From an uncultured Opitutales bacterium (GTDB taxonomy: Bacteria > Verrucomicrobiota > Verrucomicrobiia > Opitutales > Intestinicryptomonadaceae), in the NCBI GenBank assembly GCA_944389175.1, contig CALXLK010000001.1, positions 186,001 through 250,000 of the forward strand: a DNA stretch of 64,000 nt, in the 5' to 3' direction. The notes beneath the pieces are model-generated. The model did no database searches and was not told where the DNA came from. It was given only the letters and a program-made list of their open reading frames with translations. Below, piece after piece: positions 1-64,000 of this stretch. The first letter of the stretch is position 1. Each line of letters begins with the position of its first letter. The position numbers and the translations under genes were made by a program.

Positions 1-296
1 CAGTTTCCGACTTGCCGCCTTCCCTGCAGACGGCGCAGTCGACTAACACGTCTATTTTCGACGAGCACAAATCCACGGATTTTAAGAAGCTTGTCGGCGA
101 TTTCGAACGCGACATAATCGTGGAGGCTCTCGCTTCCAAAAACGGCAACGCCGCCGCTGTGGCGCGGAGGCTTTCGGTATCCCGGAGAATATTAAACTAC
201 AAGATAGAAAAGCTCGGCATTCCGGCAAAGTCCTTTAAGCAAAGCTCCGCGCGTCGCGCAAAGGGCGAGGACTCACCGGCAAGCGCCCGCGATTAG
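1..296 (+). CDS. Fis-type helix-turn-helix C-terminus of a transcriptional regulator (partial)
   Basis: The reading frame is open from the first bases of the window, so only the C-terminal ~97 residues are visible. The segment reading EALASKNGNAAAVARRL followed by SVSRRILNYKIEKLGI matches the Fis-type HTH (HTH_8) that ends sigma54-dependent NtrC/NifA-class activators, where this domain contacts the enhancer DNA. The tail after the HTH is a basic, Ser/Ala-rich extension of about 25 residues. The AAA+ and receiver domains that would confirm an NtrC-like protein lie outside the window. The gene ends about 100 bp before the phage-like tail gene on the same strand. Confidence 0.75.
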   Translation, partial: VSDLPPSLQTAQSTNTSIFDEHKSTDFKKLVGDFERDIIVEALASKNGNAAAVARRLSVSRRILNYKIEKLGIPAKSFKQSSARRAKGEDSPASARD

Positions 297-394
297 GCGT
301 CCCCGAATCGCCTCAACATTTCAAAAACTCTCTTTCTTTCAAAAATGACAAAAGTTATTTTGTATGCTTGTATATTATTTTTTAATATAGCGGC

Positions 395-2005
395 ATGGAA
401 AAGAAAACAGACAGCCCCGTCTTTTGCAATGAGGAGGACGGGCACATAAATTGGATACGCCTGTACGCCGACTGCGCCGCGGTAGACTCTCCGCGCGACG
501 AGCGGACCAAAAGCATGGTGGCTTTCAGGTCGGGCGACAGCGTCGGGTTTGAAATAACCCTTTTTAACGGCGGGGTCATTGCAGACTGCGCAGACATAGC
601 GAAGGTTGACTTCGAGATTTTAGATATCGGGCAGATGGGAAGCCCGCTTCCGAGGCATGCCAAACTCAATGCAAAGAAAGTCGTCGAGGCTTCGTCCATC
701 AACAAGGAGCTGGTCGAGGGCGATTTGACTTCCGGGGAGTGCCATTTTAAGATAGTGCTTTCCTCAAATGAAACTTCGATTGGTTCAGGGCATCGGTATT
801 TGAGAGTTTGCGCCTACAATTCTAAAGGGGACAGGACAACTTTTGCCTCCGGTTGGATACTTATTCAGGAATTATTCGATTGCGATTTGGCCGACACCCC
901 GGAGGCGTCGATTTCAAAGGCCGAAGAATTGGAGTCTCAGATAGCAATCCAACAGGCCAATATAGACGCCCTTGGTGAGAAAATAGACGGCATATCAGAC
1001 GACTTGAGCACGTCGAAGGGGGAGATTGAAAGCCGATTGAGCGAGCTGGAAGAGCGCGGCGGCGACATCGATGCGCTTGAGTCGAGAATTGATAGCATCT
1101 CCGGCGAATTTTCATCCGCCAATGCGAACCTCAATGGGCGGCTGTCGGAAATCCAAGAGCAGAAGGCCGACAAAGGATCCACAATCTCTGAATATGGAAT
1201 AACTGACGTCTATACAAAAGCCCAGACCGATGCTTTGTTCGCGCAGCTTTCAGGTGAATTTAGCACTTTGCAAGCATCAAAAGCCGATACGGGCATGCTC
1301 TACTTTACGGGCAGACCGTATGGCACTAACGATTTGATGAGCGTCGGAGAAGTTTTTAGCGTGGCTTATCGCACAGACTTTCAATTTGCAAGCGGTTCGG
1401 CTACAACAAACCAGTATAAGCCGTGGAGCATTGGCTCTAACACCGCATACATAGCACCTACCGCATTAAGCGATGACCTTTTTAGAATATTATACAATGG
1501 CAGTGGTTTTTATAGCTTCCAGGGCGCGAACATTAGAGCCGCCGTTCAAGATATTAACAGCATAGTTGCTATTGTTAATAATCCGACTGGCGGCAATATA
1601 ACAATAACATTGTATGTAAACGGTGTGCAAATTCCGCAAAATAGCTACACGGCGCAAGTCGCTCAAACATTTACTGGCTATCGGGTAAACGCTCAAGGAG
1701 GGACTGCATCTCTAATCGACACTACGATGAAAGACTTTGCGGTATTTAACTTCGACATGAGCGCGGCAGACGCGCCGTATTCTGTAGCCGATTATTCTGC
1801 GGGGAAGCCCGTTCCGCCTTCGGCATTGTCGCAGACGGCAGTATTGCTTGAAAATTACACCTTTACGGTAGGGTCGACCCAATATATACCCGACGTATCG
1901 GGGAATAACAATGACGCTACAATAACTGGCAGTGGCACGGTTGCGGGGACATTCGACAAGGCAATAGCAAAGCTTGCTTCTTTAATAACATCTGCAAACG
2001 CTTAA
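395..2005 (+). CDS. phage tail-fibre-like protein with coiled coil
   Basis: This 536-residue protein has no signal peptide. An N-terminal beta-rich region (about residues 1-165) is followed by heptad-like sequence (about 175-250; repeats of ESRLSELEE and LNGRLSEIQEQ). A short motif KADKGSTISEYGITDVYTKA comes next, of the kind common in phage tail-fibre collars, and then a beta-rich C-terminal domain (about 300-536) with a DVSGNNNDATITG segment. The layout of anchor, trimeric coiled coil and receptor-tip domain is typical of tail fibres and R-type particle fibres. An A+T-rich promoter-like stretch precedes it (about 350-390). It heads a four-gene cassette ending with a holin-like gene. No head, tape-measure or terminase genes are seen, so it is either a remnant or the window edge of a larger element. 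Confidence 0.6.
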   Translation: MEKKTDSPVFCNEEDGHINWIRLYADCAAVDSPRDERTKSMVAFRSGDSVGFEITLFNGGVIADCADIAKVDFEILDIGQMGSPLPRHAKLNAKKVVEASSINKELVEGDLTSGECHFKIVLSSNETSIGSGHRYLRVCAYNSKGDRTTFASGWILIQELFDCDLADTPEASISKAEELESQIAIQQANIDALGEKIDGISDDLSTSKGEIESRLSELEERGGDIDALESRIDSISGEFSSANANLNGRLSEIQEQKADKGSTISEYGITDVYTKAQTDALFAQLSGEFSTLQASKADTGMLYFTGRPYGTNDLMSVGEVFSVAYRTDFQFASGSATTNQYKPWSIGSNTAYIAPTALSDDLFRILYNGSGFYSFQGANIRAAVQDINSIVAIVNNPTGGNITITLYVNGVQIPQNSYTAQVAQTFTGYRVNAQGGTASLIDTTMKDFAVFNFDMSAADAPYSVADYSAGKPVPPSALSQTAVLLENYTFTVGSTQYIPDVSGNNNDATITGSGTVAGTFDKAIAKLASLITSANA

Positions 2006-2018
2006 CAGGAATAAAACT

Positions 2019-2240
2019 ATGGTAGAAATAACACTTAAAAACGGTTCAAAATTTCAGATACAAACGCTCGTATTTCACGGCAAAATAATCGACAGCAACG
2101 GCACAGAGCCTGGCGGGAACGCCACGTATCCGTTCACCGAAAGCGACGTAAACGCGCTTAACAACATAGTGCCTTTGCAGGCGGCTTACAACGCGGTATT
2201 TTTACCGGTGCCTGAAGAGGTCGAGTCTGCGGAGGAATAG
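2019..2240 (+). CDS. small protein of phage-like cassette, unknown function
   Basis: A 73-residue acidic protein starts 13 bp after the tail-fibre-like gene and stops 2 bp before the next start, so it is probably translated as part of the same transcript. It begins VEITLKNGSKFQIQTLVF and looks like one small beta domain with an acidic tail (PEEVESAEE). I do not recognise a family. By position it could be a fibre chaperone or accessory tail protein, but that is only inference. Confidence 0.55.
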   Translation: MVEITLKNGSKFQIQTLVFHGKIIDSNGTEPGGNATYPFTESDVNALNNIVPLQAAYNAVFLPVPEEVESAEE

Positions 2241-2242
2241 CA

Positions 2243-2662
2243 ATGTACGCTGAAAACGATATACAGAGGCTTTTGGAGGGCATAAAGGAATACGGTTTGA
2301 GCGCGCCGTCCGAAATGCTTGAGGCCCCGATAGAAAAACTTGTTGAAATATGCAACGGCATAGGCGACGGGCAAATGCCAACGGCATTGCGCAAGATATT
2401 AAACGGAGTGCTTAATTTTGCCGAATGTTCGGCGGCAATCCACGACTGGCGCTATGCAAACAGCGACGGCACGCAGTCAAGCAGGCTCGCCGCCGACAAG
2501 GAGTTTCGCGCAAACATGCTCGATGAAATTTCGCGCAAGGAGCGCTGGTTTAAATGGCTAAAAGAGTGGAGCGCCTTGCGCGCCTATTACGCGGTGCGCA
2601 GTTGCGGGTACGCAGACTGGTGCATAGCCTTTACCGAGGCCAACAGAAAGGAGAATGTGTAA
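2243..2662 (+). CDS. phage-like protein, resembles DUF1353-type
   Basis: This 139-residue protein is mostly helical. The central region has FAECSAAIHDWRYANSDG, then ADKEFRANML and RAYYAVRSCGYADW. A His-Asp near the middle, an ADxxF segment and a terminal YxAVRxxG segment is the order I recall for the phage DUF1353 family, but the resemblance is by eye. The start is 2 bp after the upstream gene. Its stop codon overlaps the next start (TAATG), and the AAAGGAG ribosome binding site for the next gene lies inside its last codons. This coupling supports a real operon. Biochemical role unknown. Confidence 0.5.
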   Translation: MYAENDIQRLLEGIKEYGLSAPSEMLEAPIEKLVEICNGIGDGQMPTALRKILNGVLNFAECSAAIHDWRYANSDGTQSSRLAADKEFRANMLDEISRKERWFKWLKEWSALRAYYAVRSCGYADWCIAFTEANRKENV

Positions 2663-3135
2663 TGGAAAGCGTTGTATCTTCCCTTTGGGACAGCGGGGCA
2701 TTGGGGGCAGTATTTACCGCCATAATAACGTTTTTTGGCCAGCTTAGCGCGCTTAATACGCAAAAGTACACCGCCGTATTGGAGGCCTTGCAGAAGCAGC
2801 AGACTGCCGACATAGCCGCCCACGACGCGGCCATAGCGCGCACGAAAGACGACGGCGGCACATGGACAAGGCGCGTGATGATGTTTGCGGCCTTTGCAAT
2901 GCTTGGCGCATGCCCTATACTGTTTGCGTTTTTCCCGGACATACCCGTGGCGGTGGAGACAATCGAGCAGACGGGCGGTTGGCTGTGGGGCCTGATTCCC
3001 GAAAAGGAGAGCTTCGGCGTTTCCTACGTCAACGGCTTTTATCTCGCCGACGTATGGAAAGAGCTGATGGCAAACCTAGTATCCGCATACATCGGAGCGG
3101 GCATAACCAGAAAAGCTTTTAAACTGGGAAAATAA
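2662..3135 (+). CDS. holin-like small membrane protein
   Basis: This 157-residue protein starts at the ATG overlapping the upstream TAA and has a strong AAAGGAG site at about 2647-2653. Three hydrophobic stretches are visible: GALGAVFTAIITFFGQLS near the N-terminus, RVMMFAAFAMLGACPILFAF in the middle, and a weaker ELMANLVSAYIGAGI near the C-terminus, with a charged linker (KDDGGTWTRR) between the first two. This resembles three-TM holins found at the end of phage and gene-transfer-agent late operons. It would act in the inner membrane to release an endolysin. No endolysin is recognisable next to it. A strong terminator follows immediately, ending the cassette. Confidence 0.5.
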   Translation: MESVVSSLWDSGALGAVFTAIITFFGQLSALNTQKYTAVLEALQKQQTADIAAHDAAIARTKDDGGTWTRRVMMFAAFAMLGACPILFAFFPDIPVAVETIEQTGGWLWGLIPEKESFGVSYVNGFYLADVWKELMANLVSAYIGAGITRKAFKLGK

Positions 3136-3140
3136 TTTTC

Positions 3141-3168
3141 AAAAGGAGAGTCCACTCTCCTTTTTTTT
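3141..3168 (+). terminator. rho-independent terminator of phage-like cassette
   Basis: Stem AAAGGAGAG / CTCTCCTTT with a TCCA loop is followed by an unbroken T run. It starts 5 bp after the holin-like stop codon and closes the four-gene cassette. Confidence 0.85.
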
Positions 3169-3202
3169 GTGTTTACCGGAGAATGTTTTCTCCGATAAAC
3201 AC
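3169..3202 (+). promoter_or_regulatory. 15-bp-arm hairpin in leader of the 6PGDH-like gene
   Basis: Arms at 3169-3183 and 3188-3202 are complementary at 14 of 15 positions around a TGTT loop. The hairpin directly follows the cassette terminator and ends 18 bp before the ATG at 3221. There is no T run after it, so it is not a second simple terminator. It could be an operator for a dimeric repressor or an RNA leader structure. Confidence 0.45.
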
Positions 3203-3220
3203 GAAGGGACTAGGTTGTTA

Positions 3221-4567
3221 ATGGTTATGAAAGAGAAAAAAATCGGATTTGTCGGACTCTGCGATGAAAATTTGGCGTTTGTCAAAGAGGTAATTTTATC
3301 GGATGCGAACGTAAGCGTGCTGGTTGGCGATGATGAATTTGCCTCGGGAAGGGCCCGCGCCATGCTGGGCGGTAAAAGTCATCGCAATTACTTTTTAACT
3401 TCCAACATAAACGCATTTATTTCGTCGCTAGGGCAGGGGAAGAGCATATTTTTTTCGGGATGCGCCGCCGACTTGCGCGCAAAGGTACTTGATTTATTGA
3501 CGCCGCTTGACATAGCAATAGACGCCTCCGATTGCCGCTATGATAAAACCAATGAGATTTTTGAAAAATCAAAGTGCGCTACTTGCTGCGCTTCATTGCT
3601 CAAAAGTGCCGACTATTCGCCCAAGACGCTCTGCATTAGCTGCGACGACATACTCTGGAGCCGCCTGCGCAGGCTCTTTTCCGAGGTTATGCGCGGTCAG
3701 TCAAAGACCCAAACCGTGCGCGGGCGCCTCGGCTCTGGAAACGCCGCCAAATTTGCCGCGAATATGCTTCGTGCGCTGGAGGCGGCAATGGCTGAACTTA
3801 TCGCTGAATTATTTGATGTCTTAAGCCGCGCCAATGCTTTGGATCTAGATGAAATATCCGACATATTTTTGTCCATGTCGGTCTTGTATGAAAGCCCGAT
3901 GTTGCGGCGGGCCGCGGAGTCTTTGTCGGCCTTCGGGGATTTGAGGGGAATTTTTGATAAATCCAACGATGCCGCGCTCAAAGATATAGTTTGTAAGTCA
4001 ATTTTATTTGGAGAGCCATCGAACATATATTCGGCAACAGCCTATTCTTCAGCTATGGATAGTGTTTCAAACAGGGAGAATCTTTGCCGAAATTTGTATG
4101 GCCACGATTTTATAGACATGTTTCCGGGGCAGTCTCCCAGGTCGCTTTCCAAGGCTTTTACGGCCGCTCTTGCCCTGTTATACGCGCAGACATTCTCCAT
4201 AGCCGGGCGAATATCTCTTGAAAGGGGGCTTTTTATAGATTTATACGAGTTTGCATCTCTAATATGGAACTCGTCGTTTTGTTCCACAGCCATATTGCCT
4301 TCCGCATTGGCCTCGCTTAAATGCGATCAGATTTCCAATGTGCTTTTTAGTCGGAGCATGGCCGCCGTTGTCAATTCGGGAGAGCTTGATCTTAGGGGAA
4401 TATCGGCAAATGCCATAGCCTGCGCATTCCCGATGCCAGCCTTTACGGCCGCAATGCTGTACCTTGACTCCCTAAAACGCAAGATTCCCCATATTGTAGG
4501 CTGTCAGCCCGCCCGAAAATCTTCGCGCGGGGCGCAAATGGCCTTATATGCAATTCCCCTGTTTTAG
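3221..4567 (+). CDS. 6-phosphogluconate dehydrogenase-like protein, catalytic motifs degenerate
   Basis: This 448-residue protein is collinear with 6PGDH (family length about 470). The N-terminal Rossmann turn GLCDEN stands where enzymes have a G-x-G-x-x-G turn, and IDASDC replaces IDGGNS. The segment GSGNAAKFAANM matches GAGHFVKMVHNG, and FTAALALLYAQTFSIAGRI matches the all-helical domain. ASLIWNSSFCSTAIL and FPMPAFTAAMLYLDSLK correspond to the family's late helical motifs. The catalytic Lys and Asn are kept, but the following His and Glu are replaced by Ala and Arg, and the SGGVSGGEEGAR-type block is absent. It is therefore probably a pseudo-enzyme or an enzyme with another substrate. Start 3221 is preferred (ATG, GAAGGGA upstream). 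Confidence 0.62.
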   Translation: MVMKEKKIGFVGLCDENLAFVKEVILSDANVSVLVGDDEFASGRARAMLGGKSHRNYFLTSNINAFISSLGQGKSIFFSGCAADLRAKVLDLLTPLDIAIDASDCRYDKTNEIFEKSKCATCCASLLKSADYSPKTLCISCDDILWSRLRRLFSEVMRGQSKTQTVRGRLGSGNAAKFAANMLRALEAAMAELIAELFDVLSRANALDLDEISDIFLSMSVLYESPMLRRAAESLSAFGDLRGIFDKSNDAALKDIVCKSILFGEPSNIYSATAYSSAMDSVSNRENLCRNLYGHDFIDMFPGQSPRSLSKAFTAALALLYAQTFSIAGRISLERGLFIDLYEFASLIWNSSFCSTAILPSALASLKCDQISNVLFSRSMAAVVNSGELDLRGISANAIACAFPMPAFTAAMLYLDSLKRKIPHIVGCQPARKSSRGAQMALYAIPLF

Positions 4568-4703
4568 CGGATTGTTATCGTTGATAAACACGTTTTTTTA
4601 CGCTGACTCGAATCCACCAGTCCATTAAGAAGGTGTGTTTTCGCCTTGCTCGGCAGGGGCTAAGCACCTTGCATATAAACCTAAAAACAGGCTGTATTTG
4701 ACG

Positions 4704-4734
4704 AAAAAAAACGGAGCCTTAGAAAAAAGGCTCC
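4704..4734 (-). terminator. terminator of tRNA-Lys
   Basis: The GGAGCCTT / AAGGCTCC stem (4713-4734) is followed on the minus strand by eight T residues (A run at 4704-4711). It lies just downstream of the minus-strand tRNA-Lys. Confidence 0.75.
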
Positions 4735-4748
4735 ATCTTTTAAAGAAG

Positions 4749-4821
<73 letters not shown>

Positions 4822-4943
4822 AAAACAATTATTAGCGCACTATAGAATACATTAAGCAGGCCATTGCAAGAAAAAAATTATTTTTTTGTTTTTATAATGC
4901 GGCGTCGGCTAAGTTCGTATCCCAATATGCTGATGCTAAATTG

Positions 4944-5810
4944 TTAGCGCAACTTTGAAAAACGCTGCTTTGACTTGTTGTAGAGATCGCGTATTTGATC
5001 GTCCGTTAGCGCGCAGTCGTATACGCGTATCTCGGATATGCTTCCCTTGAAGAAATTACCCATGCCCTTTTTCAGGCGTACGGCCCCGACAGTGAAATCG
5101 GACCCGTTGTCGCCGATTCCGTCGGGGAAGTAGTAGGGGTTTTTCGAGTGGACAAGGCCGTTGGGATATTTGGTGCACTTTGTATAATTTATAAGCTCCG
5201 GTGGCCTCGCCTTGAACTCTCCGTTTACGTAAGAGCGAATGTATTTGCCGTCGTAGGTAAAGGCTATGAAGGTCCACCGGTCAAAGGGAACTTTTTGCGC
5301 GCTTGCCGAATAGTCTATTGAGTATTTAAACGGCGGAGTGGGGCCTCCGTTTTTTGATATGTGGCCGCAGACCTGGTCTGCGCCGTTATAGGCGGGCAGG
5401 GATACAAACAGGCCGTACTGCCTTTTGCCTCCGTCCTCGTATTCGTTCCACATCCCGGCAACAAATCCAATTTTAGACCCGCTGTCTTTCTTGACCCACG
5501 CAAGCACGCTCACCTTGTTGTTATAAACGTTTAGCGTGCCGGTGTCCTTGTATGGAATGTATAGATAGCTTTTGCCGTCTAAATACAAGCACCCGCTTTT
5601 TAACATATCCGCAGCGTTTTTGCCCGGACATGCGCTAAGTTCATGCCCGCCCTTAAGCGACTTTAGCACCGTGGGGGACACTCTTGTAAAATCCCAGTGC
5701 CCTACGAGCGCATCGCCAGCTGTTTCCCCGGTTATATTGCACGCTTGCAGTGCAACGCCCAGAATTACCGCCAAAGGAATGAGTACTTTATTTGCAATTC
5801 GTCTGTTCAT
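4944..5810 (-). CDS. LamG/concanavalin-like lipoprotein
   Basis: This 288-residue exported protein begins with a basic N-terminus and a hydrophobic segment ending VALQAC, a slightly unusual lipobox with Gln at -2, so it is probably outer-membrane anchored. Mature sequence from about residue 35 (ALVGHWDFTR) to the end reads as one LamG/LamG-like jelly roll: YLYIPYKDTGTL, FDRWTFIAFTYDGKYIRSYVNGE and the closing FKGSISEIRVYDCALTDDQI. Such domains bind carbohydrates or surface ligands and are abundant in Planctomycetes and Verrucomicrobia. It stands alone between tRNA-Lys and the rubrerythrin terminator. No catalytic residues are evident. Confidence 0.75.
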   Translation of the reverse strand: MNRRIANKVLIPLAVILGVALQACNITGETAGDALVGHWDFTRVSPTVLKSLKGGHELSACPGKNAADMLKSGCLYLDGKSYLYIPYKDTGTLNVYNNKVSVLAWVKKDSGSKIGFVAGMWNEYEDGGKRQYGLFVSLPAYNGADQVCGHISKNGGPTPPFKYSIDYSASAQKVPFDRWTFIAFTYDGKYIRSYVNGEFKARPPELINYTKCTKYPNGLVHSKNPYYFPDGIGDNGSDFTVGAVRLKKGMGNFFKGSISEIRVYDCALTDDQIRDLYNKSKQRFSKLR

Positions 5811-5868
5811 ATATAAATCTCAGGTGTAGGTTGGCGATTATGCCGTAGTTGCCAAGCCGGTCAATCAT

Positions 5869-5900
5869 TAAAAAAGCCGCCCCCCAGATGAGGGGACGGC
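5869..5900 (-). terminator. terminator of rubrerythrin gene
   Basis: On the minus strand a G+C-rich hairpin (GCCGTCCCC ... GGGGGGCGGC) is followed by TTTTTT. It begins about 30 bp after the rubrerythrin stop codon. Confidence 0.75.
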
Positions 5901-5931
5901 GAACTGTAATCCACTTAATGCAAATATGAAA

Positions 5932-6468
5932 TTAGTAATCTTTTTTTGCCAACTTGAAATAAGCCTTCGGATGCGCGCATACCGGGCAGAGCTCCGGCGC
6001 TGCCTTCCCTACGAACTTATGCCCGCAGTTGGAGCACTCCCACGTCACAGCTTCGTCCTTTTCAAAAACCTTTCCATCCTGCAGATTCTTAAGCAGAGCC
6101 TGGTAGCGCTCCTCGTGCGTCTTTTCTATCTTTGCCACACCTTCAAAGAGGTCGGCTATTTTGTCGAAACCTTCCTCCCTGGCCTCTTTTGCAAAAGTTG
6201 CGTACATGTCAGTCCACTCGTAGTTTTCCCCCGCCGCGGCGTCTTTTAGGTTTTCTTCCGTGTTTGGCATGCCTCCGTGCAGAAGCTTAAACCAGATCTT
6301 TGCGTGCTCTTTCTCGTTCGCCGCCGTCTCTTCAAAAATGGAGGCTATTTGCACGTATCCTTCCGACTTCGCCTTCGATGCGTAGTATGTGTACTTGTTG
6401 CGCGCCTGCGATTCCCCCGCAAATGCGGCCATGAGGTTCTTTTCCGTTTTTGAGCCTTTTATGTTCAT
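5932..6468 (-). CDS. rbr: rubrerythrin
   Basis: This 178-residue protein is a non-haem di-iron peroxidase that reduces hydrogen peroxide in anaerobes and microaerophiles. The N-terminal ferritin-like domain carries ligand motifs [24 protein letters not shown] and the second-half ligands in [13 protein letters not shown]. The C-terminal rubredoxin domain has CSNCGH and CPVCAHPK, four cysteines for one iron. The ATG at 6468 fits the family start ([12 protein letters not shown]) and has AAAGGT upstream. An open extension of the frame further upstream crosses the operator and is not used. The gene is divergent from a Fur/PerR-type repressor across a perfect inverted repeat, which suggests peroxide-responsive control. 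Confidence 0.95.
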
Positions 6469-6514
6469 CTTTACCTTTCTTGTTCGCGGTGTTGTTTTTT
6501 TTTTAACTTTATGC

Positions 6515-6535
6515 AAATAATAACGATTATTATTT
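6515..6535. promoter_or_regulatory. putative Fur/PerR operator
   Basis: Perfect inverted repeat AAATAATAA-CGA-TTATTATTT lies between the divergent rubrerythrin and Fur-family genes. Size, A+T content and symmetry match Fur/PerR boxes. Its position suggests one site controlling both promoters. Confidence 0.7.
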
Positions 6536-6596
6536 AGAGTCAAGCAATAAATATAAATTTCTTGCATTTTTTTTCTAAAAAGACAATATTGCGGCC

Positions 6597-7022
6597 ATGA
6601 AATCAAACGGATGCATATTCGGTTCTTTCGAGAATTTTTGCGCCGAGCGCGGCCTAAAGCGCACGGTGCAGCGGCGCGCCGTCTACGAAGTCTTTAAGCC
6701 AGGCCATGTGCATCTTAGCGTCGACGACGTTTTGAAAAAGATTAAAAAACGTCTGCCTCTGCTCACCGAAGAGAGCCTTTACAGGATTCTATCAGACTTT
6801 GAGAGGGCCGGCTTTATACGCAGGGTTGATGTCCCCGGAATAATAAGATTCGAGCTTTCCGCGCGGCCTCATAGCCATTTCGTATGCCTAAAATGCGGGA
6901 AAATTGTAGATATTGAAAATTCTTCCGTAAGACTGCCAAGCCAACTTAAAGGTGCTCTCAGACTTTCCATCACGGCAAACGGCCTTTGCCCCAAATGCGC
7001 CGCCGCAATGCGCGCCGGATAA
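6597..7022 (+). CDS. Fur family repressor, probably PerR-like
   Basis: This 141-residue regulator has the Fur-family two-domain layout. The N-terminal winged helix includes [14 protein letters not shown] and [18 protein letters not shown]. The dimerisation half has [16 protein letters not shown], which supplies the His/His/Asp regulatory-metal ligands and the first CxxC. The closing CPKCAAAM supplies the second CxxC of the structural zinc site. Divergence from rubrerythrin around a palindrome argues for peroxide sensing (PerR) rather than iron sensing (Fur), but the sequence alone does not settle the metal. It is probably autoregulated through the 6515-6535 site. Confidence 0.85.
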
Positions 7023-7061
7023 GTGAGCGCCCGTAATTTTCGGCCGCTCGCGTCTGCGCGA

Positions 7062-7095
7062 AAAAGCCGATGCCTTCTCGGCTTTTGATCTTTTT
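7062..7095 (+). terminator. terminator after Fur/PerR gene
   Basis: Stem AAAAGCCGA / TCGGCTTTT with a seven-base loop is followed by a T-rich stretch, about 40 bp after the repressor stop codon. Coordinates are approximate. Confidence 0.6.
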
Positions 7096-7218
7096 TCCTT
7101 TTTCCCCTTCACCACCGCCTTTTCACAGACAAAAGACGAATATAAAACAAATGCAAAAAACGCTGCCCACCGTCGGCGTGGCAGGCGCGTTCTGCCTTAA
7201 GCTGCCGCCTTGGGCGAG

Positions 7219-8433
7219 TTAAAATTTTTCCCCGTTTAATTCGGCGTAGAGGTCAAGATATTTTCCCCATGCGAACTTTTTGTCGAATTTTAGAACCGCA
7301 GTCTCTCTGCATATTTGGCCGATCCTTGCCTTGCCGGATTCGGCGAAATTTTTTATCTGCTCCACTGCCGCGTCGACGTTTCCTCTCTCTACTATTTTGC
7401 CGACCTCGCCGGAGGGAATTGTTTCGCAAACTCCGCCGCTGTTAAAGCAAACCACCGGCGTTCCGCAGGATATGGACTCCATATTTACCATTGAAAGCGC
7501 CTCTTGCATGGTGGGGTTTGCAAATACGTCGGCGCCCGAGTAGTACGCGGCAAGCTCGCTTGCGCTTTCGGTGCGCTTTATTGCGTTTATGCCGAGGCCG
7601 GACAATTCCTTAAGCTGTTTGTCGTTGGCGCCGACGAGCGTGCACTGGTAGCGGCTTCCCAGCTTTTTTGCTATCTCGGGGACGAAGTTGTATCCCTTTG
7701 TCCGCCCCCATACGCTCGCCACAAACAGCACGTTCTTTTTCCCGTTCTTCATGCAGGCGGGCTTGTCATGCGCGGGCTTAAAAGTGTCTACGTCTATCCC
7801 GTTGTTTATGACAATGCTTTTCTTCGATGCGAGGGGCGATTGCTCTACAAGGCCTTTTAGCCAGTTTGAGACGGGTACAAAGGTTAGATTTTCCATCGCC
7901 AGAATACAGTCCTGCTTGGCCTGGTAGTTCGAATACGAGTTGTCCCAGAACAGGCTTGCCGGATAGGCGCGCTTTTGCGGACAATTTCGGCAGTGGGTCT
8001 TCCATTTCTTGCAGCCTGCTATGTCGAAGTAGGCGCAGTGCCCGGTTAATACCCAGCAGTCGTGGAGGGTCCAGACCACGGGTTTGCCGTATTTTGCCAA
8101 AAAATCAAGCAGCGTCTTATTGTGCAGGTAATAGCCGTGCGTGTTGTGGAGGTGGACGATATCCGGCGAGATGCTCTCTATTTTTTTTATGAGGGCCTTT
8201 GTCGCAAATTTTGCGTATGGGCTGTCGGAATCGAAAATGCGCTGCCACAGTCCGTTAAAACAGACGCCGGGAAGCGATCCTATCTTTATTATTTGCGATG
8301 CGCTTTCCCTTATTTTTCTGGCGCAGGCGATGTAGCTAATATGCCCGCGCGATATAACTTCGCGTCCAATCTGTTCGGCTATTCTTCCTGTTGATCCGTA
8401 ATTGCCGACCGTATTTATTTGCAATATTTTCAT
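7219..8433 (-). CDS. GT4-family glycosyltransferase
   Basis: This 404-residue GT-B enzyme transfers a sugar from a nucleotide-sugar donor, probably in cell-surface polysaccharide synthesis. The N-terminal acceptor domain starts KILQINTVGNYGSTGRIAEQ and contains DIVHLHNTHGYYLHN and VVWTLHDCWVLTGHC. The C-terminal donor domain has VLFVASVWGRTKGYNFVPEI, and the E-x7-E-like motif lies in NPTMQEALSMVNMESISCGT. It resembles glycosyltransferases of Bacteroidota and other capsule loci. The start at 8433 (MKILQ, GGTGAG upstream) is preferred over the six-codon-longer form. It is not beside other polysaccharide genes. Confidence 0.85.
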   Translation of the reverse strand: MKILQINTVGNYGSTGRIAEQIGREVISRGHISYIACARKIRESASQIIKIGSLPGVCFNGLWQRIFDSDSPYAKFATKALIKKIESISPDIVHLHNTHGYYLHNKTLLDFLAKYGKPVVWTLHDCWVLTGHCAYFDIAGCKKWKTHCRNCPQKRAYPASLFWDNSYSNYQAKQDCILAMENLTFVPVSNWLKGLVEQSPLASKKSIVINNGIDVDTFKPAHDKPACMKNGKKNVLFVASVWGRTKGYNFVPEIAKKLGSRYQCTLVGANDKQLKELSGLGINAIKRTESASELAAYYSGADVFANPTMQEALSMVNMESISCGTPVVCFNSGGVCETIPSGEVGKIVERGNVDAAVEQIKNFAESGKARIGQICRETAVLKFDKKFAWGKYLDLYAELNGEKF

Positions 8434-8633
8434 CTCACCAAGCCCCGGCAATGAAAGTAAAAGAGGGGTGGATTGTCAAGAGCATTAGGGCAAGCTTTAC
8501 GGTACCGCGGCTATTTTTGCGCATAGTAACTTTGTTCGGGCGCTTTGAAAAATGGAAGGGCTACATTCTTCCTATTACAAGCGGCGGCTTTAATTAGGAA
8601 ACTTTATTCGTGCGCGGAGGCGTCTTTTTGCGC

Positions 8634-8660
8634 AAAAAAAGCCGCAACTAAGTTGCGGCT
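8634..8660 (-). terminator. terminator of tRNA-Glu
   Basis: The perfect AGCCGCAAC / GTTGCGGCT stem with a 3-nt loop is followed on the minus strand by seven T residues. It sits downstream of the minus-strand tRNA-Glu. Confidence 0.85.
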
Positions 8661-8675
8661 AAAACAACCCTCTGG

Positions 8676-8749
8676 CGTCCCCACAGGGATTCGAACCCTG
8701 GTCGTAAGAATGAAAATCTTATGTCCTAACCGGGCTAGACGATGGGGAC
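8676..8749 (-). tRNA. tRNA-Glu (anticodon TTC)
   Basis: The minus strand folds into a cloverleaf. The acceptor is GTCCCCA/TGGGGAC, the anticodon loop TTTTCAT gives anticodon TTC, and the T arm is CAGGG-TTCGAAT-CCCTG. The discriminator base is G, and the next three bases are CCA, so the tail may be encoded (8673-8675). Confidence 0.95.
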
Positions 8750-8895
8750 AACTCCAGAGAATTATGTTGCGTCAATGTACGGATCAGTTAACCCGATGCA
8801 AGCTTTTTTTCGCTTTCGCGGCAAAAAAAAATCGCACATTCTCTTTCTCATCGAAAATCCTTGCCCGGATAATTCTTTTGTCCGATACTTCGCCC

Positions 8896-11160
8896 ATGCA
8901 AATTGACGATGCCGCAAAGAAAATCGAAGAGCTCCGCAAAGAGATAGCGTACCATGAGCATCTCTACAGAGTTGAAAACGCGCCCGTCATATCCGACGAC
9001 GACTTTGATTTGTTGATGCGCCGCCTGCGCGAGCTCGAGGCCGAGTATCCGCAGTTGGCCGCGCAAAAATCACCGACGAACACTGTCGGAAACGATCTTT
9101 CCGAGGGGTTTGAAACCGTCAAGCACCTCTCTCCGATGCTGAGCCTCGACAACGTATTCGACACCCGCGAGCTCTCCGACTTCGACGCCAGGCTGCGCAA
9201 AATTCTTTCCGCCGACGGAGAATTGTCCTACTCGGTGGAGCCCAAAATCGACGGCGCCGGGGTTTCGGCAGTATACATAAACGGCAAGCTTGACCGCCTT
9301 CTTACGCGCGGAGACGGAGAATCCGGCGACGACATTACAAAAAACGCCTTTGTCATAAAGAACCTTCCTCTTGAGTTGCGCGGGAAAAACATTCCCGAGC
9401 TTTTGGAAATCCGCGGCGAGGCCTACATGAATGTTTCCGAGTTCCAACGGCTGAGTGCTCTCGCAGTTGAAGCCGCTCTGGCAAAGGCCCGCAAGAACCT
9501 CAAGCGCCCGCTCACCCAGGAGGAAATAAGCAATATAAAGGGCAAGCGCCCTTATGCAAATCCCCGCAATTTGGCCGCCGGAACCCTAAAACTGTTGGAT
9601 GCCGACGTTCTAAATCAGCGAAACTTGCTCGTCGTTTTCTATTCGGTGGGGGCCTCGAAGGGCTTTGAACTCAAGCGCCAAAGCAGCCTTCCCGAAAGGC
9701 TCGAGGAGCTTGGCCTGCCCTCCGTGAACTGGCACGAGCTGGCCCGCGGCGTCAAGGAGGCCTTTGAGAAAATATGCGCCCTCGAGCAGGTTCGCAACGA
9801 TTTCCCCTTCAATACCGACGGCGCCGTTTTAAAGCTCGACGACTGTTCCCTTCATGAGGCGGCCGGATATACAAACCACGCTCCGCGCTGGGCCATCGCG
9901 TGGAAGTACCGCGCGCAGCAGGCCGAGACAAAGCTTAAGTCTATCACCCTCCAGGTCGGGCGCACCGGGGCGGTGACGCCGGTGGCGGAGCTCGAAAGCG
10001 TCTTTATTTCTGGCTCCACGGTTTCGCGCGCCACGCTTCACAATGCAAGCTACATAGCCGAAAAGGACATTCGCCCGGGCGATACGGTCGTCATAGAGAA
10101 AGCCGGCGAGATTATTCCGGCTGTCATACGCGTTAATCTCGACAAGCGCCCTCCGGATTCCCTGCCGTTTGTTTTCCCGCAGACCTGCCCGGAGTGCGGT
10201 TCCCCGTTGAAAGTCTATGGGCAAAAAATGATGCACAGATGCCCGAATATGGCCTGTCCCCCGCAGGTCAAGGCGCGAATAGTGCATTTTGCCTCGCGCG
10301 ACTGCATGGACATCAAGGGCCTGGGAGAGTCGATAGTGGCTATGCTCGTCGACAAGCTCGGCGTAAAAAGCCCCGCCGATCTTTACACGCTTACAAAAGA
10401 AACTTTGATGGGGCTCGATAAGTTTAAGGATAAGTCTGCGCAAAACCTTATCGATTCGATCGAGAGGTCGAAGTCGCGCGATCTCGGCCGGCTCATTTAC
10501 GGGCTTGGAATTTTGGAGATAGGCGACAAATACGCAAAACTCTTGGCCGAAAAATTTCAGAGTCTCGACGCTCTCATGAAAGCATCTCTCGATGAAATAA
10601 AGTCGGTCGAGGGGATGGGCGCAGGCACTCAGGGAAACCAGCAGGCTGGCGTCCGAGCGCTGTCCGTGCGCGCCTTTTTCGACAATCCGCACAACCGCCA
10701 GCTCATCGAGCGCCTTCGCGGATTCGGCCTAAACTTCAATGCGGAAAAGAAGGCGGGCGACGAGCTCTTTGCCTCTAAAGTGTTCGTGCTCACGGGCACG
10801 TTGAAATCCATGGGCAGGGCGCAGGCAAAAGAGTTGATAGAGTCGTTTGGCGGCAAAGTAGGCTCCAGTGTAACTAAAGAGACCTCGTACTTAATTAGCG
10901 ACGGGGAAATATCGGGTTCGAAAATTCAGAAGGCCGCTTCTCTTGGCACGAAAGTCATCTTGGAGGACGAATTTCTTTCGATGATTGCCGCAGCCAAGGC
11001 CCGATTGGAAAAGAACGCTGCAGAAAATTCCGAAAAGAAAGCCGCTGTCGGGGCTTCTTCCACAGTTGCGCCTCAAGGGTCGGACCAGAAAGTCAGGGCG
11101 GATGTTCCGCCAAAGCCGGACGACGGCGCCGCCGGGCGCCAGCAGACGTTTGATTTTTAA
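8896..11160 (+). CDS. ligA: NAD-dependent DNA ligase
   Basis: This 754-residue enzyme seals nicks in duplex DNA during replication and repair using NAD+. Domain Ia starts IDDAAKKIEELRKEI. The adenylation domain has the active-site lysine at about residue 117 in EPKIDGAGVS and the RGDGESGDDIT motif. An OB fold follows, then a four-Cys zinc finger (CPECGSP...HRCPNMACP, near residue 430), helix-hairpin-helix repeats (YGLGILEIG) and a BRCT domain (FVLTGTLKSMGRAQAKEL...SYLIS). The C-terminus has about 50 extra low-complexity residues ending QQTFDF, a possible sliding-clamp-binding motif. The start at 8896 matches the family; the longer open frame upstream runs through tRNA-Glu. Confidence 0.97.
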   Translation: MQIDDAAKKIEELRKEIAYHEHLYRVENAPVISDDDFDLLMRRLRELEAEYPQLAAQKSPTNTVGNDLSEGFETVKHLSPMLSLDNVFDTRELSDFDARLRKILSADGELSYSVEPKIDGAGVSAVYINGKLDRLLTRGDGESGDDITKNAFVIKNLPLELRGKNIPELLEIRGEAYMNVSEFQRLSALAVEAALAKARKNLKRPLTQEEISNIKGKRPYANPRNLAAGTLKLLDADVLNQRNLLVVFYSVGASKGFELKRQSSLPERLEELGLPSVNWHELARGVKEAFEKICALEQVRNDFPFNTDGAVLKLDDCSLHEAAGYTNHAPRWAIAWKYRAQQAETKLKSITLQVGRTGAVTPVAELESVFISGSTVSRATLHNASYIAEKDIRPGDTVVIEKAGEIIPAVIRVNLDKRPPDSLPFVFPQTCPECGSPLKVYGQKMMHRCPNMACPPQVKARIVHFASRDCMDIKGLGESIVAMLVDKLGVKSPADLYTLTKETLMGLDKFKDKSAQNLIDSIERSKSRDLGRLIYGLGILEIGDKYAKLLAEKFQSLDALMKASLDEIKSVEGMGAGTQGNQQAGVRALSVRAFFDNPHNRQLIERLRGFGLNFNAEKKAGDELFASKVFVLTGTLKSMGRAQAKELIESFGGKVGSSVTKETSYLISDGEISGSKIQKAASLGTKVILEDEFLSMIAAAKARLEKNAAENSEKKAAVGASSTVAPQGSDQKVRADVPPKPDDGAAGRQQTFDF

Positions 11161-11356
11161 TTTAATAATTTTTTAGTCCAACCTTACACTCCGCCGTCCA
11201 GAAGGCTTGTACATGTGTTTTTGCGCGGCATAGTATTTTCCCCGTCCGAGTGCAACGCGGGAATGTCATGCTCATTTTTTTTGCCAACTCTGGGAATTTT
11301 GAAAAAATTGCAAAAAAACTTGATAAAAAAACTCGCTTTCATACACCTAAGCGAAA

Positions 11357-11986
11357 ATGAAAAAGGCATTTATATTTGATTTTGACGGGACATTGGCGGA
11401 GACGTTCCCCGTATTCGAGTTGGCAATTTCTGCGGCTTTTAAAAATCTCGGCGCAAAAATGCCCTCTATGGAGGAGATATTTGCAAGCTTTGGGCCGTGT
11501 GAAATAGGTATATTTAAAAAATTTTGCGGTTCGCGCGGCGATGAATTCTTTCGCGAGTACATAAGGTGCACTGCGGAAGTGTTAAAAACATATAATCTTC
11601 GGGCTTTTGACGGCTTGGAAGGCGTACTGGAGGATATTGTCAAGGCCGGCTATAAGACGGCGCTGATAACAGGCAAAAGCAAAGAGTCGCTCGAGCTTAC
11701 CCTAAATGCGATAGGCTTTGGACGCTTTTTCCCAGTCAGGCGCTGGGGCGACGAAAGCGGTTCAATCAAGCCGAAGAATCTGCGCGATGTTTTTGCCGAG
11801 TTGGGCATAACGGCCTCCGAGGCTTATTACGTGGGCGACTCCGTCCAGGATGTCCGCGACTGCAAAGAGGTGGGGGTCGATATTCTTTCGGCAGGTTGGG
11901 CGGACTGCGCAAGAATTGCAGACCTTCAAAAAGAAGGGCCCACGGCAATTTTAAGGAGCGTCGGCGATCTTCGCCGCTATATATAG
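11357..11986 (+). CDS. HAD-family phosphatase (phosphoglycolate phosphatase-like)
   Basis: This 209-residue cytoplasmic hydrolase has all four HAD motifs. The nucleophile motif is FDFDGTLAE, motif II is LITGKS (Thr), motif III Lys is in SIKPKN, and motif IV is YVGDSVQDV. A helical cap sits between motifs I and II, as in subfamily I (Gph, PpaX, beta-phosphoglucomutase types). The substrate cannot be fixed from sequence. It is a single gene with about 200 bp before it and an unusual low-complexity intergenic region after it. Confidence 0.85.
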   Translation: MKKAFIFDFDGTLAETFPVFELAISAAFKNLGAKMPSMEEIFASFGPCEIGIFKKFCGSRGDEFFREYIRCTAEVLKTYNLRAFDGLEGVLEDIVKAGYKTALITGKSKESLELTLNAIGFGRFFPVRRWGDESGSIKPKNLRDVFAELGITASEAYYVGDSVQDVRDCKEVGVDILSAGWADCARIADLQKEGPTAILRSVGDLRRYI

Positions 11987-12491
11987 CATTTAAGCATACC
12001 ATTAAAATTTGGCGCCCGCGCGCAATGGCGCCTATTTGCAGACAGGCTCTCAAGCGGGGCCGTTTTTTTTCTTTTTAGATTGGTCTTTGCCCTCGGCATT
12101 GCTTTTCTCGCGATTTAATCTTTTAGAAAGCGGTTTTGTTTTCGGTGTAACCACCCAAATCGGAATTACAAAGATTAAGATTCACTTTTACTGCGGTTTT
12201 TTCTGCGGAACTGGCCGAATTGAAATTGTGCGAGGGAGGGATTGAGCGTCTTTTGCATGCGGTATGAATTTTCTCTTTCCCCACCCCCCCCACACACACA
12301 CTCTCTCTCTCTCTCATACACACCGCTAAAATTGCGCGAACCCAAAGGGGCATATTGCGTGTGTCTTGCAAGCGGCATGAAACTTTGGTTAGATTTTGGT
12401 TAAAAGCTTTTCTTGTTTTGACAAACTTCTTTCTCTTCTTTTATTTATGCGGCGTATTTAGGCAGATAAAATAGCCGCCGTTTTTTTCATT
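11987..12491. other. 505-bp intergenic region
   Basis: No convincing gene is present. It holds a weak G+C hairpin just after the HAD gene (two GGCGCC halves near 12011-12030), a CA/CT microsatellite at 12279-12324, and presumably the promoter of the metallo-hydrolase. Short open frames on both strands here have no family features. Confidence 0.6.
12279..12324. repeat. C-tract plus (CA)n(CT)n microsatellite
   Basis: A C-rich run passes into CACACACACA and then CTCTCTCTCTCT with a CATACACACC end. Such dinucleotide tracts are uncommon in bacterial chromosomes and are prone to slippage. No reading frame with recognisable coding character crosses it. Confidence 0.9.
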
Positions 12492-13268
12492 ATGAAGATT
12501 ACTTTTTTGGGAACAGGAACATCACAGGGGGTGCCCTTGATAGGCATGGTTTATCCGGGGCTCGATTTGAAGAATCCCAAGAATTGGCGAACGCGTTCGA
12601 GCGTCCACGTCGAGGCAGACGGCAAGCATATACAAGTCGATGCCGGACCGGAATTTAGACTGCAGTGTCTTAAAAATGGCATAGAATGGATAGATATCTT
12701 CATACTAACCCACGGCCATACCGACCACATTGCCGGAATGGACGATCTGCGCCGTTTCTGCGACCGCATGCCCTCAAATATCATGCCCGTTTATTCAAAC
12801 GAGTACGGTATAGAAAGGATAAAGGCCATGTTTCCATACGCAGTCGGCGCGCGCCCAACACAGCCGGGGTATCCGTGCTTTAGAACGGCCCTTATGCCCG
12901 ACGAATTGCAGGTTACCCCTGATTTTAAAATAAAATCGGTGTCTTTGCCGCACGGCCCCGTGCAGACACTCGGCCTGATTTTTGAACACTCGGGAAAAAA
13001 GATTGTCTATTATACGGACTGCCACGAAGTTGTCGGGAAGGCGGCCGATCTTGCGCGAAATGCCGATGTGCTCGTTCTCGATTTCCTGCGCCCGCGCCCG
13101 CACCCGAGTCATCTGAGCACGCAGAGCGCCCTGGAGATTGTCGACCGCCTGAAGCCCGCGCGCGCCTATTTTACGCACATGACCGGCGAAATAGACCAAC
13201 AGACCTGGCAGGAAAAATTGCCCGAGAATTGCTATCTGGCTTACGACGGTCTGGTTGTAAAGGCATAG
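12492..13268 (+). CDS. metallo-beta-lactamase-fold hydrolase, PhnP/RNase Z-like
   Basis: This 258-residue cytoplasmic metallo-hydrolase starts KITFLGTGTSQGVPLIG, which matches the PhnP-type phosphodiesterase branch. The metal-binding signature THGHTDH lies at about 73-79. Later ligands are in VSLPHGPVQTLG, YTDCHE and the C-terminal AYFTHMTGEID. PhnP homologues cleave cyclic phosphodiesters, and many in this branch are annotated only as MBL-fold hydrolases. It lies 50 bp upstream of the OstA-like gene on the same strand, but no functional link is evident. Confidence 0.85.
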   Translation: MKITFLGTGTSQGVPLIGMVYPGLDLKNPKNWRTRSSVHVEADGKHIQVDAGPEFRLQCLKNGIEWIDIFILTHGHTDHIAGMDDLRRFCDRMPSNIMPVYSNEYGIERIKAMFPYAVGARPTQPGYPCFRTALMPDELQVTPDFKIKSVSLPHGPVQTLGLIFEHSGKKIVYYTDCHEVVGKAADLARNADVLVLDFLRPRPHPSHLSTQSALEIVDRLKPARAYFTHMTGEIDQQTWQEKLPENCYLAYDGLVVKA

Positions 13269-13317
13269 TGCAATCTTAGGCTGGACAAATGCCTCAATAT
13301 CGAAGAGACTACCGCCA

Positions 13318-15576
13318 ATGAATTTTGTCAGCAAGAGAATCCTCAAGGCCGCCTTTGCGCTGAATGCGGTCTTCTTTGCCTGCGTCTGCGCGGCCGAGAT
13401 GACTATGATGCCCAGCTTTGTGGAAAAATTTGAGCTTCCGCAATTCGACGACAGCTATAACAAAGTCTGGGAGATTTTCGGAGACAGCGCAAAATTCGCA
13501 AACGCCGATGTGGCCGACGTGCTCAATATGCGCATGAATTTTTTTGACAAGTCCACCGGAGGGCGGCGCGCCACCATAACAAGTTCGCAGGCCAACGTAA
13601 ACTTAAAGACGCGCATGGCCACCAGCCGTGAGCGCATATTTGCAAAGGGCCAGGAATTTGACCTTGTCGGCAAGACTTGGAGCTGGAACGGTCCCGAGAG
13701 CACTTTAAGCATATATTCAGATGTCGTCATAAATTTTATCAGGACGCCCAAGTCTGGCGAGCAGAAGTCGGATTTCGACCGCACGCGCGTAAGCGGCGAC
13801 GCCTCGAGGCTCGTCCACGAGCCCGACAAGAACACGTTCTTCGTCGACGGCAGGGTGAAAGTGTCGGCGGAGGATCTCGCGGTTGACTGCGACAGTCTCA
13901 ATGCGGTCTCCGAAAATTCTGACAGCCGCGGGCGCGATGTATCGGTAATTAACGCCATCGGCAATGTGACGGTCGTTAGGGAAAACCGCATAGCGCGGGC
14001 CAAGCGCGCCGCGATATATCCGCGCACGCAGGAATCGACTCTGGAGGGAGACGCCGAAATTGTTGACGTTCCCTCCAAGGCGAAGCTTTTCGGAGACAAG
14101 ATAGCGCTTTTAAAGGAGAAAAAGTCGCTGCGCGCCTTTTCGTCGCCCGACCGTTCGGTGAGGGCGCGCGCCGAGTTCCTGCACGCCGAAGAATCTGGCG
14201 GCGCCCGCAAAATAAAGATAGAAAGCGACGAAATACTGCTTGTTTCCGAAGCGGAGCGCAGCAGGTTTGAATTTAGCGGCAATGTGCGCGTCTGGGGGCA
14301 GACCTTCACGGCGGAGTGCGGAAAGATAACGGTTTTTGCCTCTGCGAAAAAGGAGTCAAAGCCCGAAGTGCAGGTGATAATGTGCCGCGACCGCGTCAAG
14401 CTTAACAATGACGACGGCGAGGCTCGAGCAGAGGCCATGGATATTTTCCCGAAAGACTCCAAGATAGCGCTTTGGAATTCCGTGACTCTTGTCAACGCCT
14501 CGGACGGAACGGCGCTTTATTCCGACAGGCTCGAGCTTTTCCGCGACGAAAACGCCGGTTCGGCCACCGCTAAAAAAGGCGGGAAGGTGAGGCTTGAAAT
14601 AGCCGAAAAGACCGTAAGCGGCGTCGCGGGGGCGGAGTTCGGTGCAAAGGAAAAGGGCAAAACCGGAAAGTCGGGAGGACGGGAAGGGTCGGCGCCGTCT
14701 GTAGTGGCGTCGCGCGCCTTGTTTTTTGCAAGGAATGCCGACGGGGCGAAGTTTTCCTTTGACAGGGATGTTTCGATACGCTCGCAGAGCATGAAGGGGA
14801 CTTGCAATAAGATGAATGTCTATAGCAAGTCGCGCAAGGACAATTCTTCCAGAATTGTAAAGGTAGAGGCTTTCGGCGACGTGCGGATATCCCAGAATGA
14901 ATATTCGGCCTTTGCGGAAGAGGCGGTAGTCTATCCGAAAGACCAAGATATACCGGCGGATAAGGCGCATAAATTTGTCGAGCTGCTTACTTCCAAAGAC
15001 AAGCCGCAGAAGCGCCCGAGGATACTTTTGCCGCCCGTAAAAAATCTCGGGTTCGACGGGGAAAACGTGAGGGCGCCGAAGAATGTGAAGATGACTGTTG
15101 TTGAGAGCGACAGGCAGCGGCTCGTCTCGGAGGGGAAAACGGAAAAGTATTATTTCGACGGAAACGTTGAAATGTCGGCGACCCAGACCGAGGGGTCTTG
15201 CGGCAAGATGGAAGTGCTAATAGCGCCTCCCGACAGGGTGGGGCGCCGCCAGATTGCAGAGATCGGCCTTTCTGACAACGTAAAGATAATTCAGCAGAGC
15301 AAAGAAATTACGTGCGGGAGGGCGCAGATTTTTGTCAGGGACGAACTTGCCGTTTTAACGCAAGATCCGATAATAGTGAACAAGGAGGATAACTCGCGCG
15401 TTGCCGGTTCCAGGATTATCTACAACAAAGGCTCGCGGCGCATAACCGTCGACGACGATGCTCCCGCCGCGCAGGGGCAATACGAGGACGACGACTTTGA
15501 GGAAGTGGAAAAGAAGCGGCCCACCGTAATCCTTCCGGAGTTTAACAGTGAAAAGCCCGCCAAAAAAGAGAAATAA
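13318..15576 (+). CDS. large OstA/LptA-like protein (lipopolysaccharide transport fold)
   Basis: This 752-residue protein has a signal peptide ending near CVCAAE. Much of it is a long run of beta strands spaced like the LptA/OstA-N slotted beta-jellyroll repeat. Examples are KNTFFVDGRVKVSAEDLAVDCDSL (quoted from two adjacent strands), FSGNVRVWGQTFTAECGKI and YYFDGNVEMSATQTEGSCGKM. It is several times longer than E. coli LptA (about 185 residues). The N-terminal 120 residues resemble LptC-like material only loosely. It probably acts in the periplasm in LPS passage to the outer membrane. The C-terminus is acidic and then basic (DDDFEEVEKK). It sits upstream of rpoZ, which has its own promoter. 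Confidence 0.7.
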   Translation: MNFVSKRILKAAFALNAVFFACVCAAEMTMMPSFVEKFELPQFDDSYNKVWEIFGDSAKFANADVADVLNMRMNFFDKSTGGRRATITSSQANVNLKTRMATSRERIFAKGQEFDLVGKTWSWNGPESTLSIYSDVVINFIRTPKSGEQKSDFDRTRVSGDASRLVHEPDKNTFFVDGRVKVSAEDLAVDCDSLNAVSENSDSRGRDVSVINAIGNVTVVRENRIARAKRAAIYPRTQESTLEGDAEIVDVPSKAKLFGDKIALLKEKKSLRAFSSPDRSVRARAEFLHAEESGGARKIKIESDEILLVSEAERSRFEFSGNVRVWGQTFTAECGKITVFASAKKESKPEVQVIMCRDRVKLNNDDGEARAEAMDIFPKDSKIALWNSVTLVNASDGTALYSDRLELFRDENAGSATAKKGGKVRLEIAEKTVSGVAGAEFGAKEKGKTGKSGGREGSAPSVVASRALFFARNADGAKFSFDRDVSIRSQSMKGTCNKMNVYSKSRKDNSSRIVKVEAFGDVRISQNEYSAFAEEAVVYPKDQDIPADKAHKFVELLTSKDKPQKRPRILLPPVKNLGFDGENVRAPKNVKMTVVESDRQRLVSEGKTEKYYFDGNVEMSATQTEGSCGKMEVLIAPPDRVGRRQIAEIGLSDNVKIIQQSKEITCGRAQIFVRDELAVLTQDPIIVNKEDNSRVAGSRIIYNKGSRRITVDDDAPAAQGQYEDDDFEEVEKKRPTVILPEFNSEKPAKKEK

Positions 15577-15582
15577 AAAAAG

Positions 15583-15610
15583 TTGCATTGAATATGCGTA
15601 TATGTATATT
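15583..15610 (+). promoter_or_regulatory. putative rpoZ promoter
   Basis: TTGCAT and TATATT are separated by 16 bp and sit about 40 bp before the rpoZ start codon. This is a sigma70-like arrangement. Confidence 0.45.
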
Positions 15611-15646
15611 CGTACCCCATAAATTTAAAACAAGGAGGATAATACC

Positions 15647-15865
15647 TTGAGAGACGATTACTTGAAAGAAGCGCAGAAGAAGATACAAGACCCCAACATT
15701 TTGATAAATGTTGTCTCAAAACGCGTGAAACAGCTTAAGAACGGATACAGGCCGACAGTGGCGTCGCTGGAAAAGTTGGAACTTGAAGACGTGGCGCTGC
15801 TCGAGATAATAAGGGGAAATTTGGATTTTGAGCTCTACGAGCCGAACAAGGACGTAGAGGCGTAA
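15647..15865 (+). CDS. rpoZ: RNA polymerase omega subunit
   Basis: This 72-residue protein has the omega core NVVSKRVKQLKNGYRP followed by LEDVALLEIIRG, which packs against beta-prime and assists polymerase assembly. The start is TTG at 15647, decided by a perfect AAGGAGG at 15632-15638 with an 8-bp gap. No ATG lies in frame nearby. It is a short, separately terminated transcript, with a strong hairpin and T run beginning 19 bp after the stop. Confidence 0.9.
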   Translation: MRDDYLKEAQKKIQDPNILINVVSKRVKQLKNGYRPTVASLEKLELEDVALLEIIRGNLDFELYEPNKDVEA

Positions 15866-15883
15866 CATTCTGGCGCTTTTAAT

Positions 15884-15910
15884 GCCGTGCGCGCATGCAC
15901 GGCTTTTTTT
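15884..15910 (+). terminator. rpoZ terminator abutting the smpB start
   Basis: The perfect GCCGTGC / GCACGGC stem with a 6-nt loop is followed by seven T residues. The T run ends only 3 bp before the smpB ATG at 15914. Confidence 0.85.
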
Positions 15911-15913
15911 GTC

Positions 15914-16384
15914 ATGAAAAAGACGCAGGCTCCACGCATTACGGAAATTCGCAATAGGAAGGTCTCTCGCGACTATTTTGTCGGCGAGACTTTCGAGGCC
16001 GGCGTTGTCCTCACGGGAACGGAAGTCAAAAGCTTTCGCGCAGGCCGGGCCCAGATAAACGACGCCTTTGTCCGCATCGAAAATCTGGAGGCGATAATGT
16101 ATCAGGCGCACATCAACGAATACGACTTCGGCAATATCAACAACCATAATCCCACGCGCCCGCGCAAGCTTTTGCTGCACAAAAAGCAAATTTTGAAGTT
16201 GAAGTCGGCCACGGAGTCGGGCGGGACGTCGATAATTCCGCTGAAGATGTACATGAAAAACGGCCTCGTAAAAGTTCTCATAGGCGTTTGCACGGGCAAA
16301 AAGCTCTACGACAAGCGCCAAGACATAAAGAAGAACGAGGCCATGCGCGAGGCCCGCAGGGCTATGTCAAACTACAGGCGCTAA
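15914..16384 (+). CDS. smpB: SsrA-binding protein SmpB
   Basis: This 156-residue tmRNA partner is needed for trans-translation rescue of stalled ribosomes. Family motifs are clear: NRKVSRDYFVGETFEAG, LTGTEVKSFRAG, INDAFVRIE and the basic C-terminal YDKRQDIKKNEAMREARR. ATG 15914 (MKKTQAPRI) fits family length. A GTG at 15887 is also in frame but lies inside the rpoZ terminator hairpin. No ribosome binding site is visible for either, because the upstream bases are the terminator T run. The stop overlaps the trmL start (TAATG), so the two are coupled. Confidence 0.95.
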   Translation: MKKTQAPRITEIRNRKVSRDYFVGETFEAGVVLTGTEVKSFRAGRAQINDAFVRIENLEAIMYQAHINEYDFGNINNHNPTRPRKLLLHKKQILKLKSATESGGTSIIPLKMYMKNGLVKVLIGVCTGKKLYDKRQDIKKNEAMREARRAMSNYRR

Positions 16385-16893
16385 TGCAAAATCCCGCCCT
16401 TCATATTATTTTGCACAATCCAAAAATGCCGCAAAATACCGGCAATATAGGGCGCACATGCGCCATATTGGGGGCGAGGCTGCACCTGATTCATCCGCTT
16501 GGATTTATAATAACCGATGCGCGTTTGCGCCGTGCGGGAATGGACTACTGGTATAGCTTGGATGTTGTGCACCACCGCGACTGGGAATCGTTTAAGCTCT
16601 CCGACAAGGCTCCGAAGCTGGATAGAATATGGCTTTTTACCACAAAGGCTTCAAGTTGCTACTGGGATGCCCAGTTCCAATACGGCGACGCCCTCATGTT
16701 TGGCGCCGAAGACTGCGGCGTTCCCGAATGCGTCCATAAGGACATTTGGGAGCACAGAGTCAAGATACCGCAGTTTGTTCCCGGGTTGCGCTCCCTCAAT
16801 TTAGCCACATCCGCAGGCATAGGCGCTTACGAGGCCATGCGCCAGATAAAAGGAAAATTAGGCGGCATGGCGCTCGGCTCTCAGGTGCTTTGA
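16384..16893 (+). CDS. trmL: tRNA (cytidine/uridine-34-2'-O)-methyltransferase TrmL
   Basis: This 169-residue SPOUT methyltransferase 2'-O-methylates the wobble base of tRNA-Leu isoacceptors. The start is the ATG overlapping the smpB stop (MQNPALHIILHNPKMPQNTG). SPOUT motifs are NIGRTCAILGARLHLIHPLG, the SAM-site FGAEDCGVPE and the C-terminal knot RSLNLATSAGIGAYEAMRQ. The 3' end overlaps the convergent SDR gene by 13 bp. Confidence 0.92.
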   Translation: MQNPALHIILHNPKMPQNTGNIGRTCAILGARLHLIHPLGFIITDARLRRAGMDYWYSLDVVHHRDWESFKLSDKAPKLDRIWLFTTKASSCYWDAQFQYGDALMFGAEDCGVPECVHKDIWEHRVKIPQFVPGLRSLNLATSAGIGAYEAMRQIKGKLGGMALGSQVL

Positions 16894-17795
16894 GCCCGTT
16901 CCCGGGCAAGGGCGACGCTTTCGATGAAACTATCGATGTTTGGCGACAGAAACTCAAAACCGCCTTCAAGCAATTTTTTAGGTTCGGCCCGAACGTCGGA
17001 AAATATCAGCTCGGAGGCCATTTGCCCCATAAATAGCCTCATTAGTGGGCTTGGGATTTTTATCGGAATGGAAAAATTCTTCAGCCGCGCGCTTGCGCGC
17101 GCCAATTCCAAATAGGAGCACGGCCGCGCGGAAGTGAAATTGACCGGGCCTTCAAGCGACCGGTTCTCAATGGCAAATTCCACCGCGCGGCACAAATCGG
17201 CAAGGGCAATCCACGAAAATAAGATAGAGCCGTCGCCAAAAATCGGGCGAATGTGCCAATCGAGCGCTTTTGCAAACTTTGCAAAAAATCCGCCGGAGGG
17301 GTCCATAATAATTCCGAAACGAATGTTCACGATGCGGGTATGGGTCGGCAAGAGATTTGAGGCTCTTTCCCACTGCCTGCATACCTCGGCAAGAAAGCCT
17401 TCTCCGCCGGGCGAGTTCTCGTCTGTGTAATTGGGATTGAGTCCGTAGTAGCCCACCGCCGAGGCGCACAGAAAAACTTTCGGCGGATTTGGCGCAGCGG
17501 CAATGGCTTTGTTGATAGTCCGTGCGCTTTTGACGCGGCTGGATGTTATTTCAAGCATGTTTGCGCTCGTCCAACGGGTGAAAATATTTTGTCCGGCAAG
17601 CGAAATTACGGCGTCGAAACTTGAAAGGGCATTTGGGTCGAGATACTCGTTTTCTATATCCCAATAGATACCTTTGCCGTCGCGGGAACGGCTTAGGCGC
17701 TCCACTGTGTGTCCGCGCCTGCGCAGATATGACTCAAGCGCGCCCCCTACAAAGCCGCCCGCGCCTCCGATTAGAATTCTCTGTGGATTGTTCAT
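16881..17795 (-). CDS. TIGR01777-family epimerase-like SDR protein
   Basis: This 304-residue extended short-chain dehydrogenase has an NAD(P) site GGAGGFVGGALESYLRRRGH at the N-terminus. Characteristic TIGR01777 signatures follow: ISLAGQNIFTRW, SRVKSARTINKAIA, CASAVGYYG (the Tyr of the active site), FGIIMDPSGGFFAKFAKAL and SWIALADLCRAVEFAI. E. coli YfcH and human SDR39U1 are relatives, and their biochemical role is not known. It is convergent with trmL and separated from the hydrolase cluster. Confidence 0.88.
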   Translation of the reverse strand: MNNPQRILIGGAGGFVGGALESYLRRRGHTVERLSRSRDGKGIYWDIENEYLDPNALSSFDAVISLAGQNIFTRWTSANMLEITSSRVKSARTINKAIAAAPNPPKVFLCASAVGYYGLNPNYTDENSPGGEGFLAEVCRQWERASNLLPTHTRIVNIRFGIIMDPSGGFFAKFAKALDWHIRPIFGDGSILFSWIALADLCRAVEFAIENRSLEGPVNFTSARPCSYLELARASARLKNFSIPIKIPSPLMRLFMGQMASELIFSDVRAEPKKLLEGGFEFLSPNIDSFIESVALARERAQST

Positions 17796-17913
17796 GGCCT
17801 GACAAGTTTTATTATTGAAAAATAGCCTATATTTCCTTCATCCATAAACGGGCGCGGGAAATCGAGGCTCTGCTGAAATTGCAGCATATATTCTTTTATC
17901 GGCCGAGTTTTGG

Positions 17914-20673
17914 CTATTCGTAGAGCAGTTTTACTTTTCCGGCGAGCCCGCTTGGGTATAGCGGGTCGTCCATGCAGTATCCGCTAAAGATAGTTTGTTT
18001 GTCGCGCTTGCAGTTGCGTGTGCGCACGTTGCTCTTTGTTATTTTTTTGTCGGGCGGCATGTAGCAATCGCCGATGAGCCTGTTGCGCCACGTATTAACC
18101 ACCTTTATCTCCAAAGTATTGCTGCCTTTCTTTAAATATTTTGCGATATCGCATTTGAAAGGATACGTCCACAAAGTGGCTGCCTTTTCCCCATTGACGT
18201 ATATTTCCGCGAGGTTGTTGACCTCGTCGAATGTCAACTCCGCGCGGCGTGGGATAGCGTCAAGCTTGATGGTATTCGAGTACGAGGCTTCTCCCGAAAA
18301 ATGTCTCACGCCGAAATCGCCGTGTTTTGTCAGATCCACTAAACTATCCATAAGAATTTTATCCGGAGCCCCGCGCCCCTTTTGAAACGACACGCTCCAC
18401 GGGCCGCAAATTTCCATTGAATTTTTCGGAGCCGGGAGGGCGGGGGCCGCACGGCTTTTGTCGGCAAAAACAACGAAAATAGAGCCGTGCTTTGGCAGCG
18501 ACAATTCAATCTCCGTCCTTCCGTCGTCGAGGCGCCTCCATTTATCGGGCGCGCACCGGGAGCCGTCGACGGCATTCCACAGTTCAGGGATTCCCTTTGC
18601 GTCGAAAATAACTTTTTTGCGCCCTTGGCCAACGAGGAAAAACACATCGTTTTCTCCGCGCCGCGCTATGTATTCAAAGTCCCCCTCGCATGAAGGGGCG
18701 AGCTTTTCCTTTGCGAATTTGCCGAAGTCGGCGCCGTCCCATAGGTTGTCTGCGATGTCCGCGATAGCCTCATTATTTTCTCCGAGCCCCGCGCATGAAG
18801 TAGGCTTATTGTTATTGCAAAACACGGGAAGGCCCGCCTTTTTAAATTCCAATATTTTTTTTAGTGCCGCTGGGGAGACTTTATCGGAAAGTAAGTCCAC
18901 GTATAGCGCCTTGTAAGTCATACCGCTGTCTAATTTCAGAAGGCCGTTTTCGACTCTTGCGGCGCCTAGCAGGATTTCGTTGTTTATGGTGTCAAATTTC
19001 AGCGGATAAAATTTATCCGCACCCTTTTTCCCCATTCTATGTATTTTCCCGTTCCAATAATTTTGTCCGTACCAGTGATCGTACGGGACGTCCCCCTCGT
19101 ATAGGCAGAAATCCGACCGCGGATTGCCGTAGCGGAGCATGTATTGGCAGCGCGCAATGTATCTGATAAATTCGGCGCTTTGTTTGTGCCAGGTAACGTT
19201 TCTGTTAAAGTGGGTTCCAGCGAAGTATTCAATGCCCGGCAGGCCGTATTTATCGGGCGAGGATGTAAAGGTGTGAAGAATTGAAAAATTTGCCCCCAAT
19301 ATGAACGACTTGTCTCCGAAAAACTTTAAGAGAGACGGATACATGCTCCAATGTCCCTGCATATGCGTAAACGCCTCCTGGGCTACGAGCTTTTTACCGT
19401 AAATTCTGGCGGCGGAGGCGATCGGGCGTATAAGGTAGCGTCCCTCTTTTTTGGGATCGTCGTAATCGAAATCCTCCCAGAATTCGCCTTGGGGCATGTC
19501 GTTTAGGCCGAGAAATGACAACTGGTCGGCTTCGCCAAAAACCTGAGGCTTGCGCACCCACGGGCCTCCGGATTCCGAGTGCCATTTTACGCCGTCGCCG
19601 TGGGCCAAATCTCCCAACGTTTTGTATAGATTTTCTCTGAAGCAATTATTTCTTGCCCGTCGGAAGTCTGTAATGAAACGGTCGTATTCTTCGTCTGAGG
19701 ATATTTTGAAGCCGCAGAGCGCCGGGAGCCATTTGCGGATATCGTAGCCGCGGTCTTTTTTAAAGAAGGCGTCGAAGCCGTGCGACCAAGTTGGCACAGA
19801 GCCTTCCCAACTGACATTGTAGAAATGTGATATTGTCTTTCCCAAGGCTTGCGGAAAGCGCTTTTTAAATTCTTCTATAAACCTATTATAGTGGGCCGTT
19901 ACGGCATTTTTATCGAGAATGTCGACATCGTAGTCCCTCCCTTTTAGGAGAGTGTATGATATTTGCAAAATGCACCAATTGCCGTCTTCTGGCGCTTTCC
20001 AGTTTATTTTGCCATCTCTTACCTTATCTCTGAGATCTACAACGCTCAAAGCCTTTCTAAATAGCGCGTTGCTTTCTCCGTTTATGCTTTTTCCGGAAGT
20101 TGCCGCCATGGAGTACGCGCCGTCGCCTGCCGAAATCCATTCCGATTCATGTATTCTTTCACCCTCGTACCTGATTGCAAAAGTGGCTACATTCCACGAG
20201 AAGTCTGGATTTGGCGACGGGAGGACACCGTTAAAAGAGTCAAGCGGCATGAGCTTATAGACGAGATGCTTCGGGGCGTCGCCGCCGAGTTTCCAGGGGC
20301 CCTTGAGGTTCCCCCCGCACGAGCTTAGATTAACGCTCAGCTTCAATCCGAGGCGCTCGCATTCCGATACGGCGTGCCGGAGATTCTCCAGCCATAAATT
20401 GCTCATGTGCTCGCACAGGGGTTTCGGATATATCAAGTGGCGATCGTCCTCCCAGTATCCGCGGTTGTCGAGAAATAGTATGCCAGATAAGCCTATTTCT
20501 TTCATTGCCTCCAAGTCCTGCGTGATTGATTGCTTGTCGACATTGCCGTTTAGCCATAGCCAATAGGCCCACGGCTTGCAGTCTTCCGGGGGATTGGCAA
20601 ACTTTTTATAGTCTATCTTGGCGAACGCGGCGCACATAGACACCGCAAAGATGAGAAAAACCAACTTCTTCAT
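17914..20673 (-). CDS. secreted GH106-like alpha-L-rhamnosidase
   Basis: This 919-residue protein starts at 20673 with a clear signal peptide (KKLVFLIFAVSMCAAFA). The start of the mature protein, FANPPEDCKPWAYWLWLNGN followed by DLEAMKEIGLSGILF, is typical of the GH106 family, which removes terminal L-rhamnose from plant polysaccharides. The C-terminal 150 residues (VRHFSGEASYSNTIKLDAI, FDEVNNLAEIYVNGEKAATLW) form a galactose-binding-like beta sandwich. The length fits the family (about 900-1100). It lies downstream of the GH42-like gene on the same strand with about 310 bp and a terminator between, so it probably has its own promoter. The divergent AraC protein is a plausible regulator. Confidence 0.8.
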   Translation of the reverse strand: MKKLVFLIFAVSMCAAFAKIDYKKFANPPEDCKPWAYWLWLNGNVDKQSITQDLEAMKEIGLSGILFLDNRGYWEDDRHLIYPKPLCEHMSNLWLENLRHAVSECERLGLKLSVNLSSCGGNLKGPWKLGGDAPKHLVYKLMPLDSFNGVLPSPNPDFSWNVATFAIRYEGERIHESEWISAGDGAYSMAATSGKSINGESNALFRKALSVVDLRDKVRDGKINWKAPEDGNWCILQISYTLLKGRDYDVDILDKNAVTAHYNRFIEEFKKRFPQALGKTISHFYNVSWEGSVPTWSHGFDAFFKKDRGYDIRKWLPALCGFKISSDEEYDRFITDFRRARNNCFRENLYKTLGDLAHGDGVKWHSESGGPWVRKPQVFGEADQLSFLGLNDMPQGEFWEDFDYDDPKKEGRYLIRPIASAARIYGKKLVAQEAFTHMQGHWSMYPSLLKFFGDKSFILGANFSILHTFTSSPDKYGLPGIEYFAGTHFNRNVTWHKQSAEFIRYIARCQYMLRYGNPRSDFCLYEGDVPYDHWYGQNYWNGKIHRMGKKGADKFYPLKFDTINNEILLGAARVENGLLKLDSGMTYKALYVDLLSDKVSPAALKKILEFKKAGLPVFCNNNKPTSCAGLGENNEAIADIADNLWDGADFGKFAKEKLAPSCEGDFEYIARRGENDVFFLVGQGRKKVIFDAKGIPELWNAVDGSRCAPDKWRRLDDGRTEIELSLPKHGSIFVVFADKSRAAPALPAPKNSMEICGPWSVSFQKGRGAPDKILMDSLVDLTKHGDFGVRHFSGEASYSNTIKLDAIPRRAELTFDEVNNLAEIYVNGEKAATLWTYPFKCDIAKYLKKGSNTLEIKVVNTWRNRLIGDCYMPPDKKITKSNVRTRNCKRDKQTIFSGYCMDDPLYPSGLAGKVKLLYE

Positions 20674-20932
20674 GCAAGAGAGAATACAGAATATAGCGGC
20701 ACATCGCAACACCAAACTTAAAGAGTTATTTTTTTCTCTTACTTGTAGCCGCTAATTTAAAAATTATTTAGGCATGTAGAGCATGCTAATTATGGATATT
20801 ATTATTTTATATAAAATGATATACAACTGTCATGGGCGAAGTTTAATGCGGCAGGGGAAATACAATATGTAGTTTCTAATAAAAGATTTTTTGAAACGCG
20901 AAGTGGAACCCGAATAAGTCGTAGCATATGTC

Positions 20933-20956
20933 AAAAACGCTCCAGAATTGAGCGTT
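20933..20956 (-). terminator. terminator of GH42-like gene
   Basis: On the minus strand AACGCTC / GAGCGTT with a 7-nt loop runs into a short T tract, 27 bp after the stop codon of the GH42-like gene. The rest of 20674-20932 is A+T-rich and holds the presumed GH106 promoter and no gene. Confidence 0.65.
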
Positions 20957-20982
20957 TGTTGCGTGTTGCGCTTTCATTGTTT

Positions 20983-22635
20983 CTACTTCTTTTTCAAGAA
21001 TTCTATTGAGCCGGTCTTTGGATTAAATTTTGAAATTATGTTGATGTGGTCGGTATAGTAAGAGCCGTCGAATTCTCCAAAGCGCTTAAAGTCTTCAATG
21101 CCTTCGCCTAGGCTCAGGCGCTGGCCGTTTTCCAATATTGTGGGGTTGTTGCCCTTTATGTACCAAATTCTGCCTCCCTTTTTCTCCCAATTGATCAATG
21201 CCTCTGCGGTGCTTTGCGCAATTGGGCAATTCTTAGGCAAAATTAAATCTTTTATTCCTGATAAAAATCCGTCGGATATCATCAGTTCATCGGCCAATTC
21301 ATAATCGCAATGCCGCCTTATGTCTGCCAGTTCCTCGTATAGGCGGGTAATATTCTTTATTTCCCCGCATATTTCGGCCTGGTACGGATAAAAAACGGCT
21401 ATATCGCAATGAACAGGGAGGCATTTTACGAAATTCTTGTATTTGCCGTATTGCTGTATTTCAGAACAAATACTGGAAGGGTCGTTGTGGAACATTGAGG
21501 CGGAATTGGCAAGCGCCTCGTAAATGGCCGCCGGAACTTTTTCTTTAACTACCCCGGCTGCCGCTTCGACGCCGAATTTTGCGCCGTAAAATCGCGCCGC
21601 TGAAGATATGCGGCGAGTGCTTACGTTTGTTAAGGCAAAATCCCGTCTGTGGGCCAATCCGGTCCACCTGGCGGTCATGGAGTATTTGGCGGCTATTTTA
21701 GCAGCCATACTTTTACACTGTCCCTGTCCGCCGTTTATGCTTTCGAAGATGCAACCCAAAGGCATGGCCATGGGCGTGTTTGGAAAATATTTTCTTATTA
21801 TCGAACATGCTTTGTCGGTGAAATCCATCAGAGAATCGGAATACCATTTGGCGTAATCAAGTCTCATTATAAGCGGATTTCCCCCAAAAGGCATCTTGGG
21901 CATAATGTCGTCTTCAAAAGACTTAAAATCGGTTCCCCAGGCCTTGTTAAGGGCGCTTATATCCCTGTACTTATGCGCCATTTTCTTTTTAAAATCGGCT
22001 TTGGCGAGATTGTCTGCGCTCCAGAAACCGGTGTGGTTGTGCGGAGGTGAAAAAATATAATGGTTGACGCCAAGCGGGTAGGTGACCTCGCCATAGTCTC
22101 CGTAAATCCCGACATACAAGAAACCGATTCTGTCCCGGTATTTATCGGCAAGATCTTTGGCAAGCCTTTCGTATTGCCTTAAAAATTTGGCATCCCAAAG
22201 GCTGGCAATGGTAGAGTCCTCCCCGTGCTCAAGGCAGCGCAAGCGCGTTATGTCCTTCTCCCATTTTGGCGGATGCTGGAACCAGTAAAATATTCCGATT
22301 TTAAATCCGTTTTTTTCTATCAGATTCATATCGCGCTCTAGCCTGCTGTAAGAGATTTTTCCCCGCTCGGGTTCCGACTCGTGCCACACGAGCCTAGTCT
22401 CTATCACGCTTACGCCGAATTCTCTCATGGCCTTGATTATCTCCGGATTTTCCAATACCTCGTAAAGCTTCTCCTTATCCAAGGCTTCTGACATGACAGT
22501 GCCAAACTTTATATGTTCCCTGGGTATATGCCTCGAATGATATACGACTTCATTGCCATCGCCGTAAGATGCACGAGCGGCAAATTGAAAAAAGCATAAA
22601 ATAAAAATTGCGGAATATTTTTTCACAGCAGACAT
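20983..22635 (-). CDS. secreted GH42-like (clan GH-A) glycoside hydrolase
   Basis: This 550-residue protein has an N-terminal signal peptide (SAIFILCFFQFAARA). It reads as a TIM-barrel hydrolase of the beta-galactosidase (GH42/GH14-like) type: an early EFGVSVIETRLVWHESEPE barrel strand, then GFKIGIFYWFQHPPKW. GFLYVGIYGDYGEV is the likely acid/base Glu region, and FGVEAAAG is a candidate nucleophile region. A beta-galactosidase trimerisation-like part follows (DIAVFYPYQAEICGEI...LADELMISDGFL). The exact family and substrate cannot be assigned by eye. It is divergent from the AraC-type regulator, with only 150 bp between. Confidence 0.7.
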   Translation of the reverse strand: MSAVKKYSAIFILCFFQFAARASYGDGNEVVYHSRHIPREHIKFGTVMSEALDKEKLYEVLENPEIIKAMREFGVSVIETRLVWHESEPERGKISYSRLERDMNLIEKNGFKIGIFYWFQHPPKWEKDITRLRCLEHGEDSTIASLWDAKFLRQYERLAKDLADKYRDRIGFLYVGIYGDYGEVTYPLGVNHYIFSPPHNHTGFWSADNLAKADFKKKMAHKYRDISALNKAWGTDFKSFEDDIMPKMPFGGNPLIMRLDYAKWYSDSLMDFTDKACSIIRKYFPNTPMAMPLGCIFESINGGQGQCKSMAAKIAAKYSMTARWTGLAHRRDFALTNVSTRRISSAARFYGAKFGVEAAAGVVKEKVPAAIYEALANSASMFHNDPSSICSEIQQYGKYKNFVKCLPVHCDIAVFYPYQAEICGEIKNITRLYEELADIRRHCDYELADELMISDGFLSGIKDLILPKNCPIAQSTAEALINWEKKGGRIWYIKGNNPTILENGQRLSLGEGIEDFKRFGEFDGSYYTDHINIISKFNPKTGSIEFLKKK

Positions 22636-22785
22636 AAAGCAAGTTCCCTATTTTTTTTCTGTAAGTTATGCGTCGTTACTTTCGCGATTCTATCATACTG
22701 ATCCAGATTCGTGAATGTTAAATTTTTATTATGTATTTAAAAAATTATTATTGAATCCTAAACGATAAAATATTCATTAGAGGCA

Positions 22786-23733
22786 GTGAAGAACTCAAAA
22801 CAGCGCCCTATCAAAAAAAACTCATACGTGTTTTCCATTTTGAGCGACAAGCATATGGTTTTTTGGTCGAATGGATCGATTCAGCATTATTTGGGAGCGC
22901 CGACGAAATTAATAAACTCGGTCGGGATAGTAAGCTCGGGGGCGAGTGGGGTAATAACAAAGCCGGATGCTGACATCAAAAATATTTTCGGCAGATATGG
23001 GATTATAGCCTTGGCCTTTTCGCGGAGGACCTCTGATTTTTACCAGTATATAAACGCCGATACATTTACAGACGTGGCGCTTGTAGAAAGCGGAACGATA
23101 TCCTTCAATTACGGATCCACTAAATTAAAAGTAAATTCAGGCGAGGCTCTTATTGTGCCTAAAGGACATTCCGGCTCTTTTAATGTAATTTCGAAAAATG
23201 CGTCCATGTGGTGGTTTGATCTTTCCGCAGGGTGCGAGATTGACAGGCGGTTAGGGAAATCGGTGTCGAAAAGAAGATTCTCGCATTTTGCCGAGATGTT
23301 GAGCATTTTAAGACTTTATAGGGGCGAAGCATACAAGGAATGCGACATTCAAATATTGGAGAGTTACGCCGCTGCATTTTATTGGCTAATCATGCGCGAA
23401 GTAAGGTCGAAAAACTTGTTGCCGGAAGCTGAAAGGTTGGAATCCATCGTAAACAGCATAAAAGTTCACCCTTCAAAAACAATCAACTCTTCAAAAGCCG
23501 CAAGATGCCTCGGCATGACACAATACCGCCTAAACAGGCTCTCTTCGGAAATTTACGGAAGGAATTTTGCGAAAGTTATATCGGATATTCGCCTGAGCAA
23601 GGCTATGGAACTTGTAAAAAAGGGGGCTTACAAATATTCGAAGATTGCCAAGATGGTGGGGTATTCCAGCCCGTTTTCTTTTTCGCATGCGTTTAAAATG
23701 CGCTATGGCAAACGGCCGTCTGCAATACTCTAA
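22786..23733 (+). CDS. AraC-family transcriptional regulator
   Basis: This 315-residue protein starts with GTG at 22786, with AGAGG just upstream. The N-terminal cupin-like sensor (about residues 60-140) includes VALVESGTISFNYG and ALIVPKGHSGSFNVI. The C-terminal double HTH (about 220-315) has SSKAARCLGMTQYRLNRL and YKYSKIAKMVGYSSPFSFSH followed by MRYGKRPSAI, the standard AraC signature. It sits divergent from the GH42-like gene and close to the GH106-like gene. Induction of these hydrolases by a released sugar is a reasonable inference. Confidence 0.88.
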   Translation: MKNSKQRPIKKNSYVFSILSDKHMVFWSNGSIQHYLGAPTKLINSVGIVSSGASGVITKPDADIKNIFGRYGIIALAFSRRTSDFYQYINADTFTDVALVESGTISFNYGSTKLKVNSGEALIVPKGHSGSFNVISKNASMWWFDLSAGCEIDRRLGKSVSKRRFSHFAEMLSILRLYRGEAYKECDIQILESYAAAFYWLIMREVRSKNLLPEAERLESIVNSIKVHPSKTINSSKAARCLGMTQYRLNRLSSEIYGRNFAKVISDIRLSKAMELVKKGAYKYSKIAKMVGYSSPFSFSHAFKMRYGKRPSAIL

Positions 23734-23913
23734 GTAATTCAATATTTAAGATTATGCCGACATATTAAATTTGGCCGGCCGGCATGCATTAATTGCTCCT
23801 ATTAACTCCGAGGTGCAATATGGATTAAAAGCCATAAATAGAATGCTTGACAAGCATAAGAAAATTTTTTGTTCTGTTCGGGTTGAAATCTTCCAGAAAG
23901 GAGTCCCATAAAG

Positions 23914-24168
23914 ATGAATGTTGTCGTTAAGAAAAAACGCGCGGTGATGATGGAATACGTCATTATAGCCGTATTGATAGCCGCTGCGGTTGTTGTCGCG
24001 GTTATGATGCTCGGCAAGAATGTCTCATCCGAGATGAACGTCGCAACCCGCTCCATGAGCGATGCTAAAGCCGCAGTAAGCGCGCAGAAGGACATCAAGA
24101 CCCAGGCGGAAAAAGACGTTAAGAGCGCCGAAGAGCACCGTAAGGGCATGCACAATTACGACCAATAG
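23914..24168 (+). CDS. flp: Flp-type Tad pilin
   Basis: This 84-residue pilin has a short basic leader (MNVVVKKKR), then AVMMEYVIIAVLIAAAVVVA, the Flp pattern of four residues, Glu-Tyr and a hydrophobic helix. The family normally has Gly at -1; here it is Arg. The C-terminal half is Lys/Ala-rich and helical (DIKTQAEKDVKSAEEHRKG). It has an excellent AAAGGAG site about 14 bp before the ATG. A strong branched hairpin with T run follows and probably uncouples high pilin expression from the downstream assembly genes. This is the main fibre subunit candidate. Confidence 0.85.
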   Translation: MNVVVKKKRAVMMEYVIIAVLIAAAVVVAVMMLGKNVSSEMNVATRSMSDAKAAVSAQKDIKTQAEKDVKSAEEHRKGMHNYDQ

Positions 24169-24233
24169 GATCGGGTTGTCTGCCTATATTGCCCGTTTGG
24201 GGTGTGAAAGAGAATTTTAATCAACAGTATCGA

Positions 24234-24270
24234 AACGGGATAGCCGCATTGTGCGGGAATCCCGTTTTTT
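24234..24270 (+). terminator. terminator/attenuator between flp and prepilin peptidase
   Basis: Outer stem AACGGGA / TCCCGTT encloses an inner stem CCGCA / TGCGG and ends in a T run. It stops 10 bp before the next start codon. Partial readthrough would give high pilin and low assembly-gene expression. Confidence 0.75.
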
Positions 24271-24279
24271 ATTACGGAT

Positions 24280-24825
24280 ATGGAATTGTTGGTCCTTGTA
24301 AAATTTATTTTGGCCACTCCATGGCTGATATATCTTGGGGTGCGCGACTATCGTACCCGGCAGCTTCCGAATCTTTTTACTCTCGGAGGGGCTGCCGTTA
24401 TGCTTGTGATTGCATTCGGGGCAGATTTCCAATACGGGTTGAATTCTCTGATAGCAGGCGGCCTTTGCGCGCTGTTTTTGCTGTTGCCTTTTTTCCTGCG
24501 CGCCGCGGGAGCGGGAGATGTAAAGATGTTATTTGCCTCCGGAATAATAGCCGGGCCAGGCAATGTCTTAAACCTTATACTTTTAATATCATTTGCGGGG
24601 CTTATATTGGCGCTTGTTATGCTTGTATTAAAAGCGGTTGATTCTGCCCGACTTAAGCATTACCTGCGCTGCATGTTCGATTTCCGCTACGACAGGAAAG
24701 CCGGAAGGGCGGCTCTTCCACCGCCCGAGGCGGAGGCGTGCAGAGTGCCTTTCGGCGTGGCGATATCTTGCGGATTATTTATAAACTTGTCTTTGCAGGT
24801 ATTGGCCGTATACTTCGCGCAATAA
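24280..24825 (+). CDS. tadV: Flp prepilin peptidase (TadV/CpaA)
   Basis: This 181-residue polytopic membrane protease of the A24 aspartyl family removes pilin leaders. The first catalytic Asp lies in VRDYRTRQLPNLF and the second in AAGAGDVKMLFA, the GxGD motif of the family. Hydrophobic segments alternate with short loops as in TadV/CpaA. It lacks the N-methylation domain of PilD, as expected for Tad systems. The C-terminus adds a charged stretch (CMFDFRYDRKAGRAALPPPE) before a last membrane segment. It lies in the plus-strand Tad operon, directly after the pilin attenuator. Confidence 0.9.
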   Translation: MELLVLVKFILATPWLIYLGVRDYRTRQLPNLFTLGGAAVMLVIAFGADFQYGLNSLIAGGLCALFLLLPFFLRAAGAGDVKMLFASGIIAGPGNVLNLILLISFAGLILALVMLVLKAVDSARLKHYLRCMFDFRYDRKAGRAALPPPEAEACRVPFGVAISCGLFINLSLQVLAVYFAQ

Positions 24826-24838
24826 TGCATTTTGAGAT

Positions 24839-25504
24839 ATGAAGAGGTTGGCAAAATCAAACGACGGCGCAATATTGTTGGAGTTTGTCTTGTGCTTTCC
24901 AATACTTGTGGTGCTGTTTTTGTTCGCGGTGCAGTTTTCCTACATAATGATAGCCTGGCAGGTTGTGCATTATTCGGCCTATATGGGGGCTCGCTCCGCC
25001 ATGACGGAGAATGTCATAAAAAGAAAGGGCAAGGCGGAAAAAGTTGTAAAGCGCATACTTGCGGTCGTGTCGGCGTCTCCTTCAGATTCAAAAGAGTCAA
25101 AAGACAGGGCTAAAGACGAATTTTGCAAGCTCGACGGTTGGGGTTGGCTTCCGAATACAAAATATCTCGACCAGCAGGTTGATGTGGACATTTCCATGAC
25201 AAATCTCGATCCGCGCGGCGTAATATGCACTGTCAAGTTCAAGGCGTTTTTGACTGTTCCGGTTGCGGGGCGCCTAATAAGCTTCTTTGCAAAAGAGGAT
25301 AAATCCGAGGAGGAGAAAAAATGGCAGGATTTGCTCGACAACCAGGCCTACGCGTTAAATCCGGCGCTTATAGAATATTCCAATGAAATTGAGCTGGACT
25401 CGGGCGAGAAGGAGAAGCTTAAAATACCGTATATAACTTTAACATCATCAAGCGCGGTGGCAATCCCGTATTCAACTTTAAAATATCCCATTGCTCTGGA
25501 ATGA
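24839..25504 (+). CDS. tadE: TadE-like pseudopilin
   Basis: This 221-residue protein has an N-terminal NDG-AILLEF cleavage motif (Gly at -1, Glu-Phe at +5/+6) followed by VLCFPILVVLFLFAVQFSYI, typical of TadE minor pilins. The rest is a periplasmic domain including QVVHYSAYMGARSA. The start follows tadV by 13 bp, and the stop overlaps the next gene (ATGA). Confidence 0.85.
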   Translation: MKRLAKSNDGAILLEFVLCFPILVVLFLFAVQFSYIMIAWQVVHYSAYMGARSAMTENVIKRKGKAEKVVKRILAVVSASPSDSKESKDRAKDEFCKLDGWGWLPNTKYLDQQVDVDISMTNLDPRGVICTVKFKAFLTVPVAGRLISFFAKEDKSEEEKKWQDLLDNQAYALNPALIEYSNEIELDSGEKEKLKIPYITLTSSSAVAIPYSTLKYPIALE

Positions 25505-27219
25505 AGGCTCCGACGAATATTTTTGGCGTGTTTTTAGGGCGTTGCGGTTTGCTTTGCCGCGGTTCCGACGGGGCTGCCCTTGCCATAACCCTGGCTTTTA
25601 TGCTTCCGGTGAGCATACTGTTCATAGGAATTTACGGGGTGGGGGAAGTTGTCAGGAACAAGATAGAACTTCAAAATGCCGCCGATGCCGCCGCTTATTC
25701 TGCGGCGGTTGTCCAGGCGGATTATCTCAGTCGCATGGCAACCGTCAACAAGGCCATGGCATGGACTTATGTCGACTTGCAGCGGCGCTCTTTGGACGCG
25801 GCTATGGATTTATTTTGTGCGTACGTCTTGGAGCAGTTTAACAAGGATATGAAAAACTGCCAGACGCGCAACAGGCCGTGCCACATGCATGCTCCGGGGG
25901 TAAACTACAATTGCGGAACCGATATTGCCGTTAGCGATATCGCCTTGGAGCTTCTCGGTTCCGGATTGGGCATTCCGGCGGTTGCGGAGAAATTTAACGG
26001 TCAGGATTTTTTAGGCAGGATGCTTCTCTCCCAGCTTGTGCATATTAGCATAGCCAACGTTAGGGGCAAAGGTTCCTTGGCAAATATGCCCAAAGTTTAC
26101 AAGTACAGTTATTCCATCATAAAGATGACGAAGAAACTTAAAGACCTGCACTCCGAATATCCTAAGAAAATAAAGCAGACTGCAAGGGAGGTCGCCGTTG
26201 CCAACATGATGGAATGCAAGGACGATTACATCATAAATGTCACGACCGGAAACGAGAATTTAAGCTTCTTCTTTATGGTTGGCGGCGAGGATAGCGAGAA
26301 GGCTTTTATATCTTTTGCGGATCCCACCTTGAAAGATTTTTCTCCAAAGAGCGTCTTTGGGCCGGGCACCGACGATTGGATAGTCCGTAAGGGAAATATA
26401 GGCTTTTGGCGGGTGTACAAACAGACAGAAACCCATCTGCTTGCAAAGTGGGATTGGTTTTGGACAAGGTGGGTGCATGTTCAGTTATTTGACGTTCCTT
26501 TACATCTTCCCCCTATCGCTTCGGGTGGCGGATACGGCAGGGGGCATCCGGTGTACCATGGCTACGATAGCATCTTTAAAGTGATAAAGCAGAACCTGCC
26601 AATAGGTCTTGCCGTTATGCCGGCGGAGCCTATAACTCTGACGCCGGAATTTTTTGGCAAATCGGGCTCTATAACGGTTGCCATAGCGAGAAAAACGCCG
26701 AATCCGCTTTCGGCTTTTACGCCGTCGGGGCGGTCGATGACGGCGCCGGGGATTCTTTCGGCATTCAATGTCAGCGCCGCGGGGGGAAACAGGCCGGAGT
26801 ATATGTGCGCAATAGCGTCGGCGCGGGCGGCGTATAAGCAGTACGATTCCGACAAGAAAAAGAAGCTCAATAGCTCCGACTACACCGTTGGATATGTCAA
26901 GGCCGACGGCGAAAAGACCTGGAATTTGGTGGAGACGGATTGGGATGCCGTCTTTCTTCCGGTAAAGCATGCTTGGGATTTGTGCGCCGGGGTATCCATA
27001 GCCCAGACCTTTGCCCCGGACCCTCTTTCCGGGGGAAATATTCTCAAGACGGTGATGCTCGACAAGAAAAACTGGACGGACAAGGACGGCAAAAAAGTGG
27101 AAGAGAAAAACCTGCCTGATTGGGAGAACTTGAAAGCTCCCGGAGGCCTTGTGAAAGACGAGAACTCCAAGGACGGCAAGCTTAATTGGGAGAAGCTAAG
27201 CGCGTATTTGGGGCACTGA
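25501..27219 (+). CDS. tadG: TadG-like putative minor pilin / Flp pilus-assembly protein
   Basis: This 572-residue protein has the TadG-type N-terminus: SDGAALAITLAFMLPVSILF as membrane segment, then NKIELQNAADAAAYSAAVV, the diagnostic AADAAAxSAA stretch. The large C-terminal region is periplasmic and without a von Willebrand A domain that I can recognise. It contains two Cys pairs (MKNCQTRNRPCHMH, NYNCG). TadG is thought to anchor or tip the pilus. Start and stop overlap the neighbours (ATGA; TGATG), so it is translationally coupled within the operon. Confidence 0.78.
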   Translation: MKAPTNIFGVFLGRCGLLCRGSDGAALAITLAFMLPVSILFIGIYGVGEVVRNKIELQNAADAAAYSAAVVQADYLSRMATVNKAMAWTYVDLQRRSLDAAMDLFCAYVLEQFNKDMKNCQTRNRPCHMHAPGVNYNCGTDIAVSDIALELLGSGLGIPAVAEKFNGQDFLGRMLLSQLVHISIANVRGKGSLANMPKVYKYSYSIIKMTKKLKDLHSEYPKKIKQTAREVAVANMMECKDDYIINVTTGNENLSFFFMVGGEDSEKAFISFADPTLKDFSPKSVFGPGTDDWIVRKGNIGFWRVYKQTETHLLAKWDWFWTRWVHVQLFDVPLHLPPIASGGGYGRGHPVYHGYDSIFKVIKQNLPIGLAVMPAEPITLTPEFFGKSGSITVAIARKTPNPLSAFTPSGRSMTAPGILSAFNVSAAGGNRPEYMCAIASARAAYKQYDSDKKKKLNSSDYTVGYVKADGEKTWNLVETDWDAVFLPVKHAWDLCAGVSIAQTFAPDPLSGGNILKTVMLDKKNWTDKDGKKVEEKNLPDWENLKAPGGLVKDENSKDGKLNWEKLSAYLGH

Positions 27220-27917
27220 TGGATATGCAAAAATTATTGACCAGATTGTTCCGTTGCTCAGGGGGATCCGTCCTGATGGAGTTTGTCATGGTCTTGCCCG
27301 TATATCTGGCCACATTGGGAGGCATAATATGGATGGGGGAGAAATCGCTCGACGCAATAAGCTTGAGGTCGGCGAACCACTGGAGCGCATTTATGGCCGG
27401 CAACAGATTTTCCGTGCGCACTCCGGCAACCCTCGGGCTGACGAAACTTTTTCCGCGCGCCACCGCAGTGTACGACTCCACAAAGCGCTCTCTTGTCGAC
27501 GAGCATTCCTATTTGCAGTTCATAGGCTCCAAGGTCGGCATACTTCAGTCTACCCCGGAAATCTTGGGCAATTGGATAAATGCGCCGTATACGGTCGTCG
27601 GAGAGAACGCATCCTCGTCCATCATACCGGATATAACAATGACTTCGTCCCGCTACGGCAATGATTATACAATGGCTATAATAATGCGTTCAAAGGGGTC
27701 TTCATCAGCCAAGAGGCACTGGCATTCGAGCCTTGTTGCAGACAAGGACCTCTGGGAATTTGATGGCAAGGAGGATTCATATCCAAAAAAATGGGAGCTT
27801 GAAATTCTCAAAGACGCAAAACATACCGACGACACCAAAACTTTTGAGGACGAGCCTAAAAAAATAGATTTCTACGAGCGGTACGAAGAATACAAAAAGT
27901 GGAGCGTATCAAAATGA
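27219..27917 (+). CDS. second TadE-like pseudopilin
   Basis: This 232-residue protein starts at the ATG overlapping the tadG stop. The leader LFRCSGG is followed by SVLMEFVMVLPVYLATLGGI, with Gly at -1 and Glu-Phe at +5/+6, as in TadE. The periplasmic part is unique in sequence. A TadE/TadE/TadG set is expected for minor pilins that prime or cap the fibre. The stop overlaps the next start (ATGA). Confidence 0.78.
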   Translation: MDMQKLLTRLFRCSGGSVLMEFVMVLPVYLATLGGIIWMGEKSLDAISLRSANHWSAFMAGNRFSVRTPATLGLTKLFPRATAVYDSTKRSLVDEHSYLQFIGSKVGILQSTPEILGNWINAPYTVVGENASSSIIPDITMTSSRYGNDYTMAIIMRSKGSSSAKRHWHSSLVADKDLWEFDGKEDSYPKKWELEILKDAKHTDDTKTFEDEPKKIDFYERYEEYKKWSVSK

Positions 27918-28405
27918 CGGGGGCTTTCGCCAAGGTTTTTTTCATTACATTTGCCCTCGGAATGGCCGCTGTTTTCTTGATGAACGGGTATGTTATGCAT
28001 GGGGAAAGCTCAGACTCTGCGCGTGCTACCAACGGCGTTGTGAAAAGCCTTGGCAAGAATATAGCCCCCGACAATGCCTATGAGCTTCTCGGGCCTTTGA
28101 AGCTTCCCGTATCAGTTGTGTCTTCTCAGCAGGGAGTAAAAGGCGGGTGGGAATTTTCCGGATTCCTCAATGCAAACTTTGTATCCGCACGCGCCCAGCT
28201 CGACTCGTGGATGCAAAACCAGGGCTGGATTCCGGAGAATAAAATAAGCCTGGACGAAAGCATAGAGCCGAGAGTAATATTGACATTCAGCCGCGGCTCT
28301 CAAGAAATGACTATGTTTCTGTGGAAGATCTCCACAGACTCCACCGGTTTTGCGTACAAGCGCGAGTATATAAACAAAGAGGATGATTCAGATGAACTCA
28401 AATAG
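27914..28405 (+). CDS. single-pass membrane protein of Tad operon, unknown
   Basis: This 163-residue protein has one N-terminal membrane segment (FAKVFFITFALGMAAVFLMN). A periplasmic domain of about 130 residues follows, including FVSARAQLDSWMQNQGW and a beta-rich end VILTFSRGSQEMTMFLWK. I do not recognise a family. It is coupled by overlap to the upstream pseudopilin and to the ATPase downstream, so it is probably part of the inner-membrane platform. Confidence 0.65.
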   Translation: MTGAFAKVFFITFALGMAAVFLMNGYVMHGESSDSARATNGVVKSLGKNIAPDNAYELLGPLKLPVSVVSSQQGVKGGWEFSGFLNANFVSARAQLDSWMQNQGWIPENKISLDESIEPRVILTFSRGSQEMTMFLWKISTDSTGFAYKREYINKEDDSDELK

Positions 28406-29465
28406 CGATTTTCTCGTTTTATTTCTGGCTCCGGTAAGGGAGTTTCTCGAGGACGATAGCGTCTCCGAGATTCTCATAAACGGCGCGTCTCAGATATACG
28501 TCGAACGCCGCGGTAAGCTTGAGCTTACATCGGCCAAATTTGCGGGCGAAGCCCAACTTATGGCCGCCGCCGCAAACATAGCAAAATCAGTCGACAGGAT
28601 TCTCGACGAGCGCCACCCGGATCTGGACGCGAGGCTTCCCGACGGTTCGCGCGTGCATGCGACCATACCGCCCATAAGCCGCTGCGGAACTATTATATCC
28701 ATACGCAAGTTCAAGAAGGATATTCTTACCTTGGATAAGCTCGAATCTTTCTCAAGCATTCCGCATGAGGGCGCGTTGCTGTTGAACGCAATAGTGAAAC
28801 TGCGCAAGAATACGATAGTATCGGGGGGGACGTCGTCGGGAAAGACCTCCGTGCTGAACGCCATGAGCGGCCTCATTCCAGAAAAAGACCGCATACTTGT
28901 TCTTGAGGATGCCAGCGAATTGCAGCTCCAGCAAAAGCACTGCGTATATTTTGAAACGAGAAAGCCCGATAAGAACGGCGAGGGAGAATTTTCCATAAGA
29001 GACCTCGTCATAGCCTCGCTAAGGCTTCGCCCGGACAGGCTTGTCATTGGCGAGATACGCGGCAAGGAGGCTCTGGATTTGCTTCAGGCTATGAATACGG
29101 GGCATTCGGGGTCTATGTCCACAATACACGCAAACTCTCCGATAGACGCTCTCAGGCGCATGGAGACTTGCGCGCTCATGAGTGGAGTTGAGCTTCCGCT
29201 AAGCGCGGTTAGGATGCAGGTTGCCTCCGCTATAAATTGCCTCGTGCATACAATGCGCCTTCCGGACGGCTCGAGAAAAGTTGTAGACATATCGGAAGTC
29301 CTGCCGTTGGAAAACGGGGATTACAAGACCAGCAAGCTTATGGAGTGGAAGACAAAATCCATCTCGCCAGACGGTACCGTATGCGGGGCTTTCCGCCTTT
29401 GCAATAGGCCCTCGTTTGCGGGCGAGGCGCAGATCATGGGAATAGAGCTTCCTCAATATTCATAG
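28392..29465 (+). CDS. CpaF/TadA-type secretion ATPase (second copy in locus)
   Basis: This 357-residue hexameric secretion ATPase has an N-terminal domain VSEILINGASQIYVERRGK. Walker A is GGTSSGKTSVLN at about 145-155. The Asp-box region is ILVLEDASELQL, Walker B is RLVIGEIRGKEALDLLQAMN, and the His box is GSMSTIHANSP. It is shorter than the FHA-fused TadA on the other strand and has no N-terminal FHA. ATG 28392 is preferred because AGAGG lies 9 bp upstream; an ATG at 28383 has no spacing. Two motor ATPases in one Tad locus suggest separate extension and retraction or specialised functions. Confidence 0.9.
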   Translation: MNSNSDFLVLFLAPVREFLEDDSVSEILINGASQIYVERRGKLELTSAKFAGEAQLMAAAANIAKSVDRILDERHPDLDARLPDGSRVHATIPPISRCGTIISIRKFKKDILTLDKLESFSSIPHEGALLLNAIVKLRKNTIVSGGTSSGKTSVLNAMSGLIPEKDRILVLEDASELQLQQKHCVYFETRKPDKNGEGEFSIRDLVIASLRLRPDRLVIGEIRGKEALDLLQAMNTGHSGSMSTIHANSPIDALRRMETCALMSGVELPLSAVRMQVASAINCLVHTMRLPDGSRKVVDISEVLPLENGDYKTSKLMEWKTKSISPDGTVCGAFRLCNRPSFAGEAQIMGIELPQYS

Positions 29466-29470
29466 AGCCT

Positions 29471-30298
29471 ATGCCGTTTTTATTTTCGGGAGAGATTCTT
29501 GCAAAATATACTCTTGTAAGGCCGGTCAAATGCTCTAAAGACGCGGAAGTGTGGATAGCATATTGCCAAGACGGCAGATATTGCATACTGAAAGTCGCCC
29601 GCGGCGCCAGTGCGGCGGCAAAACGCCTCATCGCGGCTGCGAGGCTCGTCGGAAATTTAAACTGTGCCCATATCGCCCGCGTGTTCGATTGCGGAATGTC
29701 CGAATCTGGATTTGCCTATGCTGCGTTGGAATACGCGGGGGGCGGAAGCATTGAATCGAGGCTTTCTAAATTCGGCAGATTGACTCTCGGGCAGACCGTA
29801 GAGATGCTCTACGGTGTTCTCGAAGCCCTTTGCCTCCTGCACAAAGCCGGCGTTGTCCACCGCGATTTAAAGCCCGCAAACATATGGATATCCGATAATG
29901 GAAGCGCCATTGTCGGAGACTTCGGCATCGCAAAACTTCCAAATTTTCCCGATGAGGACAATTCCGTATTCGGGTCGGCGCCGTATATGTCTCCGGAGCA
30001 GGCCAAAAATTCCGCAAAAGTTGACGGCAGAAGCGATATTTTCAGTCTCGGGCTTGTGGCATATGAATCCCTTACGGGGCATAGCAGATATTCCGGGAAA
30101 AACTATGTGGAAATATTAAAACAGATTCTCTCCGATAGGAGATCTATATTTCCCGAGCTTGAGCCCATAGCGTCGGCTCCGCTTGCATCGCTTTTAGATT
30201 CCATGGCTTCTGCTTCTTTGGAGGGGCGCCCGGCGAGCGCGGGGGAAGTCATATCAAAGATGGATTCCATCGGGCTTCCGCGCGAACCCATCTTATGA
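29471..30298 (+). CDS. soluble Hanks-type Ser/Thr protein kinase
   Basis: This 275-residue kinase domain has no membrane segment and no sensor domain. The ATP-anchoring Lys (about 41) is in CILKVA. The catalytic loop HRDLKPANIW (about 129), DFGIAK (about 151), SAPYMSPEQA and GRSDIFSLGLVAYESLTG are all intact. The glycine-rich loop is degenerate (VKCSKDAEVWIA, no Gly) and the usual helix-C Glu is not obvious. It is the last gene of the plus-strand Tad operon, 5 bp after the ATPase, and overlaps the opposite operon end by 6 bp. Likely substrates are threonines on Tad proteins read by the FHA domains encoded opposite. Confidence 0.88.
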   Translation: MPFLFSGEILAKYTLVRPVKCSKDAEVWIAYCQDGRYCILKVARGASAAAKRLIAAARLVGNLNCAHIARVFDCGMSESGFAYAALEYAGGGSIESRLSKFGRLTLGQTVEMLYGVLEALCLLHKAGVVHRDLKPANIWISDNGSAIVGDFGIAKLPNFPDEDNSVFGSAPYMSPEQAKNSAKVDGRSDIFSLGLVAYESLTGHSRYSGKNYVEILKQILSDRRSIFPELEPIASAPLASLLDSMASASLEGRPASAGEVISKMDSIGLPREPIL

Positions 30299-31165
30299 CG
30301 GAATTTCTCCTGACTGTCTTTTTGAGAATTTAGTTTTGTACATTTTCCATCTGTGGGAACTTTTTGACATGTCTTCTATCCACTGCTTTGGATCGCGCGA
30401 TTTTGCCAGAAGGCACATCTCATTGTCGTCCATTCTAAACATGATGGGCAGGGGGTCGTATCCTGATTTGCATAGCTTGTCGCGCACTCTGCGGAGCCTC
30501 GCCCTAAGGGTTATTTCCCTAAATACGAGCGCCGCGGCCGGAGCGAGCGCAAGCATTCCAAGTAGCGGCATTCCCAAAATGAAAAGCACTGCGCATGCTT
30601 CAAATGAAACAATAGCCAAAGCCGGAATCTGCCACCTCCTGAAGAAATTTCCAAATATCCTTCTAAATCCAGAGCTTTCAACGCGTCTTGGAAACCACTC
30701 TTCGTACGCCGAATCGGGGTAGGGCATCTTTGCCGCGTGGCACATCTCGTGCGCAAGAATTGCAGCCGAGCGCAAAGTTCCTGCTTTCTTTAAAAATATG
30801 GCGGGGAGGAGTCCGTCTATCTCATATAAAATTCCCTCGCTAAAAATTCCTGTATGCTTTTTTGAAACCCAAGCGGGCATCCAGTCGGGGCGGAATTTGT
30901 AAAATTTCCATACTATGTCCGCCGCGGCGGAGCGCAGATTTTCTTCTATGGGATAGGCGCCTGCATATATGTCTTTAAAGCGCGAACTTCCTCTTCGTAT
31001 TTGGCCTATCTCTCCTATGAGCTTTTCAATGCGCTGTCTAAAATGCACTAGAGATTCATTTGGGCCTATGAGAATTCCGCATGAATCCAGCCCGGCCAGA
31101 GCGTCTGCAATCTCTTGTTCATTGTCCGCGGCCAATCCTTGAATGTGGCAAGAGAGGCTCTTCAT
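30293..31165 (-). CDS. membrane zinc metallopeptidase-like protein of Tad locus
   Basis: This 290-residue protein has a gluzincin-type zinc motif, AAILAHEMCHAAKMP (HExxH), with a nearby EEW that could supply the third ligand. Two adjacent hydrophobic segments (IPALAIVSFEACAVLFILG and PLLGMLALAPAAALVF) anchor it. The region before the motif is soluble and helical. The start ATG overlaps the stop of the small Flp-like pilin (ATGA), so they are translationally coupled. A role in maturing or turning over pilins is inferred; a member of the M48/M56-like peptidases is the closest guess. Confidence 0.6.
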   Translation of the reverse strand: MKSLSCHIQGLAADNEQEIADALAGLDSCGILIGPNESLVHFRQRIEKLIGEIGQIRRGSSRFKDIYAGAYPIEENLRSAAADIVWKFYKFRPDWMPAWVSKKHTGIFSEGILYEIDGLLPAIFLKKAGTLRSAAILAHEMCHAAKMPYPDSAYEEWFPRRVESSGFRRIFGNFFRRWQIPALAIVSFEACAVLFILGMPLLGMLALAPAAALVFREITLRARLRRVRDKLCKSGYDPLPIMFRMDDNEMCLLAKSRDPKQWIEDMSKSSHRWKMYKTKFSKRQSGEIPS

Positions 31166-31377
31166 GGAATTGGCAGCGATATTACTGTTACAATGCGCTG
31201 GTAAAAATGCACTATTTGTTCCCCTATGGACCCGAAATCTCCCCCGAGCCAAGACGAGCTGTATATCAACGCCGAAGCGCCAAATACAAGCGGCAAGATT
31301 GAGCACAGCAAGAGCGCGTATTCCAAAAGCACGGCGCGCCTTTTCAATATTCTGAATCTCTTAAAAGTGCTTTTCAT
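31162..31377 (-). CDS. second Flp-like small pilin
   Basis: This 71-residue protein has a basic leader (FKRFRILKRR) then AVLLEYALLLCSILPLVFGA, repeating the Arg-Ala-Val-x-x-Glu-Tyr pattern of the main Flp pilin. It has a shorter, non-Lys-rich C-terminus. Hydrophobic helix length and Glu at +5 support a Flp or pseudopilin. It is coupled by ATGA overlap to the metallopeptidase gene. The upstream gap to the FHA gene (31378-31506) holds no clear terminator. Confidence 0.7.
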   Translation of the reverse strand: MKSTFKRFRILKRRAVLLEYALLLCSILPLVFGASALIYSSSWLGGDFGSIGEQIVHFYQRIVTVISLPIP

Positions 31378-31506
31378 CTGCGGTTGTTTATTTTGCTTAT
31401 GCGTGCTGCGCGGGTTGTTGCAATCTTAACAATGGCATGAAAGATACATATTCGAAACAGAATTTCCAGCTTTATGCTTCGGATGTTTTTTATAGAATAT
31501 TTGGTA

Positions 31507-33897
31507 TTACTTCCATACCTGGTTTACGATAGGGTCTCCGGGAATTCCATTTGAGAGTATGTCGGCGGCTATGTCCTTCATTCTCTCGGAGTCTATCGGA
31601 TTGCTCTTCTCCCAGGTGGCATATTGCCTCTGCCTGAAAACGCGCCATTTCTTTGTAAAAGCGTCTATTTCGTCTTTTGATATGCTGCCGGGAGATGCAA
31701 AGTAAAAATAGGCCGCCTTAGACACGAAGAATTTTCGTCCGTCGGGATTCTCCTTAGATATGGAATCCAGAATCTTAAGGAGATTGTCGCGAGAGGAAAG
31801 AATGTCGCATACGTTCTTTTGCAAGTCTTTGATTTTTCCCTTTAGCATCCACTTGTTCTCCGGAATGCGGAACCACAGAAAGGCCTCTTCGGCAGCCTTG
31901 TAAGTTTCGCAAAGAAGTATGCATTTTGGGTGGTATTCCTCGGGAAGGAGTATTTCTGTGGAAAACAGATTCGTCGACAGCGACTGCACCTGCGAGATTA
32001 TGTCGTAGAAGTATTTAAATCCGAGAAGCTCGTCGTACTCGTCTGCAAAGGTGTCTTTTGCGCGTGGTGCGACAGGCTTGTTCAGGCTCTTAAATTCAAG
32101 GAGACTTTCCCACGTCTTTCTTGAATTGAACCTCTCTATAACTTTTGGAACTCCGCCATTTATGCCATACTGCCCGAGATCTGAAATTATGTATTTTAGC
32201 GCCCCTACATTCTTTAATATGAGCCCGTTTCTCTTGGCAATCTCCGACCTTAAGTTGGATATTGCCACATAGTTCAAACATTCGTCCGCCGATATGAAAT
32301 TTATGTCAGCAGAGATCTTGTCAAACTCGAGATTGTAGAAGTGTTCCTGGTTTGCCTTTACGGCGTTTATATTTGATTCTATCTTGGCAAGCAGCTCCTG
32401 GGCGTTTTGGGCTTTTGCCCTTACTGCGCCCATAGAGTCGTGCTTTATGGCGTCTATTTGCAGAATTAGCTTTTGAATGTCGGCGCTTTCCCAATTTATG
32501 GCGTTTAATGTGGCATCCAGTTTTTTTAGGTTTCCAACGTTTTTGCGCAGATCTGAAAGCTTCCGGGATATGTCGCCGCACAGCGGCTTAAGATAGTCGG
32601 GCTCAGACTTACCAAAGTCGGGCGCGGCAAAAGGTGTCTTTTCTATCTTTGATAGCTCCTGTATCATTCGCTCCGCGGGGAGATCCGTGTCGGAGAGTAT
32701 GTTGGACAAATTGTACATTTGAATAAGGCATGCTTTTGCATGGGCGGCCTCTTTCATGTACTCGGCCGCTTTCGATTCATCCCAGTTCCAGTCTACCTGG
32801 TTGTCGAGATTGAGCAGACCTATGCAAGAGGTTGCCTTTGCCCAGTTGGAGCTTGCAAGATATTCCTTGAACTTGTTGTAGACTTCAAAGACCGTCTCAT
32901 ACCGCGACAGCTCGCTTCGGTATTCGGGATATTCCGACGCAAATTTTCCAAACTCCCTCGAATACGGAAGCTGCGCCAAGAGAACTTTTGCCCCGTCGAA
33001 ATTGTTGTTCTTAAGCTGCTTATCATATAGGCTAAGTATGTCTTCCGAACGCGGCGTAAACGCATAGAAAAGTCCAAATCCAACAACCGTAATCAGCGCC
33101 GTAACCAGCACCGCAAAGAACTTTTTTGAGGCGTTTGTGCGGGTGTGTATTACGTTTCTGTCAAGGAAGCGGAGATCGTAAAAGGCTATGGAGATTATAT
33201 CCGAATCCATCAGCATTCTTTCCGACCTGCCCATTCTTGCCCCGTTTACATACGTCCCGTTCTGGCTGCCCAAATCTTTCAGCCATGTTTCGGCGTCTTC
33301 GGATATCTTTAGCTCGGCATGGTGACCCGAGACTACGTCGTCGTTTATTACAATGTCGTTGTCGTCCAGGGATCCTATTCTTATCTCAGGCTTTTCCAGG
33401 CGCATCATTTCCCCGGCGCGGGGGCCGTTTAGAAATTCCAGCCTATGGACATCGCAGGGAAGATCCGACGAATGCTCCGTGCTGCTTACAAAAAGCTCGC
33501 AATCGCCTATTGAGATTCTGTCGTTGGGGCGCAACTTTCTCGAAGTCGCAACCTTTCCCTTATATCTGAAATTCTTTCCCTTGCACGCTAAAAGAGTTAT
33601 CTCTTTCCTTCCCAAATTCAGGCGCGCGTGGAAGTCAGCTGCAGATTTATCTTCATCCGGTATTACCCAATCATTCTCGGGCGCATGTCCTATCTTGACA
33701 CAGTCCCCGAGAAGATCTGTCTTTTCCGAAAAAATCAGCCTGCCGCGGCACCTGAATTCCAAAAGGTAGGAGTATCCTCTATTTTGTCTCTTAGAATCTC
33801 CTTTCGATCGCCCGATAAGGTCTGCTATGCGCTTGAAAATTCCGCGCAGTCCGCGGGAGGTCTTCCCGTTTGCAGGTTTGTCGCCCTCGTATTTCAT
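31507..33897 (-). CDS. membrane protein with two FHA domains and large periplasmic region
   Basis: This 796-residue protein starts at the ATG 33897 (overlap with upstream stop, GGAG 8 bp before). A basic N-terminus is followed by FHA-1 (about 50-130), which is degenerate (no SxxH-type core). FHA-2 (about 140-225) is better preserved: RIGSLDDNDIVINDDVVSGH and DLGSQNGTYVNG. A single membrane segment (FFAVLVTALITVVGFGLFYAF) near residue 260 leads to about 520 residues of helical repeat-like sequence outside. It probably transmits cytoplasmic phospho-signals across the membrane. I know no named family for the C-terminal part. Confidence 0.75.
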   Translation of the reverse strand: MKYEGDKPANGKTSRGLRGIFKRIADLIGRSKGDSKRQNRGYSYLLEFRCRGRLIFSEKTDLLGDCVKIGHAPENDWVIPDEDKSAADFHARLNLGRKEITLLACKGKNFRYKGKVATSRKLRPNDRISIGDCELFVSSTEHSSDLPCDVHRLEFLNGPRAGEMMRLEKPEIRIGSLDDNDIVINDDVVSGHHAELKISEDAETWLKDLGSQNGTYVNGARMGRSERMLMDSDIISIAFYDLRFLDRNVIHTRTNASKKFFAVLVTALITVVGFGLFYAFTPRSEDILSLYDKQLKNNNFDGAKVLLAQLPYSREFGKFASEYPEYRSELSRYETVFEVYNKFKEYLASSNWAKATSCIGLLNLDNQVDWNWDESKAAEYMKEAAHAKACLIQMYNLSNILSDTDLPAERMIQELSKIEKTPFAAPDFGKSEPDYLKPLCGDISRKLSDLRKNVGNLKKLDATLNAINWESADIQKLILQIDAIKHDSMGAVRAKAQNAQELLAKIESNINAVKANQEHFYNLEFDKISADINFISADECLNYVAISNLRSEIAKRNGLILKNVGALKYIISDLGQYGINGGVPKVIERFNSRKTWESLLEFKSLNKPVAPRAKDTFADEYDELLGFKYFYDIISQVQSLSTNLFSTEILLPEEYHPKCILLCETYKAAEEAFLWFRIPENKWMLKGKIKDLQKNVCDILSSRDNLLKILDSISKENPDGRKFFVSKAAYFYFASPGSISKDEIDAFTKKWRVFRQRQYATWEKSNPIDSERMKDIAADILSNGIPGDPIVNQVWK

Positions 33898-35369
33898 TCC
33901 ACGCTCCAATCGTTTTTCATGATGCGTATGTAGCGGTAGTCGTTGAGAGGCTCAAATCTCTCGAGACATTCGTTCAATATGCGTGTCATCTCCGCGTTGT
34001 TTGCCCTGTTGCGTGCGTCTGAGTATTCCAGGCATTTCCTAGAATACCATATCTTCTGCTTCGCGCGAAATTTCTCAAGAAGCGATGTCGCCGTCTCTAT
34101 GAGCGGCTTTTCGTCTTTTACATACGCCTCCCTAAACAGATTTCTCAAAAGCAGATCTATGTCTTCCCACGATGCAACCTCAAGATTCTTGTTAAGCTCT
34201 CTGTTTAACATCTTAAGCATTTTTGTTGCGTTTTCATTTATCGGCTTTTCCGGAATTTCCCAGTGCCTGAGCACGGTTGAATTTGCCACCGATATGCAGT
34301 CGTAATCTCTAACCAAGCCTTCCGAACGCCAGTATTGCGCTGTGGGCACCTCTCTTAACAGGACGATTTCCTTGTCCAAAAACCTCATGTAGCAGGCAAC
34401 ACCCCGCCAAGACATATTTCCAAGCTTTCGGCTGTAATCTATCTTGATATACGGATACCCATTGTCGCCTTTATTGAAGAAGTCTTCTTGCGAGGGCGAG
34501 GAAAACCTCATCATGCCCGACTTTTCCATCCTCTCCGTCCATTCATTGAAGCTTTTGCGCGTCGTCTTGCCGTAGCCGTTTTTCACAGCCTCAGACTTAA
34601 AGACTATGTGGAATGGAACGTCCAGGTTTTCTCCCGCCGCAGTCAGCACCTCAAAACTTCCATCGCCGCTTTCCTTTACCATTGAGGGGGAATTTGGGTA
34701 ATATATAAGAAATTTTCCGTTGTTTCCTAAGTCTATCCTGTATTCCCCGTCGTCGTAATTGCCCGATTTCTCCCCCGGCCATGTCACGGGATTTTCAATT
34801 CGGCTTTCGGAAATGTAAAACGCAAGGGCTAAAATTGCGGCGGATATAAGCACTCCAAAAAATAGCGATAGCTTTCTTTGGCGAGCCATAGATTTATTTG
34901 CGTTGCGCAAGTCAGACAGCTCCTCAGCCGATGCGTATCTCGTATTCGAGACATTCTCCGGCTGAACTTCGCTTTGGCCCGCGTAGTCTTGCGGCAGTAT
35001 CGTAGCCGCTCCGGTATCTGGCGGCACATTGGGCATATCGCCTTTAGGCGGTGTCTGGTAATGCCTTTCAACTATGAAGGACAAATTCTTCCCAAGCCGA
35101 ACATCGTCTCCGGGTTCGAGCATTTTATCCTCCCCATTGCCCAGGGCCATGTTTCTAACCCAGACATCCCCGTCTCCGGAGTTGTGCAGCAATATGCCAG
35201 AACCCGTCTGCGGCAGAAGAGTTGCATGCTCTGCGGCTATCCCGGAATCCGAGCTGCGTATGTCGGAATCCATTGAAGAGCCTATGACGAGTCCGGAGTC
35301 TTTCACCGCGAAAGATCTCCCTTTCAAGTCTCCGTTTATAAATCTAATTCTGTATCGCGACTGCTGCAT
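33894..35369 (-). CDS. FHA-domain membrane protein of Tad locus
   Basis: This 491-residue protein has an N-terminal FHA-like domain (about 1-95: GLVIGSSMDSDIRSSDSGIA followed by AEHATLL), with the usual Arg and Ser-x-x-His core altered. A Pro-rich linker comes next, then one membrane segment (LSLFFGVLISAAILALAFYI, about 170-190) and a periplasmic domain of roughly 300 residues. That domain contains FHIVFKSEAVKNGYG and a helical C-terminal half. It starts 5 bp after tadC and overlaps the next FHA gene (ATGA). It has no recognised catalytic motif. It may be a structural or signalling component of the inner-membrane complex. Confidence 0.72.
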   Translation of the reverse strand: MQQSRYRIRFINGDLKGRSFAVKDSGLVIGSSMDSDIRSSDSGIAAEHATLLPQTGSGILLHNSGDGDVWVRNMALGNGEDKMLEPGDDVRLGKNLSFIVERHYQTPPKGDMPNVPPDTGAATILPQDYAGQSEVQPENVSNTRYASAEELSDLRNANKSMARQRKLSLFFGVLISAAILALAFYISESRIENPVTWPGEKSGNYDDGEYRIDLGNNGKFLIYYPNSPSMVKESGDGSFEVLTAAGENLDVPFHIVFKSEAVKNGYGKTTRKSFNEWTERMEKSGMMRFSSPSQEDFFNKGDNGYPYIKIDYSRKLGNMSWRGVACYMRFLDKEIVLLREVPTAQYWRSEGLVRDYDCISVANSTVLRHWEIPEKPINENATKMLKMLNRELNKNLEVASWEDIDLLLRNLFREAYVKDEKPLIETATSLLEKFRAKQKIWYSRKCLEYSDARNRANNAEMTRILNECLERFEPLNDYRYIRIMKNDWSVE

Positions 35370-35374
35370 GTTTT

Positions 35375-36271
35375 TTAAAATAGAGACACTCCCGCCTCTT
35401 TCATCCTTATATATATGGGAGTTAATATTATTATGAATACCGCCGGCATTATGAATATTGCCATCGGCAGCAGCATCAGCGACGGCGCGCGCTGCGCTTT
35501 GCACTCGGCCAAGGCAAAACGCGCCTTGCGCATTTCCTCACCCTGAATTTCCATTGTGTCCGTCAGCGGAGAACCGAGTTCCGTTCCAAGCTCTATTGCC
35601 GATACAAAAGAGGTGAACTCTTTTATTTGTATCCTATCAGCGACATTTCTCAATGCCTTAAGCCTTCCCACACCGAGCTCCATCTCGTGGAGCATCCTTA
35701 GAAATTCGTCTCTGAGCGGGTTTTGCTTCGTCAGATTTGCATAGAAGCGCACTGCCGCCATAAAGTCCAGGCCGCCCCTCATTGCCGAAGCTATCAAGTC
35801 TATGGAGTAGGGCAGGCTTCTTATTATGTTTGTGCGTTTTTCCTCTATTATATTATCTATTCCTGTCTTTGGCATAAACCAGCCCACAAAGCATCCCAAA
35901 AATGCGGCAACGACCGTGTAGGCGCCTTCGTCAGACAGCGCAAACGCCGCTCCGGAAAATAAAATGGTTAGCGCCGCAGCAAGAAACAACTGGGAGCAGT
36001 ATATCTTCTTCGCCGAGGTCTTCAGGCCGGAAAACTCTATTTTTTTCTCGTAATCAGCCGCCTTTGCCGGAGATATTCTGCAAAGAAGCTCCCCAATGCC
36101 AATTTTATCCATGACGTCTGCAAATGGCTCGGCAACCTGCAGCATAAAAGGCAAGTCCGACTCCGACGTTAAGGACTTTGACACCCTTATGGATTTGTCC
36201 GACATACAATAAAGTATTGTCGGTATTACAACCGCCATGAACGTGAGTATATATACTATGTATTCTTCCAT
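35375..36271 (-). CDS. tadC: TadC inner-membrane platform protein
   Basis: This 298-residue member of the T2SF family has paired membrane segments: IVYILTFMAVVIPTILY, LAAALTILFSGAAFAL and APSLMLLPMAIFIMPAVFI. The cytoplasmic helical domain shows SLPYSIDLIASAMRGGLDFM, FVSAIELGTELGSPLTDTM and QGEEMRKARFALAECKAQRA, typical of TadC. It forms the platform with TadB that couples the ATPase to the fibre. ATG 36271 lies 5 bp after the tadB stop. Confidence 0.88.
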   Translation of the reverse strand: MEEYIVYILTFMAVVIPTILYCMSDKSIRVSKSLTSESDLPFMLQVAEPFADVMDKIGIGELLCRISPAKAADYEKKIEFSGLKTSAKKIYCSQLFLAAALTILFSGAAFALSDEGAYTVVAAFLGCFVGWFMPKTGIDNIIEEKRTNIIRSLPYSIDLIASAMRGGLDFMAAVRFYANLTKQNPLRDEFLRMLHEMELGVGRLKALRNVADRIQIKEFTSFVSAIELGTELGSPLTDTMEIQGEEMRKARFALAECKAQRAPSLMLLPMAIFIMPAVFIIILTPIYIRMKEAGVSLF

Positions 36272-36276
36272 GGCTT

Positions 36277-37176
36277 TTACACTTTTATGTCCACTATTTT
36301 TCTTATTACAAGGTATCCTATTATCTCTAAGGTAAGCATTGCCGATATCGCACACCAGCCAATCATGCTTGTAAGAAGCGGCAGCATCAGCTCGCTATTT
36401 ACCAGCAGCAGCAGCACAAACGCCGCAAGCGGCGCCAGCGACATTGCAAGAGCCTCAAATCTTCCCTGAGCGGTAAGGGCGGCAAGCTTTTGGTGAAACT
36501 CTGTCCGCGCACGTATGGTCTGGGATATCTTTTGTATGACATCCGCGAGGCTGCCTCCGGATTGGGTCGTCAGCTTTATTGATACTATCAGCAGCTGAAG
36601 GTCCTCGCAAGGAATTCTGTCGTACATGCGTTGCAGCGATTCCGACAATTCCAAACCGAGGCGGTATTCCCTTATTACAATCATGAGTTCCTCTTTCATC
36701 GGTCCGTCGCATCTTCTTGCAAACGCCTCTATGGCCTGCGGGAGAGCCTGGCCGGAACGCAGCGCGTTTGTAAGCCCCAAAGACAGATCCAATATTCCCG
36801 CCTCAAACTCTTTTGCGCGCGCCTTTACTTTGCGTAAAAAATATATTTTAGGGGCTTGAAACGCCGCCGCAAAAGCGACTGCCGCGCACAGCAAAAGCGC
36901 GAGCGGATTATAAACCTGGCAGAACAACAGCGCTCCCGTAAGAATTCCCGCAGCGAGAATTCCCGCCGATATCTGCAACTGGCGCAGTCTGATGTTGTCT
37001 ATAAAACGGCCTATTCCGTTTTCCGACGAGAACCTCTCCCTGGTTCTCTGTCCCTTTTCCATGCGCTCCGTGCTGAAGGATTGTATAAACCGTATGGATA
37101 TATATATGAATAGCGACACCGCAAGCATCACCAGCAGATATATTCCAATTCGTTGCATTACGGGCGTGTAATCCAT
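36277..37176 (-). CDS. tadB: TadB inner-membrane platform protein
   Basis: This 299-residue T2SF-family protein has a first membrane segment GIYLLVMLAVSLFIYISI, a central pair (LQISAGILAAGILTGALLF, PLALLLCAAVAFAAAF) and a C-terminal pair. The signature cytoplasmic domain reads ILDLSLGLTNALRSGQALPQ, EYRLGLELSESLQRM and TQSGGSLADVIQKISQTIRA. It follows tadA by 8 bp and precedes tadC by 5 bp, the usual tadABC order. Confidence 0.9.
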   Translation of the reverse strand: MDYTPVMQRIGIYLLVMLAVSLFIYISIRFIQSFSTERMEKGQRTRERFSSENGIGRFIDNIRLRQLQISAGILAAGILTGALLFCQVYNPLALLLCAAVAFAAAFQAPKIYFLRKVKARAKEFEAGILDLSLGLTNALRSGQALPQAIEAFARRCDGPMKEELMIVIREYRLGLELSESLQRMYDRIPCEDLQLLIVSIKLTTQSGGSLADVIQKISQTIRARTEFHQKLAALTAQGRFEALAMSLAPLAAFVLLLLVNSELMLPLLTSMIGWCAISAMLTLEIIGYLVIRKIVDIKV

Positions 37177-37184
37177 ATATTTCC

Positions 37185-38861
37185 TTAAGTCTCCGGAACG
37201 AATACCGCCATGTCGAGTTTCAGGTCTCCCGACTGCCTTAATTCCTCAATAAAGCGCGGAATGTTTCCCGTGGCCGTGTGGTGTCCGACAACCTTGAAGT
37301 TCTCGTCGTACCCTTCGTGTTCGTAGGTGAATATGTCCTGAAGGAGTATGGTGTTGTTCTCCCTTCCGCACACCTCGGTTATCTTGACTATTTTTCTTGA
37401 GCCGTCAGGCATGCGCGTTTGCTGCACTATTATGTCTATTGCCGAGGATATCTGTTCGCGTATCGCCGACGACGGAAGCTCAAAGCCAGCCATCATCACC
37501 ATATTTTCCAGTCTCGAGAGCGCGTCTCTGGGATTGTTCGCATGGCAGGTTGTCATTGAGCCGTCGTGCCCGGTATTCATCGCCTGAAGCATGTCCAGCG
37601 CCTCCGCGCCGCGGCATTCGCCCACTATGATTCTATCCGGCCGCATGCGCAGGGTATTTATTACGAGGTCTCTTATGGTTATGCGGCCCTGGCCCTCTAT
37701 GTTTGCCGGCCTCGCCTCAAGCCTGCAGAGGTTCTCGTGCGAGAGCTTCAATTCGGCCGAATCCTCCACCGTAATTATTCTTTCCCTTTCCGGAATAAAC
37801 TGGGACAATATATTAAGCAGTGTTGTCTTTCCCGATCCCGTTCCGCCCGATACCAATATATTCTGCCTCGATCTCACCGCCTCCTTCAGAAATTGGGCCA
37901 TTTGCCTATTTAGGCTGCCAAATTTTATCAGGTCGTCATCGGTAAGTTTTTTGGATGCAAATTTTCTTATAGTCAGAAGAGATCCGTCAAGCGACAATGG
38001 CGGAATTACCGCGTTTACTCTCGAGCCGTCGTCGAGCCTTGCGTCAACCATGGGAGACGCCGCATCTATGTGCCTGCCCAAAGGCTCAACTATGCGCTGT
38101 ATTATCGATTGCAAATGGCTTTCCCCATTGAACCTTACCGCAGTTCTATACTGTATGCCCTTGCTCTCGACAAATACATTGTCGGGCCCGTTTATCATGA
38201 TTTCGGATATATCGCCTGCTCTTAGCAAGGGCGACAAAGGCCCAAGCCCTATCAGATCGTCCATCAGAACCGCCCTAAACTTGTCCAGAGATATGCCCGC
38301 CGGAATTTGGTGGCGTATCTCTCTGAGAGCCTGGTCGAGGGCGTCTTCCACCTTTGGCCTCATTGCTTCTGTGGAAATCTTGTTCGGAGAGTCTCCCACT
38401 ATGTTGAGAATTTCCAGCACCCTCGACTGCACCGTTGTCGCAAGCTCCAACATATTGTCGGAATACATCTCCGTGGAGGTTTGAACATCGTACATGGGCA
38501 TTTTGCCTTCCGTGTTTACGGGAACGCTCTTTGCGGGGGCGGGTTTTTCGCCCTCCAGATTCGGCTCCGACACCGACAACGAAATCTCAAAACTGCCAAT
38601 GTTTACTATGTCCGACGGCAATAACCTTCTCCTGATGTTTATCTTTTCTCCATTTACCCATGTACCGGCAGTGCTGCCTGCGTCGTTTATAAAACATTCT
38701 CCGCCCGACTCGCTTATTTCGGCGTGGCGCCTGGATACGGTCATGTCGCTTAGGACTATATCCGACGTCTCCGCCCGTCCGATGACAAGTACCCCGTTTG
38801 CAGGCAGCTCAACGCGGCGCAGCTTTCCGTCTTTTGATCTAATGTTTAGGCGCATTACCAT
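37185..38861 (-). CDS. tadA: FHA-fused TadA/CpaF pilus ATPase
   Basis: This 558-residue protein joins an N-terminal FHA domain to a Tad motor ATPase. The FHA (about 20-90) keeps the canonical core VIGRAETSDIVLSDMTVSRR-HAE; the later GSTAGTWVNG has Ala where many have Asn. The ATPase part has ISEIMINGPDNVFVESKG, Walker A GGTGSGKTTLLN near residue 340, VEDSAELKL, Walker B RIIVGECRGAEALDMLQAMN and MTTCHANNP. An FHA on the motor suggests recruitment or control by phosphothreonine. ATG 38861 and ATG 38855 (overlapping the secretin stop) are both possible. Confidence 0.92.
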   Translation of the reverse strand: MVMRLNIRSKDGKLRRVELPANGVLVIGRAETSDIVLSDMTVSRRHAEISESGGECFINDAGSTAGTWVNGEKINIRRRLLPSDIVNIGSFEISLSVSEPNLEGEKPAPAKSVPVNTEGKMPMYDVQTSTEMYSDNMLELATTVQSRVLEILNIVGDSPNKISTEAMRPKVEDALDQALREIRHQIPAGISLDKFRAVLMDDLIGLGPLSPLLRAGDISEIMINGPDNVFVESKGIQYRTAVRFNGESHLQSIIQRIVEPLGRHIDAASPMVDARLDDGSRVNAVIPPLSLDGSLLTIRKFASKKLTDDDLIKFGSLNRQMAQFLKEAVRSRQNILVSGGTGSGKTTLLNILSQFIPERERIITVEDSAELKLSHENLCRLEARPANIEGQGRITIRDLVINTLRMRPDRIIVGECRGAEALDMLQAMNTGHDGSMTTCHANNPRDALSRLENMVMMAGFELPSSAIREQISSAIDIIVQQTRMPDGSRKIVKITEVCGRENNTILLQDIFTYEHEGYDENFKVVGHHTATGNIPRFIEELRQSGDLKLDMAVFVPET

Positions 38862-40459
38862 GTAAACATCTTTTCGCCGGTTGACTTATTTGCGTTTGTT
38901 CTCAGTTCTTCAGATTTGCCGTTCGTACTCTTGGAAACTTCGTCTTCCACTCCGGCCGTCTCTGCCGACGGTTTAGAAGTCATCTTTACTCCGTTCTTTG
39001 CAATCTGCGGCGATACGAGGATCAACAGCTGAAGCTCCTCCACGCTTTCCTCCTCGTATCCAAATATGGATCCCAAAAGAGGCACATGCCTTAAAAAGGC
39101 ATAGCCGGAATCGCTCTTTGTGTGGGTTAATTCCCTTTGCCCGGATATAATCGCCGTCTGGTCTAAATTGCAGATAATTTCGCTCTTTGTTCGGGTTTTT
39201 CTCTGGAGGTAGTCGTCGTCCTGCTTTATCGGGGCAAGGCTCTTTTCTACCTCAAGAATCAGGCGCACGCGGTTTGAATTTATCAGCCCCCCGCTGACTT
39301 TTATCGTAAGCCCAAAGTTTATCTCTTTTAGGTCGGCAACATCGCGCCCGTGAATTTCAACATTCAATGTTCCGCCGTTTTCGTATGTCGCTTCCGGCAC
39401 CCCCTTTGAATTGCTCGTAAGAGTCAGGTGCCCACCGTCTCTAAAGTCGGAAACTCCATTCGAGCCAAAGAACTGTATTGCCCCGTCTATTCCGGTATTC
39501 ATATACGCAAGGCCTCCGACTCCGGATGCCTTAGGCGCATCTCCGCCGAGGCTTGGGGGAAGCTCTCCGGCAAGCGCCTTAAACCAGCCTTGTAGATCCA
39601 AAGATATAACGGTTCCGTTTGCGTCGGAATTTCCCATCCTCTCAAGCTGGGAACGCGTCACCCCGACTATTACAACATTTACGTCAAGCTGGGTGTCGTC
39701 GACTTCCAGATTGTAGACAACCTCCGTCGGATTTGGCCCCGCCGACAGCCATTTCTGTGATGAAACAATCTTTCTTATATCGGAAATGTCGTTGTCGCAT
39801 AGCATTCTTCCGTAGAATGTGAGAATTCCCGATGATATTTTCATTCCAAGAATTCCCGCCTCTTTAGGAATTCCGTTTTCGACCTTATATCCCGCGTCTT
39901 CGAGCTGCTTTTTCAGCGAGTCGAACATCTCCGGGCCCGGTTTGTAAACAACGTAGTTTCTATAAGAGTTACTGTATTTATCCAGTACGTTTTTAAAAGC
40001 CAAATATCTTGAATACTTTGATATTTCCCCCCTGAGGGTTATCGCATTTTGAGACATTTCCGCGGTTACTTCGGAGAAGTCGGATATATCTTTGCACAAA
40101 TCCCTGTATAGCGACGCCATGGAGTTTGTAACCCTAACCTTAAATACTTTGGAGACCACGCTCGACGTCAAAGTTATATCCGCATAACCCGGTTCCACTC
40201 CCTGTATTTCCAAAAAGCGCCCCTTGCTGCCAAGAATCTTTACATTTTTTGCAGAAGAGCGGTAGCTTTCTATTTCAAAAGGAACTTCCAACCTCTTTGT
40301 TTCGTCTTGGGCAATCGTTACGCTTTCCGTTGGAAGAGAAGAGATTATAGACAAAGAGGTCGTTGTTCCAGAGGCATTTTGGGCCTGGGCGGCAAGGCAC
40401 AGAGCCGATACCGCTATCAGACATAAGCACAGGTTTAAGGATCGCTTCATGGGAAACAT
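38855..40459 (-). CDS. cpaC: Tad secretin (CpaC/RcpA)
   Basis: This 534-residue outer-membrane pore protein has a signal peptide (LNLCLCLIAVSALCLAAQA). Its N-terminal RcpA/BON-like region includes ITLRGEISKYSRYLAFKNVL. The secretin core shows LDVNVVIVGVTRSQLERMGN, TQTAIISGQ-like DQTAIISGQRE, and the signature FLRHVPLLGSIFGYEEESVE followed by ELQLLILVSPQI. The Ser/Thr-rich C-terminal tail is about 45 residues. It starts immediately after the cpaB stop (TAAATG). An in-frame ATG at 40450 is an equally good start. Confidence 0.9.
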   Translation of the reverse strand: MFPMKRSLNLCLCLIAVSALCLAAQAQNASGTTTSLSIISSLPTESVTIAQDETKRLEVPFEIESYRSSAKNVKILGSKGRFLEIQGVEPGYADITLTSSVVSKVFKVRVTNSMASLYRDLCKDISDFSEVTAEMSQNAITLRGEISKYSRYLAFKNVLDKYSNSYRNYVVYKPGPEMFDSLKKQLEDAGYKVENGIPKEAGILGMKISSGILTFYGRMLCDNDISDIRKIVSSQKWLSAGPNPTEVVYNLEVDDTQLDVNVVIVGVTRSQLERMGNSDANGTVISLDLQGWFKALAGELPPSLGGDAPKASGVGGLAYMNTGIDGAIQFFGSNGVSDFRDGGHLTLTSNSKGVPEATYENGGTLNVEIHGRDVADLKEINFGLTIKVSGGLINSNRVRLILEVEKSLAPIKQDDDYLQRKTRTKSEIICNLDQTAIISGQRELTHTKSDSGYAFLRHVPLLGSIFGYEEESVEELQLLILVSPQIAKNGVKMTSKPSAETAGVEDEVSKSTNGKSEELRTNANKSTGEKMFTW

Positions 40460-41278
40460 TTATCTTGCGTTTTCTGTTGGTGTGGGCGATAGCTCTGCAG
40501 ATTGCAGGCCTTTGCGAATTTCCTCAAAAGTTTTCTGGTTTACCACTCCAATCTCTTTTCTGTTTAGGGCGGAGGAGTCGTTTCTTTTGCGGAGCACCGG
40601 ATACAGTTCCGCCTCTCTTTGCGCCGCAATTACTATCATGGCCTGTTGGGGCGGCAAAGACACAAATATCGTTCCACTAGAGCTTCCGGGTTCCCTGAAA
40701 GAACCGTTGCTGTTTGCTATTCCGAGCACTCTAACGCAAGGCAGAAGGACAGAGGTTTCCCTCCTCTCCGATTCCTGCAAGGCCTGGGGCATTACGGCAT
40801 CGCCCGGGTTCCCCGAGGCGCCGCTTGACGGCGGCTCTGATTTTCTTGTGACGTAGGTTGATATAATTCCTATTTCATCATTTGGTTTAAGCATTTTAAT
40901 CAGAGCCGGATCCGAGAATGTAATGGGGATAGTCCACTCACCTTCTTTGGAGCAGTCTCCAAGAGAGATCTTAAGCTGAATATCGTTAATTAAGATGTAA
41001 TCGTTTCTTGCTATGGGATGCTGCACGCGTTGGCCGTAAATCATTGACACGTTTTCCCAGAGCAATGCGCCGTGTGGCAGGACAGATTTTGGAACGTCGC
41101 GGTATGTGAGAGCGCCTTCGGTTAGCTCCTCGTCGGCGTCGAGGTCTCTGGCGGCGGTTATTATTGATACGGTTTGTTCATCCTTAGTTTCTTTTCTATC
41201 GAATAGTGTTTTACTTACGACAAAAACTGCCGCCAGTCCAAGTATGACAGACACAACCAAAGGTATTACATTTTTCAT
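40460..41278 (-). CDS. cpaB: CpaB/RcpC-like Flp pilus assembly protein
   Basis: This 272-residue protein has an N-terminal membrane anchor (VIPLVVSVILGLAAVFVVS) and a SAF-like domain (VSIITAARDLDADEELTEGA, VPKSVLPHG, YGQRVQHPIARNDYILINDI). Both are characteristic of CpaB/RcpC, a periplasmic factor acting with the secretin. ATG 41278 gives the expected short cytoplasmic N-terminus. It is the first gene of the minus-strand Tad operon; the promoter must lie in the A+T-rich region to the right. Confidence 0.85.
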   Translation of the reverse strand: MKNVIPLVVSVILGLAAVFVVSKTLFDRKETKDEQTVSIITAARDLDADEELTEGALTYRDVPKSVLPHGALLWENVSMIYGQRVQHPIARNDYILINDIQLKISLGDCSKEGEWTIPITFSDPALIKMLKPNDEIGIISTYVTRKSEPPSSGASGNPGDAVMPQALQESERRETSVLLPCVRVLGIANSNGSFREPGSSSGTIFVSLPPQQAMIVIAAQREAELYPVLRKRNDSSALNRKEIGVVNQKTFEEIRKGLQSAELSPTPTENAR

Positions 41279-41690
41279 CGCCGATTTTCTCTTTAAATCC
41301 ACTGAATTTGTCAAATCTTTTAATCCGCATAATGAGTGCAATATACAATGTTTTTTAGGCGTGCTTGATTAAGATTTATATCAGCATAAATAAATGCGGA
41401 TTTTTGCCTAAAGACAATAGATACTAAAGGCCATAATTAGCAGAAGTCCCGTGTTGATTATGTAGATAAGTAGGGCCCCAAAAGTTTAAAATACGCGCGA
41501 GGCAGAATATATATTGTAACTTAACATCTTATAAATGCAGTATTGAAACTCTGCGGTTTAGTTTTTAAGAGAAGCAACTGCTAAAGATTGAAGGATATCA
41601 AAGATATTTTTTTATTAAAAAATATTATGGTTAAGGAATTAGCACACATAAAAAAGATAAAGAATCCTAGGAAAGTTTGGGTAAATTAGG
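41279..41690. other. A+T-rich intergenic region upstream of cpaB
   Basis: About 410 bp without a supported gene. Composition is markedly A+T-rich compared with flanking core genes. It should hold the promoter of the minus-strand Tad operon and marks the left edge of the decayed integrase. No hairpin with T run stands out. Confidence 0.5.
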
Positions 41691-41699
41691 CCATATAGC

Positions 41700-42461
41700 C
41701 AAAGACGACGTTAAAGCAAATTGTCGACGAGTACAAAAAAACGGACAACGCAAAGAAATCTTCCGTTTCGTCGCGGCGTGCTGCTGAAGTATACGAAAAC
41801 TCAAAGCAAGGGAACGAACTAAACGAAAACTATTCTTGCAAAATCGCAAACTTTCTTGAACGTTTTTGTGAAGCGTTTGGCGACAATACGATAGGCTAAA
41901 GCATTTCAAGCGAGAAAATTGAAACATGGATAAACTCAGCGAAGAGGCGGTTTTATGCCGATTCCCCAGACGATACGCCCAACGCAATAGCAATGAAAGT
42001 TTATGTCGATACAGACATTCCAGTACTAGCCATCACAAAGAAAGGCTTTAGGAGTATGCTGTTTGCGTTTTTCAAATTTTGTAGAATGCGCGGCTGTATA
42101 AACGAAAATCCTGTCGAGGGAATCCCAGTCATTCGCGAAAAACTAAAAACGCCGAAATTCTACAAGGTTGCGGAAGAATCAATATGCTTTCAAAGGGCGA
42201 GCCTCTAAGCGATTTGAGGGCATACCTTGCAATAGCAGGGATTAAGGCGCAGGGAAATCGAACGCCTTACATGGGATAATATAAAGTCTCACAATCGCGA
42301 GATTGCGATGGACAACGAGGTGGCGAAAACCGGCGCTAGGCGCATCGTAAAGATTCCCGAAAATCTGGCAATGTGGCTTGCGCCATATTCTGATAAACTA
42401 AATACGAAAGAAGATATCGTAAAACAAAACTTCGTAAAGCGGCTTAATCTGCATTTCTAAA
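41700..42461 (+). pseudogene. decayed tyrosine recombinase (phage-type integrase)
   Basis: Fragments of an integrase are readable in different frames. ANFLERFCEAFGDNTIG is followed by an in-frame TAA, then SISSEKIETWINSAKRRF. The stretch MLFAFFKFCRMRGCINENP and VIREKLKTPKFY is core-binding-domain-like and open at 41993-42208. After a frame change comes REIERLTWDNIKSHNREIA with AKTGARRIVKIPENLAMWL, matching integrase catalytic box I with its Arg. The C-terminal box with His-x-x-Arg and Tyr is missing. At least one stop and one frameshift make it a pseudogene. It ends about 60 bp before tRNA-Arg(CCT), the classic place for an integrase-tRNA pair. Confidence 0.72.
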
Positions 42462-42522
42462 ATAGAGAATTGACTAATCAACCTCAATCTGCACCATGCT
42501 TGCGCATAGTTAAATTTTCTCC

Positions 42523-42594
42523 GCCCCTGTAGTTCAACGGATAGAACGAGCGTTTCCTAAACGCCAAATCGAGGTTCGATTCCTCGTGGGGGCG
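42523..42594 (+). tRNA. tRNA-Arg (anticodon CCT), copy 1
   Basis: A 72-nt cloverleaf. The acceptor is GCCCCTG/TGGGGGC with two G-T pairs, the D arm GTTC...GAAC, the anticodon loop TTCCTAA gives anticodon CCT, and the T arm is CGAGG-TTCGATT-CCTCG. The discriminator base is G and CCA is not encoded. It is identical over its whole length to the copy at 63865-63936. Confidence 0.95.
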
Positions 42595-43115
42595 CGGGCG
42601 GGTTTCCAATGATTGCGTGTAGGCTATAATTATTGTCTGTCGGACTGCGCGCGTTGCGGTAATTTTTACAGTTTGTGCGTGAAGTTTATGTTCGTTGTAG
42701 GAAGCGCACAAAAAAAACATGCCGGCTTTTCCCAAAATATTTTCCTGCTGCACCATTATTGCGCCACGGCCGCACGTATATGAAACAAACCAAATAGTAC
42801 TATTTAAGCCGACTATTTTTTCGGAAATTCCCTTATCATAGGCAAGAAAACTTTTTTGAACTCAGCTGTCTCAGATACACTCTATTCTTCCCATAGGTGT
42901 TGGTGGGTTTTTAAGTTTAGATTCCCATCCTCCATTCTTGCTCTTCTCCTATTCCCCGAACTCACACACTCATACATGCACGCTCGCTTTCCGCGGCACG
43001 CCACAAACCTTCTCGCCGCCAATGTAAGTGTGTGGTTGTTAAATTGTTGACTTTTTGAATGTCTGGTGTAGGACTGGGAACTCAGTTCTTGTCTAAACCC
43101 TAACTTCTTATTTAT
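42595..43115. other. 521-bp intergenic region
   Basis: No supported gene. Open frames crossing from the tRNA are artefacts of tRNA overlap. It probably contains the promoter of the M14 peptidase gene. No repeat or terminator is convincing. Confidence 0.5.
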
Positions 43116-44354
43116 ATGAGCATGAAAATTAGATGTGCGTTATTTTTGTTCATAGCTTTGTCGGCTCTTGCCCGAGCCAATAGCGATATTCAAATATCCG
43201 CCGATTACCCGGGGGGAAACATAATCGTTGAAAGTATTGATCAAGCATCGTCTACAGTGAACTTGAGGCAGGATCTGCGCGATACCAAGCCGTGGTGGTT
43301 CTATTGGAATTTCAAGGCAAAAAATATAGGCGGCAAAAAGGTTACCTTTAAATTTCCAAACAAGCCCAAAGACGAAAATATTATGGAAGTATTCGGCCCC
43401 GCGGTGAGCACCGACGGCGGTAAAACATGGAGATGGCTAAATCCGCCGGATCCGAGAAAAAAGAATGAATTCGTCTACGAGGCGCCAGATGGCGTAAACG
43501 AAGCCCAGTTTTCATTTTGCATACCCTATACCATGGAAAACTTCAATGCCTTTGCCAAGGAAATGCGCAACGATGCTTTTGAAATAAAACCCCTATGCAA
43601 GACAAAACGCGGACGGGAAAACATATGCGTTGTAATAAACGAGAATCCCACAAAGAGAAAGGCGAGGGTTTTTCTGACATCGCGCCACCATGCCTGTGAA
43701 GCCACGGGATCGTATGTGCTAGAAGGGGTTATGCGCGAGATCCTTTCCGATTCGCCGACAGGAAAGGCTCTTCGCCAAAAGGCCGAGTTCTTTATAATTC
43801 CAATTGTAGATTTGGACGGCGTGGAAGACGGCGACCAGGGGAAATTGCGCGTACCGCACGACCACAACAGAGACTACTCCGACACCCCCATATACCCGAC
43901 CGTAGCCGCCGCGCGCGCAAAACTTTTAGAGTGGAATAATACCGGCGGCATAGATTTTTTGATGGACTTTCACGCCCCATACATCGGCGCAAAATCAAAA
44001 GACGGGAAAACCTTTTCCATAAACAGCGTAATATACCCCGTAGGCCAGGCAGTCCCACGCATATTTGAAGCCCAAAAGCGCTTTGCCAAAATTCTTGAAA
44101 AAGTCAACGATTCTCCGCTGCCGTTTTTGGCCTCCGACCTGCTGCCTTATGGCAAACTTTGGAATGTGCGCAAAACGAACACCCATATAACCGGATATAG
44201 CGCTCTCCTAAATGGAACTAAATTTTCGTCGTCTCTTGAAATACCGTATTCAAGCTGCAGGGGCGTTCAAACCTCTCCAGAAAGTTTAAAAGCTTTCGGA
44301 TCGTGCGTGGCTAAGGCAATGTTGGAATATTTAAATACCCAATCCGAACATTGA
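43116..44354 (+). CDS. secreted M14-family zinc carboxypeptidase-like protein
   Basis: This 412-residue protein has a signal peptide (CALFLFIALSALARA). The N-terminal ~160 residues form a beta-rich domain (WWFYWNFKAKNIGGKKVTFK) as in cytosolic-carboxypeptidase-like M14 enzymes. The catalytic domain has SRHHACEATGSYVLEG (HxxE zinc ligands near 191), a DLDGVEDGDQGK loop, DFHAPYIG (third ligand His) and SSLEIPYS, probably the catalytic Glu. The likely role is trimming peptides or peptidoglycan stem peptides outside the cytoplasm. ATG 43122 is an alternative start. Confidence 0.82.
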   Translation: MSMKIRCALFLFIALSALARANSDIQISADYPGGNIIVESIDQASSTVNLRQDLRDTKPWWFYWNFKAKNIGGKKVTFKFPNKPKDENIMEVFGPAVSTDGGKTWRWLNPPDPRKKNEFVYEAPDGVNEAQFSFCIPYTMENFNAFAKEMRNDAFEIKPLCKTKRGRENICVVINENPTKRKARVFLTSRHHACEATGSYVLEGVMREILSDSPTGKALRQKAEFFIIPIVDLDGVEDGDQGKLRVPHDHNRDYSDTPIYPTVAAARAKLLEWNNTGGIDFLMDFHAPYIGAKSKDGKTFSINSVIYPVGQAVPRIFEAQKRFAKILEKVNDSPLPFLASDLLPYGKLWNVRKTNTHITGYSALLNGTKFSSSLEIPYSSCRGVQTSPESLKAFGSCVAKAMLEYLNTQSEH

Positions 44355-45091
44355 GGCCTCTTTGCGCGCGCAGTTAGTTGTGCGCTTTTGCAAATACCGC
44401 TTTTGACGTAACGCGCCCGTTCTGCTTATGCGTTCCTCTCGCGCAAAGAGGAGCGTTGTTTGCCTTTTTGCATTTTTTATCTTTCATATCCAGTCTGGGA
44501 TATTCCCAACCTGTTTTGCATATTCTTCTCGGTTCCATCGGAGGCAATGCATTCTCAGCAAAAAGCCCATTCCCAAATCTTAGAAGGCTATTTCCATACA
44601 ATTTATACTTGCCTATTTTGTTTTTACTGCGCCAAAATCGTATTAGACGGGCTAAACGTTGCAAAAAAAGCGTGGCACATTTCCCATTCAAGAGCGTTCA
44701 TTCCCGCGTTATTGCAGGCATTTAACACGTTCTATATTTATTGTGGAAGTGTATGTTATCTGGCATCGTCTGACAAGACGTGATAAATGCTTATGTTTGT
44801 AAGGTGCGGGGGAGGGAAGAAATACCGAGTAAGCATCTGTGTTCGGATTTCCAGTGCGTGTTGGCTGCATTTTTTGCTCGTGCGAGCCGTCGGAGTGGTC
44901 TGATGGCTCTTGGCCTGCGCTTCCTAAATAAAGCGAGAACGAATGGCAAATAATGGCGGCTTAATACGGTAAATTATCGCCGCCATTAATAAGTGTAAAA
45001 AAAAATAGCAAAAGAAAGTTAAGTAGCGTCCATAAAATCAGGTGGCATTTATTCCTTTTTATATCTTTTACAAAAAAACTTTTACTCAAAG
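44355..45091. other. 737-bp intergenic region
   Basis: No gene I can support. Open frames on both strands between 44374 and 44783 (up to 115 codons) have no domain, ribosome binding site or conserved-looking composition. An imperfect G+C hairpin near 44368-44390 could terminate the M14 gene. The right part is A+T-rich and lies downstream of the minus-strand hydrolase. Confidence 0.5.
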
Positions 45092-46696
45092 TTATTGCAG
45101 GTTTATAGCGATGTCTGAGGGAGCCTCGGCATGTGCTGCCAGTGCGCCGTCGACAAAGACGAAAAATCCTTTGCCGCGGTTGTAGCGGGTGCCGTCGCTA
45201 TCCCAAATTACGCTTATGCTTTTCCCCTGAATTCTTACGTCTTCGACTGCGTAGTATTTCCATCCGTCGGGGGCAAGCGGGCTTATCTTAAGCTGTCGCG
45301 AACACTGGGGCATTATTCCTGCAATATCCCTTAGGATAAGTTCTGCAAAAAACGAATGGTTGTAGTCTTTCCCACGTTCGACAATCCCGCTCCGCCACGT
45401 TCCATTTTCCCAATTCTTAAGGCGCGTGCGCGCTATCCAATCGCCTGTGAAGGGATTTAGGTTCTCGTCTATCCAATAGACTCTTTTGCCGTCTTCCCCG
45501 GTTAGTTTGTGCGATCTCGCGTATGTCAACAGCGCGTCAAAAAAATCTTTTTTTGTAAGCGTTTTTTGATTTGGATAGGCGCGCAGGAAATTGGCCATCC
45601 CCGAGAGCGTAATTGATGTGGAAAACGGCCACGAGGGCCCGTTCCACTGACATTCGTGTCCGATGTAGTTTATCTGAAAAAGACTGCTGCGGCGCTCGAG
45701 TGTGGTCAGCCCGTATGGCGCCTTGAAGCCGCCTTCGTCGACGACTTGCGCCCATGCCTGCGAGTATTCCTCGGGGGCGAGATTAAAATACCAGGGCGTA
45801 TATCCGTGAAGTTCGCGGTGGGGCGAGAATCCCGGGGCGTCGCCGTTTCTGGGGCGCACCATGTAAAAGTTTTTTTCAGCGTTCCAGAGCTTGTCGTTTA
45901 GGGCCTTTTTTATGCTTTCTGCCTTGCCGCTGTAGAATTTTGATTGGTCGTCAAGGCCCAGAATTTTTGCGATATGCGCAAGCGCGTAAGAATTTCCGGC
46001 CATGTAGCTATTTATAGTGGCCCGGTATCCAGCCCACTGCATGTTAAGCTGTCCCGACGCCGATATCTCCATGCCGTCCTGGCCGTCTGTTTGCCAATAT
46101 AGGCCGATGTTGGCGTCGTAGCGCATGTTATCCCACGTGTCTTGCATGCGCTTTAACATGGGATACCATTTTTTTAACGTCTTAATATCTCCCCGCACGG
46201 CGTATATGTCGAGCGCGGCGGCGGCAAACCAAGTCGAATATTTAAAGGCGTTTTCGGCGTCGAAACACCAGTGGCTGAGGTAGTCGTCGGCGTAGATGGA
46301 ATCCTTTAGCCAGCGGGCTTCGCGCAGTTGCAGGGCGGCCGGGCACGATATCGCATTGTACTTGCCGCCCCAGCTTACTTTGGGCATGAATTCGGTTATT
46401 ATCCAGCCTTTCCCGGGAATCAGTTTTAGGTGTTTCCTGAATGTCCACCAACGAAAATAATAAACGCTTTTAAGGTCGTCGTCGGGACAGTCGAATAGGG
46501 GGACATTTTTTAATATAAACGATTCTGCCTTGTCGTTGGGAAAATTCTCTTTATACAGTTCGGTGTCGTCGGCGTTAAAGCGCGCAATCATCGCCTTTGC
46601 GTAGTCTTTGCCGATTGAATCGGGAATATATTGCGCGCAGGCATAAGCGGCAGTCAACGCCGATGCTGTCAAAATTGTTATAAGATCCCTATACAT
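45092..46696 (-). CDS. secreted MGH1-like/GH63-type (alpha/alpha)6-barrel glycoside hydrolase
   Basis: This 534-residue protein has a signal peptide (LITILTASALTAAYACA). The sequence reads as an alpha/alpha toroid: YYFRWWTFRKHLKL, KYSTWFAAAALDIYAVRGD, WQTDGQDGMEISASG (a likely catalytic Asp region), GHECQWNGPSWPFSTS, WIARTRLKNWENGTWRSGI and KDYNHSFFAELI. The QWNGPSWPFSTS motif is shared by MGH1-like and GH63-related enzymes acting on alpha-glucosides or mannosylglycerate. The substrate is not predictable here. It is a single gene with long gaps on both sides. Confidence 0.8.
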   Translation of the reverse strand: MYRDLITILTASALTAAYACAQYIPDSIGKDYAKAMIARFNADDTELYKENFPNDKAESFILKNVPLFDCPDDDLKSVYYFRWWTFRKHLKLIPGKGWIITEFMPKVSWGGKYNAISCPAALQLREARWLKDSIYADDYLSHWCFDAENAFKYSTWFAAAALDIYAVRGDIKTLKKWYPMLKRMQDTWDNMRYDANIGLYWQTDGQDGMEISASGQLNMQWAGYRATINSYMAGNSYALAHIAKILGLDDQSKFYSGKAESIKKALNDKLWNAEKNFYMVRPRNGDAPGFSPHRELHGYTPWYFNLAPEEYSQAWAQVVDEGGFKAPYGLTTLERRSSLFQINYIGHECQWNGPSWPFSTSITLSGMANFLRAYPNQKTLTKKDFFDALLTYARSHKLTGEDGKRVYWIDENLNPFTGDWIARTRLKNWENGTWRSGIVERGKDYNHSFFAELILRDIAGIMPQCSRQLKISPLAPDGWKYYAVEDVRIQGKSISVIWDSDGTRYNRGKGFFVFVDGALAAHAEAPSDIAINLQ

Positions 46697-47102
46697 AAAT
46701 TGCCATCATATATTTTTTTTAGCCCTCTGTGCGCTTTGTTCCTTATGAGGCCGCGCAACTGGGCAACAGGCTGGCAAGTTTTGATACTCTTGCAATTCTT
46801 TTTTATTCGGGCAATTTTGCGTTTTCACCCGACGTTTTTTCTCTATCTCTTTTCCCCAAAAAAAACAACAACCGAGTAACGGTTTTTTCTTATAGAGACA
46901 AATTCGCGCCGATTATTGCGCCATTACCGGCTTTCGTTATGCGGTGTGTTTTCCCCTTTAAGCTCGAGCGCGCGGCCGACGGCGGATGTTATGTTCGAAT
47001 ATCACTGGCACCGGCAAAACTTAGCGGGAATTGGGCGGTGGCAAGCCCAGCCAAAAAAATTAAAAATTCCCCCGGTAATCCGCAGTTTCATTCGCCTCAC
47101 GA
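46697..47102. other. 406-bp intergenic region
   Basis: Contains the promoter side of the minus-strand hydrolase and a small hairpin ACCG-AGTAA-CGGT followed by T residues near 46870-46887. A plus-strand open frame (46729-47106) crosses both neighbours' flanks and shows no protein features. Nothing else is seen. Confidence 0.5.
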
Positions 47103-47990
47103 TTAGAACGACATAGATGCGTTTATGCATACAAAGGGCGCCGCGTCGGCGTCGATGTCGGAAAGCGAGGTTCTTCTAAACTCTATTTCCCTTCCGAACA
47201 TTCCGCCCACTTGAACGCCTATATGGCAGCATTTGAAAGGGCTGTATGTTGCTCCGACTGAAAATTGGTACCACGAATCGGCGCAAGAAGAGCCGTTGTC
47301 GAGGCGGCTGTAGTTGTTCTTATACTCAAAAGTGGCGTCGATGACCAGGCGTTCGTCTCCCCGAACATCCCATAGAAGCGCGGCTCCGGAAAAGGTCTTG
47401 AGAGTCAATTTTTCGTTTATGCGCCACTGAATGAAGGCGATTGGAAATCCGATCCAGTCTCTATCCATGCGCGAATAGGCCATAGCGCCGGCCCCGATGC
47501 TAAGCGAGCGCGAGAAATTATAAATTGCACCGGCGCCTATAAACCCCTGCATGCCGTTTCCCCAGTCGCAGTAGCTTTGCGCGCTAAAGTTAAGAGCTCC
47601 GGTGGCAAAGGCCGACCAGCGCCTGTCTATCTGATATGCGTAGAAAGCCGACGCGGTGAGGCGGTTCGTCTGGTTGTACAAGTCAATAGCAGTGGAATCA
47701 AAATCCATGTCGGTGTGGGAGTACTGCAAGTAGGCGGTAAGGGCATGCTTTTGGGTGGGGCTTATGCTTTGAAGCTTCACGGTGGCCGTCGCCTGCTGGG
47801 TGGCAAGCTCCCCGCCGGATCCGCCTGAAATATCGCTCGGGGGAGCGTACATGTAGGAGGTTTCCACATCGACGCTGTTTGTCCAATCGAGGAGTATTTC
47901 TCCAAATAGCGATCCGCTTCCAATCGATTGGGCTTGCAATTCAGCAGCCTTAAACGCCAATGCTAAAAACAACACTACAAATTTTTTCAT
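47103..47990 (-). CDS. outer-membrane beta-barrel protein
   Basis: This 295-residue protein has a signal peptide (KFVVLFLALAFKAAELQAQ) and alternating hydrophobic/polar strands rich in Tyr, Phe and Ser (LTAYLQYSHTDMDF, LTASAFYAYQIDRRWSAFAT, SIGAGAMAYSRMDRDWIGF). The final residue is Phe (CINASMSF), the usual signal for BAM-dependent barrel insertion. About 10-12 strands can be guessed. I recognise no specific family. It is coupled by ATGA overlap to ybaK upstream, though their functions look unrelated. Confidence 0.75.
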   Translation of the reverse strand: MKKFVVLFLALAFKAAELQAQSIGSGSLFGEILLDWTNSVDVETSYMYAPPSDISGGSGGELATQQATATVKLQSISPTQKHALTAYLQYSHTDMDFDSTAIDLYNQTNRLTASAFYAYQIDRRWSAFATGALNFSAQSYCDWGNGMQGFIGAGAIYNFSRSLSIGAGAMAYSRMDRDWIGFPIAFIQWRINEKLTLKTFSGAALLWDVRGDERLVIDATFEYKNNYSRLDNGSSCADSWYQFSVGATYSPFKCCHIGVQVGGMFGREIEFRRTSLSDIDADAAPFVCINASMSF

Positions 47991-48484
47991 ATGCTTTGTT
48001 CCGTATCCTTATCGTCGACAGTCAGCTCGGCAGTCTCATACTTTACGGCCTTCGCTAGGTCCCCGGGCGACATTTCCAACTGCAGGCCTATTCGACCTCC
48101 GCTAAAGATAATTGTCTGGCAATTTAGCGCGCTTGAATCGAGCCTCGTGGTAAAAAACTTTTTCATGCCTATGGGCGAACAACCGCCGTGCACGTATCCG
48201 GTAAGTTCAAGCAGAAACTTTTGCTTGAGCATTTCAACTGATTTCTCACAGACTGCCTTGGCGGCTTTTTTGAGGTCGAGCTCCTTCGCGACGGGAATCA
48301 CAAAAACGTAGTGCTTGCCGCTCTTCCCCGTGGCAACGAGCGTCTTGAATACCTTGTTTACATCCTGCCCAAGCATGGCTGCAACCTCGACGCCGCTTGC
48401 CGCGCGCGAAGAATCGTACGTGTGTGTCTTGTGGTCCAGTTTAAGCCTCTCTATAATTCTGACGGCATTTGTCTTCTCGTGCAT
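47987..48484 (-). CDS. ybaK: Cys-tRNA(Pro)/Cys-tRNA(Cys) deacylase YbaK
   Basis: This 165-residue trans-editing enzyme hydrolyses Cys mischarged on tRNA-Pro. Family motifs are present: HTYDSSRAASGVEVAAMLGQ, VFKTLVATGKSGKHYVFVIP, the INS-fold catalytic Lys region, and GYVHGGCSPIGMKKFF. The length and start (MHEKTNAVRIIERL) match E. coli YbaK. The stop overlaps the start of the outer-membrane protein gene. Confidence 0.92.
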   Translation of the reverse strand: MHEKTNAVRIIERLKLDHKTHTYDSSRAASGVEVAAMLGQDVNKVFKTLVATGKSGKHYVFVIPVAKELDLKKAAKAVCEKSVEMLKQKFLLELTGYVHGGCSPIGMKKFFTTRLDSSALNCQTIIFSGGRIGLQLEMSPGDLAKAVKYETAELTVDDKDTEQSI

Positions 48485-48679
48485 AAGTCATGCGATTGTA
48501 TATTGTCGGTATAAATGTCAAGTTTTCAAATAGTCTCGGCCATGGCGCCGCGATAAAAAAGGAAAATACAAGCGGATAGTTTTCTTTATGCGTAGTGATA
48601 TTTGTGTGGGGGGGGGCGATTTGGCAAGTTAGATAAGCCTAACTTTTTTTCTTGACATATTCTCTCCTCCATTGCAAAA

Positions 48680-48867
48680 CAATCCCCGTAAAAAGTTCCG
48701 AAATCTTTGTTGCCGGTTTTTTTCCTATGATTGTTTCCCGGCGGCGGAGGTTTCCCGGAGTTCGAGGCGCGTGTGTCTTTGTTTGCGGCCTCGGCTCCGG
48801 GGCTTTTTATGTTCTCTGATATACGCAAAGGGTTGTTGGCGGCGGCGTTAAAGCCGCCGCCTTTTTT
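48680..48867 (+). ncRNA. candidate structured small RNA with terminator (unidentified)
   Basis: No plus-strand protein gene explains the strong plus-strand terminator at 48838-48867. Upstream is a possible -35 TTGACA at 48652-48657. Between them the sequence can close on itself: AACAATCCCCGTA near 48680 pairs with TACG...GGGTTGTT near 48821-48837. A long internal hairpin, CCCGGAG..CGAGGC with GCCTCG..CTCCGGG, lies at about 48755-48805. Closing stem, internal loop and length near 185 nt would fit a 6S-type RNA, but I see no decisive 6S signature. No -10 box is obvious. Confidence 0.4.
48838..48867 (+). terminator. very strong rho-independent terminator upstream of recN
   Basis: The perfect 9-bp stem GGCGGCGGC / GCCGCCGCC with a 6-nt loop is followed by TTTTTT. 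It works only on the plus strand and lies over 130 bp before recN with no plus-strand gene before it. Confidence 0.85.
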
Positions 48868-49001
48868 ATTGCGGACGGTTACGGATACTTTCTTGCCCGC
48901 GTTCAATTGCGTATAATCAATATCTGTTTTTGTTTTTTGGGAAAAACCTCTTGCAAGCGCCGAATCGAATTGTTGTAATAGGCGAAAATAGCAGTGTTGA
49001 A

Positions 49002-50663
49002 ATGTTGGAGTTTGTCAAAATTGCAAATCTGGCCCTCATGGATAGGGAGACCGTCGAATTCTCAGACGGGTTCACCGCCGTCACGGGCGAAACGGGCGCG
49101 GGCAAGAGCGTTCTTCTGGGCGCGCTTGCAATTTTGGCTGGCAACAGGGTAGGCAAGGAAGTAATAGGCAAATACGGCGACTCGTGCACGGTCGAGGGGC
49201 AGATTTCATTCCCGAGGGCGGATATCATAGAGGCGTTTCTGGAGGAAAACGCGCTGCCTCCCTGCGAGGATGGCGCAGTTGTAATATCGCGTTCAATCCA
49301 CCGGCAAAAGACCGCGCGCATACTAATAAACGGAGCCTTAACGACGCTCTCGGTGCTTGCTAAAATGGGCCGCCTGTGGGTCGATTTCCACGGAGCAAAC
49401 GAGCCCCAAAAGCTTTTTTCCGAAAAGAACCAGCTGTCGATGCTCGACGCCTACGCCCACAATTTCAACGAGCGCCAAAAGTACTTGGACGTCTACGACA
49501 AATACCGCCAGAGGCTTAAAAATATCGAGTTGCTGCGCAATTCAAAAAAGCTCTCAGCCGACGAAATTGAATTTCTGAAAAAACGCATATCCGAAATACA
49601 GCGGCTTAATCCGACGCAGGAATCAATCGCCGAACTCGAGGAAAAATCGAAAATTGCGGAGATGTCCAGCCAGATTGTTGAGGGGGCCTGGCAAATATCG
49701 TCGCTGCTGCTTTCCGACGAAGGCGCATCCAGCATGGTCGCGCAGGCCTTGCGCGCAGCCGACGCGCTTTCGGGCGCATCGCCCCAGGCCAAAGGGCTTG
49801 CCGAGCGCATCAGGGCAACTAGCATTGAGATGGCCGACATAGCCCAAGAGTACGAGGCGCTTGCGCGCAGCTGCAACATGACGCCCGCACAGATAGAGCA
49901 GGTCAGATCGGACATGTCGGCGTGGCTTTCGCTTGAGCGCAAGTACGGGGCGGGAGTTGAAAAAGTCCTGGAGGCTAAGCGGGAGATGGAGACTAAGGTG
50001 GCCTCTCAGTCAGACGTAAAGGCGGCCATAGACAAGTTTTCTTTCGAAGCCCAGAAGCTTTTAAAAGAACTCGCTCCTCTCTCGGAGGCCGTCCTTCAAA
50101 GCAGGAAAAACGCCGCGCAGAAACTTTCGCAAAGCGTGATAGAATCGCTGCTTAAGCTCGGCTTCAAAAAGCCCCGCTTTGAGATTCTCCTGGAGAGAGA
50201 CGACGAGCCGACCGCCGACTGCCAGAGCAGCTGTTCCTTCCGCTTCTCGGCAAACGCCGGGCACGATGTTGCCGAACTTGCAAAGATAGCCTCGAGCGGG
50301 GAATTGGCGCGCGTTATGCTCGCGCTAAAAACGGCTCTCGCAAAACAGGACGACACACAGGTTCTCGTCTTCGACGAGGTCGATTCCAACGTCGGCGGGG
50401 AAGTGGGCTCGGAAGTCGGAGCGCAACTGCTGGCCTTGTCAAAAAATAGGCAGGTCTTTTGCGTGACCCATCTGCCGCAAGTCGCCGCGCGCGCCGATCA
50501 TCATTTTGTAGTTACCAAGACGCAGACCGACACGTCGACGTCGGTGAAAATAACCTCCATAGATTCGTCGCATACTGCGCGAGTTTCCGAGCTTGCGCGA
50601 ATGCTGGGGGATAGAAACAGCAAAACGGCCCTTATGATGGCCGAAAAACTTCTTCAAGGATAA
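49002..50663 (+). CDS. recN: DNA repair protein RecN
   Basis: This 553-residue SMC-like ATPase acts early in double-strand-break repair. N-terminal MLEFVKIANLALMDRETVEF and Walker A TGETGAGKSVLLGAL (about 27-41) match the family. Next comes VDFHGANEPQKL (a variant of the RecN VDIHGQHEHQ motif), and a long coiled coil with a central hinge follows. C-terminal signature FRFSANAGHDVAELAKIASSG(E) and Walker B VLVFDEVDSNVGGEVG are followed by CVTHLPQVAA. ATG 49002 fits family starts; the open frame extends 24 codons upstream without homology. Confidence 0.93.
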   Translation: MLEFVKIANLALMDRETVEFSDGFTAVTGETGAGKSVLLGALAILAGNRVGKEVIGKYGDSCTVEGQISFPRADIIEAFLEENALPPCEDGAVVISRSIHRQKTARILINGALTTLSVLAKMGRLWVDFHGANEPQKLFSEKNQLSMLDAYAHNFNERQKYLDVYDKYRQRLKNIELLRNSKKLSADEIEFLKKRISEIQRLNPTQESIAELEEKSKIAEMSSQIVEGAWQISSLLLSDEGASSMVAQALRAADALSGASPQAKGLAERIRATSIEMADIAQEYEALARSCNMTPAQIEQVRSDMSAWLSLERKYGAGVEKVLEAKREMETKVASQSDVKAAIDKFSFEAQKLLKELAPLSEAVLQSRKNAAQKLSQSVIESLLKLGFKKPRFEILLERDDEPTADCQSSCSFRFSANAGHDVAELAKIASSGELARVMLALKTALAKQDDTQVLVFDEVDSNVGGEVGSEVGAQLLALSKNRQVFCVTHLPQVAARADHHFVVTKTQTDTSTSVKITSIDSSHTARVSELARMLGDRNSKTALMMAEKLLQG

Positions 50664-50672
50664 TTTTAAGCT

Positions 50673-53663
50673 ATGGCCAAAAGAAAAAGAGTCGAAAAGA
50701 TAGGCAACGTCATCGGGAGCACGCGCCCAATTTGGGGAATAGTGCTCTTGGTAATAGGCGTTTATCTTGCCATGTCTGTACTCGGCTACCATTCCGGGCA
50801 AGACGTCCTCTTTAAGGAGTATTTTGAGCCCCTTCTTCCGACGACCGAAGTCACGGGCGTAAACATCTGCGGCAAGCTAGGGGCGACGGTCGCCCTGTCG
50901 GCGATTCTGGTCGTCGGGGCGGCCGCGTACATGCTGCCAGTTTACGTGATTTGGTATGCAATTAACTGCTTCAGGAGAAGGGCTTCCCTAATATCGCGCA
51001 CAGAGCTTACGGCAACCATAGTCGGCGTCCTTGCCCTGTCGGTTACGGCCGCGGTATTGCAGTCTCTTTTCGGCGCCAGCGCGCCCACCCAGAGCGCGGC
51101 TTTCCCCAGCAGTTGGGGCGGCAAGTTCGGTTTCGCAGTTTTCGACTTCCTAAGGCCGTTTTTGGACAGCGCCGGTTCTCTGATGATATTCGGGGCCATC
51201 TACTTCGTTTCCCTGGCAATCGTGTTTGTGGATAGCCCTGTGACGGCGATATCTGATATGGGAAAATTTTTAGTCTTCGCATTTACAATCGCAGGCAGGG
51301 TGTTAAAATTTGTATTCTATTCAGTCCCCAGGTTTATGATGGGAAAGAGAACATCCGATCAGAAAGAACCCAAGAAGGACGAGAATCAAAAGCCCCAACC
51401 TGCAGTCGCTGAAGCGTCCGCCGAGACGCCTTCGGCTCAGGATCAATCCGACGTGCAAATAACTCCGGATGAAACGGCTCGGGCCTCGGAATTGCGCGAT
51501 TTGGCCGACTTTGCCCGCCAATTGTCTTCGGCGCGCAATTTCGACGACGAGAGTGCGTCGGTCTTGGTGCCCGTCGTCGAAGCCCAAAATCAAGAGTATG
51601 TGGATACCCGCCCCGAGGTGGCGGCGGTTAATTTTAACGGGGTGCAGACGCGGCTTGGAAATTCGGCGGATTCGGAACTTGACGAGAATCGGGGGGACAG
51701 CCTCGGCGGAGATTCCGTATCGGAAGAGGAATCTGCCCAAGCAGGCGCGCCGGAATTCGGTTATGAAAATGCGCCGGCAAAACTCGCCGCAGACGTCGTT
51801 TCCTCCGATGGCGATGGATTGCAAGAGGGCGCCCATGCCGCGGGGGGAGAGCGCGCTGGCGCAGAGCAGGCTGATGATGGGCTCGATTATTCGGAGGCCG
51901 CCGTGCATTCCGACGACTCGGGCACTCTCCAGGAAGGAGATGCCAGCCGCGTAGGCGGGGCGGAAAATCTAGCTGCTTCAGTGGCGGTTGCCTCAAGCGG
52001 CTCGTTGAAGGCGCCGCGTGAAAAAACTTCGGCGGAGGGTGGCGGAAAACTTGAATTTGAAGTGACGAAAATCGGCGGAGACGACGCCGACTATTCCGAC
52101 ATTCCCGACGCCAGGCAGGCCCAGGCGAAAAAAGAATACATATTTCCCTCCATTGATTTGCTGTCCGCGCCCCAGCGGCCCGTGAATGTGCCCCGGGAAG
52201 ATTACGCGGCGCGCATGCAGGAGATAATAGACATACTAAACAATTACGACGTAAAGGTGATTCCCGACCACGCATACTCAGGCCCCGTAATTACGCGCTA
52301 CGAGGTAAAGCCCGCCCGCGGCGTCAAGATAAGCAAAATAGAAGGTCTTGAAAAGGAGATAACGGCGGGAATGAAGGCCGACAAAGTTAGAATGATAGCC
52401 CCCGTTCCCGGGCATGGGACGGTAGGCATAGAAGTTCCCAACCGTTATCGGCAGAATGTGTCGATGGCTGAGGTGTTGCGCTCGAAACTCTGGCGCGAGA
52501 CAAAGTACGAAATACCTATTGCCCTGGGCAAGGACGCCACCGGAGAGCCCATAGTTGCAAATTTAAAAAAGATGACGCACGCATTGATAGCAGGCTCCAC
52601 AAATTCGGGCAAGAGCGTCTGCATAAACACCATAATTATATCGATGCTTTACAAAATGACGCCCGATGACTTGCGTCTTATAATGATAGACCCCAAGATG
52701 GTGGAATTGCAGGGGTACAACAGCATTCCGCATATGCTCATACCTGTCGTCGTCGACGTGAAGAAAGCCGCTTCCGCGCTGAAGTGGCTAACGAACGAGA
52801 TGATGCGCCGCTACAAGATATTTAACCATACCGGAGTGCGCAATATAGACGGCTTTAACGCAAAAATTTTGCGCGACAAAGACGAGATGAGGCGCGCCGA
52901 GGAGGAATTTGCGCAGATGACGCCCGAGGAGCGCCAAGCGGCCATTGCCGCCAAGGACGAAAGCGACCCGGCCTCCGATATCGAAATCCCGACGGAAAAG
53001 CTACCCTACATAGTCTGCATAATCGACGAGTTGGCCGACTTGATGAGCGTAGTAGGCAAGGATGTCGAGATTTACATAGCGCGAATAACGCAGCTGGCGA
53101 GGGCTGCCGGCATACACATGATTATCGCCACGCAGCGCCCCGACGTAAAGGTTATTACCGGCAAAATAAAGAACAACCTGCCCACGCGAATAGCATTCAA
53201 GGTTACTTCCCAGATAGACAGCCGGACGATTCTCGACCGCAAAGGGGCCGAAACACTCATCGGCCAGGGCGACATGCTATTCCTCAACAATGGCGCCCCC
53301 GACATCATCCGCGCCCAGGGAGCCTACCTTCCCGACGATGAAATTGAAGCCGTCGTGGAGGCTCTGAAAGTAAATGGCCCGCCGCAGTACGCCGAAGACG
53401 TGCAGGCGGAGATAGACGCCGACAGCGCCGAAGAGGACGACGAAATTTCCGAGGGCGAGGGCGGCAAGTATTCGGATCCGATGACGGTCAAGGCCATAAA
53501 TGCCATAAGGGTTTCGGGCAAGGCGAGCACGTCGCTGCTGCAGCGCAAGCTCGGCATCGGCTACGGCCGCGCGGCGAAGATAATCGACGAGCTTGAAGAG
53601 CGGGGCCTGATAGGCCCGGCCGACGCCACAGGCAAGAGGGAGCTTTTCCTCGACAACCTTTAG
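50673..53663 (+). CDS. ftsK: DNA translocase FtsK
   Basis: This 996-residue septal DNA pump resolves chromosome dimers. About four N-terminal membrane segments (IWGIVLLVIGVYLAMSVLG to IFGAIYFVSLAIVFV) anchor it. A low-complexity acidic/Ala-rich linker of roughly 280 residues follows. The motor has GPVITRYEVKPARGVK, Walker A GSTNSGKSVCINTI near 640, Walker B YIVCIIDELADLM and RIAFKVTSQIDSRTILD. The C-terminal gamma winged helix reads ASTSLLQRKLGIGYGRAAKI and recognises KOPS-like sites. It starts 9 bp after recN. Confidence 0.96.
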   Translation: MAKRKRVEKIGNVIGSTRPIWGIVLLVIGVYLAMSVLGYHSGQDVLFKEYFEPLLPTTEVTGVNICGKLGATVALSAILVVGAAAYMLPVYVIWYAINCFRRRASLISRTELTATIVGVLALSVTAAVLQSLFGASAPTQSAAFPSSWGGKFGFAVFDFLRPFLDSAGSLMIFGAIYFVSLAIVFVDSPVTAISDMGKFLVFAFTIAGRVLKFVFYSVPRFMMGKRTSDQKEPKKDENQKPQPAVAEASAETPSAQDQSDVQITPDETARASELRDLADFARQLSSARNFDDESASVLVPVVEAQNQEYVDTRPEVAAVNFNGVQTRLGNSADSELDENRGDSLGGDSVSEEESAQAGAPEFGYENAPAKLAADVVSSDGDGLQEGAHAAGGERAGAEQADDGLDYSEAAVHSDDSGTLQEGDASRVGGAENLAASVAVASSGSLKAPREKTSAEGGGKLEFEVTKIGGDDADYSDIPDARQAQAKKEYIFPSIDLLSAPQRPVNVPREDYAARMQEIIDILNNYDVKVIPDHAYSGPVITRYEVKPARGVKISKIEGLEKEITAGMKADKVRMIAPVPGHGTVGIEVPNRYRQNVSMAEVLRSKLWRETKYEIPIALGKDATGEPIVANLKKMTHALIAGSTNSGKSVCINTIIISMLYKMTPDDLRLIMIDPKMVELQGYNSIPHMLIPVVVDVKKAASALKWLTNEMMRRYKIFNHTGVRNIDGFNAKILRDKDEMRRAEEEFAQMTPEERQAAIAAKDESDPASDIEIPTEKLPYIVCIIDELADLMSVVGKDVEIYIARITQLARAAGIHMIIATQRPDVKVITGKIKNNLPTRIAFKVTSQIDSRTILDRKGAETLIGQGDMLFLNNGAPDIIRAQGAYLPDDEIEAVVEALKVNGPPQYAEDVQAEIDADSAEEDDEISEGEGGKYSDPMTVKAINAIRVSGKASTSLLQRKLGIGYGRAAKIIDELEERGLIGPADATGKRELFLDNL

Positions 53664-53727
53664 CCGCAAAAAAAATGCTTTACCGAAAGCGCCTTTTACT
53701 ATTTAATCCGACGGTTTATTCAATAAT

Positions 53728-55122
53728 ATGAAGCAGAGAACGATAGCAAAAGAAGTAAGCGTCAACGGCAAAGCCCTTCATAGCGGCGCCGAAGTTTCAT
53801 TGACTATGAAGCCCGCGCCGGTCGGAACGGGCGTAGTTTTCAAGCGCACAGACGTGTATGGAAAGCCCGAGGTTAAGCCGCATATTTCTTTGATTTCGTC
53901 GGATCTGGTTCGCAACACGGGGGTGACGTCGGGGCATGTGAAGCTGCACACGATAGAGCATGTTATGGCTGCGCTCTCCGGCATGAATATAGACAACTGC
54001 ATCGTCGAGATGGATTCCGGGGAGCCTCCGATTCTCGACGGTTCGGCGAAGAAGTTTGTCTCGATGATAAACGAGGCGGGCGTTGTGGAGCAGGACGGCG
54101 AAGTGGAGGTTTTTGAGCTTCGCGAACCCGTTTCCATAACCGACGGGAATAGGTCTGTCATAGCCCTGCCATATCCCGACGGGCTAAAGATTACCTGCAC
54201 GTCGACCGACGATAGGAAAACGCACACACAGCACCTTTCCATAGATATCGACCCCGAGACATTCCAGAAAGAGATAGCACCCGCGCGCACCTTTACCGTT
54301 TACGAAGACATAGAGCCCTTGCTTAAGCTTGGCAAAATCCAGGGGGGCAGCCTTGATTCGGCGATAGTTATAAAGGGGGACACCATTCTCTGCAAGGAGC
54401 CCCTGCGCTATAAAGACGAGTTTGTGCGCCACAAGATACTCGATATCATCGGCGATTTATCCCTCCTGGGATTCAAGCTGAAAGCGCACATAATAGCCGT
54501 GCGCACCGGCCATGCGCTAAACGCGCAGCTTACCGCCCAGATATACAACCAGATGCTAAAATACCGCGACGCCGCCAAAAATGCCAGGAGCGCCAAGGCT
54601 ATAGAGAGGGAGGCCCAGGCCAAAGCCTCCGGCGACAAATCCGAACATGGCAAGAAGATAGTAGTATCTACCGAGACTACGCTTGATACGCGCAGGATAT
54701 TAAACCTCATTCCTCACCGTTATCCGTTTGTGATGATAGACCGCATCGAGAGCATTCTAAACGACAACGAGGTTATAGCCATAAAGAATGTTACCATAAA
54801 CGAGCCGTTTTTCCAGGGGCACTTTCCGGGAAATCCGGTCATGCCCGGCGTCCTCCAGTTGGAGGCCATGGCGCAGGCGGCCGGCGTGTTGATGTTCAAA
54901 AGGGTTGACGGCACGAACAAATTGGCCTTCTTTATGAGCGCGGACAAGGTTAAGTTTCGCAAGGCCGTAAAGCCGGGCGACCAGTTGCGGATTCACGGCA
55001 TAATAACAAAAAACAGGGGCGACAAGATAATATGCGCCAAGGTCGAGTGTTTTGTAGCCGAAACGGCGGTAAGCTCGGCGGAGCTGATGTTCTCAATTCT
55101 CGACATAAACGAAGCCCCTTAG
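53728..55122 (+). CDS. lpxC/fabZ: bifunctional LpxC deacetylase / FabZ dehydratase
   Basis: This 464-residue fusion combines UDP-3-O-acyl-GlcNAc deacetylase (committed step of lipid A synthesis) with 3-hydroxyacyl-ACP dehydratase. LpxC part (about 1-280): HTIEH at 74-78 (zinc), [19 protein letters not shown] (further ligands) and AVRTGHALN (catalytic His). A charged, Ala/Lys-rich linker (about 280-320) precedes Fab[38 protein letters not shown] (His and Glu catalytic) and [17 protein letters not shown]. It is upstream of lpxA by 12 bp. Such fusions are known in Bacteroidota and PVC bacteria. Confidence 0.96.
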
Positions 55123-55134
55123 AGGAAACGCGCC

Positions 55135-55911
55135 ATGGTAAAGATACACCCCACAGCAATAGTCGATAGCGCCGCAGAACTTGCAGACGGAGTTGAAATA
55201 GGTGCGTATGCCTACGTCGGCGGGCGCGTCAGGCTCGGTTCAGGCACGGTGGTCTCCCACCACGCCACGGTTGACGGCAATACGCAAATGGGAAAAAACA
55301 ACCAGATATTCCCGTATGCCTTTATTGGCGGGAAAACCCACGACCTTAAGTATGTGGGCGGAGACCCCGGCCTGAAAATAGGCGACAACAACGTATTCCG
55401 CGAATACACGACGGTCCACGCGGCGACGATGGAGCAGCATTACACTCTCGTCGGAGACAATAACAATATTTTGGCGTATTCGCACATAGCCCACGATTGC
55501 GTTGTCGGCAATAACATTGTCATGAGTTCGCATGCGGCCTTGGCCGGGCACGTCGTAGTCGGGGATCACGCCGTGATAGCATGGAGCGCGGGCGCGCACC
55601 AGTTTACGAGAATCGGCGAATATTCCATGGTTAGCGCGATGACAAAACAGGTCAAGGACTTGCCGCCGTTTTTCATTTCCGACGGAAACCCGGCGGAGGT
55701 GTGCACCATAAACAAGATTAACATGCAGCGCAACGGTTTCACCACTGAGGAGATAGACATAGCCTACAGCGCATTTAAGCTCATTTACAAGCACCGCCTT
55801 TCAAGGCCCAACGCCATTGCGCTATTGCAGCAAAGGCCCGACGCTTCTTCGCGCGTCATTTCCTTGCTCGTCAAATTTATGACGGCACATTCGGAGAGGG
55901 GCTTGGCTTAA
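55135..55911 (+). CDS. lpxA: UDP-N-acetylglucosamine acyltransferase LpxA
   Basis: This 258-residue trimeric enzyme catalyses the first acylation of lipid A synthesis. It shows left-handed beta-helix hexapeptide repeats from IHPTAIVDSAAELADGVEIG through GNNIVMSSHAALAGHVVVGD. The catalytic His lies in the region of LAYSHIAHDCVVGN, and the C-terminal helical domain is NKINMQRNGFTTEEIDIAYS. It is co-transcribed with lpxC-fabZ, and a clear terminator follows. Confidence 0.96.
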   Translation: MVKIHPTAIVDSAAELADGVEIGAYAYVGGRVRLGSGTVVSHHATVDGNTQMGKNNQIFPYAFIGGKTHDLKYVGGDPGLKIGDNNVFREYTTVHAATMEQHYTLVGDNNNILAYSHIAHDCVVGNNIVMSSHAALAGHVVVGDHAVIAWSAGAHQFTRIGEYSMVSAMTKQVKDLPPFFISDGNPAEVCTINKINMQRNGFTTEEIDIAYSAFKLIYKHRLSRPNAIALLQQRPDASSRVISLLVKFMTAHSERGLA

Positions 55912-55930
55912 GAGGCGGAGGCTTGTCTGT

Positions 55931-55962
55931 AATTGTCCGGGGAAAACGGACAATTTTTTTTT
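55931..55962 (+). terminator. terminator after lpxA
   Basis: Perfect stem AATTGTCCG / CGGACAATT with a 7-nt loop and a T run, 19 bp after the lpxA stop. Confidence 0.9.
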
Positions 55963-55993
55963 GCGTTTTTGTTCAAAGCTTTGTTTGGAATAT

Positions 55994-56551
55994 ATGAATT
56001 TTACAGAGAAGTCGCACGAGGCCGTAGCTGGGATTAGGGGCAAAATATTCTATGCGGTGGACGCCACTGTGGGGGGCGGCCGCGACGCGCTCTTTGCCGC
56101 TTCGATTATGGAGCCTTCGGGCAAACTCTTTTGCTTCGACGTGCAGGCCGAGGCGATAGCGCGCTCGAAAAAACTCATAGAAGAAAATGCGCCCGAATGC
56201 GCCTGCGAATTTTTCCACGCTGGACACGAGCATATGAAGGAGTTATTGCCGCGGCAAACTCACGGGAGGATAAACTGCTTCTTCTTTAATCTCGGCTGGC
56301 TGCCCGGCTCCGACAAAAAGATAGCAACGCGCGCCGAAACTACTATTGAAGGGCTTTCTGCGGCGTTTGAGCTGGCCGACAGGAATGCGTGCGTAATAAG
56401 CGTATGCTGCTATAAAGCTCACGAGGGCGGCATGTCTGAGTTTAGGGCAGTGGAAAGGTTCATGGAGGCGAATTTCCCGGATTGCAAGCGCTATACGGAC
56501 ACTCTTAACGACCTTTCTCCCGAGTTGTTCATAGTTAAATTTGGCGGTTGA
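55994..56551 (+). CDS. class I SAM-dependent methyltransferase, MnmM/YtqB-like
   Basis: This 185-residue methyltransferase has SAM-site motif I DATVGGGRDALFAASI (family form DATxGNGxDT), KLFCFDVQAEAI as motif II, and NCFFFNLGWLPGSDKKIATR as the catalytic NLGYLPGGDK-type signature. TTIEGLSAAFEL and CCYKAHEGG follow. This pattern fits PF06962 proteins such as Bacillus YtqB/MnmM, which methylate the wobble modification of tRNA. Substitution of Gly for Asn in motif I is a mild oddity. ATG 55994 lies 30 bp after the lpxA terminator. Confidence 0.8.
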   Translation: MNFTEKSHEAVAGIRGKIFYAVDATVGGGRDALFAASIMEPSGKLFCFDVQAEAIARSKKLIEENAPECACEFFHAGHEHMKELLPRQTHGRINCFFFNLGWLPGSDKKIATRAETTIEGLSAAFELADRNACVISVCCYKAHEGGMSEFRAVERFMEANFPDCKRYTDTLNDLSPELFIVKFGG

Positions 56552-56577
56552 AAAAAATAAAAAAAAGTGTTTAAAAA

Positions 56578-57084
56578 GTGGCGTCGACAAACAATATAAA
56601 GACCATGCAAAAACTTTTGAAACTAATGTTGGACGGCGAGGCGCTTTCTACGGAACAAATGGGAAAAGTGCTTGGCCTTACCAAGGAAGAGCTCGACGCG
56701 CAGCTTAAGGAGCTTACCGACAAGGGCATATTGTTGGGCTGGCGTCCGGTAATCAACGCCGACGTGCAGCGTTCTAAGGTTCACGCGGCAATAGAATTGC
56801 GCATTGCGCCCGAGCGCGAGGACGGATACGACAAGCTGGCGCAGCGCGTCAGCAAGTTCGACGAGGTAGATTCGTGCTATTTGATGAGCGGGGCCTACGA
56901 TCTTCTTCTGTTTGTCAAGGCCGATTCGCTCAGAGACGTTGCGAGTTTTGTTTATGAGAAGCTTGCAACTATAAAAGGGGTAAATTCCACGGCCACGCAC
57001 TTCTTTCTCAAGACGTACAAGACGCAGGGATATCTCGTCAACCGCGAAGTGCCCAACGACGACCGCCTCCTTTATTCGCCATAG
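56578..57084 (+). CDS. Lrp/AsnC-family transcriptional regulator
   Basis: This 168-residue regulator has an N-terminal winged HTH (ALSTEQMGKVLGLTKEELDA then LKELTDKGILLGWRPVIN) and a C-terminal RAM ligand-binding domain (VDSCYLMSGAYDLLLFVKAD, IKGVNSTATHFFLKTYKTQG). The start is taken as GTG 56578; ATG 56605 is an alternative that still keeps the HTH. It precedes an aminotransferase gene by 53 bp. Lrp proteins commonly control adjacent amino-acid genes, so an amino-acid ligand is likely. Confidence 0.88.
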   Translation: MASTNNIKTMQKLLKLMLDGEALSTEQMGKVLGLTKEELDAQLKELTDKGILLGWRPVINADVQRSKVHAAIELRIAPEREDGYDKLAQRVSKFDEVDSCYLMSGAYDLLLFVKADSLRDVASFVYEKLATIKGVNSTATHFFLKTYKTQGYLVNREVPNDDRLLYSP

Positions 57085-57137
57085 CCGCGGAAATTGACGT
57101 GCAGGAGCCATTATATTTTTACAATTAAGAATATCGT

Positions 57138-58313
57138 ATGGAGAAGAATCTTAAGAGATTTGTAGCCAGCCATGTTCTCGACATGCCCAAATCAGGCATA
57201 AGAGAGTTTTTTGCAATAGCTGCGACGATGCCCGACGCCATATCTTTGGGGATCGGAGAGCCCGATTTTGTCACGCCTTGGCATATCAGGGAGGCGGCGA
57301 TATTTGCGCTTGAAAACGGCAAGACATCCTACACCGAAAATCTCGGTTTGCGCGGGCTTAGAAACGACATTGCAGAGTATGTGGAAAAGAATTACTCGGT
57401 AAGTTACAATCCGGCCGACGAGGTGATGGTTGGAGTGGGGGTATCGGAGGTTATGGACTGCGTGTTGCGGGCGCTGGTAAATCCCGGCGACAAGGTTATG
57501 TACCACGAGCCGTGCTTTGTATCGTACGGGCCCAGCATAGAGCTCTGCCACGGGGTTGCCATTCCCGTAAAAACGCGCCCCGAGGACGGATTCGCCTTCA
57601 ACATCGACGAGGTAAAGAAAGCATGGCAGCCCGGCTGCAAGGCTATACTGATAAACTTTCCAACGAATCCCACCGGCGGCATAGCCGAGCGTTCCCAGCT
57701 TCAGGAGCTTGCGAAATTCGTAAAAGAAAAGGATATGCTCGTCATAAGCGACGAGATATATTCCGAGCTCACCTACGACGGCCAGCATGTCAGCATCGCA
57801 TCTATCGACGGCATGAAAGAGCGCTGCGTTTTTCTGCACGGCTTTTCGAAGGCCTTTGCCATGACGGGCTTTAGGATAGGGTATGCGTGCGCGCCCAGGG
57901 AGATAATCGACGCGGCGATGAAAGTGCACCAGTACGCCATCATGTGCGCGCCGATAGTATCCCAGGAGGCAGCGCGCGAGGCTTTGCGCAACGGAAAGAG
58001 GGCGATGCTTCACATGCGCGAGCAATACCAGAGCCGGCGCGATTTTATAGTGTCGCGCTTTAACGACATGGGGCTCGATTGCCACTTGCCCAAGGGTACT
58101 TTTTATGCGTTCCCTTCCGTTCGGCGTTTTGGGATGACTTCGATGGAGTTTGCAAAATACATACTAAACGAGGCGAAAGTCGCCGTCGTGCCCGGCTCTG
58201 CGTTTGGAGAGGACGGCGAGGGTTTCGTTAGGGCGAGTTTCTCGACCAGCTATAATAATCTGGTCGAGGCGGCCGACAGGATGGAAAAGGCCATAAAAAA
58301 GCTAAATGTCTGA
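57138..58313 (+). CDS. class I/II PLP-dependent aminotransferase
   Basis: This 391-residue fold-type I aminotransferase starts HVLDMPKSGIREFFAIAATM, then ISLGIGEPDFVTPWHI, a hallmark of the AT I-gamma subgroup. The PLP residues are in INFPTNPTGGIAERSQ, ISDEIYSELTY, and the Schiff-base Lys (about 238) in GFSKAFAMTGFRIGY. The substrate-carboxylate Arg is in GFVRASFSTSYNNL. It is close to archaeal-type aspartate/aromatic or PatA-like enzymes; the substrate is unresolved. It is preceded by an Lrp regulator and overlaps der by 8 bp. Confidence 0.9.
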   Translation: MEKNLKRFVASHVLDMPKSGIREFFAIAATMPDAISLGIGEPDFVTPWHIREAAIFALENGKTSYTENLGLRGLRNDIAEYVEKNYSVSYNPADEVMVGVGVSEVMDCVLRALVNPGDKVMYHEPCFVSYGPSIELCHGVAIPVKTRPEDGFAFNIDEVKKAWQPGCKAILINFPTNPTGGIAERSQLQELAKFVKEKDMLVISDEIYSELTYDGQHVSIASIDGMKERCVFLHGFSKAFAMTGFRIGYACAPREIIDAAMKVHQYAIMCAPIVSQEAAREALRNGKRAMLHMREQYQSRRDFIVSRFNDMGLDCHLPKGTFYAFPSVRRFGMTSMEFAKYILNEAKVAVVPGSAFGEDGEGFVRASFSTSYNNLVEAADRMEKAIKKLNV

Positions 58314-59709
58314 GTTATCCAAGAGCATCGCGATAGTGGGCAGGCCCAATGTCGGCAAGAGCCGCCTGTTTAACAGGCTTGTCGGACGCAGGGTTTCCAT
58401 AGTGCACGACAAGCCCGGCGTCACGCGCGACATAGTCGTCGAGCGGCTGTCGGACTCGCTGATTCTGATGGATACCGGCGGCATGGGCGCGACCGAACAG
58501 ATGACCGAAAAGATCATAGCAGAGGCCACCGACGAGCAGGTCAATTTTGCGGTGGCGGCGGCCGATACAATAATATTTGTCGTCGACATGCAGGCGGGGC
58601 TGGCCCCGCAGGATTACGAGATTGCCTCGTTTTTGCGCTCGTCGGGCAAGGACGTCGTCTTGGCCGTGAACAAGGTCGATCTTCCCCAGCACAGCCCCAA
58701 CGCCTCGGAGTTTTATTCTTTAGGATTTCGGCGGGTTTTTGAGCTGTCTGCCGAGCACGGTTACGGTATCGGCGATCTCGTCTGCTACATAGAGGGAAAA
58801 TACGGCAAGATCGGAGAGTTTGCGCCCGAGGAAGAGCGCATAAAAATATGCGTAGCGGGGCGGCCAAATGTGGGGAAAAGCTCGATAATAAACAGGCTTT
58901 TGGGCGAGAAAAGGCTCATTGTAAGCGATGTGGCGGGCACCACGCGCGACAGCGTCAAGTGCGATATCGACGTGCCCGCGCGCGACGGCCAGGCGATGAA
59001 ATTTAGAATGTACGACACTGCCGGGCTGAAGTTGAGGCGCAAAACGAACACTTCGCTTGACTATCTTTCGTCGCTGCGGACGCGGAAAGTAATCTCGGCG
59101 TGCGACGTTGTCTTTTTGGTGATAGACGCGATGGAGGGTGTTTCCGAACTCGACAAGCGTCTTGCAGGGGAAATAGCCGAGGCCGGCGCCTCCATAATAA
59201 TAGTCGTAAACAAGTGGGATTACGCCACGGAAACTTTCGCCCGCGCGCCGATTCGCGGCTATAAAAATGTAACTGAATTTGGGAAGGCCTTTGAAGAGGC
59301 CGTGCGGGCGGCGTTGCCGATGATAGGCGACGGGCGTATATACTTTGTCTCGGCAAAGGAGGGGAAAGGCATAGACAAGCTGCCCCTGGCGGCGTTTAGG
59401 CTTTTTGAAAAGATGAATTCGAGCGTGTCGACGGGCAGGCTCAACTCCACCGTGCAGAAGCTCTGCCAGGCAAACCCGCCCCGCTATGTCGGCGGCAAGC
59501 GCTTCAAGGTCTATTACAGCGTGAAGATATCGTCGCGGCCTTACACCGTGCGCTTGTACTGCAATAGTGAGCAGTCGCTTACGAGGGAATACAGGCGCTA
59601 TCTGGTCAACGGGCTGCGCTCGGCGCTCAAGCTGGGCGGTGTGGCGATAAATTTGGAAGTAGTGGGCAAACCCCAGCAAAGCGTGCAGCAGCGTCTGTCA
59701 AAAAAATGA
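58306..59709 (+). CDS. der: ribosome-associated GTPase Der (EngA)
   Basis: This 467-residue protein has tandem GTPase domains needed for 50S subunit assembly. Domain 1 has GRPNVGKSRLFNRLVG, DTGGM and NKVD. Domain 2 has GRPNVGKSSIINRLLGEKR, DTAGL and NKWD. The C-terminal KH-like domain reads NPPRYVGGKRFKVYYSVKI. The order and length (about 440-490 in the family) are normal. The start overlaps the aminotransferase end, and the stop overlaps fmt (ATGA). Confidence 0.96.
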   Translation: MSELSKSIAIVGRPNVGKSRLFNRLVGRRVSIVHDKPGVTRDIVVERLSDSLILMDTGGMGATEQMTEKIIAEATDEQVNFAVAAADTIIFVVDMQAGLAPQDYEIASFLRSSGKDVVLAVNKVDLPQHSPNASEFYSLGFRRVFELSAEHGYGIGDLVCYIEGKYGKIGEFAPEEERIKICVAGRPNVGKSSIINRLLGEKRLIVSDVAGTTRDSVKCDIDVPARDGQAMKFRMYDTAGLKLRRKTNTSLDYLSSLRTRKVISACDVVFLVIDAMEGVSELDKRLAGEIAEAGASIIIVVNKWDYATETFARAPIRGYKNVTEFGKAFEEAVRAALPMIGDGRIYFVSAKEGKGIDKLPLAAFRLFEKMNSSVSTGRLNSTVQKLCQANPPRYVGGKRFKVYYSVKISSRPYTVRLYCNSEQSLTREYRRYLVNGLRSALKLGGVAINLEVVGKPQQSVQQRLSKK

Positions 59710-60653
59710 AAGTTGCATTTTTCTCTTCGGATCCGATATCGCTGCCGTCGATACGATATTTGCAGGCGGAGCACGAATTGGTCTGCATTGTGAGCAATCC
59801 GGACAGGCCCAAGGGCAGGGGTAAAAAAGTCTCCCCGAACGAGGTTTCGCAGTGGGCAATTGACAATTCGGTGGACTTGTTGCGTCCGGAGGGTAAGCCC
59901 TCGGATGACGATGTGGCGCATTTGCGGGAAGTCGGCGCAGAGCTGTTGATTGTGATGGCTTACGGCTGTATCCTCAAAAAAAACATTTTGGAATACGGGA
60001 AGTATCCGTGCCTTAATCTGCACGCCTCTCTTCTGCCCGAGCTGCGCGGAGCATCACCCATAGAGACGGCTATAGCGCTGGGAAAGACTCGCACGGGCGT
60101 AAGTCTTATGAGGGTGGAGCCCGCGATGGACACTGGGGCAGTTGCCGACGCCGAAGAAGTGGATATAGATTTTTACGATACCGCAAAGACTCTTCGCCAA
60201 AAAATTGCCGTTTCCGCTGCGGATATTCTTAAAAAGAACATGCCGCTAATTGAAAGCGGAGAATTGAATTTTGTTCAACAGAATTCGGCCGAGGCCACGT
60301 ATTCGAGAAAGCTCTCCAGGGAAGACATGTTCCTCGACTTTAGAAAAAGCGCACGCGAATTGCGCGATAGAGTTCGAGCTTTTGGCGCGGGAATTTTTCA
60401 ATTCGGTTTAGATGCGATAAAAATTTTCGATATACAGCTGTGCGAAAATACCGGCGGGGCAGGCTGTGCGACTGTGATTTCATCGGGCGCCGACGGCTTA
60501 AAGATTGCATGCGCCGACGGGGCCATCTGCGCAAATAGGCTCCAGAAGCCATGTGCAAGAGCGATGCAAGCCCGGGAGTTTTTTTCCGGATACGAAATTC
60601 CGAAAGGAACAATTCTTTCCAACGCCGACAATAAACCGCTTCTGCACAGATAA
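59706..60653 (+). CDS. fmt: methionyl-tRNA formyltransferase
   Basis: This 315-residue enzyme formylates initiator Met-tRNA using 10-formyl-THF. The N-terminal domain has VAFFSSDPISLPSIRYL, YGCILKKNILE and the catalytic NLHASLLPELRGASPIETAI. ETGVSLMRVEPAMDTGAVAD-like sequence follows as TGVSLMRVEPAMDTG. The C-terminal OB-fold domain binds tRNA. It overlaps der (ATGA) and ends the four-gene block starting with the Lrp gene. Confidence 0.95.
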   Translation: MKVAFFSSDPISLPSIRYLQAEHELVCIVSNPDRPKGRGKKVSPNEVSQWAIDNSVDLLRPEGKPSDDDVAHLREVGAELLIVMAYGCILKKNILEYGKYPCLNLHASLLPELRGASPIETAIALGKTRTGVSLMRVEPAMDTGAVADAEEVDIDFYDTAKTLRQKIAVSAADILKKNMPLIESGELNFVQQNSAEATYSRKLSREDMFLDFRKSARELRDRVRAFGAGIFQFGLDAIKIFDIQLCENTGGAGCATVISSGADGLKIACADGAICANRLQKPCARAMQAREFFSGYEIPKGTILSNADNKPLLHR

Positions 60654-61004
60654 AAATTTTTTTAACAAGATTAATTTTTGTATTGCAAAATAGAATATAA
60701 ATATAGATAACTTGAAAAGTTAAACCCGATGGCGGTTTTTCTCCGTGAAAAAAAGATATGTTTTTTAAAAACATTTTTTGTATGAAGTCTGATAAAAACG
60801 GTTGTGGAACGACCGTTGCGGAGTTTTCGCCCTCCATCGATAATGAGCCGTGTTGTCCGGTATTTGTTTTCGGTGCGCCGATGTTTTGGGCGTTTCCGGG
60901 GTATGTTGGAATTTTTCTATTTTCTTCAATACGCATAAATATCCTTCGTCCATTCGGCAACGTTTGGGCGGGGAAAATGTTAACCAACAAAACGAAAAAC
61001 AAAT
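60654..61004. other. 351-bp intergenic/leader region
   Basis: Holds an A/T hairpin ATGTTTTT..AAAACAT with a T run near 60758-60779 (possible fmt terminator) and the leader of the histone-like gene. A plus-strand open frame at 60758-61042 overlaps the next gene and shows no features. The start of the histone-like gene lacks a Shine-Dalgarno sequence. Confidence 0.5.
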
Positions 61005-61361
61005 ATGGCAACAAAGAAAGTAGTAAAGAAGGCTGTCGCTAAAGCGGCTCCGAAGAAAGAATGCGCAAAGAAAGCTTGCGCTAAAAAGGCGTGCGCCAAG
61101 GGCGCCTGCTCGAAGGCGGCATGCGCAAAGAAGGCTTGCGCTAAAAAGCCTTGTGCAAAGAAGGCCTGCGATAAGAAAGCGTGCGCCAAGAAAGCTCCGG
61201 CAAAGAAGGCTGTCGCCAAGAAGGCTCCGGCCAAGAAAGCCGTTGCAAAGAAGGCTGTCGCCAAGAAAGCTCCGGCCAAGAAAGCCGTTGCAAAGAAGGC
61301 TCCCGCAAAGAAAGCTCCGGCCAAGAAAGCCGTTGCAAAGAAGGCTCCCGCAAAGAAATAG
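61005..61361 (+). CDS. Lys/Ala/Cys-repeat histone H1-like DNA-binding protein
   Basis: This 118-residue protein is built almost only of Ala, Lys, Pro, Val and Cys. The first half (about 20-65) repeats CAKKA units with cysteines every fifth residue (about 11 Cys). The second half repeats [10 protein letters not shown] with no Cys. The Ala-Lys-Lys-Ala-type tail is like eukaryotic H1 tails and bacterial histone-H1-like proteins (Chlamydia Hc, Bordetella BpH1), which compact DNA. The regularly spaced Cys are unusual and could cross-link or bind metal. It is a single gene with its own terminator. The repeated DNA makes copy number prone to change. Confidence 0.8.
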
Positions 61362-61386
61362 AGATATTGTAAGTTTTGCGAATTCG

Positions 61387-61419
61387 AAAACTCCCGTATG
61401 TGCACAGCGGGAGTTTTTT
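61387..61419 (+). terminator. terminator of histone-like gene
   Basis: Stem AAAACTCCCG / CGGGAG with an 11-nt loop and TTTTTT, 26 bp after the stop codon. Confidence 0.85.
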
Positions 61420-61640
61420 GTGCGCCTCGAACATAGTCGAATTCGGAATTTATTTCCCGATACGCAAGAAAGGCTATCAGCAGCGGTCACGGGAAAACAT
61501 TCTGGCAAATGTCGCCGGCCTTCGGTGTGCGCTTTCTGCAATACATATGAACTTTGCGCAAAGCCTTTGATCGATGTTGTATGTGCGCAGATTGACAGCT
61601 AAGGAATTTGTCTGCCGTACATCGTGTATGAAAAACACCT

Positions 61641-61680
61641 GCGCCCCCCACGAGGAATCGGACCTCGATTTGGCGTTTAG
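61641..61680 (-). repeat. truncated tRNA-Arg 3' half, att-like fragment
   Basis: The minus strand reproduces the 3' half of tRNA-Arg(CCT), from the anticodon loop (CTAAACGCC) through the T arm to GGGGGCGC. There is one substitution in the T loop and one extra G. It lacks the 5' half, so it is not a functional tRNA. Such 3' fragments are left as attachment sites by integrases that use tRNA genes. Its orientation is opposite to both intact copies. Confidence 0.8.
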
Positions 61681-61722
61681 ATAAACATATTCACTTCTTA
61701 AAATCGCAGATCTAAGCAAATG

Positions 61723-61873
61723 CGACACCAGTGTCGTTTTTTCAAAATCCCTTAACTTGGGAAACTGATTTCCCATCTTAAGAGTATAAGCAAAGACTTG
61801 TCCAAACAGTTGGACAACTTGAATTTTTTTACCTGCAAAACAAAATTGCCGACTTGTAACACTGATGTTACAA
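61723..61873. repeat. cluster of four inverted repeats next to the att-like fragment
   Basis: Four palindromes occur in 150 bp. CGACAC-CA-GTGTCG lies at 61723-61736 (with a T run). A 32-bp imperfect one is at 61751-61782 with core TGGGAAA-CTGA-TTTCCCA. TTGTCCAA-ACAG-TTGGACAA is at 61798-61817, and TTGTAACA-CTGA-TGTTACAA at 61854-61873. The last two have perfect 8-bp arms and 4-nt centres, and the final one touches the hipA stop codon. Confidence 0.85.
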
Positions 61874-63109
61874 CTAAGATAATGCATCTATATTCTTTTG
61901 CGCAATTAGTTTAAATGAAGCACTTATGGAAGTGTTTGCGATTGCCATTTGCCAGAATTCCTTAGCCATTGTGCGCGATTCTCGCGTCGGCGGAATGCTT
62001 GCAAGGGCTTCATTTTGCAATGTGCCGTCGCTCTTAGGCGCATAATACATCGGAAGCATATCATAGATAGGCGCAAGCTCAAAAGGCAAATTGCGCTTAA
62101 CAAAGAAACTGATGTTTCCAAAGTGCATATCGGTATTGCCAATAGCCAAGCCGAAATTGTAAATGCGCTCGACAATATCAATATCTTTTGCGCTAAAATA
62201 TCCCTTGGCTTTTCCCATCGCATTAGACCAAGAACCGCCACCCGCGCCTATAAATGCGGCGTCAATACCGCTTAATGAACTTGTGCCTCGCCTGCCGTAT
62301 CTGCCGACTCTATCAATGCGATTGTATTCAAGAAATACTCTGTTTTGCGATTCGATAATCTGCGATTCAGATGCAACAAATCCATAATTGCTCAATACCT
62401 GCAAGGCGATATGTTCCGCTATAAGCAAGTCTCCCCAGCGGCGGTTTATCGGGTTATTCATATCGCCTGAAAACTTTACAATCACGTTTCTGTATGTGCC
62501 ATTTTCACAATGAACCAAAGCGCAAAACTTTGGCTGTTCGCCGGCGGCAGATGAATGCGGCATTCCGTTTTCAATGGCAAACTTTGCAAATTCAGGGTAC
62601 ATCTCTGCACGTTTGCATTCATCAACATCCATTTCTTTACCTTGCAAAAATCTATCTTTTGCAAAGTCTCCTAAAATCAGCGAACCAGGCAAGTCATTGC
62701 CAAAACGCAAAAGGTATCCAAGAATATCGGCGTCGGACCAGCTGTTTAACTCTTTGGATATTCCAAAATTCTTATTCAAATTATAGACAATATTCCTGCC
62801 AACAAAGCCTTGAGGACGGTGCTCGTACAAAAACCATGGCAAAGTCGGGAAGAGCTTGTTCTTAAATTCGCCGCCATAAAAAGATGGATAATCGCCGTCA
62901 AAATAAAATCCCGCATTTGTGGAATACAAAACTCCAAGTTTAGCGATACTTGCCTGTTCGTCCACCTTATAGAGATTCCACTCAAAACCATTTTCCCCTA
63001 TCGGCTGAGGCAATGCATATTCACGGTTTACAGAATTGCCAATGGCAATGGCATCAGATTCTTTCAAGAGCCCTATGGCAGTGGGTTTGGAAATTCCAAA
63101 TTGGCGCAT
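61874..63109 (-). CDS. HipA/YjjJ-family Ser/Thr kinase, N-terminus disrupted
   Basis: This 411-residue product, read from the first in-frame ATG (63109), resembles HipA-family kinases of the YjjJ type, which carry their own HTH. Kinase motifs are SSAAGEQPKFCALV (about 190), FSGDMNNPINRRW, NRIDRVGRYGRRG, GLAIGNTDMHFGNISFF (about 320) and ELAPIYDMLPMYYAP. The N-terminal HTH continues upstream of this ATG (ANGAVSSADV before MRQFGISKPTAIGLL), so 63109 is inside the domain. The natural start seems to lie in another frame (see 63110-63204). In HipA systems the kinase inactivates glutamyl-tRNA synthetase; the target here is unknown. Confidence 0.82.
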   Translation of the reverse strand: MRQFGISKPTAIGLLKESDAIAIGNSVNREYALPQPIGENGFEWNLYKVDEQASIAKLGVLYSTNAGFYFDGDYPSFYGGEFKNKLFPTLPWFLYEHRPQGFVGRNIVYNLNKNFGISKELNSWSDADILGYLLRFGNDLPGSLILGDFAKDRFLQGKEMDVDECKRAEMYPEFAKFAIENGMPHSSAAGEQPKFCALVHCENGTYRNVIVKFSGDMNNPINRRWGDLLIAEHIALQVLSNYGFVASESQIIESQNRVFLEYNRIDRVGRYGRRGTSSLSGIDAAFIGAGGGSWSNAMGKAKGYFSAKDIDIVERIYNFGLAIGNTDMHFGNISFFVKRNLPFELAPIYDMLPMYYAPKSDGTLQNEALASIPPTRESRTMAKEFWQMAIANTSISASFKLIAQKNIDALS

Positions 63110-63204
63110 GACATCTGCGGACGAAACAGCCCCGTTCGCCTGTGTAAATCCCTTGATGTCAAATTCTTTTCTTATAACTTTTACGCTTTTTTGTCAATAA
63201 ACAT
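63110..63204 (-). pseudogene. 5' part of hipA/yjjJ-like gene, frameshifted at an A6 run
   Basis: From ATG 63204 the minus strand reads MFIDKKA then stops. Reading in the hipA frame after the A6 tract gives SVKVIRKEFDIKGF and ANGAVSSADV, which joins the HTH of the downstream frame. One more A in the run would fuse the two. No Shine-Dalgarno sequence is visible before 63204, so the true start is uncertain. Confidence 0.5.
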
Positions 63205-63280
63205 TATGTATATAAGGTAGTTAATACAGTTTTGTCAAGAGATTCTTTACGCTTTTCTTTATGTAATTTTTACGCTTTTT
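63180..63280. repeat. three copies of TTTACGCTTTT upstream of hipA-like gene
   Basis: TTTACGCTTTT occurs at about 63180-63190, 63246-63256 and 63269-63279. A TTTTGTCAA motif also occurs twice between the first two. They lie in the presumed promoter region of the minus-strand hipA-like gene. Confidence 0.8.
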
Positions 63281-63344
63281 GCAGATTTGCCTAAAAACTT
63301 AATGTTCCCTTTTTCAAATTCTACGCGCTTTGCAGTTGCCTTTG

Positions 63345-63368
63345 AAATTTGTCACATGTGACAAATTT
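63345..63368. promoter_or_regulatory. perfect 24-bp palindrome
   Basis: The arm AAATTTGTCACA is followed directly by its exact complement, with no spacer. It lies between the divergent hipA-like and excisionase-like genes, 170 bp before the latter. This is a strong candidate operator or recombination/replication protein site. The rest of 63281-63537 has no gene. Confidence 0.8.
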
Positions 63369-63537
63369 GAAGACTAAAAAGGGATTTTAAAGACGCATAG
63401 AAAAGCATTTGCCATAAGACGACATCACCCCTTAGAAAATTTTCCACTTTTACAAAATCCCGACCTATTTCGCCTATTTTTACGGGCTTTATCTGCATTT
63501 TACATTTTGAGAAATTTGACACGGAGATATTTTGCGT

Positions 63538-63807
63538 ATGGGAAAAAGAAAATACGCAAATACGCAAACATTAACGCAGCCTTACTCAAGCGACAGGCTT
63601 TTAACCCGCTCAGAGGTAGCCGAGTATCTCAACATCGGCACAACCTTTATCGAGCAGCTCCGCAGACAGGGCAAACTTCCAAGCTACCGTCTTTCAGGCA
63701 AGTGCATTCGCTACAAGAAAAGCGATTGCGACGTCCTGCTCGACCACTGCTTTGTCGTCCGCCCCGTAAAAAGCGCAAATACACAAAAAAACTGTAATGC
63801 AGGTTAA
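63538..63807 (+). CDS. excisionase-family (MerR-like) DNA-binding protein
   Basis: This 89-residue protein has a central winged-helix core, LTRSEVAEYLNIGTTFIEQL followed by RRQGKLPSYRLSGKCIRYKK and SDCDVLLD. That is the standard excisionase/HTH_17 pattern of Xis proteins and element-borne regulators. ATG 63538 has GGAGA about 12 bp upstream; a TTG six bases earlier is the alternative. The flanks of the domain are short and polar. It lies 57 bp before tRNA-Arg copy 2 and divergent from the hipA-like gene. A role in directing excision or regulating the segment is inferred; no intact integrase is seen in the window. Confidence 0.8.
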   Translation: MGKRKYANTQTLTQPYSSDRLLTRSEVAEYLNIGTTFIEQLRRQGKLPSYRLSGKCIRYKKSDCDVLLDHCFVVRPVKSANTQKNCNAG

Positions 63808-63864
63808 TACTTGAAATATAGTTGACTTTCAAGCGGCCATCTGGTCTTATGATTACTTTATCCC

Positions 63865-63936
63865 GCCCCTGTAGTTCAACGGATAGAACGAGCGTTTCCT
63901 AAACGCCAAATCGAGGTTCGATTCCTCGTGGGGGCG
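63865..63936 (+). tRNA. tRNA-Arg (anticodon CCT), copy 2
   Basis: Same 72-nt cloverleaf as 42523-42594 with no difference. The shared sequence extends only a few bases into the flanks (CGCCCCTG... to GCGCGGG). The last 64 bases of the window after it hold no supportable feature. Confidence 0.95.
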
Positions 63937-64000
63937 CGGGTATATTTTTTGTTGTCGCGAATGGAATCTCCCGAAGAAATAAACGTAAGTACAAATATAG

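Follow-up and report, generated by a model that had tools for sequence, protein, structure and literature searches.

A Tad pilus locus with two TadA motors, FHA proteins and a Ser/Thr kinase in an uncultured Opitutales bacterium, and a candidate phosphothreonine switch

The window, i.e., the whole stretch of 64,000 nucleotides that was analyzed, was found to contain a Tad locus organized as two convergent operons that abut at 30293–30298, where the stop codon of the HExxH gene overlaps that of the kinase gene (Table 1). By ORF and Pfam analysis, all Tad genes named in the initial annotation and the converging operons were located where they had been placed. The same was true of the soluble Hanks-type kinase, lacking transmembrane (TM) segments, that ends the plus operon, and of the FHA-TadA fusion (TadA1) and the pair of membrane FHA proteins in the minus operon, of which FHA1x has a single FHA domain and FHA2x has two. 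That gene list had overlooked an intact second motor, TadA2, directly before the kinase gene, as well as a HExxH membrane protein. The platform proteins TadB and TadC and the secretin, each encoded once, were present, as were RcpC, TadV, and TadE/G; TadZ, TadD, and RcpB were not recognized among the genes of the locus. The pilin fell under the curated cut-off of Flp_Fap, and its position and sequence pattern fit Flp; Arg, not Gly, precedes its predicted prepilin cleavage site. The HExxH protein, seen only in Tad loci of class A (see below), contains an invariant HExxH motif and an invariant downstream Glu, and its AlphaFold model was confident (pLDDT 87) but gave no hit in the PDB below E 1.

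Table 1. Features of the Tad locus in the window, with positions numbered from the first nucleotide of the window.
Feature	Position	Strand	Evidence
Whole Tad block	23713..41360	.	91–92% nt identity with G002 (second Opitutales genus); unrelated flanks
Flp-type pilin, 84 aa, prepilin site KKR/AVMMEY (Arg at -1)	23914..24168	+	Flp_Fap E 4e-4
TadV/CpaA prepilin peptidase (Peptidase_A24)	24280..24825	+	PF01478 8e-14
TadE	24839..25504	+	PF07811 5e-10
TadG	25501..27219	+	PF13400 2.5e-7
TadF/E-like minor pilin	27219..27917	+	PF07811 5e-3 (below cut-off); synteny conserved
Small one-TM protein, conserved between TadF and TadA2	27914..28405	+	Loci of relatives
TadA2, 360 aa, second motor without FHA	28383..29465	+	Walker A/B and His box intact; T2SSE
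Hanks-type Ser/Thr kinase, 275 aa, no TM	29471..30298	+	PF00069 2e-31
HExxH membrane protein, putative metallopeptidase	30293..31165	-	Invariant HExxH and downstream Glu
FHA2x: two FHA domains, TM, long periplasmic part	31507..33909	-	FHA domain matches
FHA1x: FHA, disordered linker, TM helix, PsbP-like periplasmic domain	33894..35369	-	Domain match and structure comparison
FHA1x T143 codon (from Met), TRxA[ST]xxE, candidate phosphosite	34941..34943	-	29/29 in alignment A2
FHA1x T123 codon (from Met), acidic context	35001..35003	-	Conservation alignment-dependent
TadC	35375..36355	-	T2SSF 1e-14
TadB	36277..37176	-	T2SSF 8e-15
TadA1: N-terminal FHA (aa 1–95) and CpaF ATPase	37185..38861	-	FHA 1e-18; T2SSE 6e-65; CpaF structures E 1e-116
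TadA1 FHA domain	38598..38789	-	R29, S43, H46 of pThr pocket present
RcpA/CpaC secretin	38855..40459	-	PF00263 5e-13
RcpC/CpaB	40460..41278	-	SAF above cut-off; RcpC 2e-5 (below cut-off)

Relatives of the TadA-FHA fusion were found throughout Lentisphaeria and Kiritimatiellae, and their loci were divided into three classes. Class A has the gene arrangement of the window. Class B shares this gene set, with the genes often following one another in a single direction (CpaB, RcpA, TadA1-FHA, TadB, TadC, FHA1x, FHA2x, pilin, TadV, TadE, TadG, TadF, orf168, TadA2, kinase); in a variant the kinase lies ahead of CpaB, and cluster kinases occupy several positions. Several class B clusters also contain a second kinase-like ORF, with HGD for HRD, beside FHA2x or TadA2 (G043/G067/G243/G274; L188-L189, L200-L201, L206-L207, L204-L205). 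Class C loci encode FHA-TadA, TadB/C, and an FHA protein of weak similarity; in the ten examined, TadA2 was missing and no kinase gene adjoined the cluster. In one of these ten, a kinase lies at a distance of 14 kb.

Among 388 genomes of the phylum, those containing a class A TadA-FHA were exactly those containing a class A kinase (15/15), and these 15 scored 378–449 bits with the kinase profile compared to 211 bits for the next best genome. The co-occurrence of kinase and TadA-FHA, which had been put forward as a check in the initial annotation, was thus clearly borne out in this sample. TadA-FHA and kinase were usually 7.5–8.7 kb apart in class A, and a single apparent loss of the kinase (L075) proved to be only apparent, as the gene was found on a separate contig. 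Over classes A and B together, a kinase was present within 21 kb of TadA in at least 34 of 47 loci, compared to 1/66 class C loci (Fisher p 5e-17). The former count is a lower bound, as it covers the kinases listed and many contigs end nearby, and class C may be undercounted too, the profile having been built from class A kinases. Because a first set of class B loci had been selected by kinase proximity, the class B count rests on a second set chosen mainly by TadA score and contig size, in which a kinase was found in or beside the cluster in 7/10 loci; the other three, in which none was seen, lie close to the end of the stretch or contig. A chance neighborhood of kinase and Tad genes was ruled out by the exact co-occurrence and by preservation of the gene set under several gene orders. 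This two-motor, kinase-bearing Tad subtype is conserved and more general than initially assumed, recurring in gut as well as environmental members of one bacterial branch.

Within the family, the locus was carried by 2/19 genomes: the genome of the window (G000; 2.29 Mb, 92.8% complete) and G002 (contig CALXQW010000028, uncultured Opitutales bacterium). Although the two belong to different genera and share only 55% identity in the housekeeping GTPase Der, their core Tad proteins were 96–97% identical, and the limits of the unit were set by the matching block in G002, beyond which the flanks are unrelated. The locus has therefore moved horizontally as a whole unit into this family, and uptake of the block by an Opitutales lineage, with the subtype belonging to the Lentisphaeria/Kiritimatiellae branch, is the best explanation. 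Contamination is unlikely, as the window lies on a contig of 250 kb or more and an M14 gene in the flank showed 80% identity to a copy from the same genus. No clean empty insertion site was found among flank homologues of G014, G001, and G002, since these share only the M14 gene with the window (that of G014 additionally shares a short stretch near 48.2 kb), and neither a target-site duplication nor an integrase was evident when the ends of the block were inspected by eye. The block genes are under purifying selection between the two genera (dN/dS 0.10 for the kinase). All FHA domains found in G000 (four, in three proteins) are encoded at the Tad locus, as are those of G002; kinase genes number two in G000, including the cluster kinase, which is the only one found in G002. 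In a genome of the same genus that lacks the Tad locus (L033, G008:C17), two kinases and three FHA domains are encoded in a cluster unrelated to it.

Each operon encodes one TadA motor, and Walker A, Walker B, and His box are kept in both, as they are in the TadA2 copies of classes A and B that were listed at full length. TadA2 formed a clade of 28 members (support 0.998) separate from TadA1, and its phylogenetic placement indicates an old, separate motor lineage. Two old lineages with intact motifs would also be expected if the motors served two machines, a pilus and a secretion system or second filament on a shared platform, with the kinase acting on general expression or assembly; a Tad-like apparatus with contact-dependent killing is known (PMC8460266). 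We regard this as improbable, as the locus encodes a single TadB/TadC pair and a single secretin.

In the window kinase, K41, HRD (D132), N137, and D150 are kept and the glycine loop is absent, and alignment to StkP showed that the alpha-C Glu is replaced by A56. The fold and catalytic residues of Pkinase are thus present, K41, HRD, N137, and the DFG Asp being invariant in all 15 class A kinases, and none of these retains a glycine loop or, at the alpha-C position, a conserved Glu. The class A kinases formed one clade (support 0.997) on a long branch. Cluster kinases of class B are canonical, with an intact glycine loop, and fell into several clades; a single origin of the cluster kinases was therefore unsupported, and their phylogeny suggests repeated recruitment or replacement of kinases in the same role. 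Because it belongs to a subclass without glycine loop and alpha-C Glu, the window kinase is of uncertain activity: it could work slowly or atypically, or have no catalytic function. No PP2C_2 phosphatase (PF13672) that could act as its partner was found in G000 (92.8% complete).

The initial annotation regarded all three FHA proteins as phosphothreonine (pThr) readers, which agrees with the pocket residues of TadA1 and was wrong for the other two, since the Arg that contacts pThr is missing from three of the four FHA domains. Among homologues with an alignable FHA domain, the Arg of TadA1 (R29) was present in 15/15 class A and 53/53 other sequences (68/68) and the Ser (S43) in 69/69; in the peptide-binding loop, the TadA FHA domain has Ala where Asn is usual. 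In FHA1x and both domains of FHA2x, the pThr Arg is replaced by S76, H75, and S180 (ORF numbering), and sequence comparison showed TadA1 to contain the only canonical pThr pocket in the window. The second FHA domain of FHA2x has Ser for this Arg in all 15 class A homologues. Outside class A, FHA1x has kept both Arg (34/34) and Ser (35/35); within class A, the first position is Arg, Lys, or Ser and the second is never Ser, and the window copy has lost both. Class A kinase and FHA1x reader have thus decayed together, a pattern in keeping with a functional link between the two, and the phospho-pathway may be reduced in the organism of the window.

Structure comparison showed FHA1x to contain a true FHA fold (GarA, ArnA, YscD-like) and a PsbP-like periplasmic domain; its cytoplasmic linker is variable in sequence and predicted to be disordered (model residues 103–141). 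At the end of this juxtamembrane linker, T143 (T141 in alignment A2) is invariant (29/29) within the motif TRxA[ST]xxE, which was also found in 15 of 18 further homologues. No conserved Thr was found in the linker of TadA1 itself. T143 is therefore proposed from its conservation as a specific candidate phosphosite, and as the best one, although it could act as a helix cap instead. T123 was rejected as top site, being weaker than T143: only 18/29 Thr align there when the anchoring motif is left out, although that count is reached by 0/100 shuffles. Class B FHA1x linkers contain an extra Thr approximately seven residues before TRxA (ET[IVD]xMxTR), a tandem-Thr pattern that recalls GarA.

The sequences directly show the gene content, the co-occurrence, the conserved TadA1 FHA pocket, the conserved Thr, and the intact ATPase motifs of both motors, whereas phosphorylation, FHA docking, and motor choice are inferred in the following model. 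The cluster kinase would phosphorylate a Thr in the cytoplasmic linker of FHA1x, most probably T143, and the FHA domain of TadA1 would dock on this mark, which would bring TadA1 to the TadB/TadC platform. TadA2, lacking an FHA domain, would operate independently of the mark, and phosphate would select the motor engaged, and hence extension versus retraction or idling. To such a phosphate-dependent choice between TadA1 and TadA2, with the kinase writing on FHA1x, we assign a rough probability of 0.4. A stricter version, in which the two TadA motors are antagonistic and are exchanged by Thr phosphorylation, the kinase marking FHA1x and the FHA-bearing motor docking there, appears unlikely from the sequences at hand. 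If true, it would represent a PilB/PilT-like division of labor that arose separately in the Tad family and is switched by a kinase-FHA pair.

The loss of the pThr Arg from three of four FHA domains and the missing glycine loop and alpha-C Glu of all class A kinases could also mean that no pThr signalling takes place here. The FHA domains would then be phosphate-independent scaffolds resembling YscD/PscD of type III secretion, and the class A kinase a pseudokinase or nucleotide-dependent clamp holding TadA1 and TadA2 at the platform. Consistent with this, the YscD cytoplasmic-domain model matches about equally well as the FHA model, and FHA1x is equally similar to YscD/PscD structures and to GarA/ArnA. 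The explanation is weakened by the invariant Arg and Ser of the TadA FHA domain, by the canonical class B kinases, and by the catalytic residues kept in 15/15 class A kinases, which a pure pseudokinase would not need, and we consider it somewhat doubtful.

The position of the kinase gene 5 bp behind TadA2 in class A could instead reflect action of the kinase on TadA2 or on pilus subunits rather than on FHA proteins, the FHA-TadA receiving separate input from other cellular kinases. Class C loci, in which FHA-TadA occurs without an adjacent kinase, would agree with this. Few outside kinases are available here, however, because G000 has one other kinase gene and none was found in G002, and conservation of both T143 and the TadA FHA pocket extends over classes A and B, making this arrangement quite unlikely.

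The simple kinase-FHA reading given initially was supported by the co-occurrence and the TadA1 pocket and not by the three FHA domains without Arg and the degenerate N-lobe of the kinase. In the window subclass, the pathway is partly eroded (kinase N-lobe; FHA1x and FHA2x pockets), which would leave the TadA1 FHA domain as the sole canonical reader. A pThr switch is thus a good hypothesis for the subtype, and a less secure one for the genome of the window.

In type VI secretion, the PpkA-Fha-PppA pathway is a Thr phosphorylation pathway in which kinase and FHA reader are encoded together with the machine. The pathway is discussed in PMC8460266 and PMC11217815, and the Tad locus resembles it in that a kinase and an FHA reader are encoded alongside a secretion-type machine. 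The machine is a different one, however, the window kinase has no TM segment and a degenerate N-lobe, and PP2C_2 was not found in G000. In the ArnA/ArnB system, an FHA protein and Ser/Thr phosphorylation control archaellum expression together with kinases (PMC4858521), which likewise ties an FHA protein and a Ser/Thr kinase to a type IV filament (a predicted role here), whereas ArnA/ArnB act on expression and their FHA domain is not fused to a motor. T7SSd contains a predicted kinase, TsdD, and an FHA-ATPase, TsdC, in one cluster (PMC11217815); this pairing of kinase and FHA-bearing secretion ATPase is similar and likewise predicted, but machine and ATPase family are unrelated.

The statement in the initial annotation that no characterized Tad system has this design stood for the in-cluster kinase and second motor and fell for the FHA-TadA fusion. 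In the Kil system of Myxococcus xanthus, KilF is a TadA with an N-terminal FHA domain accompanied by further FHA proteins, and a phospho-cascade was proposed by its authors by analogy with type VI secretion (PMC8460266). Both systems share an FHA domain fused to a TadA/CpaF ATPase (hexameric in Kil) and several more FHA proteins. In contrast, Kil is described with a single ATPase, no kinase was reported inside Kil clusters (PMC8460266), and TadG, present here, is missing; Kil serves in contact-dependent killing of prey. TadA1 also corresponds to CpaF architecture class III (FHA, linker, and CpaF ATPase); the survey describing it, mostly betaproteobacterial, is limited to CpaF domains, and neither a kinase nor a second motor nor an FHA partner in the membrane is described there (PMC12019362). 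With the Tad loci of Caulobacter and Aggregatibacter, the locus shares a probable pilin, TadV, TadE/F/G, RcpA, RcpC, TadA, TadB, and TadC, but TadZ, TadD, and RcpB were not seen at the window locus, and two motors, FHA domains, and a kinase are found here as opposed to one bifunctional motor in Caulobacter (PMC11300603).

No paper describing a Tad cluster that encodes a kinase, or one that has two TadA motors, was found in the open-access literature. FHA-TadA and the phospho-cascade proposal are already published for Kil, and the in-cluster kinase, the two motors, and the candidate site are new. The published idea lacked a kinase, and this locus offers concrete candidates for writer, reader, and site. 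In the prevailing view, a single motor drives both extension and retraction of Tad pili; its two-way working and generality were stated to be open (PMC11300603). In this subtype, a kinase and a conserved candidate phosphosite accompany two motors of old lineage whose motifs are intact, and just one of these motors carries a pThr-reading domain; the general question of how the direction of Tad motors is controlled could thereby be reduced to the level of a single residue.

Further minor features were observed in and around the block. Approximately 110 bp at 31389–31500, in the gap between FHA2x and the HExxH gene, are missing from the otherwise 91% identical locus of G002. Two identical tRNA-Arg(CCT) genes (42523–42595 and 63865–63937) lie 21 kb apart with the housekeeping genes ftsK, lpxC, and der in between, and one of them is located 1.2 kb from the end of the Tad block.
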